A DNA stretch of 64,000 nucleotides, taken from contig OZ020303.1 of NCBI GenBank assembly GCA_963971305.1, forward strand, positions 46,550,106-46,614,105. The letters run 5' to 3'. Of this stretch, positions 1 to 64,000 are shown piece by piece. A program made the position numbers and the translations under genes. The notes below the pieces were generated by a model. The model was given only the letters and a program-made list of their open reading frames with translations, was not told where the DNA came from and searched no databases. Source of the DNA: Arcuatula senhousia (Eukaryota; Mollusca; Bivalvia; Mytilida; Mytilidae). How positions within the stretch are numbered: the first letter of the stretch is position 1; each line of letters begins with the position of its first letter.

Positions 1-164
1 CGACTGATCTTACTTAATCTTAGTTGAAGTAGCTTAATCTAGGATTAACTGAAGTATCTATCATTAAGTTGAGAAAAACTAGGATTTTCTCAAAGTTTTC
101 TAGAAAAACTAAGTTTCAGTTAAACCAAAATTTTCTGAACTTAATTATAGTGACGAGTTAATCT
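1..164. repeat. Repeat sequence split by the hAT insertion
   Basis: This AT-rich stretch repeats variants of TTAATCTTAGTT and TAATCTAGGATTAACT. The same motifs, partly inverted, resume at about 2566-2705 on the other side of the hAT-type element. The two flanks therefore look like one older repeat broken by the insertion. I cannot assign it to a family. Confidence 0.5.
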
Positions 165-430
165 CACAGGCGTTTGGGTCCAGGATTTTATTTTATTATA
201 AATAACGTGTATATAAAAATTTTCATCTCTCTATATACTATTTCCACACAGGCGTTTGGGTCCAGGATTTTATTTTATTATAAATAACGTGTATATAAAA
301 ATTTTCATCTCTCTATATACTATTTCCACACAGGCGTTTGGGTCCAGGATTTTATTTTATTATAAATAACGTGTATATAAAAATTTTCATCTCTCTATAT
401 ACTATTTCCACGTGGAAATAGTATATAGAG
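165..430. repeat. Three 82-bp tandem copies of the hAT left end, ending in a palindrome
   Basis: Units start at 165, 247 and 329 with an exact 82-bp period, and each begins with the element terminus CACAGGCG. The third unit runs into a perfect 38-bp palindrome at 393-430 centred on CCACGTGG. Imperfect inverted sequence continues to about 480. The left end of the element has therefore been amplified and then folded back, so it carries three potential terminal recognition sites. Confidence 0.85.
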
Positions 431-1654
431 ATAGTATATAGACGAGATAAAAAAAAAATATCTACACGTTATTATTTACTACCTATTATAAAAAGATTGT
501 CAGCGATACATCAATTAGGTCGTTTGTTTCCGTCGTTTCTATATTTACAAAAGCTCTTTGCAATGTACATACTTTCACTTTTCACTCGGTGGCTATATTC
601 GGATTCTCAATCTTCGGATTCCCATCAAGGCAATATGGCCGCGACCAGTAGATTATGTGTTCCGCTTCGGATTATATTTTAGTCAGTGTAGCATATCTTG
701 CGTAACTTTAGCGTATAAATGGATATTTGATTTTGGATTGCGAAAATTTACGTAATTGAATAAAGTTTTAAAGGACAAAAATACTAATCGGACACCAAAA
801 ATAAGTTAATCATGCAAAAAAGTTGTACACAGCATCTTCGCATTTCATGCTTTTATGTGGCGGTGTTTTAAAGCAACAATGCGATTCAACTAGATCATGT
901 AGCGTTCTTTATCAGGTTGTGCACATGTTTAAGCGTACTTTCTTATAAATTTTTGACTGCAAAATGTTAATTCATTGAAGATAGTCTATTATCACAGACA
1001 GAAATATAGGTCAATCAGACACACACAATTTAAGCATTTTATTGATTTTTAGAAAATGACAAAATAGCCACATTGGGTCATTCGTCTGTCTTGATCTAGG
1101 TCATTTTAAAATGGATGAATAACTGTGCGGAACCACAGGGGCTTGGATTATAGAGTAGGGGGTCGATTTTTTTAAGCCAATATAAATGACGAGAATCCAA
1201 CCCCCTGTGTGCGGAACATGGATTGCAACGTTCCTGTATAAGTTTGCTTTAGTCTCTATCACAGAGGAGGGACAATCTTTGAATAGGTGACAATCAAAAA
1301 TATTTGAGCAGTTGCGGATGCGGGGAGGGGTTCCGATGTTGGAATTTTCCTCCTTTCCGCCACAAATTTCGCAAGTAACGTGTAGGTTTTCTGCAAAATT
1401 CGTCTGGAACCACCCCCTTTTCGTCATTCGTCCACAGCGGACTTTCTGTGGACCAACCCTTTCAAAAAATTCTGGATCTGGCCCTGTTTGAGTTATAATA
1501 TAATTTATTGCTATTAGACGTAAAAAATTTAAAGGCATACATGTACATTGCAAATTTTCATAAAGAGATCTACATTGGGTTGAAACTTATTCATATAATA
1601 TTATATACTTCAAAATCATAGGCTGATCTGACAAATGATAACCATAAAAGTAGA

Positions 1655-1800
1655 CGATAAATAGATGTGGAATAATTGTACGTGACACAACCAACATAAA
1701 GAAACGGGAATTTTAAAAATCACAATGGAAAACAGCCAGCAGTCTTCAGCATGACCATAAGTCGCTGCTCGTCGTCTTGCATTGGCCCAAGACTAAAAAT
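1655..1800 (+). repeat. Dispersed 150-bp repeat, copy 1 (others at 4795-4935 and 12870-13020)
   Basis: A block running from GATGTGGAATAA through CACAATGGA, CAGCCAGCAGTCTTCA and TTGGCCCAAGACTA recurs at about 4795-4935 in the same orientation and at about 12870-13020 inverted. Copies are diverged by eye. Short open frames across it differ between copies and I do not regard them as coding. Confidence 0.55.
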
Positions 1801-2565
1801 ACAAAAAAGGATGAGTCCAGTTTGCCTTTTGGTCACACTTAGAAAAACGTCAAAATAACAATGTACGATTTTTTTTTACATCTTCTCATGCTTGGAATGC
1901 AACTACATGTTAAAAATAGTAATATTATAAAACGAAAATTGTAAAAATTTCTAGGCAAAAAATATATGTTTGATTTTCGTCTTCGGTATTCCCAGAATCC
2001 CGTTGGTAGCTTTTATTCTCAGAATAATTTGAAGATTGAAACTTTTTTAAACTTAAACATTAAGCTGATTTATAAGTATATATAAAGACCTATAAACAAC
2101 AGACTGTGACATCTTTGATCCAATGTAGACTTTTGTAGAGCTCGATGAGCTGAAGGTTTAAGCAAGCAACAGCTTTTCTCTATCTGCAATAGTTTCCTAT
2201 TTCATCCACTAACATAACCAAACTTTGATGCAGTTATTTTAAACTAAATAGGAGATAATAAAACTACATGTACAATATACTGGATCTAAAAACAAATAAT
2301 GTTTAGGATAAACGCTTACATGACTTAGATTCATCAACATGTTTATCTTAAAATGGCTTAATTTTAGATTGATTTTATAGTAGACTACTTATAGAATTCA
2401 ACAATAAACCTTAGCAGGACCTAGAAATAATAAAGTCTTTTTTTATGTTACTAAAGCAGACCTTTGCCTTTTGTGTCCATAGCGGCTTGCTAGGCAATAT
2501 GCATTAGAGTCCACACTTGTTTATAATACATTAAAATCCTGGACCCAAACGCCTGTGGTTAATCT

Positions 2566-3152
2566 TAGTTTAAGTTAAGAAATTCAAGGTTTTTCTGTAA
2601 CTAAAATTTAGCTATATTAATCTTAGTTTATGCAACTTAATCCTAGATTATGCCCAGTTAAACTAGGATTAAGTAACTGAAACTTTGATTTTCTCATTAA
2701 AGTGTTTACGGCGTGCCATACATATGAAGCATAAGCCTATTCAGACTTTTGTAGATCTCGTTTAGCTGAACATTCATGCAAGCAAAAGTTTTTCTCAGTA
2801 TTTTAAAGTTTTGATCTATGTGCAAAATGATTGTTTTTGTTTGATAAAGGACAACTACTCCTATAAAATTTCATCTGATAAGATTAACCCGATAGAGTTA
2901 CAGAGCTGAATTACTAGTAGCTGATCTTTGAAGCAAGCATAGTGTTTTCTCTAACTAATGCAAATGAATATTAATACACATATTATGCTTGTAGGCATAA
3001 AAATAACCAAAGTTTTCAGTAGAGCTCATAAAGGTGAACTTTTTGTAAAGCAAAGATTTTTTCTGAATCCGTTAGTTTAAAAAAAATATACGGTAGGTAT
3101 CATTGTACTCTGACTGAACTTCCTGTTCAGAATTTTGAGAGAAAAATGTTTA
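2566..3152. repeat. Degenerate tandem-core repeat, no gene
   Basis: After the split repeat (to about 2705) the sequence holds diverged copies of a core resembling ACTTTTGTAGATCTCGTTTAG followed by GCAAGCAAAAGTTTTTCTC. Recognisable cores lie near 2740 and 3010, a further one near 2130 is inside the hAT element, and more lie at 3.8-4.2 kb. No coding potential was seen. Confidence 0.45.
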
Positions 3153-3495
3153 CCAGGGACACAGGGACTTCCTCCCCTCTACCAATCTTTTGTTAGAGTA
3201 AATGTGCGGTACGAAAAAAACACAAGGGAGATACTACTTTCACCCCCCTTTTCTTCAATTCTATTTTCTTTTGATAAACCCTCCATCTCATACCTTTTCT
3301 TATATAATTCGTTTCACAGATGATTTTCCTTTCCAAAACACCCAAATATATCTTCATTCATTGCATTTTGGCCTTAAAATCGGGCTTTGTTCGGGCAATT
3401 TTGTAAAATTTGGCAATCGCTTGTTTTTTTTTTTTTCGTACCGCACATTGACTCTAACAAAAGATTGATAGGGGGGGAAAGTCCCTGTGCCAAGG
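3153..3495. mobile_element. 343-bp MITE with about 60-bp terminal inverted repeats
   Basis: The left arm starts CCAGGGACACAGGGACTT and continues to CAATGTGCGGTACG-like sequence near 3217. The right arm (about 3436-3495) is its inverted counterpart, ending AGTCCCTGTGCCAAGG. The arms are nearly identical over about 60 bp around a short AT-rich centre. I could not settle the target duplication, so the superfamily is open. Short open frames here are by-products of the arms. Confidence 0.7.
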
Positions 3496-3544
3496 GGAAT
3501 GGGTGAGCTAGAAAGTTGGTGTTTTATACCCTAGCAAAACTAGT

Positions 3545-4465
3545 ATGAATAAAGGGCATTGAACATGAACAAGAGGCTCCCATGAGCCCATGAGCCTGAA
3601 TTGCTCATCTGACATGAATGTTTTTTTTTACATTGAAAGGGCTATCAGTTTAATAAGGGGTCATCTGACAACATCAATTAAGTGTAGAGTTCTTTTAGCA
3701 GAACATTTTATAATCAAAGGCTATTTATCATTTTCTAGTTTGCCAATTATAAGCTATAAACAGTTATTTTGACATTAAGAAACCATAACTCTTATAAGGG
3801 GTCATTTAAGAATTCCATTGAATTGATTTTTTTTGTAGGTCTCGAACTAAGCAATATTGTAGTTGAAAGTTTTTCTCTAGTTTTAATGGTTTGCAATACA
3901 GTGGAGAAAGGTTGTGAAAATTGACAATTTTGCATTCTAAGGGGAATACTAGTAACTCCTAAAAGTAAGCTTAAGGATCCTACAACTTTGACCCTACTAC
4001 AGGTTTTGTAGATCTTTATGTGCTTAACAACAAGAAATTTAATTTTCTCAAATATCTTTTACTGTTTTCAGGATATTTAGCTTAACAAGTACAAAATTTG
4101 AAAAAAAAATCAAGAAAAAGGGCAACAATTCCTACATGGGTGGTTAGATTTTCTTTAAATTTTCAGGACATGTAGATCTTGAGGTGCTGAACACTTTTGC
4201 TGCCCTTCTGAATTTTGATATCTGTCACCATTTTTGAGGTATTTGCAAAAACTGGAATTTACCTTTATGTTCTATTTCTACCCATGGCAGCCATGTTTTT
4301 TTACAAATCAAGAATCCAAACAATAATTTGTAGCACTCATGCCAAGGAACAACTATACCAAGTTTGATTGCAATTAAACTTATGGTGTTGGAGGAGTTAA
4401 CACTTGAAAAAGCTAAAGGACATATTGCAATTTGGGTCAGGTGAGCTAAAAAAGATGATAAAATG
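3545..4465. repeat. Molluscan dispersed repeat with degenerate cores
   Basis: The block begins near AACAAGAGGCTCCCATGAGC and ends near GGGTCAGGTGAGCT. In between lie imperfect cores with GTAGGTCTCG or GTAGATCTT followed by TTTTCTC (near 3834, 4006 and 4170), about 165-180 bp apart. It resembles the tandem-core repeats elsewhere in this window. No protein-coding frame is supported. Confidence 0.45.
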
Positions 4466-6480
4466 AACAAGAAATGAAGATGAGAAATAAGGAGGCAGAA
4501 AATCTAGCTTAATCATATGGTGCACTAGTTGGTGGTTCACAAAGGGATCTTTTACATGCATCAAGCATTGCACTCTTCATACATGTTTGCCCACTATGGT
4601 CAGCAATCAGGATTTCCATTTATAAACCTGACAACTCCTGAACACAAGAGCTACCCTTATAATCCACTTATGGTACACACCTGTGTTGCTCTGTGGACTG
4701 AAAACTAACCTGATGCAGAATCCCAAGACTTTTAGTTGTCTCTTGCGACACAAGGCTCTGTTGCAGGCCTATTTGTCAACCAATAGAAAATAATGAGATG
4801 TGGAATAAGTGTATGCAATACAGCCCACAATCAAGCAGCAATTCAGAAAAACCACAATGGACAACCCCCAGCAGCCTTCAACGAAGCCAGAAGGCGCTGC
4901 TTGCGGTTCTGCATTTTGCCCACGGTCTTAATAAAATGCATATAATTCAAATCCAGTCATGAAATAGTCACAGATAGACCCCCTTCTTAAACAAGGAACA
5001 GAAACTTAAAAAGACAAGTACAAGCAAAAGCTTTGTCAAAGATTCTTGGCTTAGGACAGGCACATATAATATGTTGTGGGTTTAAACTAGTTTTTTGGGC
5101 CCAACCTTCCCACTATCAATATTCCTAGACAAGTCATCAGGGGCAGATCTAGACATGTATGGACTAACCAAAAGAGAGGCAAAGTCCAAGTCTTATATGA
5201 AAGTGATTGAGTGCCTGTTGGATCTGAATGCATACTAAATAAATTGTTTTTGTTTTGTTGCATTTTCCATATATTTCTTTGCTAGAGGCAGTTTCAAACC
5301 TAAAAAATGTTTTCACATTAAATTTATTCATAATAGGTTTTCAATACATGTAACAGCACAGTTCAATATCACAGATTCAATTGTAAAGCATTTCATTACA
5401 GTTTAAAAATTAAAATTTAACAAAGGAATGTAAACATATGTAAAATAAAATTATACCATTTATAATTTATGTAATCTTTTACATAAAAAAAGAGAGAGGC
5501 ACAAGATATTCATGAGAAATTTCTTACAGTTTATCCATAAGCAAATACATAGATGCACATCATATGTTTTAATATCATTAAAATACTTAGCAATCAGTTT
5601 TTCTCATAATGAGCTTTTTTGAATTACAACAAATAAAAAAAAACCAAAAAAAAACCCAACTTATAAATTCTTAATACATATATTTCATGCTCATTAAACT
5701 ATTTTTCTAATATAAAATGCATACAATATACAATTTGATGTTTAAATAATACTTAGACCCTGTTGTCTATATAAAAAATAAAACATTTCTAAATTGTATC
5801 AGCAGTATACATGTATATTCTGAAGTGGTGTAAAACTCAAACATTGAACAGTGTTAATCAACAGTGCAGGCTCAATGAATATGTAAATGTAGTTATGACA
5901 GATAAATAAAATAAATTTCTGACAATTCTAGAGATAATAAGTTTATTGAAAGGTTCAAATAAGTTTTTTAAAAGATCCATTCCATTTAATTCATAAAATA
6001 ACTTTAATTCAGAGTAAAAAACACACCACTGTATTCACACAAAAATAAGTTATTGGCTTAATGTGAAGTAACCATACTTGAGGAATAAAAATGTGGCTGA
6101 GCTAAAAAAAAAGTAATTTGACCATATTCTTTAAGCACTACATAACTGTGCTAAGTGTATCATATAACAATTTTTACATTTTATTTTAATTTGGAAGTCA
6201 TTTAAAGACTACAAAAAATAACTTTTACAATTTTTTTATCTGAAAGTCCTTGTGGGCTTTTAAACGCCTTAAACAACTTTTACTATTTTTTTATTTTCTA
6301 ATTTGAAAGTCATTATGGGCATTTTCATCCACCCCATAACAGCTTTTACATTTTTTTGTAGGCCACTGTGGGCTATAAGCAACATTGAATTCATGTAAAT
6401 GGACGGCATCTTATACAACTTCACCACTTCAACTGGCAGGGTATAAATTGTAAAATAACAATAAATGCAAGTTGTAGAAC
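4466..6480. other. 3' flank of the CCDC178 gene, AT-rich, no gene
   Basis: The minus-strand stop codon of CCDC178 is at 6481-6483, so 3' UTR and flank lie here. TTTATT strings near 6290 and 5941 are possible polyadenylation signals on the minus strand. A copy of the 150-bp dispersed repeat lies at about 4795-4935. About three imperfect 80-bp copies of a TGAAAGTC, GTGGGC, CTTTTACATTTTTTT block lie at 6140-6390. Nothing else was recognised. Confidence 0.5.
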
Positions 6481-9400
6481 CTAAGCATTCACAAGTGTCT
6501 GTTGTCTACTGGGTGGCTTGGACATTCCTACAGCTATCGACGTTTTCCCTTGTGACCCCCACGCCACTCGTTTAGCCCCAGCTCCTCCTTGGACCTGAGT
6601 CTGTAAGAACATTGTAATTTGTTTTATTGCTTCGTCCATTTTAACCTGTAGATGTTTGACTTGTTCACTGTTATTGTCGGTTTCACATTCCATCCTATCC
6701 AGCTCGGAACGATTGTACAGTCCTCTGTATTTTAAGTATTCTAACATTGCCACGTGCATTCTTCTCTGTAATGATTGGAGCTATAAAATAGAAAAGCCAT
6801 TGATTAATAATAGAAAGCTATGAGGTCTTCAAAAAGCACTTACTGTGGCATGTAAAATACCGTTAATATTTTAGTGTCACATCCAACATAACTGAAATTA
6901 CAATAGCATATAATGCATAATTTATATATAATTTATATATAAAAAGATTCTAATTTTTGCTATATTTGCAAGGTCCTTAGAAGTGCGAAAATAAAAATAT
7001 GCTAAACATGGATTAACTATACCTTTTCCCTTGGAAAATTTTAAGACCCCGCCCAGAAATGTCCGCTAAAACTAAATATACCACTTTTCCATTACATGTA
7101 TTACAAAATTTTGCTCCTGTCAAAATTACCCATACTACATTATGTGAGTTAGGGCTATTCCAGAAATAAATGTATGGGGGGTCAGAAGGCACTTTTTGAT
7201 ACCCACTATGTTGAATTAGAGGGGTTTTCTTGAGGTTTAGAATAGACAACTAGAACTCGTGTATACCATATTAGATGTTATATTTTGCTCTGATCGTTAC
7301 AACTTGTGACGTTACATAGACTGCGCGATAATGCAGGAAACGGTAACGCTAAGTTACGTTACCAAAATTAATGAAAGTCTATATTTATGACATCCTGGGG
7401 GCCTCAAATGTGAAAATAAAATAATACTCAATAGAAATAAATAGAAATTAGAATAGTTAAAGTCTATTGAAAACATTTAAATTTCAAGAGGATATAACTT
7501 CACAATAGGTCATGTCGTGATTTGTCCTCTAGTTGTTCTCACTTTAGCTGATCTAATAAATCCGTCGCTTCCAGTTAGTGTGTCCTGTATAACTCCTAGT
7601 TTCCACTGAGTTCGTGGATAATCTGACTCGATTAGAACTAGATCACCGTTATTTATACATTGTCCTTTATTCTTCCTGGCCGCACGGTGAAATTCTCTGA
7701 GTCCAGTAAGGTATTCATTAGACCAACGTTTGGCAAAATGGTCTAATAGAAGTCTCTTTCTTTCTAACAGTTTATTAGCACTTGATGAATCTAGATGATC
7801 TATCTCCGCGTTGTGTTTGTCGTAGTCCATCTCCATCTCGATGATCCTTCCGTGCAGTAGATGTGATGGGGTCAGTGGCTCTGGGTCCCGAATATCCGAT
7901 GATATGTACATTATCGGACGGTTGTTGATGATCGTCTCTATCTCCGTGATCAATGTTCGTAACGCTTCTTCGCTGATGAGTGATCGACCAAGCACTTTTT
8001 TCAACGTCATTTTTGTAAGGCCGATCATACGCTCCCACCATCCTCCGTGCCACGGTGCTCCTGCTGTGATGAATTTCCATTTAATGCACAAATTCAGCTG
8101 ACGTTCAATTTCGCTAGATGCATATTGGTGCCGATGCAAAACCGGAGATGACATCTAAACTAAAAACCACCTGTGCAGGACATAGAGGAGTTCTAACGAA
8201 GCTACTGAAGACAGCAGATGGAATCGAAGAGTCGGAACATAGTGTGGGAGAACTTCGTTCGCTGTTGGAGTTAATCAAGACTAAACATAAGACTTTGTTG
8301 GAGCTTAATGATCAAATCTTGAATGCCATAGAGGAAACAGAAGTTGTCAGAGAAATCGAGGAAGTGGGCAGATACGATTATGATATTCAGATGTGCCTTG
8401 GGAAGATTCAGCAACACATTGATAATGTAAGTCAATCTAAAAATCAGTCAGCTTTGAATCCTGGTCACGGCACCAATATGTTGAATTAGAGGGGTTTTCT
8501 TGAGGTTTAGAATAGACAACTAGAACTGGTGTATACCATATTAGATGTTATATTTTGCTCTGATCGTTACAACTTGTGACGTTACATAGACTGCGCGATA
8601 TTGCAGGAAACGGTAATGCTAAGTTACGTTACCAAAATTAATGAAAGTCTATATTTATGACACCCACCATGCATAAAATTTTAATTTTTTCCCCCTTTAA
8701 GTTGCATTTGAGAAATATCTAAAAATACCACCACCCATAGTGCCTTCCACACCCCCATACAATTAATTCTGGAATAGCCCTTACTGTGAAAGTCAGATAA
8801 TTTTTTTCTTGTCAAGATAAAATATATTCTGAACTTCAAATTTTTTTTTTTCAGAAGCAAATAACATCAAATACCTGTGTTGTATCTTTTATTTGCGCTT
8901 CTATCTTGACTCGGTCATCGAAATCATTCATCATAGTATCCTTTGTTATCATGAATTCATTCTGTAGATGTCTATATCTCGAGGCTAGTTTCTTATTGAT
9001 TTCAAGTTTATGTGACTTCTGCACCTGAAATGGAAAAAAAAAGATAATACTATAGAAGCAGAAATATTTGTTAAGGATTTAATTTCATTTTTTTCCTGGG
9101 TAAGAGAAATCCACGAAAAAAAATCCCCACAAATTTAAAATGTTTGGTTGGAGAGTGTACTTCAAAATAAAAAATCCACAAAAATTTGTCCCAACCAATT
9201 TTCAATTTTGTGCTCTTAACTCATGTAACTGCGAATTTTCGTCCCCATGAAAATAAATGATTATACAATATGAATAAGGTCGCAGCCTATAATGGGGACC
9301 AAGATTCCATTTCAGCAGCAGACAATACATCGTGCCATATTGCTGTATTGTTTTCAATGGCGCTCTGAAGGGATCTGAGGCTAAAACAGTAAAATGTCGA

Positions 9401-12400
9401 CTGCCTATTAGGTCATTCATGTGAAAAATATAGGTCACATCCAGCATCCGAAGTATTCATGTGCTTAGCATCACTAGGTGCACCTACCATACCTATATGG
9501 TTGATGTGGCACTTGTCAGTAAGTGAGAATAGACTTTAACCATTCTACTGAAAGTGGTCATTCATGCGGAAAATGTAGGTCACATCTAGCATCCGAAGTA
9601 TTCATGTGCTTAGCATCACTAGGTGCACCTTCCAAACCAATATGATTGATGTGGCATTTGTTATTAAGTGGGAATTTGGAAATATGGGGATTTGGGATGG
9701 ACAAATAGACGGACGGACGAACGAACGGACGGACGGATAGACTGATGAACAGACCCGAACACTTTATGCCCCTCTGCTTTCGTAGAGGGGCATAAAGTGT
9801 TCGGGTCTGTTTATACAAAGCATAAATAATGAAAAAGAACATTTTGTAATGTAAGGAACTTCATATTGCTGGTTGATGGGTATTTTTTGGTTTTCTAAAC
9901 GTTGAAAATTTGTCAAAAACAAGAAATGACCAGATTTTGTTAAACAAGATGGAGATGAGCAAAAAACCTATGGAATTCAACCGCTGATGCTTTATACCTA
10001 ATATCAAGAAGCTGTGATAAGAAGTTGCTGAGAATACTGTAATGAAAATATTTACCCTGCCTTCATTTTGTAATCTGGATTTTACTTCTGTAAAGAGGGG
10101 TGTGGATGGAGGTGTCCTCTATTCTGTATCTTTTTAATTTTTGACTCTCTCTTCTCTATTCTGTTTAAAAATTTGACACTTTTCTTGTTATTCTTAATAC
10201 TTTAAGGATCAATGAATTATTCTCTATTCTTTAAATTTTGGGGCCATTATTCTTTATCTGTTTAAATGTATTTGCTTTGCTATTATTCTTTATTCATTAA
10301 GCCCCATCCTCACCCTCTGTGAATTCTGGTTAAAAATCCATATAACATACCTCTGATTCTGCCAAAAATTTCTTTCTATCATCCATAAATTTTCTGTGGC
10401 TAGCTTCATTGTCTCTTATTCTCCCTATTAAAAACAAGCTGATAATTAAACATGATGCATATTTTCCTAAAAGTTTGATTGGTCTTTGTGGATATGGAAA
10501 AAATTTCATTGCATTTGATTTTGAAATTTAAATTCATCAGGTTTTCATTATTTATAATTAAACATGTAACTCTTACCATGCTTAGAAATTAAAAAATAAA
10601 GAAGGAATGTGTCCATGTGACACAGATGCCCCCGCTTTCCCCCAAACAGGAAGTAGATGTTCGACAGACGTACAGTTTGTCATACTGAACCATCCTACCA
10701 AAATTACTTAGAATGTATAGTTTGTCATACTGAACAATCCTACCTTCATATCAATACATGTTTTTTCTTTTTTAACTACTTAAGACAAAATGATCAAAAT
10801 TATTCAGCTAAATTTCATGAGGCTCAGAAAATACAAAAGCACAGTCATAATATGCATTTATAATTTTCACCTTAGCTTTATATTTAATCTCAGTGTTCTC
10901 CATTCGCCATTTAAGCCGGGTGTGCCGACCACCTTTTTTCCAGAGCCGACCACCTTTCCTTTTGGTAAGGTGGTCGGCAATTTTAAAAAAAAATAATGTT
11001 TAATTAGGTCTGTTACTAATTAAATGAAGACATTGAGTGACACTTTTATAACCCAAGCCAATTAAAACCACAGATCGATAGGTGACCAGCAAACATAAAA
11101 GAAATTTGCCCACAAGGTAAAACAGGAGGTGCTAAGAATAATTTATTGTATGTAAATTTCTTATCATCCAATCAAAAATGGAGAAAATGTAAATAAAAAA
11201 TGACTGGCACGTGTCCAGGCAGTACGACATGCATCCATGTGGTTTATTCAAGGAATTATATATAATTCCTTGGTTTATTCAAAGGTTTTATTGAAAGAAA
11301 AAGAATATTGATATTTACCTTCAACTTAGAAATAGTTTAATCCACAAAAAGAACATAAAACATACAATAAAGTTTGAATTATTGCTGACAAGGATCAAGT
11401 GTGTTTGTTTACATTTGAGCTGTGATCATGTGACTTTTTGGTGGGAAAATTAACATATTGGCTAACCAATAGGAAAAGAAAGATAACTCTAGCCTAAAGA
11501 AAAAAGAAAAGAAAATTCTTAAAAAAGCCTAGATTTAATTAAGGCTATTTTTACTGTATCTTTGTTTGTATACCATGTATAATGTGCATTTTATGGTTTT
11601 ATTAAAACAATCACTCTCTCTGATAAAGGGTTTCAGGGGCAGATCCATTTTTTTTTTAAAAAAAGGGGGTCCTCAGAACAATTGGGCGGGGGGTCGAAAT
11701 TGATAAGGATTAAGCAGTAGAAAAAATCCGGTTGGTAAGTGGTTTTTCAAAACACCCACCTTACCTTTTTGAAAAAAGGAGAACACTGAATCTAATCCAA
11801 CAATTTGTATTACCTAAGACCTCATCATAACTTTTTCTTAGCTCATCGTCAATTTTCTTCATTGCTTCTAGCTGTAGATCTAATTCTTTTCTTCTTTCTC
11901 TGCAAAAAGTTCAAAATCAGAATTTTGCTTACGTAACCTTTTCATTTCAAATTATGACAATATAGATTTTGTCTTTTGAACACTTTCTTCCAAGGTCTTA
12001 TTCATACCTTGATTTAAATTTCATCACAGCTTCATCTGACTCTATTTTAGCTCAAATCAATTATTTAATACACAACAGTATATAAGACACTCCTATGATC
12101 AGTTCTATTCTCATTCTTACTAAATGACCTTCTTAGAGCACTCTCATTTGACTTGTGATAAATGTACCCCCACTCGACCATTCAGAAAACAGGAAATAGA
12201 TGACCTAATGATATGGAATGGAGTGGCACATTACAACTCATTATGTTAAAGATGTATACCAAATTTGAAAAATATCCCTATTGTGTCTCACAACTATGTT
12301 GTGTTCTATGGTCATTACCGGATCCTAAGATGGCAATGAAAGAGGGAGGTTTGGTGCCATAAAACCTGGTTTAACCAACCATTTCATTTGAAATGCCTGT

Positions 12401-15400
12401 ACCAAGTCAGGACCATTGCGATCCACCAATTCTCCGGTATGACTGATTAGTTTTTGTCATTTTCTCTGGACTATGAGATTGATCATTCAAGTTCGGTAGT
12501 TTTATTATTACCTTTATTGAGTAGAAACTGAGAAATTATACCGAACAGACAGACAGACAGACAGAAGGACAGATGGACAAGGTGATTGCAATATAGCCCC
12601 TCTCTTACAAGTGGGGGTATAAAATAACTATGTGTAAAACAATAACTTATCTTATCCAGCAACATCCACATTTTCATATGATTCACCTACTCCAATCCAG
12701 CTATAGCCTTCAGTTCATTGTCTACAAGTAACTTCAAAGTTACTTGTAGAAAATGAACTAAACAAACTAAACAAAGGTTTTGTTTGTCCCTGTCAACTAT
12801 CTGTTTTTTGTTCTATGTCCAGAAATGGGTCTTTCGTTGATAATCTAGTGATTTGTTTGAATCTTATGTACTGTATTTATAGTCTTGGGCCAATGAAAGA
12901 CAGCATGCAGTGACCTTTGGTCATGTTGAAGACTGCTGGCTGTTTTCCATTGTGATTTTTTAAATTGCCGTTGGTTGTGTCGCGTACACTTATTCCATAT
13001 CTCTTTATCGTCTATCATCATGTTCATGGTAAATTCTTCCCTATCTGTTTGTTTTTATGGGATTTCATTCATAACTTAAAACCTTTAATTTCTTCATTTT
13101 ACCACAATTTTTTACACCACTTACTCTAATTCAGCTATGGCCTTAAGAGCATTATCTAAAAGTTTTTTCATGATAATTTTTTATGGGATTTCCATACCAA
13201 TTATAACCCTTTTTATTTTTTACATTTTACCCCTCTTTTTACATAACTTACTCTAATTCAGCTATGGCCTTAAGAGCATTGTCTACCAGTTTCTTCATGG
13301 TAACCTCTTCCCTGTCCATATCACCTATCTGTTTATTCATCTGTTCTGTCTTCCATTCCATGTAGTCTAGTCTCTTCTCCAGTTTTGTTACATCATCCTA
13401 TTGATGTAAATTTTCAAAAAATTAAGTAATATACCAGTATATTTTGTTGTCTGTTGAGAAATTTTGTTCTGAGAAGAATTTAATTTGCCATTTGCATTAG
13501 ATTGTGATCAATAATAATAGATTTTATTGACTAACATAAAAATATTTGTCTAAATATGATGAAAACAGCCTATACTATATAAACACAAAACTACGCCAAT
13601 ATGTAATTTATCCGTCCAATATGGATATTGGACAGATACCGCCAGTCAATATGGCATATTGGACTAGTCAATATGGCATGTCAGCCATATTGGTCAGGTT
13701 AGTCAATAAAGGTATAATTGCGTAAAGTTATCCATATTGGCTGAGTTATTGGTCCAAGGCTAGCCATATTGGACTGAGGCAAAGCCGAACTTTACGCCAT
13801 TATACTATAATATTTATTTTCTCCCAGATTCATAGTGACAGTCACATAAAGGTTAAATTCTATGTCCAAATTAAAATTCTTGTGAACAATCAGGTAAATC
13901 TTAATTCTTTCATAAATTATAAAAATCTTCCTAACATTAAATTAGTCAAATTTTACATTTTAAAAAAATGTAGTCCTAGATTTTTACAATATAGAAAATA
14001 TATGTCCCATGGAATTTTTGTAATAAAACAAATATACACATTAAGACTACAAATACATTTTGTTCAAATAACATTAATATTTCAGAAAAAAATACCGTAT
14101 GGAAGCCAAAAATTACACATTTTATATCTTTATTGAAGCAATGAACAAAACTACATGCAAAATGCAAAAAGTCTTAATGTATATTTTTTAAAGGCTTAAT
14201 GATAACAATTTCATAAACAACTCTAATTAGTTAAGACAACAATAAATATTGATATGAAATATAAAACAAGAGTGAACACTAAAGTATGTCTCGCCTGCCG
14301 GCACCATCAGAAACAATTATTCTTTCTTACTTCCACTATATTTTGAATTTACATGGATTTTCAGTTTCTGAGATCAAAAGATGTTTATAGAACTTAAACA
14401 TTGCAAATATATGCAATAAAAATAATCAAAGTCACTCAACCTGAAAATCAAGGTCAAGGTCAAAAGATGGGGAAGCAACTGTGCTAAGCTACTACTGGGG
14501 CATATGTAAACCAAGTTTCATCAACCTAGGACCTATAGTTCTTGAGATATGGAGGTGATCGAAAAACTTTTTCATTGCTATTATATGTATTGAAAATTGT
14601 CAAAGTCACTCAACCGAAAAATCAAGGTCAAGGTCAAAATATGGGGATGCAACTGTGGTAAGCTACTACTGGGGCATATGCATACCAAGTTTCATCAACC
14701 TAGGACCTATAGTTCTTGAGATATGGAGGTGCTCGCAAACTTTTCCATTGCTATTATATGTATTGAAAATTGTCAAAGTCACTCAACCGAAAAATCAAGG
14801 TCAAGGTCAAAAGATGGGGATGCAACTGAGCTAAGCTACTACTGGGGCATATGCATACCAAGTTTCATCAACCTAGGACCTATAGTTCTTGAGATATGGA
14901 GGTGCTCGCAAAACTTTTTCATTGCTATTTTATGTATTGAAAATTGTCAAAGTCACTCAACCGGAAAATCAAGGTCAAAAGATGGGGATGCAACTGTGCT
15001 AAGCTACTACTGGGGCATATGCATACCAAGTTTCATCAACCCAGGACCTATAGTTCTTGAGATATGGAGGTGCTCATAAAACTTTTTCAAAAAGTTAACG
15101 CCGCCGTCGCCGCCGTCGCCGCCGGTAAAGTAACACCTATGTCCCGCTCTGCTTCGCAGGCGAGACAAAAACCCATGGAAAAGGCCCCCCTCTTTCAAAT
15201 GCAATAACAAGAACAATGAGATAACAGTATCAATTACCTTATTATACATAGGCTTTAGAAAAACAAAGAGGGTCAATGAAAATTACATCTCTTATAGACA
15301 TAGAATTTTTTTCTTGCAGTAAACTTAGTTATTGTGGCACTTTTTAAACAAAAAATGTGACAAAAAACATAAAACTCTGCCTGGCAAAATGTCCTTGTAT

Positions 15401-18400
15401 CAACATCATGAACTATGTCCAAAAGACATTAGGCTTTTCCTTGCAACATGTTCTTTATCAACATAATAATCTATACTCAGCAACAGAAATAACACACCAC
15501 CTTTGTAATAACAGGATTCTTTAATAATATTGCAAAATTTTATCAATTCTATGGTATTGAATGAAAAATTAATACAAATCGAATAAAAAAAAGACATTTT
15601 TTGTGAAAATTGGCATCTGTGCACATACAGCATTAACTTTAGTTAAAGAAGTTAAAAAAAAACAAAGTCTAAGATTGGTCAATCTCAAAAAAGCTATTTT
15701 TCATGTTTTTTTATTTAGTATCATTTGGATAGGCATCAAATTTCTTAGAATTGATCATTTTTTACTTTTTGGGTTAATAACTAATTTTTTCAAAAATTCA
15801 AAAATGAAAATACAGTATTTGCACAAATTGATTTTGTGAACCCCAAAGAGCCATACCTTAAGGTGTTTATGATGAGGTTCAAGGTCATTTATTTTTCCCA
15901 TAAATTTCTCCCTGGACTCTTCTTTCTGTTTAGCTGTTTCTTCAAGCTGCTGTTTGATCTTTTCTTTAGCCTATAAATACAAAGGACAAAAAAAATCTTA
16001 TTCTATGAGGGAATAGATAGGGGTTTACAGAATAGAGAATAATGACCAAAATAATTAACAGATAAAGAATGTTATCAGACTAGGAAAACTCGCGCTTCAT
16101 AGAACATTTCAATCTTGAAAAACTACTTTCAAATATGAAACAAATATAAAATATAGAAACACTGTGCGCAGTAACGTGAAATTGCACATTCAACATGAAG
16201 TGAAAGTTTTATAAAAATCCAATGAGGGGTTTATAGTGGGTTGCAAGAAATTGGCACATGAACCTGGATGTGTAATGGACAGATGGGCACATCCACCATT
16301 TTGCAAGAGTGGAGGAATAGAAGAGGATTGGGGACATGATGATGGGTTATTTACCATAGACTACTGTGGATTTGTTTTTTTTCTTGGATACCTATTTTCG
16401 TGGTTTGATAGAAGTTGACAAGTTCGTGGATTCTTGAATTTGTGGTTCTGAAGTCTGCAGTATACAGATCATTTCCTGGGATATCAAATTTCGTGGGTCA
16501 ACGCCACCAACGAAAACCACGAAAATTGAATCCCCACGAATAATGATGAAACCACAGTATGAAATACTTTTTTCCTCTCATACTTTTTTTTAGGTTCATT
16601 ACCTCAGTTTTCTCCTTCTTGGTGTTTCTTAATTTATCCACCTTAGCCTCCACAGCATCAACAGCAGTCTGCACTTCCTTGGCTACTTTAGATGCCTTTA
16701 ATTAAACAAAATCATAGAAAAGTTAATTCATGAAAGAATGTTTCAAAGCCTGCTAAGATCTCGATTCAAGATCCACCATTTTTAACACATCCTTATTAAG
16801 CAAACATAGTTCTGTAAATCTTTTTAAAGTACAAGTCAATCCTGTCTTATTAAGTAAAAATAAAAATTGTGCTAGACAAAAATGCAAGTTCTATGAACAT
16901 CATAAAACAGATAACAGCAGAAAATTCTGTGTGCTTCTGGGCATTAAGGACTGGATAGAAAGGTTTTATGGATTTATCACTTTGTAAGCATCCATTCCAA
17001 GCATAAAAACACCATCTCTGAAAATTCCACAATCAAACAAAACATTAAATATACACACAATAAAATTTAAAAAAAAAACATTAAAACTGCCTTCTCATTA
17101 TCTGCAGATAAGCAAATGTCTAACACTCCACAACAACATTCCTCCCCTGTTAAAAATTGGACAAATTTTCACTTCATCTTTAAGCCAATGCAAAGTAAGT
17201 TTTAGCACAATGAGTCCTTGTATGTTTGCATTTATTAGACCCTCTGTCATGCTTTTCCAAAAGGAATCCCTGCTTTCATTAGAAGCTCATGCCCGTCCCA
17301 ATGTAAATGCAGAACAATATGCTCTCTATCCCAAAATTCAAGCATGAAATTAAAGCTTCTTTTTTCATACTTTTGCAGTCATTTTATTAATTGTATCAAC
17401 CAATCTTTCAGGCTCATCCAGTTCATGTTGTTTTTCCTGGATTCATAAATATTAATTAATTTTTGATGGAAAGCAAACCATGAATAATAAATAAAAGTGT
17501 TTTTTTTAAAATTATTTATCCTTTGTAGGTTCAGACTGGCTATATGTTTAAATTTGTTAAAATATTTAAATCATTTCAGAATTTAAAAACATGCACATAC
17601 AACTGAAAGCTAAATAAAAAAATAAAGAAATTTATAGATTATGAATAGAAAATTATAGTAAATCTTATAACATATTTAAGGTACTAATAAAACATTCAAA
17701 ACAAATTCATAAGCAAAAAATTCTCAAATATCAAACAGCACAATGAATAACCAACATTGAAACACTTTGGCTGAAGTGTTAATTAAAGAAGCAAAATGCC
17801 TTGTTTAATAGAAAAAAAATATCAGCAACTATCATAAATAAAGAAAGTCTGCTTTGTTATAACACAAAACAGCAGGACAATTTGACAGTTTTAGTTTAAC
17901 ATCTAGCACAAAAATTCCCCTGATTTCCCTGTTGTTAAACAGTCACAATGCAACAAATTTTACTTTTATTGTAACAGAACAAACACCTTAATTCCCTTGT
18001 TATGACACAGTTGAGCAATAAAACATATAAACACTTTAACACCCTGATTCCCTCTTGTTAAATCACAGCTAAACAATAGGACACTTTTAAATTAAGTAAC
18101 GAACACAGTCTGATGCCAGACATAGCATAAATGAGCACATTTTGCCCTACTTTCGCTGCTTGTTTTTCCATTTCTTCCAGTTCAGAATCCTCTGAATCCT
18201 CCTCCTCCTCCTTGCTTTCCTCAGAACTGGATGAGGAAAAGTCCTCTATTACTTTCTTTCTCCTTCTCCGCTAAAAGACCAGTCACATTTCATAAAAAAT
18301 AAACTACATGTTCTCCCGTACAACTTATAACGAATTACAAAATTGACTCAAATTACCGATGTAATTGGTACAAACTTGAGACATTGTTTTGGTCTTTTTA

Positions 18401-21400
18401 CCAAGTATGATGAACTTTCTAAGTATCTATTACATGTATTTTAACAATGATATGTAAACAATAGGTTGAAATAAGGTCAGCAATCTTAATTTTCCATCTC
18501 AAACAGATTTTAGCCAGGAAAAAAGACATTTACAATTTTTGCATTTAAATTGAAGTTGAATTTTCAAGAAAACCAAAAGCTAAAAAAAAATCTTTTACAA
18601 TTAGACTTTGGATGAATTTGATTTTAGACCTAAATCAGAAAACATAAAATAATATAAAGACATCTTTATATGTCCAAAGACTTTGAAAAAGTTTGTTTTT
18701 AACATTGATAATGTAAGAAAAGCTAAACCACCAATTTGATCAAAATAAATCTGAAGCCCTGAAGTTACGAAAAGTTCATTTTTTGGCCAATAATTCATGA
18801 AGAAAGAAACTAGAAAATGTGCCTATGAGCCACAGGATGGTCCTCCCCTTCTTGAAATATCATTGACCCTCAATGTGTATTACCTGAGATATGGACCTTT
18901 ACCAAGAAATTGATCAAAAGTGTTCATGTGTAAAATATAGGTCGCTGTGACCTTATTTCTGGTCGGTGGTGCCATGTTACCAAGACTCATCGAGTAGTGA
19001 AATATTATTGACCCTTAACATGTAGTATGGTGTCACCTTACCCAAGACACATCTAGTGGTGAAATATCATTGACCCCCAACATCTAGTATCCAAGTTATG
19101 GACCTTAACCAAGAACTTAACCAAAGTCGTTCAAGCATAAAATATAGATCACAGTGACCTAATTTTTATTGGGTGGTGTCATGTAACCCAAGACAAATCT
19201 AGTGGTGAAATACCATTGACCATCAACATGTAGTATCTGAGATATGGACCTTAACCAAGAACTTAACCAAAGTCATTCATGCTTAAAATATAGGTCACAG
19301 TGACCTAATTTCTAGTGGGTGGTGTCATCTTACCTAAGACACATCTAGTAATGAAATACCATTGACCCCCAACATCTAGTATCCAAGTTATGGACCTTAA
19401 CCAAGAACTTAACTGAAGTTGTTCATGCATAAAATATAGGTCACAGTGACCTAATTTCTAGTGGGTGGTGTAGCCCTACCCAAGACCCATCTGGTGGTGA
19501 AATATCATTGACCCCCAACATCTAGTATCCGAGTAATGGACCTTATCCAAGAACTTAACCAAAGTGTTACGGACGAACGGACGGATGGACAAGGGTAAAA
19601 CTATATGTCCGATCCACATACGTGGTCGGGCCATAAAAAGTCATAAACATACAGGATTTTGTTCTCACCTTATCTCTCTTCTGTTCTGTGTCTTTTTTAT
19701 ACTTGACCATGTCGGTAGAATCAGAGTTGATCCTCGCCACAAGGACTGACTTGGTGTGCATCTCTTCCTTGACCTGTCTCCTTAGAGTCTCGACAGTAGC
19801 CTAGAACAAATGATAAAAATAATATGAATAAAAAACAGAAGTTTTTATGATTAATGTACTGACATGACTGATAATTTGAATTTGTATGAAGCTTATAAGC
19901 AATGTCAAAGGAAATTAATTTCTATTCTGTGCAAAAATGATCATGAAATTTTATCATGATATTTCTGTGCTTAAGTTAGTTTAATTTGAAAATCTACATC
20001 TGTTTTCTAAAAAGCAAGGGTTTAAAATCTTATGTACTTCCTGGGCTACTGGGTTTGGCATAAATGTTTTTACTAGATTTTGCTAGTTGTTAGATGTAAA
20101 ACATACTTGCTCTTTAAAATAATGATACATATCATGTACAACAAATGTATATAATAGAAAATTAAAGTTTTATGGTTTTAATCAGACTGATTACAATGCT
20201 TCAAATCTTCAATAGATTTTTTTTTTAAAATACATAGACTATTTCTATAACTTTTTTTGTCACAAGACCTTTCACATTTTATCTCTGATAAAATGCAACT
20301 AATAAACCAGAAACAGAAATATCTGTTTCAAATGCTGCTTAATTGAACATCATGGCTTCCTGCTCAACCCTTATGATCAGTATTTTCTTACACAGGCACT
20401 TAGTATTATCCGAAACTGTTGTTTATCTTTATGTTTTTAACGGTTTCTTTATTATATTTTAAAGAATCTAGCATTATCTCTGTATATATTTCTGTGCAGA
20501 TATATCAAATGTGCATTTATGCAAGAAATTGGTGTTAAAAGTTTGAAATTGTTTTACAAACATTGGCATATGGCAGTTGGTAATTTTAGGCATTGAATTT
20601 ATTGAAAAAAAGGATCAAGTTGAAACCAATCATACATTGACTTCAATAAGTAATATGTAAAGAGGCATTCTGAAAGGAGAATACTGTAAAATTAACCGGG
20701 AAAATTTCGTGATAGTTTTATTTTCGCATTGACATGGATAGCACGAAAATTAGATGGCCCAAATTTGTTTGTTTTCCATTGTAGTCTATGGACAGTAACA
20801 TTATAGCACAAATTTAAAACTGCGAACTAAAAGTCAGTCATTCCTACCATGAAAAAAGACGTTGTGAATATTTCCCTGTTTACAGTACTCTTCTTACAGG
20901 TATATTAATCTAAAACTTAACCTTTTAGGGAAAATATCTAGGCTATAAATTTAATTTTTTAAGTTGTATTTTTTCTCTATCATCAAAAAGCTGGTGATAT
21001 AATTATAGAATTTTTTTTCTCACAAAATGAAAACAATATTGTTACATATGCATATGTACAAAAGTTGTATTATGCTGTAGTCTTTATGATCCTAGTGAAC
21101 TTATGAAGCAAGAATATATCTTTTTGCTTAAAATGCTTTCTTGAGTATAAGCATGGCATCCATGAATTGACAACGTTAAAACTCAACGTAATCTAAACTC
21201 TTTCAATCATATTCTTTTGAAGAAGAAAAGAAATATTGAGAAAAAAGAAAGAATAAGAGTTGCTTTATCAGCAGTCAGAAAAAAAAGAAAAGAATAGGTG
21301 TCTATGTATAATGAAGAGAACATGCAGGCAAGAGAAAAATGAAGAAACCATTAAAAAATTAAAATAATATCAAAATTAAGTGAAAATTGCAGATACATAT

Positions 21401-24400
21401 AAATTAATCAAGCTGTGACCTACTCTAATAATTTCTTCAGATGAAAATATTTTTCAAATTATTTTGACAGTTCTAAAAAGAACAAAATAAATAGTTCACT
21501 TCTATAAAATTAAATGAGACACATCTAATTGTTTATCACCTGAAATTAAATATTATGAATTTGACAGTCTATATGAGAAGCTTTTGTTTTATACATACCC
21601 TTTCACGCTGTTGTGTGTTATAAAATATAACATTATTTAATCGAATATTGAAAATAATATAAAAAGCAACACAGTTGACAAGACCTATTATAGGCGGGTA
21701 CTTTGCAGTGGGAAAAAAACACCTTAACATAAACTGAAAGGATAACTACAATGTAGTTCTTTTTTTTAGAATAAAAGAAAAAAGCTGAAAAGGAAAAAAT
21801 GTAGACTAGTTTTTAATCAGAACAGAACACAACACTTCTCAATATATATATCTAATGGTGATGTTATCAAATACTTTAGGAGTAAATCATAATAATAATG
21901 ATCCACATAAATAGACCCAATACTGTTTTTGTGAGAAAATAAAATTACAGAAAAGTTGGTAAACTTTATGAAAGGAAATGGCTTCTTATCTTAATAATTT
22001 TCATTTAGAAAATTTATTGTTTTCAGTTATCTGCAACAAAACTTTATCTCTAAGATCAGAACAGGGAAAAAAGTCCAGAAGGAAAAATAGAACCTTAAAC
22101 CAATGGCCACCTACTACCAGAAAATAACAGAAAAACATGGAGGTTCTAAGACAATATGATATCTACAGGATTGGGGATACATGTATATGATTTTTTTTCT
22201 ACAGAAGATTTTCACACTTGGGGATACTGAACTACCTGTAAAGTATCCTAAAATATATGGATGAAATATTTCTATGCTGTTAGATATAAAAATGGCTGAA
22301 AAGGGTGCAGTTCCTAATCTTTTACTATGTGACAATTTTCTTAATGATTCCCTTTCAGTATCAACTAATCTGAATACTGTGTCTAAGGTTGAATGAAACA
22401 AAATGTAATATGTGTGAATATGTGTAAAAAGAAAAAAATCTAGAGCATGGGTAAATTAATTGTTTTGCTAGCAATTTGTGAAAAAAGCTAAATATAGAAT
22501 AAAATACTAAATTTTGTTTTCCATGTACTAAGGAATTGATGTTACATGAAATAACCAATTGACATCATTTCGATGTCATTTATCTTATAACAGATAATTA
22601 AGATAATTGATATATGTAAATTTGGTTAGCTACCTGAAATCTTTTATTTTACATTTCTCTTTCGAAAAAATAAATTTGCCTCAATAAGTCTTATATGATG
22701 GTGTTTCAGTTGCAATATACCTTTTACATAATTAAAAACCTTGCTATTGGACAAATTTTTACATTTTTGCATGGTTTTCTCATGAACAGGCTCTTAACAA
22801 CTGTACCATACCTAGACATTAAAGTGAAAATATTTATTTTTTCTGATTGAGATGACAGTAGCAACATACTATATTAATCACAACACTGAATATATTTTTC
22901 ACACATATATCATGATGAGATCACAACAACTTATACGTTACACTAACATGCAAGAGTTTCTATCACTTTTTTAGAAAATACAACACACAACTTAATTACC
23001 ATCAGACTTGGAAAAATATATATATAAAATCGATCAAAATTTACACACTTCAAGCCATCCTGGATAACTTGACCTAATTATGTTTAATGTTTGAATATCA
23101 TGTCATAACCATTAAAATGTCCTAAAAAGTATCCTTAATGAGGGTTTACCATGTACTTCTTCCCAAACCTACCTTTAAACTTTCTTCCATTTTGAAGGCC
23201 TTATCCTGTTCACCTAACCATTGGTCCCTGATTGCTGAGTTAATAACGGCTATTCTGTTATACTCATCCTGTGTGACTGACATCTGTTGCTGGAGACGCG
23301 TCATTTCTTTACGAATACGAGAGATGTTTTTCTCGTCAGCTACCTTTTGTCTTTGGCTGATATGAAAGAAAAGGTTAAAATCTTTAATGTTTTAAACATG
23401 ATTAATATTATCCATTACAGGTGAGTAAGTATAGTTGATTACAGGTGGGTAAGGTAGTTCTAGTTGATTACAGGTGGGTAGGTATAGTTGAGGAAGAAAA
23501 AACTAATGTGGAAACCATTTTGTGTGTGTTGGGGGCGTATATAAAAGATTTTTTGGAAAATCTAACAATAGAATTTCTTTTTTTTACAGTTTATACTTAA
23601 AATTACAATATATTACTAAAAAGTAAGCTGTAAAACATAGACAACTATAAGACACTACAATCAACATTTTCTTTTTTCAAGATAAAATATCACTTTGCCA
23701 ACTATATCAATCTTCTAACTTCTTGTGATAAACATTTTGGTTCATATTTTTACACATAAAAAACATTCTAAGAAGCTTCCACAAAGACTTTTGTTCTAAC
23801 AATTTACATCAGTACAGATACTTCCAATATTTTTATTGAAATACTGATGCATACATTTATTGTGCTAATTCAATCTAAATTTTTATCTGTTATAATACAA
23901 ATTATATACATGTAATCTATTTGAAACTTTCTAACGGTGAAATCTAGACATTACAATTTATCTAAAAAATAGAAGCACACATGATCTATCACACTGTTAC
24001 CTACTCTTCAAGCCTGATTATTGTAAATCATACAGAAATATTACTTATGGTGTATCAAAATTTGTTATAATCTGTTCAGTAGAAAAATTAGTGTAAATGA
24101 GTGTTAGGCAAAGTCTTAAAGTGCTGTCAGTTTTAATGATGGAGGAAACTACATGTAAAGGAAACCACTGGCCTGGCCTTGGCAGGAAACTTAAACCAAA
24201 TAGTAGTACATATTTCAGTATATGAACCAAAATATCTGAACAATTTTATGTCAAGCCTACTGCAGTACTGCAACAGTTCATTTTATCAAATATTTAATCA
24301 TGGTTTTGCACACTTTAAAAATTTACATGGGTCATAAAGAGCAGTCTTTCTTAAGTGGTCGAGGAAATTGAATTACTCAGAAAAAACACTGACATTTGTC

Positions 24401-27400
24401 AGGTAAGTTGTGTAATATCAAAACATTTTCAAAACTGCTAACAAGATACCATTTAAATTGCATCATGATAAAAATATCTCCATTTTCAAACATTGTTTGC
24501 ATTGGGTTGAAAAAATGTTCTTTGTGTACATCTTTTCAGAATATTGACCCATAAAAGAGGTCACCGACATTCAATTTCATTTTTAATCCCAGGAAAATTA
24601 ATCTATTTAGGGTACATTAGAGGGAATTAGGATCACACCAAATAATAAATACAAATTTACCAATCTGTGATTTTATCCATATAATCCTGAACTTCCATCT
24701 CTGCTTCTTGGTTCTTCAACATTATACTTCTAAGTTTTGTATCTCTAATTTTAGCACCTTTTTCTAGTTCCTGTATTCTTGCATTCATTTTTCTTTTCTA
24801 AAAAATAAAAAAAGACAAAAATATATTATATTTTGAGAGACAATAATATTACAGACAAGGTTTTTTCATATTATAGATTTGCAAGAAAAGTTATGCTTTG
24901 CTGAAAAACAAGTATATGTCACATTAAAATATCAAAAGTGGCAAGCTAAAAATTATACGCTCCCAAAGGGATCGTTTATGGTAGAGATGTAAATATTTGT
25001 AATACAATGAGCTGAATTTTCCTTCAAAGTCCGGTTTAACACGCTTGTTTTCCAGAACTTTCAGCATCTTTTTAACACTTTTTTCTATGAATATTTCATA
25101 TGTTATCAAGTGTGTCATGATCTAAAAGAAAAGCTAGTTTGGTTTTATTTTCACATAAATAGATATTGTTTCAATTCGTTGCACTATAGACTTTTTAAAA
25201 TTTATTGTAGCTTGTAAAACATTTTAAAGATCGGGAGTGTCATAGGTTAAACCTGCCTCATATTAGATTTAAAAGGTAAACTTTTTGAGAGGCAACCATT
25301 CATTCATTTGAACAAAATCCAGATGAGATGAGGAAAATAGAAGAATTGCATTATTGGCCAACATTAAGTTCATTTTTATCATGAAGCAAAAGAAGAAATT
25401 TTAACATAATAATGTTTTTTAATTTTGTTTTAAACATGTAAAGGAATCCACATCTGCTTAAAAATATTTATATATAATTTTTTGTCAACAAGTAAATCTC
25501 TGAGCTAATGCTCACTAGTGATACCCCAGCTCCCCAAACTATGCCATGCATAGACCTAGGAACATAAAATCGCTATACACCATATAGGACTATAGGATAA
25601 AGCTATAAGCAAAATATCAGACCTCTGTCTCTTGCAGTTGCTGAGAAAACTTTGACAAAAATTTTCGTTACGGACCAACGAACAGACAGACAAGGGTAAA
25701 ACAGTATACCCACTCTTCTACAAAGCAGGAGTATGATAATCTGTCCAAGTAACTTACTCTTGCATCAAGTTCCGACTGTAACTGTATATTTTCATTTTCA
25801 AGTCTATCATGTTCAAAATCCGCTTCTGTAATCTGTGTTTGTAGCTCTCTAACCTACGAAATCAACAAAACATGGTTAAAAAAATGTGTATTTAATTTCA
25901 GTTCGCTGATTGTACTAAAATAGTAACATTAGGTTTACTTGTTATATGAATGGTACCAATGGCTGCATTCGGTAGAAAAATTAACACTCCTAGTGTTTTG
26001 AGAAATTTGCGTTGCGAAGATAAAATGTGTACCAACATTTGAATATCATGATTTGATAACATGTAAAAAGTAAGGGTTCATTATGTTTCTATAAAAAGTG
26101 TGGTTTATATGGTTTTTTGCACTTCAATGGCATTAGATAGGTTAATTTTTGATGATGCAAGAGCCATTCAATACAAAACATCATGAAAAATTTTGAAATA
26201 TAAGCCGCTAAAAAACCAACAGCTTAATACCAAGGGTATGTATGTAAAAGTTCTGACTAAACTTTACCTGTTTTGCTTTCATCTGTTCACCAACTTTAGC
26301 ATTTTCATTCTTCACTTGTAGCACTTTCATTTCTTGTTCATTCATAACAAGTTTAGTTCTGATCTCATTGATTTGTGAGTAGTATGCATCAAAGGTCAGC
26401 CTGGACTGGTTATAGTCATCGCTTGAAAAATAGTATAAGAAAAAATTTCAGAAGAAGAAACACAAATTAAAGTAATATCACATATAAATTGGGAATAATT
26501 AAAGGATTGACCCATAAAGACTGGCGAGTTTGTTCTACTGATGGCGTAAAACTGAGTTAGTGAGTGTCAGGTTTCACATCTTTTTTGATGCACAAGGGCT
26601 ATATAAAGTGGTAAGTATAAATCTTGGAGGAAACAAAAGCACTCAGAGGAAACAACCAATCTTGGGCAGATAACTGATAAACTTAATTATTATATACAGG
26701 TTTATAATATGTTGTTTTTTTTGTTTTTTCTTATTTCAAAGCTGAATTTGGCATTTTGACCCTTCATCTGTTAGTGATCAATATTTGACCCACAGTTTTT
26801 GTTTTTTTTGTATTTAAAATTTGATATCCACTAAGTTCTTTTTTCCCATCCTTTGCTATAAAAATGTTGTTTAGAAAATCCTTTATAGGTTAAATAAAAG
26901 TTAATATTTGTGTTTGGAATTTAAACCCAAGGAACCCAGGGAAAAAAAAATCCCATGTAATTTAATATGCAACCTAGATTGTTCCGAATGTATGCATTTA
27001 TTTTTTGAGTAAATTATTGACCCAAACAGAATCACACAAATTCTTATTTATTTTTGAACATGGAAAATAAACTTTATATAGGGTGATTTAGGAGCGAATT
27101 ACAAATGCATACAGTATTGCAATTCATTTTATTCTGCATTCTATCACATTATATGTGGTAAATATAATTCTGCAATAAAGGGAATGGTTGAAAACAAATC
27201 CTTCATTTCTTGCTTAAACAAGAATATGAAAGACATAATGCCCCAAATCTGAACATTTTTTTTGGCACAGACGGACAAACGGATCAAAACACTATATTCC
27301 CCCTACTTTTGTAGATGGGGCTTAAAAATATACTACAGAGCCTGTTTGTCTTTACCAAATAATTACCTGCTTTTTTCAAGTGATTCCTTGACAACATCCA

Positions 27401-30400
27401 ACTCTCTCTTTATGTGATTTCTTTCTGTTGTTGCCTTGGCTACTGCATCATTTGATTTTGCTTCAGTTTTCTGAGCTCTCACTTGTGTATTGTCTAGTTC
27501 ATTATTGGTCTGAAAAAAATTCCACAACAATAGGAGATGAGAGTTCTTTCAGGGAAAGTGGTTGGAAGAGACATTTATTATTTTTCAGGGGTAAAAAGCA
27601 ACTACGCATATTAATCTGTTACAAAATGAATTATATGTGTTATCTAAAACAACAAAGAGCTTTCCACCCCTTTCAAAGAGGTGTGGGGAGCTGTGTAGGG
27701 AAAAATGATTAAATACCTTTTTTATTTGAATTTACCAAAACTTTGAACGACTGCTTTAAAATACTTCTATTACTTACTTTACTTTGTGCATTTTTGATGC
27801 TTTCCATTGCCTGAATTTCCAGTTGTAACTTTTCTTTAACCAATGGTCTGGAATGGAAAAAATAAACTTTATCAAAATAATTTAACTTGGTACAGTGATC
27901 AACTAATATTGATATTTTGTTAAAAAGAAACCATTTACTGATTTGTTAGTTACAGATCATGTTTTTTTTTATAATCTTTCGGTAAATCGAGAGAATGGAG
28001 GCATTTCTTGATTGTCTACTCTATATTGATCAAAACTAATTGTAGTTTCCAACTTGCTTCTTTGTTTGAGTCTTTGCTATTGATTAAATCTAATTTTGTA
28101 TATGGTATTAAAGTAAAATAATATAAATATTTCTTTTTTGCATTTTGATCAAAAGATTAATACACACATACAGAAGTATATCCAATGTTATAGTTTCAGA
28201 TTTGTGTTAAAAAATGAGACAAAAATAAACTAGAAATACAATAAACAAGCTCAAAAATTAATACATGGATGAATAAGACAAATTATCTCCCCTGAATCTA
28301 AAATTTCTTAATGCACATCTCTTATGATGTACTTTCTTCATGTAAAGTTTCATCAAAATCAATACAGCAGTTTAGAAGGAGTTGTGCTTATGAGATAAGC
28401 AGACAGGCTGATTGCCATATACCCCCTAAACTTTGCAGTGGGCATAAAATAAACAAAAATAGAACCCATCACATACATATGTCTTTTTACAAATGAGATT
28501 TCTTCTTTGAGTCTTTGGTTATTGACTTCGGCAGTATGTGTTCTTTGGTGTATTCTCCCCTGTGTTCTAGTACTATATGAGACATGCCATTGTAACTCAT
28601 TCAGGTCCATAATACAGGCTTCATGCTCTGAAAGAAAAGAATTATTATAAAATGTTGTGATTTGTTTTGATGCAATGTATGAAATTCTTGAAGATGATGC
28701 TCTCTTACATCATACATATTAGACAAAACACACCACTTTCTTTTTATAATTCAATTTCTCATTGAGTTCTAATTTATGACCTAACCATTGTTAAAAAAAA
28801 AAGTTTAATCATAACTAAATATATAAAAGGCTCGGTTGGAAAAAAAAGACAACATTTATATGACATAAACCAGTAACAATATATTTGTTATACATCATAT
28901 TTTCTATATTTCAATTTCAAATAGTTGTGCTGTATCCATAAAAGAGATTTTAATAAACATTACATTAGACAAATTTATCTGGTCCTACATTTTTTGCATG
29001 ACAATAATTAAGTTTTTATCTTCCTCTAGTTTAAATAGCTACTACAGTTTAGTTACCCTTCTGAACAGCTATTGGTAGTTCTCTCATTCTGACTAAACAT
29101 AAATGATCTATTTTTTCGTTCAGTCTAACAACCCTATCTTTCTCATTCATAATGGCTTTGAGAATTTCTAATCGATCATTTTCAAGTCTGGCAAGTAATG
29201 TGACAACTTCATCTAAAACATCCTCTGCTCCTAGGTATGGCAACAAACTGTTGTCATCATCTGGAAAATAAAAAGCAGTCAATGGTGTAATGATAGTCTC
29301 GAGAAATACTTGATGTCCTTTGGAAGGGACAAAAAGAGTTTACCAATGTCCATGTAAAAGAACAGCAATAATTAATACATGTTATATGTAAGATCAATTT
29401 GTGAGGTTTCATAAGAGTAAGCTCTATAGAAACATAAGGCCATACTGGTACACATCAAATTGAGATGGGTTGTCATAAGTCTATAACTTTATACTTATTA
29501 TTTAAGAATAAATAGATAAATTTACAATTAAAATAAGAAGTTTTCAACTTATTCAGAATTCAAATACTCTAATTTTCTTTCAGTAATCCAATTTTGTATG
29601 TTTCATGAAACTTTCTAGGTCAACATTAATTTTTAAGATGATTCTGCATGTTTAAATTGGGTCCTTGGGGGGGTTCTTTGCAATAAAATTATCCCAAATA
29701 TTTTAAAAATCTGCAAATAACAATTAAATGAACTGTAAAATGGAACATAACTGTTTTAAAAGGTGTTAAAAAAAATCATAATAATATGAATAAATACCTT
29801 ATATAAGGGCTATTCCAGATATAAATGTATGGGGGGTGGGGGGTCAGAAGGCACTTTTTTATACCCACCATGCAGAAAATTTTAATTTTTTTCCCTTTAT
29901 GTTGCATTTAAGAAATATCTAAAAATACCATAGCCCTAAGTAAAATTATTTACCTTTCATGACACCCACTCCCGTAACTGACAAATTTTGGACTGAGGAC
30001 ATGGTTGTTGTACTTTTTCCAGATGCAGCACTCGCTTGTCTCCCTTTAGCACTGGTGACTGGTTTAACATTGGTTTCAGGTTGTTCACTGCTTGTTGAAA
30101 ATCTCAACTGTTTCTTGCTTGCAACTGTATGTACAAAGAAAAGGTAATGAGGAAATTAAAAAATAACAATCAGTAAAAATAGGGCATCTAAGGGGACATT
30201 AAATGATACCCCGCCATGATATTCATCAATAGTTAAATATATTTGTACACTTTACTGTAGTGTATATACTATTACAATACATCTATAGCCCTTTTTAAAA
30301 AGTCATCTGGAATTCCGATTTTGATTCTTTTATTTTCTTTTTTGCAAGAGTAGTTTCCCTTATTGGGTCGTCCGCAGGATGTGAACAACGTAGAGCTAAG

Positions 30401-33400
30401 GAAAACATCAATTTATCCCTATCCTTTTTTTGCGTAATTTCAACTCCCCGATTCCAATATACTGGTTAAAAGTGATGTCTTAGATGTTAACGTAAGTTTT
30501 AGTAATTTAAAACTTTGGGAGGCATGTTTGAAATATTTCTACACGTTAACGATTTTGGTTAATTTCAACAGATTTTCAATGGCCAGGCCAACCCGGAAGT
30601 CGTAAACCTGTAGTAAAAAGTTAAAAGATTTTTCGGGTCCGCACGTCCGGAAAATAGTTTTCTAAAAAGGACTATACAGAAAAGAAATGAGTTATCTTTC
30701 TTAGACCAGAAAATTTCATCATAAAATTTTTCAAGTTATTTTCCGGAAACCTTCAGGGGACAGACAGATGGACGGATCGACAGACAGACACCGAAAAAAA
30801 CTGAGGGTATAACATGATACCTCGCCACTTCGTGCGGCAGGGTATAAAAATTAATATTGAAATATATTATTGTTGTCACATACACATGTAATTGTCAGCA
30901 GCAGTCTCATTAAAATCAAACCTTCAATGTCGCTCCCCCTTTTTTTGCTATGTCCGCTCGTTGAAGGTCTGACAACACCCGATATAGGGTCACGTCAGAG
31001 GTCACTTTGCATACATTAAAAATCAACCAATCAAAACGGCGTCTACAAAATCTTGAAGACGGATCGAGCATAGAAGTTTTGGATCACAACCGAAAGGTTC
31101 CGAACGACAAAAACCAAGATGGCAGCCTCCATGGAAAAAGTTATGCCAAGGAAATTCTTTTTAAGATCAAATGTTTGTGTTATTTGTGGTTTGTCTTTCT
31201 CGTCAGAATCTTCGGAAATAGAAAGCAAAAAACTTCAGAAACAAAAATTACGACTGACTGATGAGCGTATATATAAAATTAAAAGTGTAATCGAGTCATT
31301 TGACCTACCATTCTCTTCAACAGGAGGTTGTAACGAGTGTGGCATTTGTATCAAATGCTTTAGACGAATTGACAATTGTTTAAACCTGCAAAAACAGCAA
31401 ATGACATTAAAGGAAGACTTAATCAAATCCTTTGAAAATATACAAACACAACTGAATTGGCGTAGTAAACGTGTTCTTAGATCCCCTGGATTTCCACCCT
31501 CTAAAGACATTGGATTGGGTTCCCCAAGAGCAGTAAGGCCAACACGCATACAAAGCTTTGATTCTTTGCTGGAGGTTGCGACCAGCCCTAAGGCTAAACT
31601 AAAACCCAGACCCAGTACTACTGTGCAGCCACTAGAAAATCCATCAATGCTGACTTTGCCATTAGCATATATTCCTGGTAAGTAGTCCCAAAATAAACAA
31701 TTTTAATAATACATACTGTGTACTAATTTGATGGTACAATATATAAAAGGCACAGACCATTTGATTTTCTGGGGGGGATTTTTCTGAAAAAAAATTCCCG
31801 GCCCTGATTTTTGTAAAAAAAATAATAAAATAATCGGGCCAGCACCTAGGTTAAAAAAATAATTTGGTTTCAATCTTGCCAATTGAAAAAAAACATCTTG
31901 CCAATTGAAAAAAAACATCTTGCCAACAAAATTTCCTTGCTTAATATGTGTGTGAAAAAATAATCTGGCCCGCAAAGCAGGCGAAAAAATTTCCCGGCTC
32001 AAGGTAAAATCCCAGCCCCCCCCCAAAAAATCAAATGGTCCGTGCCTAAGACGGTTTTAATAAAACATTCATATGTACTGTACATGTATAATAATGTTCA
32101 CTGTATACAACATACATGTACCTGTTCATGAATATTGAACATATGAATTTCAATGGATTTTATATTAAGTTTACATACATTGACAAATGTATAAACATAC
32201 CAGATTAATTTTATCAAATGCACATTAATGTTAAGATTAGCAGCAAAAATAAAGAAAAGGTTTCAAATAGTGTTGATCCACATGTACTGTACCTATCTGC
32301 ACAATAATTAGGCATGGTTTAAAAAACATGACTTTGAATAAGGCATTGCCTTGCTTACCTACATGTACATTGTACGATCATTCCAATTTTGGATCAGCTC
32401 ACATGGACACATATTCATTCCAAATGTGCATCAATCATCACTTGGAACAAGGTACAAAATGTAGTTAGGTAAAATTTCATACACATGTACATGTTGTAAA
32501 TGTATTTCCCACCATATTTCAGGTCATACCCAGAGAATTTGAAACTTAGAGTAAGTTAATGAAAGAACATTTTTTCCATCATATTTTGAGTCATAAGACA
32601 TACAGCATAGACTCCATAGAGGTGGCTAGGCTTGCTAATTATTTTTTTATGCTGTTGGTAAAAAATGTACATACAGTATGTACATAATATATTTTAGCTT
32701 CATCATGCTCAACATCAGGACTGACATATGGTTTGAACCAACCAACTAAAGAGAAGTCGGTTTCTTCAAAAGCAAGGAAAACTTTGGCATTCCATCAAAT
32801 AAGTGCACATAGTACGATGAAAGAGAACATTCCAGTGCAAGAGACTTCCTACAGTTCAACACACATAGCCGAGTTTAGGGTACAATCTTAATATATATTT
32901 GTTGAAAGTAGAACATTTAGAAGTTAAATAATGTTTGTTTTTAAGTGATCCATCAATCAGAAAGCTGTACATATATATGTACACTGTAAAGTGGTTTTAT
33001 ACTAACCAAAAACAAATCACAGGTTACATGTGTCATCATATTAATCATGTTACTTGAGAAATACTGAAAATTTGAAGTCTTATAAACTTGATAATAATAT
33101 ATTATTTAAAATATTTTTAATGTAAAGTTTGTTTTCAGTTTGTTAATTCATTATATTTTAGATACAACAAGGTCTGAATTTAATAAGACGGGGTATACAT
33201 TGTACATGTATAAATATTGTTTTTTAAAAATGGATCACTTTTCAGCATGATTATGATGACTATAGACATGATAGAAATGATTTTCAGGATAAATATCATC
33301 ATGTTAGATGTAAAATTTGTTTTAAATGTTTTTTTTTGTTTTTTTTTAATTGATTAAGATAAAGATTGATAATCATGAAGATAACAACTGTTTATAAATC

Positions 33401-36400
33401 ACACATTTTAATAACCTACCAGAACTTACATGTAAAATTCTATACAGTCATGACAGTGTATGTTTTATTTTCATGTTTGGTTTCTAGCTTGGTATAGCTT
33501 CTGGTACATAAATATTAACTCTTTTATCATGTTTATCATGTCTATTATTTACAGTATGAGTATGTAAGAATACATTTTAATGTTAATGTTCATGCATGGC
33601 ATTTGCAAGTGTTGAATTTATTACAGGTATACATTATAGGTAAGAGGTTTCTTTTTTATAGCATGTTTGGCTTGTTTAGGGAGGTACCAATATCACTGAC
33701 ACATACATTGTATCCCCATAGATATTTAGGGGGGGGTAGGAGGGGGTATGATCCCGAAGTCCCGGCAAATAAAACAAGAAATCCCGGATTCCTGCGAAAA
33801 TAAATGTGTGATTCTCGCATCCCGAAAAATGAAAATGGCTAAATCCCGTTCCCGTTAAGGTTTTTTCGAATTCCCGTTGAAATAAATGGGCTTTCCCGCT
33901 GTCCCGCAAAAGGTCCTACCGACCCTCATATTTCATCAATAATACTGTTTCCTCGGGTGTGTTTTTCCATTACCCCATATCACTGAATATCCTAATAATT
34001 TTTGCCTCAAATAACCCATGTCCCTTGAATAGAAATATGTGAATACATGTATCCATATTTTCCAATATTCCCTAAACAAGCCTTGCAAGTTTGTTAATGT
34101 TTCATAACAAGTTATTAGATTTAGTTTATTTTCAGGAATGCTGTTTCCATAATTTCTACTGTTTCTTTAATACAACTATAAACTGTAGCAGAGGTGAGTT
34201 ATCAGTCTCTGAAATAAGGATTTCTATTTATTTTTTTGTCCCAATCCTGATTTTAAATTTAAAATTTTCTTCTTTATATTCAAAATAAATTTGGTCAAAA
34301 TTTGCTTTCCTGAAAGGATTTTTTCTGGCCAGGGGCTTGCGGACCAGTGCTAATTTCGAAGCCTGGTTTATTACTTTTCTATGTGAAAAATGTATATTTA
34401 TTGATTTGCATTATGTTTTCATCATGGTTGTAAAAATAATTTCTTCCAATATAGCTAACTTGTTAAATATGCTTAGAAGTGGAAAAATGTACAAAGATGT
34501 ATAGCATTCTTATGTAGGGGCTATGGTACATGTATGAATTGCCCGAACAATTTTATAACTTATTTTTTTAAGGGGTTGGGGGTAAAGATTATGACATTAA
34601 ATGAAAAACAAAAATTTTTGTAAGTATAAACACTTGAAAATTTATGACATCAATACTTGACGTGAGATTTTTTTCATCTGTAATAGGTATCTGTGTCTTA
34701 TCCGAGCGGAACAAAAACAGTTGTTATAACCAATGAGAATCACCAAAAGATATGCAAGGCGTTGGTAAGAGGAACAAATGTTGAAAAAGTTGTCACAGAC
34801 AGTATCTGTAGTGAAAATCCAGTGGAAGTTGTAGGGCATGCTGCAAAACTTGTTCAAGAAGAGGCCATTAAAGTTTGCAAGAGGGGATTTCCATCTATTA
34901 TCCAACAGAAAAAATATGAAGACTTTTTCAAGTTTACATGGGAGAAACTTAATACTGAGCTTCTGATAACTTGTCCATCAATTTCAACAATATTATCACG
35001 TTTAGTTGTCAACATTCCAAAACCTGTGGAAGGAAAACAGTTTCACCATGTTATGATGGCTGCTGTATTAGGGTTTCATGGTCGGAATCAAGAAATGTCA
35101 TTGGTCCAGTATATGATTGGTTTTGTTCTTGTTCATGGTGGATGTACAAAAAGGGTAATTATTATGTCACCTGCAACATGTTACATGTCACAGTCTCTTG
35201 ATATTTGGCATGTACATTTAGCTTCCTTCTATAGTACTATATGGTGTAAAGTGATTTTATGCCCCTTATTCATCTACTTCCTGTTTACAGAATATTTTAA
35301 GACGCAGGCAACATATGTCTTCCATGGAAGACTGCCATTCTAGTTTAATAATGTAAACATTATTTTACCCAAGTTCACAAGTATTAAACTTCCTGTTTTC
35401 TATGCAGTATTTTACTAATTTCATATACACTGTATATATATTGAATATTTTTTTTTCTGGTGTACAGTATTAAATTTCGCAAAAGATGCCTCTCCTCTTA
35501 ACATCATCATGATCATCATGATCATTGAGAATTGAACTTTATGAACATTATAACTCAAAAACTGTTATTAATATATCTCTAAATTTGTGTACATTTTACA
35601 TACACTGTGTCATAATGTAATATAAAATTTAATGTAAATCTGTTAATTATTTTTTTTGGGGTAAAAAAACTTAAAATCACTGACTTCGTCACCATTTTAA
35701 AGCCATAGGATTTCATGCTTGTTTTTCAAATACATTAATCAGAAAAGTATTACTTATTGTCCTGTTTCTTTTTCAGGATATAGAGAGATTATCTCGAATT
35801 GGATTGTCTGTACACCCTGAAACAATTCATAGAATGCTAGCTTCCTGGGAAAACAAACTTGATAAAGAAATTCTTGCAGTTAAAGAATCATGGGAAGCTG
35901 GAGGCAACAAGAAGTACCAACTGATAGGTGACAATTGGGATAAGAACATACTCCCTTCTTACCGTACATCTGATAGAAAAACAGAATCTTTGCATCTTTT
36001 TAATATGTATGCACTTACTGACAGATTCATACCTCAGACAGTTGAAGATGACTCACAATCAACAGTGTTGGATGTACCAGTTTTGACCTTCATTCCATCA
36101 GTTGAAGAACAGGAAAAGTTACTTGATGAGTTGGTTTTTATATATGCAACATCAGTTATCAAAAACTTACCACAGTTGGAGGCTAAATTCAAAAAGATAT
36201 ATCAACAACACTTGCAGCATAAATACTCTGAATTTTCTGGAATTAAAACTTCTCAGGTAGCTTGAATGTTTTATACATGTAGTTGCTTTTAGAAAGAAAA
36301 AAAAAAAGGTGAACAATTGGGGCATTAAGATATCTAGATGTACACAAAACCAAAAGACAACTAAAAACATTACTGCACAAGTGACGACATTCAAAAGCAA

Positions 36401-38044
36401 ATATTTCAACCACAAATTCTGGTAACTTAGGTTGAACTAAGCAAGAACTTAGATGCTACCCAAGGTATCCTGCCAAACCTAAACAAATGTGTAGTATTTA
36501 GTATTTTTTTGTAGAATGAAATTAGTTATGCTCATAAATTGTGTAAATAAGTAAAATGAGTGTATGCAGCAATATAAAACTTCTCAACAGAAAACAGCCA
36601 GCAGTCTTTATTCACATTTTATTCTAAGGGCTATTCCAGAAATAAATGTAAGGGGGGGAGAAAGGCACTTTTTTTTATACTCACCATGCATAAAATTTTA
36701 ATTTTTCCCCCTTTATGTTGCATTTGAGCGGACATAGCAAAAAAAGGGGGAGCGACATTGAAGGTTTGATTTTAATGAGACTGTTGTCAGCAGTTACATG
36801 TAAAATGGGAATGGTTGAGTTTTGGATACTTGCAAGTAAGTTTTGAAAAATCAAGGATTATTGTTCTTTGTACTTATTGTATCGTTCTGTTAAAAGTATT
36901 ATGTATTTTCAACTAATTTTTTCTAACCTGGTCGGACAGAGCCTGGTCGACTTTTCATTTCCTCCTCTTTCTCTCTGAACCATTCTTCTATAATGTTTTG
37001 AATCAGTTCCAGATGGGATACTGCCTTCTTTACACATGGTGAAGACGACTTGGTTAATTCACAGCTTTTCCTTCTAAATATTTGAGGTATTTTTGGCCAA
37101 TTTTCTGGCAGAGGATATACTTTATCTAGATAAAAATATAGCATAATTTATGTAAGGAAATCATTCATAAAATTACTTGACCCATTGTTTGTCAAATAGT
37201 TATAGGATAGAAATAAAAGTTACTACAATGTTCATCATGATTGACAATTAAAATAGAATAAGCATAAAATTTAGCTAATAAAACATAGAAAGTTTTGAAA
37301 TTGTTAAGTTTATTTTTAAAGCTCTCTTACATGCAGCACATATGGAAGTTAACACAAGAATTGGTTTGTTTTTACATTTGCACAATATGCAATTTAAGGG
37401 GCACAAATCCAAAAGATCAAAAATATAAGATTTGAAAAGTGTAAGAAAACACAATGGCATATCAATTATCATGAAAAATGGTAACAAATGTACCAAAATG
37501 AATGCCTTCACAAAGTTGAAGTTTACTTATCATGTGTGTCCAACTAAAAGTGTAAAACATATACCTTCACTTTCATCTATGTCTTCTGTTTCAACGTCAG
37601 CACTGGATACAACACCTGTTCCTGTAAAATAAAGTGAGAATAATGAATTAAAAAATCAAGGTCATATAAATCAAAGTAATTCTACAGTGTTCTTACGTAT
37701 ATTAAATTAAATATATACTTACTACAAATTACAACCATTGTTAAAAATTTTGGGATATTTCTCTTGAATCATTTCAAATTTAAATATCATTAGCATCAAA
37801 ACTTAAAATTCAGAATGAATAATTCAAATTGGTCATTGTTACTCTTTTGCTTATTGCTACTTAAGATTGCAACTTTGACCATATCTTATACATGTAGTAA
37901 TTAAAGATTTTCTTTTAACAAACCTTGAGCTTCTGCTAATGCATTATTGAATTTTTCTTGACTTGACAGATGTCTTTGTCCTAGCACTCCACTATCCAGT
38001 CGTTTTTCAACCTCTTCTACTTTAACGACTTTTGTTAGAGACAT
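6481..38044 (-). CDS. CCDC178: CCDC178-like coiled-coil protein, 22 coding exons
   Basis: Exons, 5' to 3' on the minus strand: 38044-37924, 37621-37565, 37125-36928, 30124-29954, 29260-29057, 28627-28477, 27847-27778, 27509-27367, 26421-26268, 25854-25758, 24797-24661, 23356-23173, 19800-19669, 18270-18151, 17436-17371, 16695-16603, 15970-15857, 13397-13252, 11899-11814, 10424-10351, 9024-8875, 6780-6481. Every junction has AG/GT borders and matching phase. Length is about 988 residues, close to but longer than vertebrate CCDC178. An N-terminal block with RRKSCELTKSSSPCVKKAVSH precedes long heptad-rich coiled coils. Exon 14 adds an acidic, Ser-rich insert. The function of CCDC178 is poorly known; a cytoskeletal or ciliary role is only inference. 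The head-to-head position beside ASXL matches human CCDC178-ASXL3. Odd points: a one-base frameshift in exon 10, and a 6.8-kb intron 3 holding a whole transposon. The alternative is another coiled-coil family. Confidence 0.82.
7510..8154 (-). pseudogene. BEL/Pao integrase C-terminal fragment with DUF5641-like tail
   Basis: The frame holds the integrase end with GAPWHGGWWERMIGLTK, then NNRPIMY and LTPSHLLHGR, followed by a DUF5641-like region (RWSNEYLTGLREFHR, GDLVLIESDYPRTQWKLG). These are hallmarks of Bel/Pao polyproteins. The stop lies 117 nt from the adjoining LTR, the normal place for the end of pol. Protease, reverse transcriptase, RNase H and most of integrase are missing upstream. The homologous part begins at about 8120, where the inverted gag segment starts. 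Confidence 0.85.
8148..8489 (+). pseudogene. Inverted gag-like start of the BEL/Pao element
   Basis: A second primer-binding-site-like string, TGGTGCCGATGCAAAACC at 8127-8144, is followed by ATG at 8148. The Lys/Leu/Glu-rich helical frame resembles the N-terminal region of BEL gag. It runs into the opposite LTR and stops at 8489. It lies on the plus strand although LTRs and integrase mark a minus-strand element, so the segment has been inverted, perhaps by template switching during reverse transcription. The gag call rests on general resemblance and position. Confidence 0.5.
9411..9812. repeat. Pearl-like repeat: two 147-bp cores, ACGG tract, terminal hairpin
   Basis: Two cores begin with GTCATTCATG at about 9411 and 9558. 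They contain ATAGGTCACATC and TGATGTGGCA(C/T)TTGT. A GACGGACGGACGAACG tract follows at about 9700-9735. The block ends in a near-perfect hairpin with 26-bp arms, CAGACCCGAACACTTTATGC... against its complement (about 9752-9811). Tandem cores plus ACGG microsatellites define the bivalve pearl elements, which are thought to be non-autonomous Helitron relatives. That family assignment is knowledge-based inference. Confidence 0.65.
9813..10350. other. CCDC178 intron 20, AT-rich, nothing recognised
   Basis: Intron between exon 21 (8875-9024) and exon 20 (10351-10424). Its right half is a T-rich stretch with repeated TCTATTCT and TATTCTTTA strings. No gene, RNA or transposon end could be supported. 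Confidence 0.4.
10891..11788. mobile_element. 898-bp hAT-like element with CAGTGTTCTCC ends and 5-bp duplication
   Basis: CAGTGTTCTCC at 10891 and its inverse GGAGAACACTG ending at 11788 are flanked by AATCT on both sides (10886-10890 and 11789-11793). A second element with the same ends and a 5-bp duplication is at 50324-51889. CAG termini with 5-bp duplications fit the hAT5 group, though this is inference. No transposase was found. A perfect 24-bp palindrome, CAAGGAATTATA and its complement, lies at 11249-11272. Confidence 0.7.
12008..12041 (-). other. Candidate CCDC178 micro-exon with the wrong phase
   Basis: Between exons 18 and 19 a 34-nt segment is bordered by AG and GTATGA. In one frame it encodes SDEAVMKFKS, which would run on well into ERRKEL of exon 19. 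Exon 18 ends in phase 2, however, and inclusion would create an immediate stop, whereas skipping it keeps the frame. A 33-nt version would fit perfectly. It may be a poison or cassette exon, an exon with a one-base insertion, or chance. Confidence 0.35.
12425..12640. repeat. Pearl-like tail with GACA microsatellite
   Basis: Intron sequence ending in (GACA)n-type repeats at about 12544-12570, followed by AGCCCCTCTCTTACAAGTGGGGGTAT, the short hairpin-like terminus typical of pearl-type repeats. Similar tails occur at 25680-25740, 27270-27330, 28400-28450 and 30760-30850. Confidence 0.45.
12686..13185 (-). repeat. Two decayed duplicates of the 3' end of CCDC178 exon 18
   Basis: The last 50-55 nt of exon 18 plus its donor (13252-13300) recur at about 13125-13178, nearly unchanged and encoding KKLLDNALKAIAELE with GTAAGT, and more diverged at about 12687-12738 with donor GTAGGT. 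Flanking intron is partly duplicated too (TATGGGATTT blocks near 13055 and 13183). The exon fragments lack acceptors, so they are probably relics of serial local duplication rather than alternative exons. Downstream at about 12870-13020 lies an inverted copy of the 150-bp dispersed repeat. Confidence 0.6.
13585..13800. repeat. Cluster of CCAATATGG and CCATATTGG in both orientations
   Basis: In about 200 bp of CCDC178 intron 17 the octamer CAATATGG or its complement CCATATTG appears about nine times, including GTCCAATATGGATATTGGAC near 13616. The block is bounded by ACGCCAATATG on the left and TTTACGCCATTATA on the right, and may be a small mobile element. No coding sequence. Confidence 0.45.
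14287..15167. mobile_element. Tandem-core element with 12-bp inverted ends and nuclear-receptor half-sites
   Basis: The block is bracketed by TGTCTCGCCTGC (14287-14298) and GCAGGCGAGACA (15156-15167). It holds four cores of about 175 bp with GTCACTCAACC, TCAAGGTCAAGGTCAAA, CTACTACTGGGGCATATG and CATCAACC(T/C)AGGACC. A GCCGCCGTCGCC tract follows and then a short hairpin. This is the pearl/Helitron-like layout with a different microsatellite. The open frames at 14723-15079 and 15007-15276 are translations of the repeat. Confidence 0.65.
16360..16560. mobile_element. Possible MITE rich in TTCGTGG and CCACGAA
   Basis: The left side has ACTGTGGATTTGTT and the right side ends AATGATGAAACCACAGTAT, a short inverted pair. 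The interior carries TTTCGTGGTTT, AGTTCGTGG, TTTCGTGGG and the complements ACCACGAAAATTG and CCACGAATAA. Boundaries are approximate. Related strings appear near 20700 and 38190. Confidence 0.4.
18811..19640 (-). repeat. Pearl-like tandem array with estrogen-response-element palindromes, copy 1
   Basis: Units of 146-147 bp carry AGGTCACAGTGACCT perfectly at 19292 and 19438. One-mismatch versions lie at 19146 and 18939. The array is followed by ACGGACGAACGGACGGATGG and then ATGTCCGATCCACATACGTGGTCGG, a near-palindromic terminus. A longer inverted copy is at 52045-53285. The array lies in CCDC178 intron 13, about 30 bp beyond the donor of exon 13. Short open frames here have no protein support. 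Confidence 0.8.
19801..23172. other. CCDC178 intron 12, AT-rich, no recognised element
   Basis: A 3.4-kb intron between exon 13 (19669-19800) and exon 12 (23173-23356). It is strongly AT-rich with short homopolymer and TA runs. A GCGAAAAT-type low-copy repeat fragment lies near 20690-20760. I found no coding frame above noise, no clear terminal repeats and no RNA gene. Confidence 0.4.
24950..25265 (+). repeat. Dispersed repeat family, copy 1 of 4
   Basis: The block carries GAGCTGAATTTTCCTTCAAAG, AACACGCTTGTTTTCCAGAAC, AGCATCTTTTTAACAC and later AAGAAAAGCTAGTTTGGTTTT and TTTCAATTCGTTGCAC. Related copies are at about 38500-38735 (same strand), 42000-42150 (inverted, right part) and 50085-50190 (inverted, left part). 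Ends and class are unknown. Confidence 0.55.
25490..25740. repeat. Single-core repeat with GACA tail next to CCDC178 exon 10
   Basis: One core (ATACCCCAGCTCCCC, GCCATGCATAGACCTAGG, TTGACAAAAATTTTCG) is followed by ACGGACCAACGAACAGACAG and a short terminus. It ends about 17 nt before the donor of exon 10. Confidence 0.45.
25758..25854 (-). CDS. CCDC178: CCDC178 exon 10 with a one-base frameshift
   Basis: The exon has sound AG and GT borders. Both neighbours require phase 0 at each side, which needs a length divisible by three, but it is 97 nt. In phase 0 the first half encodes heptad-like residues and then meets TGA. The second half is open only in the shifted frame and reads ENIQLQSELDAR. 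The anomaly maps to the AAA run at about 25800-25802. It could be an assembly indel, a polymorphism or a real null lesion. The other 21 exons are intact, which favours an indel or a recent change. Confidence 0.75.
27215..28450. repeat. Two pearl-like tails flanking CCDC178 exons 7 and 8
   Basis: At 27220-27330, ACAGACGGACAAACGGATC precedes CCCCCTACTTTTGTAGATGGGG, a terminal hairpin. At 28290-28450 a similar sequence ends AGGCTGATTGCCATATACCC and TGCAGTGGGCATAAA. Exons 8 (27367-27509) and 7 (27778-27847) lie between. Nothing else was recognised in these introns. Confidence 0.4.
29817..29936. mobile_element. Harbinger-like MITE with TAA target duplication
   Basis: Starts GGGCTATTCCAGATATAAAT and ends AGCCC, flanked by TAA on both sides (29814-29816 and 29937-29939). 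It shares GTCAGAAGGCACTTTTT, TACCCACCATGC and TTGCATTTAAGAAATATC with the copy at 7152, but lacks most of its right arm. It sits 17 nt downstream of the donor of CCDC178 exon 4. Confidence 0.7.
30190..30855. repeat. Pearl-like repeat ending in GACGGATCGACAGACAGAC and a hairpin
   Basis: Begins near GATACCCCGCCATGATATTC and ends with GACAGATGGACGGATCGAC, then GATACCTCGCCACTTCGTGC and GGCAGGGTAT, so the ends are roughly inverted. The interior has no recognisable gene. Confidence 0.45.
31119..36265 (+). CDS. DUF6589-type protein with N-terminal Cys cluster, probably 3'-truncated
   Basis: Four exons join in phase: 31119-31677, 32698-32879, 34687-35154 and 35777-36265. Exon 1 has CVICG and then CNECGICIKCFRRIDNC, a probable zinc-binding cluster, followed by a Ser/Pro-rich linker. 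Exon 3 is helical (WEKLNTELLITCPSISTIL). Exon 4 has SRIGLSVHPETIHRML and GDNWDKNILPSYR with SLHLFNMYALTDR, the signature I associate with DUF6589 proteins of invertebrates and fungi. The function of that family is unknown. The frame ends SQVA-stop, but CAG-GTAGCT just before the stop is a fair donor in phase 0 and family members continue further. The 3' exons were probably lost with the deleted right interior. It is the element's only gene, so it is either its transposase or captured cargo. Confidence 0.7.
31749..32046. mobile_element. About 300-bp MITE inside intron 1 of the DUF6589 gene
   Basis: The left end GGCACAGACCATTTGATTTT and the right end AAATCAAATGGTC(C)GTGCC are inverted copies of about 30 bp, each followed inward by a G or C homopolymer. 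The interior is a series of AAAAAA and CCCGGC strings. It is nested in the larger transposon, so it is younger. The open frame on the other strand is a by-product. Confidence 0.7.
33724..33915. repeat. TCCCG-rich repeat in intron 2 of the DUF6589 gene
   Basis: About nine TCCCG or GTCCCG strings separated by AAATAAA-type spacers follow a G-rich run. Low-complexity dispersed repeat with no coding support. The rest of that intron (32880-34686) is AT-rich with nothing recognised. Confidence 0.45.
36628..36726. mobile_element. Right-truncated Harbinger-like MITE abutting the transposon TIR
   Basis: Starts GGGCTATTCCAGAAATAAAT and keeps AGGCACTTTTT, CACCATGCATAAAATTTT and TTGCATTTGAG, then changes directly into the DUF6589-element TIR. 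The right half found in the copy at 7152-8780 is absent. The junction marks a deletion in the element. Confidence 0.7.
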
Positions 38045-38055
38045 GGCTTTTGCTG
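36928..38055 (-). CDS. CCDC178: CCDC178 first three coding exons and start codon
   Basis: The start codon is at 38044-38042, just inside an exon that begins after an acceptor at 38056-38058, so at least one 5' UTR exon must lie upstream towards the ASXL promoter. Exon 1 reads MSLTKVVKVEEVEKRLD. Exon 2 (37565-37621) is short and acidic. Exon 3 (36928-37125) holds the Cys-containing conserved block. Exon 3 ends in phase 1 and joins exactly to exon 4 at 30124, across the nested DUF6589 element. This shows that the gene really spans the insertion. Confidence 0.8.
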
Positions 38056-39137
38056 CTGAAATCGGGATAAAAGTAAATTAATTACTATTGAAACATGTGT
38101 TTATCTAAGTAACTGATTGTTTACATATAAAAAGTTTTATACATTATTGGAGAAAAGGACAAAGAAATAGTTTTCAGAGTAAATACTGTAAATTCATTTA
38201 TTTTCATGGATATCAATTTTCTTGGTTTCCCTAAAATATACATTGCGTCAGATTATTAATTTTTTTGTTTGCACATGTTGCCTATCTACTAGAAGTAATC
38301 AATATAAAATTTAAAACACTTCATTCCAGTTTTGTTGTTGGTGCCTACTGTCATCAAAGAAATGCCAGAAGCTAAATTGATACCATACTGCAAGAAGTAA
38401 TATTAGACAAAATAACTATGCCTATAACATTAACGAAAAACACTGGTATTAAGCTCCTGAAGGGAGAAGTAGAGAAGTCATGCAATTAATCATTTAGTTG
38501 TACTATGAGCTGAATTTTCCTTCAACGTCCAGTTTAGCACACACGTTTTTTAGAACTCTCAGCGTCTTTTAAACGCTTTTTTCTTTGATCATTTTGTATA
38601 TCATTAAGCCCAAACATGACCCACAAGAAAAGCTAATTTATTTTTATTTTCAAATATAAACTGTTTCAATTCGTCACATTAAAAAAAAAAAAACATTTTA
38701 AAACTAATTTTAACTTGTAAAATATTGAAGGAACATATTCCATCAAATATGTTTTTTTTCTCCAGTTTATTAAACTTGACAAAAGAAGCCTTTAGAGAAA
38801 CACTGTTAGTGATGAAAAGGTAACCCTTAGTCCGTTACTCTCCATAAGGGTTATGATTCCCATCAATAGACCTTAACGGAGCAAAAGAATTTTCTTTAAT
38901 ACATACTTTAAGTAATCTGTAAGTTTAGTCTTACGTGTTGATATATTTTCAGATATATCGAATAAATTTAGGTTAAAGAATGATATTTTCATTTTTACAA
39001 TCATCTTGAACTTTATGAAGCTCAGGATCAGAAATTTAATAATGTTAATTACTATATTAAGTAATTAAACATTTAAAAGTTAATAATTATTAAGTAATGC
39101 AGGCGAAGTGAGCACACTTATGTACAGAGTCTGCCTA

Positions 39138-40372
39138 CCGTATTTTGCCGTGTATAGTGCGCATTTATGTACAATGCGCACCCCTCATTCATGATGAAAA
39201 TCTGGGGAAAAAACGAAGTTATGTGAAAATGGGTGATCATTTTCTATGACAAAATTTGTCTCTTTTTTCAGGTAGAAAGACCATAATAAAATACACAAAT
39301 AATACAACAATTTATTTTACAAATAATAACAAAACAATTTTATTTTAATTTAAAAAATCTTCATCTGTATACAGATGATGATTTTTTAAATTAAAATAAA
39401 ATTGTTTTGTTATTATTTGTAAAATAAATTGTTGTATTATTTGTGTATTTTATTATGACAGCAAGATCGTAAATCCCGGTAATGGTCCCCCTTTTCAATG
39501 AACAAACAACAAGTGTTAACCACCCAAGCTCACATCTTTTGATGAAAACAATATAGCTGGTGTCAAAATAGTGGTGATCAACAGATTACTATTCAAACAA
39601 TCCAAAAGTATTACAGCTGAATGGCTTTAATTATACTGTCCAAGCCAGTTTGACAAAATATCGATGTTGTGCAAATTGGCCTCAAGGGGTCAAGCCTGGA
39701 TGTCAAAACAAATAATTACCGGTAAATCTAAATTTTCTCCAGCTTGGGATGAGTACTTATTCACAAAACAATAAGAAAATGGTTATCTGTTGCTCAGGTT
39801 GCTCAAATAATTACATGAAAGAAAATACACAAATATGTAAACAAACCATTCTATTTTTAGATTTATTTACATAAGGTTACTGAGGGGGAATACACAATAT
39901 TGATCCAGAAATGAAACTAGTAAAGGGAGAATGAATAAATAAATGAAAATCATATTTAATTATTCTTTTATTGAATAAAGAAATTGGATAGCAGTATTTT
40001 TTAGAACATAGATATTTATACCAAACTAAACAATAACTTGTTGTGACAAAATGGCGGCCAATATGAAAATGAAATTAATAAACAAACACATGAAGACACT
40101 GGAATTAAGGTTTTATTTCAGAAAAGCATGATAAATTTGATTTAGAGAATCTTATAATGAAAAGGATTCAATAGAAATCGTGTGAGTAATGACACTTGTG
40201 TTCAATCATGGATGAATCTTGTGTCCAAATTCTGACAAACATCGATCTTTTGCCATTGCCGATGATCATGAAAATGGATGAAAATCTCATATAGGGATGT
40301 ATTGTGCGCACCCCATTGGTAGATTCATGAAAAAATTGTAAAAAACTGCGCACTATACATGGCGAAATACGG
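39138..40372. mobile_element. TA-flanked element with 26-bp TIRs, Tc1/mariner-pogo type
   Basis: CCGTATTTTGCCGTGTATAG at 39138 is matched by inverted CTATACATGGCGAAATACGG ending at 40372, and the arms agree at all but two of 26 positions. TA lies at 39136-39137 and 40373-40374. TA duplications and a 1.2-kb length without transposase suggest a non-autonomous Tc1/mariner or pogo element. Its left part contains the 176-bp palindrome. Confidence 0.75.
39282..39457. repeat. 176-bp palindrome with a single mismatch
   Basis: 78-bp arms (39282-39359 and 39380-39457) are exact inverted copies. The 20-nt centre is itself palindromic (TCATCTGTATACAGATGA) apart from one T:T pair at 39360/39379. It could extrude as a cruciform. 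Such perfection implies recent origin, or an assembly or cloning artefact. Confidence 0.9.
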
Positions 40373-41563
40373 TAAGTGCACAATATCTAAAACGCTATCC
40401 TTAAAAAAATTCTTCTCCATTTGGATTTTCCAAAGTTTTTTAAAAATACAGAATATGCGCAGAAAAATGGTGGGATATACAAACACATCCAGACTTGGCG
40501 AAATTCGTCGGTCCTAAGGACATGTCCGGTGATTTTCATCATCGGTCCCACCAAAGTCAGTACTGCACCGGACCAGATATGTCAGTCAGATTTATGGATC
40601 ATAATGTATTTAATTGTCATTTTTCGTTGTTAAATTTTCTTCCAATCTTTCGATTTTGATTAAAATATCACGATTTTACTTGCTATTTATTGACAGCCGG
40701 TTAATTTTACTTTATTTATTAACAAACAACATTGACAAATGGATGAAACTGTGAACAAAATTTTTTGCACATGCGCAAATTAATGGAAATAGTGAAATCA
40801 TATGTTGAAATCCGATAAAACAAGAATGATTTCCGGAATTTGACGATAATATCCAAGTTCAATAAAATTTTGATCCTATGGTGTTTTGGTAGGACCGGCA
40901 ATTGATGTAACATTAACGGACCAAAAGTCCGGCCTCTTCCAAAACTATTTGGCCAAGTCTGCACATCGTACCATTGATCTCGCCCCATCCATCCATGGAA
41001 TGGATTTTAATTTGTTATCTTCACAAGCTTTTAGGGCAATTCCATTTCACATTATGATAAACAATTATGGTGCAAGATTACATATACCAAGCAAATAATG
41101 GTCATAGAGGGTCTGGAACAAAAACTTCTCCACACCTGCGGCTGCGTACTGGAGCACAACCAATCGGTTTTGCTGTGCTCCATTGAAAGTACCGGGAGGG
41201 AAACGTAAACCCTTTACAACATGGTAGCCTAAAGGGTAATTTTATCGTAACTAAAATACTTAAAGTTTGTACTTGTTGTAGAAACAAAACTTTACTAAAG
41301 CATGGCTAGGGCAGAAAGTAATTAGTGTCTTTTGACTTGTTGAAGGAAATTTTTATGGTCATTTAGAATATGACATTATCTGTATTAAAAGGGAAAGTAA
41401 AAACTTTTTATCAATAAATAATAGCTCCACCTCATTCAGCAACTGACAGTGAATTAAAAGTAATTTTTCACATATTTTTATGTCATGTCCACCATTTTGA
41501 CGCCTTCACAGTTTCCAAGGATAATTTTGTAACGGACTTTTCAATTGGCCGAAAATAATAAAT

Positions 41564-41586
41564 CACGTGACTAAAGAAAAATGGCG
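41564..41586 (+). promoter_or_regulatory. E-box and YY1-type site upstream of the ASXL start
   Basis: CACGTGAC at 41564-41571 and AAAATGGCG at 41578-41586 lie 78-100 bp before the ASXL start codon. AAAATGGCG is the classic YY1 site often found at or just after transcription starts. The ATG inside it opens a 12-codon upstream frame. Confidence 0.5.
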
Positions 41587-41663
41587 TCAACTATTTTCAT
41601 TCTCTATTTTTGTTGATAACATATTCTCAAATTTGATAACATACCTAATATGAATCTTTACAA

Positions 41664-44600
41664 ATGATGCAAGCAGATCAAGATAAAGACAAACCGTCAA
41701 AGAAGAAGAAAAATCGGACATGGATGGAAGCAGCAAAGATCGTAAGCAACCATCAAACAAATGTCAAATTTTAAGATTGATTTTTCATGTTCTACAAAAA
41801 TTTTCGATAAACGATAGATTTCTAGACTATGATAATGAAATCCTAACGCTTACACCAACAAATCTAAACAGCAACCAGCAGCAAGAACTCTTATTGAACA
41901 GGTCGGGTGCATTCTTCATTTGCAACCATGTATCGTTTTAATGACAGAGCTGTTTGCAGAAGATTTGCCAAAAATGATCTTTATAATAAAGATCAAAGGA
42001 AAAGATTAAATATGAGGCAGGTTTAACCTGTGACGCTCCCGAAGTTAAAATTCATATTTTGCGATACGAATTGAAATAAGATATGTTTGCAAATAAAAAC
42101 AAACTAGCTTTTCTTGTGATTCACATGTGCCCTTAATGACGATCGAAATTTGTAAAGAAATGGGTAAAATTAAGATAACGACGCAATATATTTATAAATT
42201 TGTCCCGTGTGTTGTTTTAAATTTTGATATTTTCCATCAGAATGATTTTGGTTTTATTTATAAGAAAATGCATAATAGTAACTAAAATAACCGTTGATTT
42301 TCGTACAATTTGGTACTTTAAGAATAAAAATGAATTTTAGAAAGTCAGTATCGATTTCTGATAACTGCACGGTAAATTGTCCTTTCCGTGTCACCAGTTT
42401 TCAAACATTCATTTAAAACAATTATTGTAATATTTAAGAGGGATTAAATTATAATTCATATATAACTAAAGCAAAATTTAGTGTCCATCAACAAATTTCT
42501 ACCAAAATGATCTTTAAATAACACTTATGGTCCGTTTTTTAATTGTCCGCCAATCATATGTCATTACCGTAAAAAAACGGAATTTTAATTTTCACCGGAT
42601 CCGATGCGAGAGAAAACCATTTAGTTTTTGTGACGTCATACAAGACTACGCCATTTTTCAAGAAGATGTGAACATGACGCTGCTGGGTGAATATTTGATA
42701 GAAACTTTCAACCGTAAGTGCTTATTGATTATAATATACTTATTACTTGTCATTGCCGTATGCGTCATAGGTAGTACTCCACAATTAGGATTTTTTCACA
42801 ATATTGTTTTCGTATGTGGCCCCTGTGAACTTTTTTGTTAAATGAAAATATTGATTCGTTTTGATCTTAAAACAAGACAAATAAAAAATCTGGACCCGTT
42901 ATATAAAAATTACGATCCACGGTTATTGTTTTAAAGAATAATTTCGAAAAAATCAATACCAATGGTCATAAAGCGTCGCTTCCGGCTGTGCATGGTGACC
43001 AGCGGATGGGCTTAAATTTAAATGTGCTATTTTTAGATTTTTAAGTTTGAACAATTTTAGCGGAAAAAAGAGCCGAAGTCGGATAGGTTTATTTGGTCTT
43101 AAAAGAAAGGACTGTTTTCGGGCTTTCATTTCATACATGTTACGTTTCACCTGAACCGAAAGCTCGACTACTGGCAACGTTCAAAAAAAGGACAAAACCC
43201 CAATTTTTGCGTATTTTTGTCCCCAAATTTTTGACAAATGTTAAGAGTTGCTAGGGGCAACGAGTACAACAAAGAAACCAAATACGGCACTAAACACGAC
43301 TAAACATGCCCGGAGTTTGGAACACCACCTAGTTTAAAGTGCAAATAGCAGTTTAAGCGATAACAAAAACCCGGGACAAAATAGTCGACGTCGAGCACAT
43401 GCAAAAATGAGCTAAATAAATTAATTGTGGAGTACTACCATATGGCATTATTCTCATTAAAATTTTAAGAGTATATCTTGATTTTAGTCCTTGGTTTAAT
43501 TGTTGAAAATAAAGCTAATATATTTGAGAATTACTTGTTTCAAAAAATTTGGGAAAAATATCAGTTATTAAGCATAAATGCCCATAGCAACCAAACATGC
43601 TTATTTTTGAAAATATCGTCAATAACGTTATATTCTGTACAGCTGGTTATGCTGTATGTAACGCTAACAACGTTAATAATTTCCCCGGAAGAAATAAAAA
43701 TTACACAATGCAGTATATTTCCCCGTATGTAAAACATAAAATTGTAATTTTTAGTCGGCTTGAATAGAAACGCGAGGCATTATAGCTTGCAATGCAAATT
43801 TTAAGCAAATTTTGATGATGTGTTTCCATGGACGCCATTATTGTAGATTTTTTCACGGAAATCTTCCAAATTTTCACAAATATGTTTGAAATAGGCTAGA
43901 AAATGTCTTAAGCACAACAGAATACCACTTTTGTTACGAAAATACAAAATTTGATTCAAAACAAACGGGGAAAGAATCTAACGTTATTGCAGGAAAATGT
44001 CCAAAAAAGAGCTTGATCAGAAAAGGGCTTCCGTCTTTGAGCGTGCGTTACTATGGTAAAACATAAAAAAAATCATAATATCCGGTATTCCTCAAGTGGT
44101 TACATACTCAAGAAGAGAAAAATGCAACTCATGTTAAATTTTCAAAAAATGCAAAAGCATTATGGTAGTACTCCACAATTAGGATTTTTTCACAATATTG
44201 TTTTCGTATGTGGCCCCTGTGAACTTTTTTGTTAAATGAAAATATTGATTCGTTTTGATCTTAAAACAAGACAAATAAAAAATCTGGACCCGTTATATAA
44301 AAATTACGATCCACGGTTATTGTTTTAAAGAATAATTTCGAAAAAATCAATACCAATGGTCATAAAGCGTCGCTTCCGGCTGTGCATGGTGACCAGCGGA
44401 TGGGCTTAAATTTAAATGTGCTATTTTTAGATTTTTAAGTTTGAACAATTTTAGCGGAAAAAAGAGCCGAAGTCGGATAGGTTTATTTGGTCTTAAAAGA
44501 AAGGACTGTTTTCGGGCTTTCATTTCATACATGTTACGTTTCACCTGAACCGAAAGCTCGACTACTGGCAACGTTCAAAAAAAGGACAAAACCCCGATTT

Positions 44601-47600
44601 TTGCGTATTTTTGTCCCCAAATTTTTGACAAATGTTAAGAGTTGCTAGGGGCAACGAGTACAACAAAGAAACCAAATACGGCACTAAACACGACTAAACA
44701 TGCCCGGAGTTTGGAACACCACCTAGTTTAAAGTGCAAATAGCAGTTTAAGCGATAACAAAAACCCGGGACAAAATAGTCGACGTCGAGCACATGCAAAA
44801 ATGAGCTAAATAAATTAATTGTGGAGTACTACCATAGTTTTGTACAAGTCAAATGATAGTCAATATTTGAAATACCCGTCAATTGACCAACATGTTCCGT
44901 AGAAAATCCGCCCCTTAAATTCGTCACATATCACTTCGGCCCTTTTTAAAAGAATAAACACATGTAAAACGTCAACTCCGTACATGTCAAATCCATACAT
45001 CGGAAACATGTACGGTAATGACAAAATCGCAATCGGTAGTGACAAAAATGTACGGCAATGACATTCTTGCAAATCTATTTAACAACTATTGGTATTTTTC
45101 GGGAAAATCTACATTTAATATGTTTTTTTTCGCATTATATTGGGACCTGCGTTCCAAATACGATCCCGTCTGAATTCAGTAATGTAAAGTAAACAAAAGA
45201 AAAAGAGCATTATACAGTGGGCATATTATTACTTACCGATTGTATTACGTAATATTCAGAGCAGTTTAATGTTGCAGGCTTGACAGCTAATCTGCAGACA
45301 GATTCAAGTTTATTATCCATTAAAATGCAACATTTCATTGCAGGTATACAGCGTGAGGAAGACGTTACCAAAAAATTAGAAATTGTTGACAATTTACTGA
45401 ACAGCGCCGATTACTCTAGGGCAACGGAGGGAACACTATGTATGGACCACAACCGCTCAAAATGGATGGAGGCCTTTCTTGATAAACGTTGGATGGATGA
45501 AAATAGTTTTTATTTGTTTTACTTACAAGACTTAAAACTTCTTATTATGAAACAAATAAACAACAGGAAACAAAAACAATAACATGGGAAAGACTAATAA
45601 AGGAAATTGTAAGACTATGACGCCTTCAGAAAGGCTAAAAGCTTACAGACAGAATATAAAATCTGACCCAATCAGATATGAAGAATATCTGAGAAAAGAG
45701 CGTGAGCGTTACCAAAAAAGAAAAGAGAGTGGGCAAATAAAAATGGTGAAAGATCTCAATGACCGAGATAAGCGGAAAAAAAGAAAAAGTTGGAGAAAAT
45801 CAAAGAAAGTCCAACGAGAGAAAGAGAAAACATTTAAGACACTTTTCAACAACTTACAAACTCCTCCACAAACCCCCGAGCACTCTGCTGATTACGACAT
45901 ACGTATACAAAATCCAGTAAGACAACATCCGAACCCTTCATACAGATCTGCACAACACCAAAGAGGACGTAAAAAAGTAAAAAAGTCGAAAAGTGCAGCT
46001 TACAGGAAGATAGCTGTCCTAGAAAAGCTTATAATAAAGAAACAGCAAGAGGCAGATAGGTATAGGAAAAGATATGAGCGATTAAAACAAAAAGTTGATA
46101 CTAAACAACATGAAAATAATTCACAAACCTCAAGTCCCAGAAAGAAAACGAAGGAACAATTGAAAGGTAGTAAAGTAACGAAAGAGGTAGAGAGAGACAC
46201 ATGCTTTTTCACAATGCTTTGATACAAGAATTGAAAACAAGATTTAAAGAACTAGAAAATGAACGTGATAAACAAGTGTTTTCAAAAGTTATTACAGGAA
46301 AGATCCTCCGCAAATATAGGATGACTACAATGGCACTGAAATACGTTGGCATACCTTATGGACGACACAGAGCGAACCAAGGGAGATCAAAGAAATTGGT
46401 TTTTGAAAAGAAACAGAAAAGAACCACAAAGAGAAACACTCTCGGTCAAAAGGTCCAAGAATTTCTAGAAGAAGATGTGAATAGCAGGCAATTGCCAGGA
46501 AAAAAGGACACGAAAACAAAAAATAAGGAAAAGAGACAAAAACGAATATTAAGTGACACAATGAAGAACTTGCATAAGAAGTTTCTATCAGAAAATGAAG
46601 CTGTAAATCTGTCATATACTTCATTTTTGCGATTGCGACCGTTCTGGATAGTAACGCCAAAGGTTTCCGAAAGAGACACATGTGTTTGCAAATTACACAC
46701 AAACATGCAATTCATGGTTACGAAGTTGTACCAAGAAAAAGTGGTACGTTCTAAAGATATGATAGAATGTGTCAGCGAAATAGTATGTGACACCCAGAAC
46801 AAAGAATGTATGTACCGAGAGTGTGAAGAATGTAAAACCAAGGAACTTGAGGTAGTTAATCCTGAAGTAGATAATGAGTTTGAGGAACAAGTTTACGTGG
46901 ATGAGTGGGTGAACAGAACAGAAGAAAGAACAAAGTATAAAGCAAATGGTGAACAAGAAGTATTTAACGTTAGTATCGTGGTCAAAGAAACAAAACAAAT
47001 GTCAATTCGACATTTATTAGAAGATGCCAATAGCTTGATGTCCAAATTTTCGCGCCACATATTTAATATTAGGAACCAACATGTGAAAATGAAGACATTG
47101 AAACAAGAATTGTGTCCCCAAGAATGTTTAATTCATATAGATTTCTCGGAAAATTATGCATGTAAGTTACCAGAGGAAACACAAGGTATGCATTTTGGGG
47201 GTTCAAGATCACAAGTTTCTCTACACACAGGTGTATTATACATAGCTGAAACACAACCTATGTCGTTTTGTACAGTATCGGAATGCACTCGGCATGACCC
47301 AATTGCAATTTGGTCACACCTGAAACCAGTTCTTGATAGTATCAAAACTGACCATCCGGATATCAGTACTGTTCATTTTTTAAGTGATGGTCCCACAACT
47401 CAATATAGGTCAAAATCAAACTTTTATCTAATGTGTGCCAAAATGGCAGAGTATGGCTTTAAAACTGCAACCTGGAATTTCAGTGAGGCATCACATGGCA
47501 AAGGAGCACCGGATGGAGTAGGTGGTGTTATTAAACGGACGGCGGACAGGTTAGTTGCAGAGGGAAACGACATTCCGAATTGTGACAAGTTTATGGCAGA

Positions 47601-50600
47601 ATTGACCAAAACTGGTGTCAACGTAAAATTATATCGAATAACTGAGTCTGACATTATCAACTTAAAACCAAAGTTACCGGCCGTTCTTAAAAGAGTACCG
47701 GACACAATGAAACTACACCAGATCAAATGGAAGAAGGATATCAAAAATCAAATCCACACAAAAACACTTAGTTGTCTTTGCAGAGACGTTTGTGAATGCT
47801 ACGATGATAAGATTCACACCTTTCCGGAAATAGACTGTGACCAAGACTTAGTGGATGAGCGTGAGGAACATGATGTCAGTGCTCCTGTCGAATCTGTCGA
47901 AAAATCTGATCAAGTTACGAATGCAGATGGTCTCCGTACAGTAGATCACCTAGATGAAGAATTAGTTGGGCAGTGGTGTGTAGTATTATATAAAGAACGT
48001 GCATATCCTGGTATCATCAAAGAGGTAGATATTGATAGTGTAGAGGTCACGTGTATGCATATAATAGGAAATAATAGATACTTTTGGCCCTTACTAGATG
48101 ATACTATATGGTACGAGTTTGATAAGGTAGCATCATTGATACCTAACCCCGAAAAGGTTACAAAAACTGGTCGACATTTCCAGATTGCACCAGAAATATA
48201 CAAACTGATCGTCAAAAGATACAATCTAGATTAACTTTATGTGACAAAAAATGTTACTTTTAAAACTTATTGTTGACTTTGTTTCTATACCCTGACAAGA
48301 GAGGACAGCTAAGGTTATTTTTCTGTATATGAAAATAAGAAAATGATTAAATAGATTATGATACAGTATTTCAATTTGTTATGACTTATTCACCAAAATA
48401 TAATGGTAAGCATTGCAATCAAATATCTAATCACCTCTTGTCAGGGTTTCAGTTTTGTTGTAGTTACTTTACATGTAAATATGTTATAATTTTTATGGAC
48501 AATGCTTCATTCTACTTTTTAAAGTTTTTAATTGATGCAGTAACCATTTAATGATTCGCATATTTAGATTTTTTCAACAAAGCACATGTTTTAAACTTTG
48601 GAAAACTTAAATTTTAGGACAGGTAAATGAGTTTTATATCTGATCGATTGTTCTATTTCACACGTGAGCCATTGTTGTCTTCGAGGAACTGTATACAATT
48701 ATATACCCATTTTAATATCCTATAAGGGTCTGTTTTTATTTACATTTTATGTTAAGAACAAAACTTCCATGTCATATAACCATGTTGTTTTGTCAAATGA
48801 TATTAGTGTTATTCAATTAAACTGTTAAATGTTATTTTGCATTCTGTTAAATGTTATTTTGCATTCAGCTTTATCCAAATTCTATGTAGTAAACTAAGCT
48901 GATGAAATTAAGATGTGGATAATCTACTTCTTTGAAAGAAGCAAAAAGGCACCAATAGGGCATTCCAATGTCAAAAGTCAAAAAAAAAGGCACAACCTGG
49001 CAAAAATAAAAAGAAACAAGCACGAACAAACAGAAAATACAAAACTCACAAACAACAATTGAACATCCTCTGACAACACAAAGTCAAGTCATAATAATAA
49101 TAAACTTAGGTGCACTGGAAGAGTTAGCAGTTTCTGCCTGTTGCAACACACCAGCCGCGTTGCCAATGATCAGCACAGCGTGTCAAATCCCGTATAGGAG
49201 AACAAAACAAAACTCTATGACAAACCAAAACAGCACTCATCTGAGAGACATAAACCCCATATCTCATTCTGTCTAATCTTCTGGTGATGTATTCAATAAA
49301 ATGTCTTAGGTGATAATCTCTTTAGCTAATATAGTTTATGCAATGTTCATCTTGTTACTACACTGCTATGGACATCATTTCATAAATAGCACAAATAATG
49401 TAAGCTACAATTAAGATAGCAGCACAATTCATTTCGTAAAATGGCACATTTAATGATATATTCTGTAAATTGTCCTTTCCGTACAAGGTTTGTCATAACC
49501 GTCAACGTACAAATCATTACCGTACATTTGACGTCATTGCCGACATTTTTTGTCATTGCCGTACATTCGTTAAATTGATAAAAATCTGAAATAAAACCCT
49601 TTGAAATATAGTTTTCTTATGTTTTAAGTCACAGAATTATTACATTCCATCATCAGAACAATTTTTGTGATGCTTTTGTTAGAAATAGTTCTCGTTTGAA
49701 TTTTAATTATATAAATGATATCCTCCCGAGGAACTTTCAATTGCATTTATATGTTTAAAATACTTATATCATATGAATTTATGAACAAAAACTATTGCAT
49801 ATATGTGCAAATTTAGTTGGTGCTACAGTATCCGCTTTGATTCCATGTAAAAAAATTAACAGAAAATCTTTTAATGCAATATTTGTATAAACAGTCCATA
49901 TGTACGGTAATGACAGTTACGAAAAATGGCGAGGTATAAAAATGTGAATAATTTTAAAATCTAGTAAATTTTAGCTTGACCAACGTTTTTATCTTATGCT
50001 ATGTTCATATATCTTTCAAGATAAAAGCAAATATTTGATTAAGTGGAATATCTGATTTTGTTTACTTGGTGTTTCGCAATAATGCAGTTGTACGGTGTTC
50101 ACCCAAATAAGCCTTTAAAAGACGCAGATAGTTTGAGACAACAAGTGTGCTAAATTTGACATTGAAGGAAAATTTTGCTCATAGTACAACTAAAATATTG
50201 ACATTTCTACCATTAGTGCTAGCCTCCCTTTCGGAGTGTATAAAATGAAACAAATTTGCTGCTTAATTGGGGACAAGATTCTTGAGTCTAGTCCAACTTT
50301 TGACAAGTCTTTAGAGCTAAAATCAGTGTTCTCGGTAGGCACATACATCGGGCACAGCGCCCGCCCTTGATTCAATGACGCCCTTGCCTTTTTGCTGATC
50401 AATGTGCCCCTTTGTACGGCGCCATGTCCTTTTTTTACGACGCCCTGCCCTGTTGTTGAATATCGAAGTCAAGTCGGCCTACGAACTTGCGTAAGTCGCC
50501 CGAGCAATCCGCTGTATTTTTCATATTTTCTATGTTAAAATTGCCACTTCCACAGATTCCTTGATTACCTTAATGTTTATTTAAGGGATTAGCTTGGATA

Positions 50601-53600
50601 ATTAACAAAGTAGGTCATAAACTTGTCAAAATTAGCCCCCAAGCTGTGCCAATACAAGGTGTGAAAATCGGAACTTCAAAGGATTTTGCCGTCGGCAATC
50701 AATTTTCTGTTAACTACTTAATCCCATTGAAAATCCCTGTGGAAATCATTAGATATTATACTATTCTATCAGTTTAGACTATGACTATTTTGATTTTGGA
50801 AAAGACTGTTTATTTAAAGACAAAGAAAAAATGAAATGAGATCGATATTTTTGTCAATTTGTGAATGAATGAGTAAAGTTTAAAATTATCTCCCTTTAAA
50901 AAAATATTTTATTGTAAATTTAAGAGATACAACCATTTTTACCCACATTTTCCATCAAATTTATTGTTTAAATCTGAAACAAGTTTATATTATGTTTGCT
51001 TAATTTTGCATTCCTTAAAAGATTTTTATTTTTGAAACTTTTCTTTTAAAACCATACTTCGTTATTTAGATGATTCATCAATAAACCACTGAGAAAAAAT
51101 TCTTTAAAGTAAGAATCGAAGTTATCTATCTGTACTTCTGGACGTTCCATGTGTTCAAAGCATTACTAAACTCAATCAATAAGTTCACTTCTAATAAATT
51201 CCTCATACATCATAAATAGAAACCTGTCAGAAAACAAGACAAATATTGAATATACTTGTAGACCTCGTGACTCTCTTTGCTGTTGCAAGAAAATGGTTCA
51301 TGGTCATCAGCATGCAGAAATATCATAAGTAAATAATATGAGAAAGACATTGCCTTAAAAGCTCGCGTAGATAATTCCATTGAAAATTTCGAATAATGCC
51401 TGGGACGAGATAATTTGGGACGATGTGTTACTATTTCCCGCAATTTTTCAGCACGCGCAGACATTTTCGAAAACTTCCGAAAATCGAATGTCCGAACAAC
51501 CGGAAACAGAATGATTTTTCTTCCATAGTATTTTGAGTCTCGTGCAATTTGGCATACTTTCTACATTAGAGAGCTCGCTACGCTCGCATATCAGTTACAA
51601 ATGATATAACCACAAGTTTTCTTAAAATGAACTAAAGAATATATAGTGTATAACAAAATTCTCTATATACTATCATAAATACATACACCCTGTGTATATA
51701 TAAAGTTTAATTCCCACTTCTCCCTGCTATAACTTCACTTCTCCCTGTCCTGAAAGAGAAGTCACTTCTTCCTATTTTTCTTAAGTAGCTTGAGCCCTGA
51801 AGGTGCCCTTTTTTTACCCGGTTTCGCGCGTTAAAGTGCCCTTTTTATCCCTAGCACCCTGCCCTTTTCAAATCCTAGCTAGAACACTGAAAATCATGCT
51901 CATTTAATGATATTTACTGTCAAGTGATCAATTAGTCAAAGTAGAAAAGACTGATAGCAAAATAGAATGACAAGAAATTTGAAATAATTCAAAATAAAAT
52001 GCTTTTAAAATAAAAAAAGAAGTTGGTCTGAAATATTTATGTTTTTTATGGCCCGACCACGTATGTGGATCGGACATATAGTTTTACCCTTGTCCGTCCG
52101 TCCGTCCGTACGTCCGTACATCCGTACATCCGTACGTCCGTACGTCCGTCCGTAACACTTTGGTTAAGTTCTTGGTTAAGGTCCATTACTCTGATACTAG
52201 ATGTTGGGGGTCAACGATATTTCACCACCAGATGGGTCTTGGGTAGGGCTACACCACCCACTAGAAATTAGGTCACTGTGACCTATATTTTATGCATGAA
52301 CGACTTCAGTTAAGTTCTTGGTTAAGGTCCATAACTTGGATACTGGATGTTGGGGATCAATGATATTTCACTACTAGATGTGTCTTAGGTAAGGTGACAC
52401 CACCCACTAGAAATTAGGTCACTGTGACCTATATTTTACGCATGAATGACTTCGGTTAAGTTCTTGGTTAAGGTCCATAACTTGGATACTAGATGTTGGG
52501 GGTCAATGATATTTCACTACTAGATGTGTCTTAGGTAAGGTGACACCACCCACTAGAAATTAGGTCACTGTGACCTATATTTTACGCATGAATGACTTCG
52601 GTTAAGTTCTTGGTTAAGGTCCATAACTTGGATACTAGATGTTGGGGGTCAATGATATTTCACTACTAGATGTGTCTTAGGTAAGATGACACCACCCACT
52701 AGAAATTAGGTCACTGTGACCTATATTTCACGCATGAATGGACTTGGTTAAGTTCTTGGTTAAGTTCCATATCTGAGATACTACATGTTGATGGTCAATG
52801 GTATTTCACCACTAGATGTGTCTTGGGTAACATGACACCACCCAATAAAAATTAGGTCACTGTGATCTATATTTTATGCATGAATGACTTTGGTTAAGTT
52901 CTTGGTTAAGGTCCATAACTTGGATACTAGATGTTGGGGGTCAATGATATTTCACCACTAGATGTGTCTTGGGTAAAGTGACACCATCTACTAGAAATGA
53001 GGTCACTGTGACCTATATTTTACGCATGAATGACTTTGGTTAAGTTCTTGGTTAAGGTCCATATCTTGAATACTACATGTTAAGGGTCAATAATATTTCA
53101 CTTCTCGATGAGTCTTGGTACATGGCACCACCCATCAGAAATAAGGTCACAGCGACCTATATTTCACACATGAACACTTTTGATCAATTTCTTGGTAAAG
53201 GTCCATATCCCAGGTAATACACATTGAGGGTCAATGATATTTCAAGAACGGGAGGGCCATCCTGTGGCTCATAGACACATTATCTAGTTTTATTAATACT
53301 ATGAAAATTTGCATATCTCCAGGACCATATATCAATGTTAAAACAATTGCATTTTTATACGACCGCAAAAAAATTGTGGAATACATAATGATTTAGTACA
53401 TGAAATCATTTTCAATGAATTTTTATATTTTAAGGTTTTAGAAAATCATCCCCAGACACCAATGAGCTGCAAAGTGATATTACAGAAAATAAAGGATGAA
53501 AATCTAAAAGATATTAGGTATCAAATTACTTTAGTTTGCATTGATTGAATTCTTTTTGTTTGCAGAATCATACAGATGTACATTTGTAGCAATATTTAAC

Positions 53601-56600
53601 TTCAATATTTTGTTCTTTTTCACTACCAGCATTGCATATTTCTTTTTACACTTAATACATGTATGATACCTTTTCATTTGTCATGTCTGTTTTCTTTTGT
53701 TCCTTTGTAATTACTGTAAGTACAAAAATGTATTTAAAATGTTGAAGAACAAATATATTGAACACATGCTAAGACCGGGTGTAATTAATACCAGAAAATG
53801 ATATCAGTATTGAACATGTATTTATGCTATGTATGTTAAAACAAAAAAAGATATAGCTTAGTGGTTAATAGAATAAATGATTTATGTAATTAATAAAAAC
53901 TTATCGGTGCATGACAATTTAATTTTATTTTCAGTGGGTCTGTTCCATTAGCATGTTTGAATTCCTGCTTAGATACAAATTCTCGTGGAAAAGAGAGCAT
54001 ATTTTATAAAGTCTTCAGTAGATCTGATGTATATGGTTTAAAGGTAAGAATGCAACTGGTGTTGAATAGAAATGATCTATATATGTGTAAGAGTTATAAG
54101 TTAAAAATATTTGCCAAAATATTGTCATAGGATACAAAATAGCTTAAAGGACAAGGTATGGTAAGGTCCATATTGTATATGTATTTTGGACATATAAATT
54201 GTTTTATTATATTTATTAAAGATGCATATAAAGTAATACAACTTTCAACATTTTATATTTTTTATTCAATTTTTGGTGTCATGGACTTCAAGATGCAATT
54301 TTACTATGCATTGAGGCTTTTGTATTTTTCTGTTTCAGAGTGATTTACCTGCTGGTTCTGAAATTGTAGAGGTGAAAACTGAAGATGATGATGTTCAAAT
54401 TACAGATAATACCTACCCTGACCAGCCAAAAGAAAGTTGTAAGAATTGAGCATTCTAATAAATTTTCATGTTTAGAATATAATGACATGTATATGTATGA
54501 AAAAATATGTTGATATAATACATTCTTAAATAAAATCAATAGAATAGAAACATTTGTAGAGAACACACCAAGTTATATACGCGACACAACCGACTTCTTA
54601 AATAAAATACATAGATAACTACTTGAATAATTATAATATAATACAAATAAAAACATTATGACTGAATGGCCTTTGTAGAAAGTATATTAGGTTTACCATG
54701 TAGTTACCAGCAATATGCCAGACATAAAATGATTAAATTTTCTCCTATAACATAAGAAAATTTTGCAACAAAACTATAAAAGCCCAAGACTATTAAAATT
54801 AATTATGTAAGAAACATTGTTTTTCCTTTAATATTTGGTTTGTTAACAATTACATGTAGTTTGTATTTTTGTGGCTTTTTAGTGGTTTATGCTAGATTAC
54901 CAAGTGGTATTACTACTATCCCAATCAAAGACGAGGAAGAAAATGACGATGATGATGAATCTTCTAATGAGCCAGACAAATCAACATCGAATGGAAATGG
55001 GGACACACAACCAACTAACCTGAGACGTAGCATTAGACAGTCGTTACGGCAAATGAAAAAGAAATTGGAATACCCTAGGATAATCATCAAGCCTATTCCA
55101 CCTCCGCCAAAAGAAGGTAGTGTTTTCGCTTTAAGTTCAGTTTATCATATCTCTCATATTATCTTTTCTATGGCTATCTCCAAACATGTATAAACATAAA
55201 CGGCGGTGACACAGCCAGTAAACAGCTTTCAAATTTAACACAGTTGTTTAAAAAAAAAAAGATTCTTTATGAAAATAAATTATAGATCTTTAAAACCTAT
55301 AGTTTTTTTTGCAGAGAAAAAGGAAGAACCTAAAAAAGAAGTTGTAATAAATGTTGAAGAAAACATAATAATACAACCTGAAGTTCATCAAAATGGTAGT
55401 CAGACTTCTGAGGAATCAGAGCCAGATTCTCAGACACAATCCCAAAGACCTCAAACAATGAAGGAAATATTAGCAGGTCTCCCTGGATTTAGCATGAGGG
55501 TAATGTACATTATATGTAGCATCCATTGGGTTTTAGAAATAATTATTTTTTTTTCTTTAGCAATGCTTTTTATTTCCTAAGTACCAGAAATGAATATTTG
55601 TTTCCATGAACCTATTACATATGTGGTCTAATGAGAAACCCTGGAAATTAAAAAAATCATCTAGAACCACAAATTTCATACCTATAAAAAATGGTGCAAA
55701 TTGAAAGCCTGCCCTAAAGACTCTTTGTTGAACTATTAAAAATGCACGAATATCTAGATTTTATCAGGCTATTTTTGACTTTGACCGATTTTGTTTTGTT
55801 TTAATCTATATAATAACAACTTGTCACATTGTAGCCAAGGAAAAGAACAAAGAAGTTAAGTCATGCTGCCCAGATTGCCCAGACCAAAGAAGGCTGTATA
55901 GATTTGGAGACCCCTGATTCCATTCTAGTCACAACTAATCTAAGGGTAAGAGATGTGTGGTTTACACAGAGTACAGTGTCAGAATGGGTACCTATATCTT
56001 ATGCGAGCCAAGCGAAGCTCACTATTGTAGAGAGTCTGCCAAATTGCACGAGACTCAAAATACGATGGTTGAAAATAAATTCTGTCTGCTACTCGGAATG
56101 CATTGGGAATTTTCGACAAAACCGGGTCTCGCATTAACGATACCCGGTGTTTTCGCTTATTTATTTGCAAACGGTTACAAAACCAAACCTTTTGTTGGTG
56201 TTAATGGCAAGAACTTTCTCAATAAATAATAACTATCTAACGAACGAAGGCTAGTTGTTTTGTTTTTATTAAATATGGCCCCCTTCTCGCGAGATTTCAA
56301 TACACTAGTGACCTTTAACACAGAGTGCACAGTCATGCGCAGAAAAATGGCGGGAAATATCACATCACAACGCCCTAACAAGGGTAGTTAAAACTAAGTT
56401 CTGTCATCAATTATCGGAACTTTTAACATAAACAGATTCATTATAAAAGCGTGACAAGAAACTATTTTTTCTGCATATGTATGATAAATAAATTTGGTCC
56501 TACCTGATCTGAAAATATAATCCTAATCCATCCTCAAGACATGTGCCGTGTCGTGGTCCTTCAAAGTCAAACTGACAATGACATAGTTAAATGATCAATG

Positions 56601-57710
56601 CAATCATGGGTCCGTCGTCATTTTCCGCCAGGTTATTCAATCTTTTGCAGCCAGTACTAGTAAAAATTAGATACGGGTATACAGAAAATCTCACAAAACC
56701 TGACAGAAGAACATTGACATTTTGATGTGTTCATGTTTACAGTCTGCTGGATATGTGACGTCAAACCATATTTTGACGTTTTTTTAGGATAATACATTAA
56801 TTATTATTTTTTTTCGAACAAATTATTCAATGTTTAATCACTAGCAGACCCTCTTAGATATTGGTCCAGCTGAGAGTATTTTAACAATATTTTTCAGATC
56901 CAAATTAAGGTTCGACCCAGATTAGGCTGAACCTATTATCTGATTTATCACATTGCATCAACATAATTTGTGTTGATTTTGTATCTTCGCGAGCTTTTAG
57001 GGCAGAGCCATTCTCATATTACTGTAAACTAACTTATTGTTTTGAGCGATTTATTGTTGTGAAATAAAAATATTTCAATAAAATATAAAATATGGTCAAT
57101 AAAAATAACAAAAAATGTTTAGAATTAGAATTAAACCAGATTGTATGACTTCAAGCTCCTTTTCTCTTGCAATCTAGGTCTTTGTTAATGAAAGACAATC
57201 TTGTTGCAAGACACAATTTCAAAAGTCAAGTGATTAACACAGAAAAGCACATTTATATCTGAGAAATCACAAATATTGTAACATGTGCCACATCTCTTTT
57301 GAATGTTTCTTTCTGAATTTTACATATTGATACTTCAACTCTGGGCTGTTCCAGAATTAAACTAGGGGGTGGGGAGGAACTTCTATAACATATATGGTGG
57401 GTGGTGGATGTTTTAGAAATATTTTGTGAAGAAACAATGATAAATATTAATTATTTTTTTATGGGTGTTGGGGTAAAGAAAAAGTGCATCCCGACCCGCC
57501 ACACATTTAATTCTGGAAAAGCCCTCAGTCATAGTAATAAACATTTTCCAAAAAAAGCTTGTTACATGTACTGTCATGTTTTATCATTTCTGAATTTCAG
57601 ACATTGATTGACAGACACACCTTTGATTTACTTCCCCCTAATTACCAGTACAAACTTTTACATCTGCTTCCTGAATGTGATAGATGTATAGGGAAGGATG
57701 ATGGTATGAG
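41664..57710 (+). CDS. ASXL: ASXL (Additional sex combs-like), N-terminal exons, continues beyond the window
   Basis: Exons: 41664-41741, 53435-53517, 53935-54043, 54339-54438, 54883-55116, 55315-55499, 55835-55945 and 57601-57710, all phase-compatible. Exons 1-3 encode the HARE-HTH domain: [46 protein letters not shown]. Exons 4-6 form an acidic, low-complexity linker. Exon 7 has [16 protein letters not shown] and exon 8 [20 protein letters not shown], the start of the ASXH/DEUBAD domain that activates the BAP1 deubiquitinase in the PR-DUB complex acting on H2A mono-ubiquitin in the nucleus. The HARE-HTH is a predicted DNA-binding module. ATG 41664 is followed at once by a second ATG; the first is chosen. 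Introns 1 and 8 each host a related transposon gene. Exon 8 ends in phase 2, and later exons with the PHD finger lie off the window. Confidence 0.92.
42000..42150 (-). repeat. Inverted fragment of the dispersed repeat seen at 24950
   Basis: ATATGAGGCAGGTTTAACCT, CGATACGAATTGAAATA and AAACTAGCTTTTCTTGTGA are the reverse complement of the right part of the copy at 24950-25265. It lies in ASXL intron 1, just left of element A. The other inverted fragment is at 50085-50190, just right of element A. Confidence 0.5.
42626..42673 (+). promoter_or_regulatory. Element A promoter: CRE plus YY1-type site
   Basis: TTTTGTGACGTCATA at 42626-42640 contains the full CRE palindrome TGACGTCA. It is followed at 42649-42658 by CGCCATTTTT, a YY1-type site, and then ATG at 42674. 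Element B has the identical 15-mer TTTTGTGACGTCATA upstream of its 5' UTR exon, so a CREB/ATF-type promoter is probably ancestral to both. Confidence 0.5.
42674..45582 (+). CDS. Element A ORF1, predicted two-exon 92-residue protein
   Basis: Exon 42674-42713 ([13 protein letters not shown]) ends at a good donor, C-GTAAGTG. Joining in phase to the acceptor at 45341-45343 (TTTCATTGCAG) gives a frame to 45582 with [30 protein letters not shown] and [10 protein letters not shown]. The intron contains both 670-bp MITEs. The stop is one nucleotide before the start of the next ORF. Another acceptor at 45564-45566 would bring the second ORF first, so alternative splicing could choose between them. The domain is not recognised and element B lacks it. 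This is a prediction from splice signals only. Confidence 0.35.
42770..43439. mobile_element. 670-bp MITE, copy 1
   Basis: Inverted ends GGTAGTACTCCACAATTA and TAATTGTGGAGTACTACC enclose 670 bp. TA lies left (42768-42769) and one base beyond the right end (43441-43442), consistent with a TA duplication. The copy is virtually identical to 44164-44833. The open frame inside on the minus strand is identical in both copies only because the DNA is, and is not evidence of coding. Confidence 0.85.
43440..44163. other. Element A intron between the two MITEs
   Basis: About 720 bp of AT-rich sequence with no element A motif, no coding frame above noise and no terminal repeat. It presumably belongs to the ORF1 intron. 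Confidence 0.35.
44164..44833. mobile_element. 670-bp MITE, copy 2
   Basis: Same ends and length as copy 1. The flanks read TA-T on the left (44161-44163) and A-TA on the right (44834-44836), giving TIRs of the form TGGTAGTACTCC with a TA duplication. The only difference I saw from copy 1 is one A/G change near 44590. Confidence 0.85.
45584..46222 (+). CDS. Element A DDE protein, N-terminal segment before a frame break
   Basis: [20 protein letters not shown] starts a very basic region ([22 protein letters not shown]), followed by a Ser/Pro-rich stretch and a coiled coil ([20 protein letters not shown]). The same order is found in the uninterrupted N-terminus of element B. The frame is left near a run of five T at 46205-46209 and the downstream frame at 46201-48234 continues the family homology, so a minus-one shift is needed. 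It could be an indel in the homopolymer, a decayed gene or programmed slippage. The site is not a canonical slippery heptamer. Confidence 0.7.
   Translation: MGKTNKGNCKTMTPSERLKAYRQNIKSDPIRYEEYLRKERERYQKRKESGQIKMVKDLNDRDKRKKRKSWRKSKKVQREKEKTFKTLFNNLQTPPQTPEHSADYDIRIQNPVRQHPNPSYRSAQHQRGRKKVKKSKSAAYRKIAVLEKLIIKKQQEADRYRKRYERLKQKVDTKQHENNSQTSSPRKKTKEQLKGSKVTKEVERDTCFFTML
46201..48234 (+). CDS. Element A DDE-type transposase-like protein, main segment
   Basis: The 677-codon frame continues the family from the N-terminal segment. An all-alpha region with [20 protein letters not shown] and [11 protein letters not shown] precedes Cys pairs ([16 protein letters not shown]). The RNase H-like core has IDFSENYA (Asp 314), [13 protein letters not shown] (Asp 396) and [17 protein letters not shown] (Glu 429), a D-x81-D-x32-E spacing. 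A Cys cluster [10 protein letters not shown] and an SH3/Tudor-like end ([32 protein letters not shown]) follow. The family is common in invertebrates as unannotated proteins. The transposase role is inferred from the triad and the flanking motif arrays. Residue numbers are from the ATG at 46201, which is not the true start. Confidence 0.72.
   Translation: MLFHNALIQELKTRFKELENERDKQVFSKVITGKILRKYRMTTMALKYVGIPYGRHRANQGRSKKLVFEKKQKRTTKRNTLGQKVQEFLEEDVNSRQLPGKKDTKTKNKEKRQKRILSDTMKNLHKKFLSENEAVNLSYTSFLRLRPFWIVTPKVSERDTCVCKLHTNMQFMVTKLYQEKVVRSKDMIECVSEIVCDTQNKECMYRECEECKTKELEVVNPEVDNEFEEQVYVDEWVNRTEERTKYKANGEQEVFNVSIVVKETKQMSIRHLLEDANSLMSKFSRHIFNIRNQHVKMKTLKQELCPQECLIHIDFSENYACKLPEETQGMHFGGSRSQVSLHTGVLYIAETQPMSFCTVSECTRHDPIAIWSHLKPVLDSIKTDHPDISTVHFLSDGPTTQYRSKSNFYLMCAKMAEYGFKTATWNFSEASHGKGAPDGVGGVIKRTADRLVAEGNDIPNCDKFMAELTKTGVNVKLYRITESDIINLKPKLPAVLKRVPDTMKLHQIKWKKDIKNQIHTKTLSCLCRDVCECYDDKIHTFPEIDCDQDLVDEREEHDVSAPVESVEKSDQVTNADGLRTVDHLDEELVGQWCVVLYKERAYPGIIKEVDIDSVEVTCMHIIGNNRYFWPLLDDTIWYEFDKVASLIPNPEKVTKTGRHFQIAPEIYKLIVKRYNLD
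48235..49490 (+). other. Element A 3' region
   Basis: AT-rich sequence after the stop codon. A block at about 48940-49260 (AAGGCACCAATAGGGCATTC, CAACACACCAGCCGCGTTGC, CATAAACCCCATATCTC) is less AT-rich and may be an old dispersed repeat. No coding frame is supported. Confidence 0.35.
49468..49915. repeat. Right-hand motif cluster of element A
   Basis: Four copies in minus orientation lie within 75 bp (49491 degenerate, 49513, 49533, 49551: TGTCATTGCCGTACA), and one plus-orientation copy TGTACGGTAATGACA is at 49901-49915. GTAAATTGTCCTTTCCGT at 49465-49482 also occurs directly repeated at about 42372-42389, left of the outermost left motif. The true left end may therefore lie further out. Confidence 0.7.
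50324..51889. mobile_element. 1.57-kb hAT-like element with CAGTGTTCT ends and 5-bp duplication
   Basis: CAGTGTTCTCG at 50324 and CTAGAACACTG ending at 51889 are flanked by AAAAT (50319-50323 and 51890-51894). It belongs to the same family as 10891-11788. CGCCC and GCCCTT strings lie near both ends. No transposase. A segment at about 51465-51620 is shared, inverted, with 55975-56180. Confidence 0.7.
52045..53285 (+). repeat. Pearl-like tandem array with estrogen-response-element palindromes, copy 2
   Basis: The array opens with GGCCCGACCACGTATGTGG and a GTCCGTCCGTCCGTACGTCC tract (about 52090-52150). About seven 146-bp units follow. AGGTCACTGTGACCT is perfect at 52270, 52416, 52562, 52708 and 53000. 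One-mismatch copies lie at 52854 and 53154. It is the inverted counterpart of 18811-19640 and ends about 150 bp before ASXL exon 2. The open frame at 52065 is a translation of the tract. Confidence 0.85.
55975..57025. repeat. Two dispersed repeats in ASXL intron 7
   Basis: At about 55975-56180, TGCGAGCCAAGCGAAGCTCAC and TTGCACGAGACTCAAAATACG are the inverse of sequence at 51535-51600. At about 56330-57025, GCGCAGAAAAATGGCGGGA and CGAGCTTTTAGGGCAGAG match diverged sequence at 40455-41045 in the CCDC178-ASXL interval. Open frames across 55904-56229 beyond exon 7 are not supported as coding. Confidence 0.45.
57343..57524. mobile_element. Diverged Harbinger-like MITE
   Basis: GGGCTGTTCCAGAATTAAA on the left and TTTAATTCTGGAAAAGCCC on the right are inverted ends of the 7152-8780 family. 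The interior has TGGTGGGTGGTGGATG and GAAATATTTTG. It lies about 75 bp upstream of ASXL exon 8. Confidence 0.65.
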
Positions 57711-57815
57711 GTAAGAAAAGTGTTAAAGAAGGGCATATGTTAATGTAATAAATTACGGCCTATCATATTCTTGTTTGGAGTTTCTGTATGGGTGAAAGCT
57801 TTACATCAATACAAG

Positions 57816-57997
57816 GCTTGCGTTCGGTTATCAAATCTAGGGTGCCCTAGGGACGAAAAATCGTAAATTTGGGGTAGAACGGGGATGGAGAAAGCGTTCC
57901 GAATATATGATTTCTAATGAAAACACAGTTCTGTTTTATTTTTACACCTATGACATAAATCTACCCAGGGAGCCCTGGGTTGTGGAACCGAACACGC
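57816..57997. mobile_element. About 180-bp MITE in ASXL intron 8
   Basis: The left end has TTGCGTTCGGTT and CTAGGGTGCCCTAGGG; the right end has CCCAGGGAGCCCTGGG and AACCGAACACGCC. The pair is inverted with internal palindromes. Exact ends and target duplication were not determined. Confidence 0.5.
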
Positions 57998-58954
57998 CCC
58001 AAGTTTTACAAGTATTTAGGAATCATCCTGTCAGTCTATGCCATATGTCCACATATCTCACAGGGCAATGTCTCCTAAAATGCTTGATGGAATTTAATGA
58101 AACTTAACACAAAGTGGGTACATCATAATCACTCATTCTCATTTTTTTATCCAAAACATTGTCACATCAATATTATTATGAAAACTATTAATTTGGCATG
58201 TATCTTATTTATGGTAAATAGTCTAGTTATACATAATTATCTATAAAGTTATAAAAAATCTTTAGTTAGTGTAGGTTTTCCATCTTTTTAATAAAAATAT
58301 TTCACAACATACGATTTGACCCCTTTCCTAAACCATATGTCACAACTGCAAACGAGGTAAAGTCAAGAGTTAAAATAGGTTATACATTAATCAAATATCG
58401 TCACTATTCAATTATTTTGTTTTCTACATGATCCTTAAGAACACACCATGTCCGATTTTGTGCCGGACTTTCACATAAAAAAATATTTTTTTTAATCTTG
58501 GGTCACATATTTTAAGTATTTTACGTGACAACGTACTTCTTCTTCATATTTTACTGTTAGTCTCGGTATACAGTAAAAGTATTTATTAGTAAATACACTT
58601 CGGGCAACACACTTTTTTAATTGTTATTAATTTCTTTATTTATCATTGTCAAAATTTATAAAAAAGACTATTTTTTTTGGACATTTATTAAAGGGGTATT
58701 TTTACACGTATTCATACGTGACGCCAAAAGCTTCATTAATATCATGCAAGAAAATCATTGAAACTCTTTTACGTATTCCTATTTTATTACAGAAATTGCA
58801 TTCACCCTTATATTTGATAGAAATGATATAATAATGGAAGCACGCAATCAACAATATGACATTTTTTTACGTGACGGTATCCTTACGTGACGCAATATCG
58901 ATTGCCGCCGGATATTTTTGAGACGGAAACGACTCCGGGTGTTATATACCAATA

Positions 58955-59755
58955 TTTTGTGACGTCATAATGTTTACACCGTCATTTCATAGATTGTGAC
59001 CTTGTACAATTATACAAACATGTGAAGTTTTGGTGCGTTTTCCCTGAAATCGAACGTTGACGTTAAACAGGTATGTAGATTTGTGTATTACACACTTCAT
59101 GGACTTATTTCTATCAACTGATAATGATATGTGGTCAATTATTAAATATATACTGCTGTTTATCGATAACCTGTAGCTGTACTTGTCTCAAATATTGGTT
59201 GTTTTTGTCACGTAGAATACAAAAGTTGTCACGTAAAACACTCCTTTTTGAATTTAATTTCTTGGGAAATTTCAAAGCTTCATAATCTTTTCATGGGTTT
59301 CTGATTGGATACAAATAATGTCTAATGCAGTAAATCAATCAAATCTACAATCATTAACTAGCAGAAGCACACTTTTTACGTTTGAAGTGACGTTGAGAAC
59401 GAAAAACTGTTTTGTTCTAAGGACACGGTTCTTTACGTTGTTTAACTTGAATATTTTTGCTTAAATGGCCTAAATAAGTTGAAAAAGAAATAGAAGAAAA
59501 CCCCTACAAGTAAATTATTTCTTAAATCAACATTATATTAGATGTATATGGTTGAGATTCCTCACGTTGAAAACGTCACGTAAAATACATTTTGAAGAAT
59601 ACAATCACAGAACATTTTATTGGAATCGTATCTTATGTTTACTTAAAAATACAAATGAAGATACGATTCCAATAATATAATGAGCTCATCTTGTTGAAGT
59701 CTGATGTCAGCTGTAATAATGATAAAACTTCTAAACCGATGTTTGTCTTCTTCAG
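58955..59755 (+). promoter_or_regulatory. Element B promoter, 5' UTR exon and intron
   Basis: TTTTGTGACGTCATA at 58955-58969 holds a full CRE and is identical to the element A promoter 15-mer. A non-coding exon probably ends at the donor ACAG-GTATGTAG (59070/59071). The acceptor TTCTTCAG ends at 59755, four bases before the ATG at 59759. Three minus-orientation motif copies lie in this intron. Confidence 0.5.
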
Positions 59756-59758
59756 ATA

Positions 59759-62308
59759 ATGGCAAAGTCCCACGCAGAACGACAGAGAGAATACCGAGAG
59801 AGGAAAAAGGCGGCGTTGGGCAGTAACTGGCTGAAAAATGAAAGCAACAGAACTAAAAAGTATTACACTAAAGTAGCCAAGTTGAGTAAAGAGGAGAAAA
59901 GGAAATTCCGAAAAAAACAGAGAGAGAAACAAGCGGTATACCGAATGAAGAAGAAAGAAATGGCTAACAGTACTGACAGTATAAGTTTGAACTCCGATCA
60001 AATTCCAAGTACAAGTCAACAAAATAACGAAATACAGAGAAGTGAAGTTTCCAGTTCTACGTCCCCAATGCTCGTTAGGCTGCCGTTTCGTAAAACACAG
60101 AAAGAACCAAAGAGTAACACTAAGAAGAGGAAACGATCGGACAAGAAGCTAAACAAGAAAATAGAATACTTAAGATCAGTACGAAAAACACTGGAAAAAA
60201 GGAATCAAACGCTTAGAAAAAGAATTTCGAGATTGCAACAGAAAGTATCAAGCTCCTCAAAAGAAAGTCCTAAAACTCCAAGATCTAAGTCTGAGCGCGA
60301 ATTGCGAGAAGCTGGGTTGAATCCTGAACCATCATCACAAATCAAGAAAAAGCTGATATTTGCAAACTGTATGGCAAACGAGATGAAACGAAGTAATAGA
60401 AAAGGTAGAAATATTATTAAGCAGATGGTCGCTAGTACAGTTTTAAGAAAATATAAAATGACTCAGTTTGCTGCAAATTTAATTCGATGCCGAATAAGAC
60501 AAAAGAAAATAGTCATTCGACAGGAAAAAGGACCCAAGAAAAGGTACAGAAAAATTAGAGAGTTTCTAGAGAGGGAAGACAAGTCCAGACAGCTCCCAGG
60601 AAAAGCAGATTCAGTGAAAAATGACAAAAAGGAACGAGTTCAAAAGTTTGTTTTAAATGACTATTTAAAGCATATTTACTTGAAATACAGAGCAGAAAAT
60701 CCAAACGAGGCTGTCAGTTTTGCAACATTCTGTAGAGCAAGACCAAAACATGTTATACTAGTAAACTATGCCTCAAGAATAACGTGTTTGTGTATCAAGC
60801 ACCAGAATTTTGCCATGAAACTACAATGCTTAAAAAAGAACGGAGTAACAAATAACACGAGCCCTGATCATTTTTCGGAAAACACAACTTCAAGCGAGCT
60901 TAAGAGAAAATTAAACTTGGATTTAAAAGAAGAAACAATAGGATTCAAACAATGGAAAAGAGTGAAATGTGATGATGGAAAACAAAGAACAAAACTTTTA
61001 GATGTACAGAAAGAAACTTCTTGTTTCATTAAAGATACAGTTGAGGAATTTGAAGAATTTAAGGAACACACATATAGAGTCAAAACACAATTCCAGTCTT
61101 TTAAACAGATGAAAGAAAACATCAAACAAAATGTAAACCACGTTTGTGTTCAAATGGATTTTGCAGAAAATTACACTGCAAAGGAGATGGAAGAGGTCCA
61201 AGGTTCATATTGGAATCCTGAATCCGTAACGCTTCATCCGGTAGTCATGTATTATCATGATGGTCAAGATGTAGCCCATTCAAGTATGGTAATGGTATCA
61301 GAAGTTCTTAATCATAATGCGTCTATGGTGAAAGCCATTGTTGCGAAAGTAATTCCTTGGGTGAAGCGCTTTTGTCCAGACGTAAAGCATATTCACTACT
61401 GGACAGACTCTCCGACTAAGCAATACAGAAACAAAATAATATTTGATCTGGTTGCCCAACACTCGAAACTCTATGAAGTCTCAGCTAGCTGGAACTACTT
61501 CGAGGCGGGCCATGGAAAAGGAGCATGTGATGGTATCGGTGGTGTTGTCAAGAGGTCTGCCGACACAGCAATCAAGACTCGTAAAGTGAATATTACAGGC
61601 GGTAGGGATTTCTTCGAATGGGGAAGGAAAACAGACGGGAAAATTATGTACGAGTTTATTGAGAAAGAAGAGTACGAAACCTCTTACGGTGAAACTGAGA
61701 GTCTCCAAAAAATGATCAATACAGTTAAAGGTACACTTAAGCTTCATGCTGTTTCTGGTGTTAATGAAAAGGAAGTAATGGTTAGAGAAACCACATGTGT
61801 TTGTGAAAAATGTTACTCTCAAGATGGATTTATCTGGTCAGAACTGAATACTTGTGGTTGGAAAAGACATAGTTTACGACGAACAACTTTGCAAGAAAAA
61901 AACAAAACTCAACTTGAAGATAAAGGTCAAGAAAACAGCGATGACGTACTTAGAGACATGACAGAACAAGAAGACCAAGAACAAGTAGACCAGGAACCAG
62001 AAACTCAAGAACAAGCAGATACTCAGTTTATGTTGGGAGATTTTATTGTCGCCTTATATGATGATGAACCATATGTTGGCAAGATCATTGACATAGATGA
62101 AGATTCGTATGAAGTCACATTCATGGAGAAGGGGTCAAAAGTAAAAGACTGTCTCAAATGGCCACTCAGAGAGGACATTATCTGGGTAGAAAGAAATGAT
62201 ATTATTTTCAAAGTAGAAGAGCCTACGTTTATTGGAAAAGGAAAGCGATTTTGCAAGCTATCTGTTGAAGACATCGCACGTCTAGACCAATTTTCTACCA
62301 AACAATAG
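59759..62308 (+). CDS. Element B DDE-type transposase-like protein, 849 residues, intact
   Basis: The single coding exon starts at MAKSHAERQREYRERKKAAL, three bases after a strong acceptor. Order: basic region (1-70), Ser-rich linker, coiled coil (about 125-175), helical region with VLRKYKMTQFAANL and SRQLPGKAD, Cys patch (TCLCIKH), RNase H-like core with MDFAENYT (Asp 467), YWTDSPTKQYRNK (Asp 550) and FEAGHGKGACDGIGGVVKR (Glu 582), then a CVCEKCY patch, a Gln/Glu-rich linker and an SH3/Tudor-like end (GDFIVALYDDEPYVGKIID, LKWPLREDIIW). The triad spacing D-x82-D-x31-E matches element A (x81, x32). The full frame and UTR intron imply a gene under recent constraint. Transposase is the simplest reading; a domesticated regulator is the alternative. 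I could not place it in a named superfamily. Confidence 0.8.
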   Translation: MAKSHAERQREYRERKKAALGSNWLKNESNRTKKYYTKVAKLSKEEKRKFRKKQREKQAVYRMKKKEMANSTDSISLNSDQIPSTSQQNNEIQRSEVSSSTSPMLVRLPFRKTQKEPKSNTKKRKRSDKKLNKKIEYLRSVRKTLEKRNQTLRKRISRLQQKVSSSSKESPKTPRSKSERELREAGLNPEPSSQIKKKLIFANCMANEMKRSNRKGRNIIKQMVASTVLRKYKMTQFAANLIRCRIRQKKIVIRQEKGPKKRYRKIREFLEREDKSRQLPGKADSVKNDKKERVQKFVLNDYLKHIYLKYRAENPNEAVSFATFCRARPKHVILVNYASRITCLCIKHQNFAMKLQCLKKNGVTNNTSPDHFSENTTSSELKRKLNLDLKEETIGFKQWKRVKCDDGKQRTKLLDVQKETSCFIKDTVEEFEEFKEHTYRVKTQFQSFKQMKENIKQNVNHVCVQMDFAENYTAKEMEEVQGSYWNPESVTLHPVVMYYHDGQDVAHSSMVMVSEVLNHNASMVKAIVAKVIPWVKRFCPDVKHIHYWTDSPTKQYRNKIIFDLVAQHSKLYEVSASWNYFEAGHGKGACDGIGGVVKRSADTAIKTRKVNITGGRDFFEWGRKTDGKIMYEFIEKEEYETSYGETESLQKMINTVKGTLKLHAVSGVNEKEVMVRETTCVCEKCYSQDGFIWSELNTCGWKRHSLRRTTLQEKNKTQLEDKGQENSDDVLRDMTEQEDQEQVDQEPETQEQADTQFMLGDFIVALYDDEPYVGKIIDIDEDSYEVTFMEKGSKVKDCLKWPLREDIIWVERNDIIFKVEEPTFIGKGKRFCKLSVEDIARLDQFSTKQ

Positions 62309-64000
62309 ATGGAGAAAACAAAAGATTGTATTTTACGTGACATGATTTTTTCTATACTAGTATCATGTAAAGTTTTTAGTACGTTTTTAAAGTCAATATA
62401 GTCCATTATTATCTATCTGGACTCAAGATGTAAGTGTTGGTTAGTCGAATATTTTGGGATAAATTCAAAATCAAAATTGTATTCATTATATGCAAATGTT
62501 TATACTGAAAAAAGCTTTCTTCAAAAATGATATGATATTCTAGATTTTTTAAATATACCTTTTTAAACAACTATGATGTATGATTGAAGACTATATATCA
62601 AACTGATGCCGTGATAATCATTTCTGAATTCAATATTCAAATCATCAGTTATTTTTAAAATGTAAAAATCACAAGCCTTTATTTTCTGTATTTTACGTGT
62701 CATTGTTAGATTTTTAATGAACATGTTCTATTTTTGTCTGTTGGTATGTTATTATGTTAGTTTCTTAAAGTTCTTGTTGAATTTGTTAGTTTTGAATAAA
62801 TTTCAACCTTGAATCCTGATGAGTGTTTGATATTAGAATTGTAAAATAACATGTATTTTACGTGACAATTTATACCCTTTTATGGAATAGTTGTCAATCA
62901 GTAGAAGTTCTGAGGAAATCGATCAACCAGATTAAAACATATCAAAATATTGATAATATTACAGCTTAGCAATAGAAAATAGATTTACATGTAAATTTGA
63001 GCCAATGTTATGATTTGAAAGATGTTCAAAATTAAAATTACGACAATTATCTGAAAAACATGTTAAAAGATCGAAATCATATGTTATTTTTATTGAACTT
63101 GTTACTACAAAAATTGTGATTCATGTACTATTGTTAATAGAAAGTATACTTTATCTAAAACAAGAAAGAATTGTTTTTGAAAGTTGTATTGGACGGTGCT
63201 ATGCTTGTTCTTTCTAACCACACAATACTTTGTCACGTAAAAGACATGTTAATTTACAAGGTAACTTCCATCAGTTATAAAATTAAAAGATGTAATGTGC
63301 CAAACTGCCCTTGAAGTGAAAAATATTTCTGAAACCTTCCCTTTTCAAATACAATAATGATCTTTCATTCTTTAGGGAATTTTTTTTTCGATTTTGTCCT
63401 AATCGAATTGGCCCAATAAATGAGAATGAGTGATGGAGACTTAATGAAGAAATTCCATGGCTAGTGAATATCATTCAGGGGAGATAATTCTACTTTATCT
63501 TTTCAAAATGAAGCTGGAATAAGTTTTGTTGTGTCCTATGAAAAAGCAATGGTTGAAGCCGATGCATTTGCTTACTGTTGATTCATTATCATTTGTTGGG
63601 TATCAATTTTCATGTTTTTCATTTGTGGGATTGACCCATGAAATTTGATAACACATTAAAAGGAAATTTAACATTTACCTGTATGCTGCAGCCTTCAAAA
63701 CCATGAATTGATACTTTTTCATCAAACCAGAAAAACAGAAAAATTGGTACCCACTAAAATAAATGAATATACAGTATACTGACAAATAATGTACCATATT
63801 AAAGAGGTATCAGCATTTAAAGTGTTACATATTATTTACATGTATATATAAATAAATATATCATGTATTTGTGTGAAAAGAAAATAGAACCTTAAATTAA
63901 TTTTATTCTTTGTTCTTAAATGATGACAAGAAATATTTTCTCATGCTAGAAAAGGATCAATGAAATCTTTTGTTTGTAAATTTTATTGCTAAGAATTCAA
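62309..64000. other. Element B 3' region and ASXL intron 8
   Basis: AT-rich. Holds the right motif copies (62331, 62691, 62856, 63231) and the candidate right end at 63433. Beyond that to 64000 there is only a GGTATCAATTTTCATG / CCCATGAAATTTGATAAC low-copy repeat near 63590-63650. No coding frame. Confidence 0.45.

Follow-up and report, generated by a model that had tools for sequence, protein, structure and literature searches.

Why should two related genes each be flanked by a short motif of their own, with a different motif for each gene and the same arrangement around both? This is the question raised by a 64,000-nucleotide stretch of contig OZ020303.1 from the mytilid bivalve Arcuatula senhousia (hereafter the window), where element A (42162-50104) and element B (58130-63432) represent two families of one transposon group. 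A preliminary description had taken them for related transposons, and the 26% identity of their proteins over nearly the full length of A's second frame, together with their place in a shared group of families, bears this out. We consider it probable that most of the families examined in this group, which repeat their own short motif at near-fixed distances from the ends, are bound at these sites by their own transposase, which would assemble on the ends before cut-and-paste movement.

Two transposons in one window

Element ends were taken as the points where identity between two copies per family stops, with the exact first base of the terminus set where both copies agree, and copies without late insertions served as references (for A, the C9 copy). 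By this measure, comparing the window with the C9 copies, the left terminus of A (GGGTAAAATTAAG) lies at 42162..42174 on the plus strand, next to a target-site duplication AAAT (42158..42161) that recurs at 50105..50108. The element seen earlier is real, with its start 397 bp further out, at 42162, and its end at 50104. The C9 copy has the target duplication AACA, and at least three left ends of family A are present in the genome.

The left arm of A begins with a TGTC-type box (42201..42207, plus strand) 40 bp from the end, with others at 217 and 383 bp, followed on the same strand by outer-left motifs (TGTCATTACCGTAAA) at 42559..42573 and 42748..42762, about 400 and 590 bp from the end, and by a degenerate one with 4 mismatches at 44970..44984. 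Two inner-left motifs, at 45009 and 45049 (45009..45063), are on the minus strand. In the window the transposase gene (45584..48234, plus strand) is split into two overlapping frames (45584-46222 and 46201-48234); in the C9 copy it is a single frame of 882 amino acids. Beyond the gene, four inner-right motifs (49471, 49491, 49512, and 49551; 49471..49565) are on the plus strand, and an outer-right motif (49901..49915) about 200 bp from the right end and a degenerate motif-like copy with 4 mismatches inside the right terminus (50089..50103) are on the minus strand. Between the second outer-left motif and the degenerate one lies a later insertion of 2,064 bp (42770..44833), missing in the C9 copy. 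Within it, two direct copies of 670 bp, alike at 669 of 670 positions and with termini GGTAGTACTCCACAAT, enclose 724 bp, and an ATA duplication of 3 bp flanks the whole, which has the look of a composite transposon that moved as one unit.

Element B opens with a left terminal inverted repeat, CACTCATTCTCATT, at 58130..58143 (plus strand). On the same strand follow an outer-left motif at 58517..58530, 394 bp from the end; a degenerate motif with 3 mismatches at 58712..58723, at the position of about 582 bp; and a tandem doublet at 58863..58892, at 737 and 752 bp, whose second copy (58881) is degenerate with 3 mismatches. Inner-left motifs on the minus strand, two at 59206..59240 and one at 59574..59587, precede the transposase gene of 849 amino acids (59759..62308, plus strand), and three inner-right motifs on the plus strand (62329, 62689, and 62854; 62329..62867) come after it. 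An outer-right motif (63231..63244) about 195 bp from the right end and the right terminal inverted repeat (63419..63432), both on the minus strand, complete the element. The flanks of B are unmatched, with TAAT on the left and ATGG on the right, so that no target duplication is seen for this copy, and the final 344 bp of B are without a match in its C6 relative.

With up to 2 mismatches the A motif has 7 matches in the window, all within A, against a shuffle mean of 0.08; with up to 3 there are 9 within A, none of them in the gene, and 1 outside, and at 4 the signal is drowned (14 in A, 15 elsewhere in the window). For the B motif, 10 matches with at most 1 mismatch compare with a shuffle mean of 0.56, and 9 of these are in B, none in the gene, the single match outside being at 1676; once 3 mismatches are allowed, 104 matches fall elsewhere than in B. 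Adding the degenerate copies at 44970 and 50089 in A, and at 58712 and 58881 in B, the earlier counts of about ten and of eleven copies hold. The placing of the motifs outside the coding frames is true of the strong copies of both elements, and the layout reported before, with one orientation outer-left and inner-right of the gene and the other inner-left and outer-right, is correct for A and B alike. Across the 1.04-Gb genome the exact A motif occurs at 11 sites, versus 3 for a reversed control, and 6 of the 11 are at the three A loci. The 5 sites elsewhere are close to the control number, so we rejected the idea of a motif spread through the genome.

A large group of families with variable ends

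Protein searches of the source genome with the two transposases returned 91 and 65 matched pieces, among them several groups of long open reading frames of equal length, so that the transposon family is a large one. We named the families after the length of their open frame. The closest named protein relatives are mainly from bivalves, including Mytilus, Pinctada, and Ruditapes, and no relatives were found in bacterial genomes or viral contigs, searched with one peptide pattern each. Three distant relatives in Mya arenaria (P0090, P0101, and P0112) carry the name VRTN-like in the source, a hint that the transposase family may be linked to vertebrate vertnin. P0087 and P0090 gave matches to the OTU-protease-like PF02338 below the cut-off (E about 0.05-0.06), and by eye a similar stretch is also present in P0070 and in the 1168-amino-acid protein, where the cysteine position seems lost; some relatives thus seem to carry an OTU-protease-like stretch between the core and the C-terminal barrel described below.

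Within copy pairs the arms are 95-99.8% identical. The termini are short and differ between clades (CACYC.., CAGTC.., CGGCC.., GGGT..): in the B clade they resemble CACYCATTCTCA, CAGTCATTCT.., CGGCCAATCTCA or CACCCTGGCTCA, and in the A clade they begin with GGGT, or with GAGT in family 989. A 4-bp target duplication flanks 12 of 16 two-ended copies, or 8 of 12 when families 825 and 869, whose duplications came from a search that rewarded a duplication, and the two copies of 1168, whose ATAT is possibly part of the terminus, are left aside. The copies lacking it are B itself, one copy of 874, one of 804, and 836. The duplicated letters vary (AAAT, AACA, ATGT, ACCT, ATAC, TGTA, AATA, TATG, ATAT, AAAG, and ATCT), and the five families with summable lengths (A, B, 887, 874, and 1168) are 5.0-6.0 kb in size.

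Most families repeat a motif of their own

When all 12-mers in the noncoding arms were counted blind to position, with one mismatch allowed, a single motif stood out in every one of the first seven families. It had 7-11 copies, whereas the three resampled controls run for each family reached at most 2-4. These motifs are TGTCATTACCGTACA in A, TATTTTACGTGACA in B, GATACATACGTTACC in 887, TTGTAATTTACGTTA in 874, CAGATTCCTCCGTAACA in 804, TTGAAACATACGTTAC in 826, and GTCCCTTGTGTTACC in 1168; element A was flipped and its motif read as TGTCATTACCGTACA, which orients A like B. After two rounds that added 14 families, 10 of them with a motif, enrichment in genomic copies had been checked in 21 families and, by manual reading, an own motif was found in 17. 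The second round, of seven left arms, was run without a shuffle control; in 1233 the motif used (4 copies) differs from the top 12-mer, and in 825 it was taken from the terminal inverted repeat (TIR) search, an unrelated repeat having topped the 12-mer list. This family has in its left flank a short repeat of unrelated sequence, built around GCAAAGCTTCTTGC and present in up to 17 near copies.

The four families in which no clear motif was found are 869, 790, 669, and 659. The first two form a distant clade with about 20% identity to the others, and their best 12-mer has 4 copies against a shuffle maximum of 3; 869 has an inverted terminus of 25 bp (GACGTCGCGCA..) and is flanked by ATCT as its 4-bp duplication, with no ladder of motifs. 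In the left arms of 669 and 659 neither a motif nor an end was found, and as the similarity of both to B begins only near residue 184, they may have lost their 5' parts. In 898 and 743 the motif is present and the end was not found.

Across 14 families the 3' half of the motif is shared, with a mean mismatch of 0.22, and it is the 5' half, at 0.58, that is specific to each family. Copies within a family show proportionally fewer differences at motif sites (10/1052) than elsewhere (273/15558; one-sided p 0.027), a modest constraint.

The motifs stand at conserved distances from the ends

Measured from the left end, motif sites in one orientation recur at about 392, 582, 737, and 752 bp, and those further in are mostly in the opposite orientation. 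From the right end, sites at about 200 bp in one orientation are followed by sites in the other at about 575 bp and, in some families, at 735 and 930 bp, and the ladder extends about 1.4 kb into the element. With A flipped, orientation agrees at 73 of 78 sites in the first seven families. When the sites of each family were rotated, the observed agreement in position was never reached (0/2000 on the left and on the right).

Of the 14 later families, eight could be placed on this ladder. In the first round, 19 left sites lie a mean of 4.5 bp and 3 right sites 2.0 bp from it; in the second, 25 left sites lie a mean of 3.1 bp from it. The largest single distances are 38 and 20 bp, and these means of 3-5 bp compare with more than 100 bp under the rotation null. 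Both hold-out tests excluded sites beyond 1250 bp. For 899 there were two equally good TIR-like candidates, and its end was chosen when the ladder was already known; the end of 746 comes from TGTC boxes and not from a TIR; moreover, 730 shares its motif and TIR with 836, and 746 its motif with 898, so these pairs are not independent.

These positions could simply have been inherited, with no function, and the motifs kept alike within each element by conversion between repeats. The families are indeed related by descent and copies within one element are alike, but the sequence between the rungs no longer aligns among the first seven families (2 short hits in 42 comparisons of their noncoding arms), and conversion would not maintain spacing. 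From the small indels that separate recent copies, rungs would be expected to scatter by 18-32 bp over 737 bp after 0.3-1 substitution per site, whereas rung positions, typed by hand for this comparison, show RMS differences of 8.6-10.4 bp, about 2-3 times below indel drift; the indel count is the stricter of two, the looser one (63 indels, with long gaps) having looked inflated. Because motif sites also change less than their neighbors between recent copies, we judge functionless inheritance very improbable. The position tests ignore shared descent, and constraint on rung spacing is for this reason a strong inference and no proof.

A second, shared box in the left arm

An averaged GC profile with a peak near 200 bp led to a second element of the left arm, the box TGTCGCC at 41, 206, and 371 bp, which is more conserved than the family motif. 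In three windows fixed after the boxes had been seen, TGTC is present in 9, 9, and 9 of 11 families, compared with means of 0.7-1.0 and maxima of 4-6 at random offsets (5000 draws). In 18 left arms, TGTCG forms 14 pairs with a spacing of 100-260 bp; the distance is exactly 165 bp in 11 of them, 166 bp in 2, and 244 bp in 1. The box is weaker in the A clade and rare in right arms. The full triple is present in 2 of the 7 later left arms (730 and 746) and missing in the other 5; 1233 has TGTC at 193 and 359. In 730 the end predicted from the boxes coincides with the TIR, but 730 looks close to 836.

Such an exact period, kept in 11 of 14 pairs, is what relics of an ancestral 165-bp tandem repeat would leave behind, without any rule of spacing. 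We regard this as rather unlikely, given that the 165-bp units have no similarity visible by eye in the printed regions and that the box is kept to the base where the remainder has been lost.

Protein and site change together

The transposase is predicted to have an RNase-H-like DDE/D core with three acids and a C-terminal SH3-like barrel of the chromo/Tudor type. In two structure models D467, D550, and D591 are placed as in DDE/D cores, and these positions are conserved in 70/71, 65/67, and 63/64 rows, with E582 at 59/66. The D-D-E core that A and B were said to share therefore stands as a predicted core of the DDE/D type, with a triad that is likely D-D-D rather than D-D-E. Searches of Pfam and NCBIfam with A and B returned nothing, Foldseek matched nothing in the PDB at E<=0.001, and a sequence search of the PDB, for B only, led to no match.

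Over 14 families, distances between motifs, from hand-aligned consensuses, are correlated with distances between proteins (Mantel r 0.71, p 0.0002), and the same is true of the 10 families of the B clade alone (r 0.56, p 0.0004). The proposed co-divergence of protein and site is supported by these values. Close proteins with close motifs include 874-899, 825-743, and 836-804; B, A, 898, and 826 are exceptions, their motifs being rather unlike that of the nearest protein. The special role envisaged for the basic N-terminus was not supported: controlling for the catalytic core leaves r 0.14 (p 0.10) for the N-terminus, against 0.39 for the pre-core region and 0.40 for the C-terminus (both p 0.0006). 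We rejected the N-terminus as the evident motif reader, and these partial correlations single out no DNA-binding domain.

Instead of the transposase, a host DNA-binding protein, such as a transcription or chromatin factor, might recognize the motifs, which would then serve as a promoter or as a silencing array. Several sites do fall in the stretch from the left end to the gene, the expected place of a promoter, and the TGTCGCC box, found mainly on the left, hardly varies from family to family. With a host factor common to all families, however, a single motif would be expected to persist, whereas the motif differs between families of a single genome and tracks the divergence of the transposase, and beyond the gene there are further sites whose distances from the right end are fixed. 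On this evidence we think a host reader unlikely and the transposase the candidate that binds.

Comparison with known transposons

The earlier statement that no named superfamily matches was too strong, since the group resembles Sola as described in PMC10741241 (in excerpt): the duplications are of 4 bp, the triad is likely DDD, and the termini vary. There, Sola elements are described with 4-bp duplications, a DDD triad, variable termini, and a length of 2-9 kb, and the 5.0-6.0 kb seen here lies within that range; Sola2 has a transposase of 888 amino acids, TIRs of 12-13 bp, and AT-rich 4-bp target-site duplications (PMC3627910, in excerpt). The position-locked, family-specific ladder of motifs is absent from the Sola descriptions in those excerpts of the two papers. 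By its features, compared by description only, the group is Sola-like; because this likeness rests on features and not on protein sequences, we do not file it as Sola. Kolobok and Sola3 have TTAA target duplications. Those found here vary and are not TTAA, so that Kolobok membership was rejected and the duplication expected of Sola3 was not seen.

The CACTA/EnSpm elements En-1 and Tgmt resemble the group in their short TIRs and in their numerous short subterminal motifs, which vary from one subfamily to another (PMC2613891, in excerpt). They differ in having 3-bp (2-3 bp) duplications, where the present elements have 4 bp, and two genes (TNPA and TNPD), where one is seen here with sites at fixed distances. 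CACTA membership was rejected on the non-CACTA termini, the 4-bp duplication, and the lack of a Tnp2 Pfam match for A and B.

Several subterminal sites read through a separate DNA-binding domain are known in the hAT element Hermes, whose ends are unequal like those of the A/B group, and in the P-type element Galileo (PMC10368747 and PMC3688188, both in excerpt). Hermes has 8-bp duplications and BED domains, unlike the 4 bp seen here; Galileo sites are read by THAP domains, and the ladder of the present group reaches about 1.4 kb inside. P elements make an 8-bp duplication, and membership in hAT or P was rejected on the duplication of 4 bp, not 8 bp.

AcademX, with duplications of 3-4 bp, is similar in this respect, and Academ elements are rich in bivalves; AcademH is described with a 9-10 bp duplication and a helicase, and AcademX with a nuclease domain (PMC10045372 and PMC10294476, in excerpt). 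No helicase or nuclease match to Pfam or NCBIfam was found in A or B, and Academ membership was rejected. For KDZ (Kyakuja-Dileera-Zisupton), MULE, and Dada, neither A nor B had a Pfam match, in a database that may not model each of them.

A possible end complex of fixed geometry

In the mechanism that we favor, the transposase of each family would bind its own motif at fixed sites, and a protein assembly of fixed geometry would touch four places in the left arm (about 392, 582, 737, and 752 bp) and two in the right (about 200 and 575 bp). The resulting end complex would have unequal left and right ends, as do the multi-site ends of hAT and CACTA elements, and if the spacing of the rungs is needed for this complex, selection would keep the geometry while the letters of the sites and the protein that reads them change together, with all sites of one element switching in concert. 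Movement itself would presumably be by cut-and-paste.

The ruler of such an assembly might be a nucleosome. A length of 165 bp corresponds to about two turns of DNA around the histone core, and the 165-bp step, a 10-bp AA/TT/TA periodicity in the left arms above window controls (4 of 300 controls were as strong), and the predicted barrel together suggested that the left arm lies on nucleosome-like turns, with the 165-bp boxes and the rungs facing one assembly, the barrel docking on histones, and another domain reading the motif. A scan of all site positions points to a period near 177 bp (vector length 0.68, from 106 non-independent positions without a null). Rung steps of about 189, 155, and 15 bp fit no single period well, GC content near the rungs shows no difference, and a mirror-like match between left and right rungs was not significant (1287/5000), all of which makes us regard nucleosome-guided spacing as quite unlikely.

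Subterminal repeats are already known in several transposons, and how fast the repeats and the protein that binds them co-evolve has been raised as an open question for CACTA elements (PMC2613891, in excerpt). What looks new here is a geometry kept while the letters change. About a dozen families with the same geometry and different letters, all in one genome, provide a natural series for studying how a multi-site protein-DNA code changes at all of its sites together, and allow one to ask whether selection acts on DNA geometry separately from sequence, with single-base precision in the case of the 165-bp boxes. If each transposase does read its own motif, a protein and its DNA address could be watched changing together.
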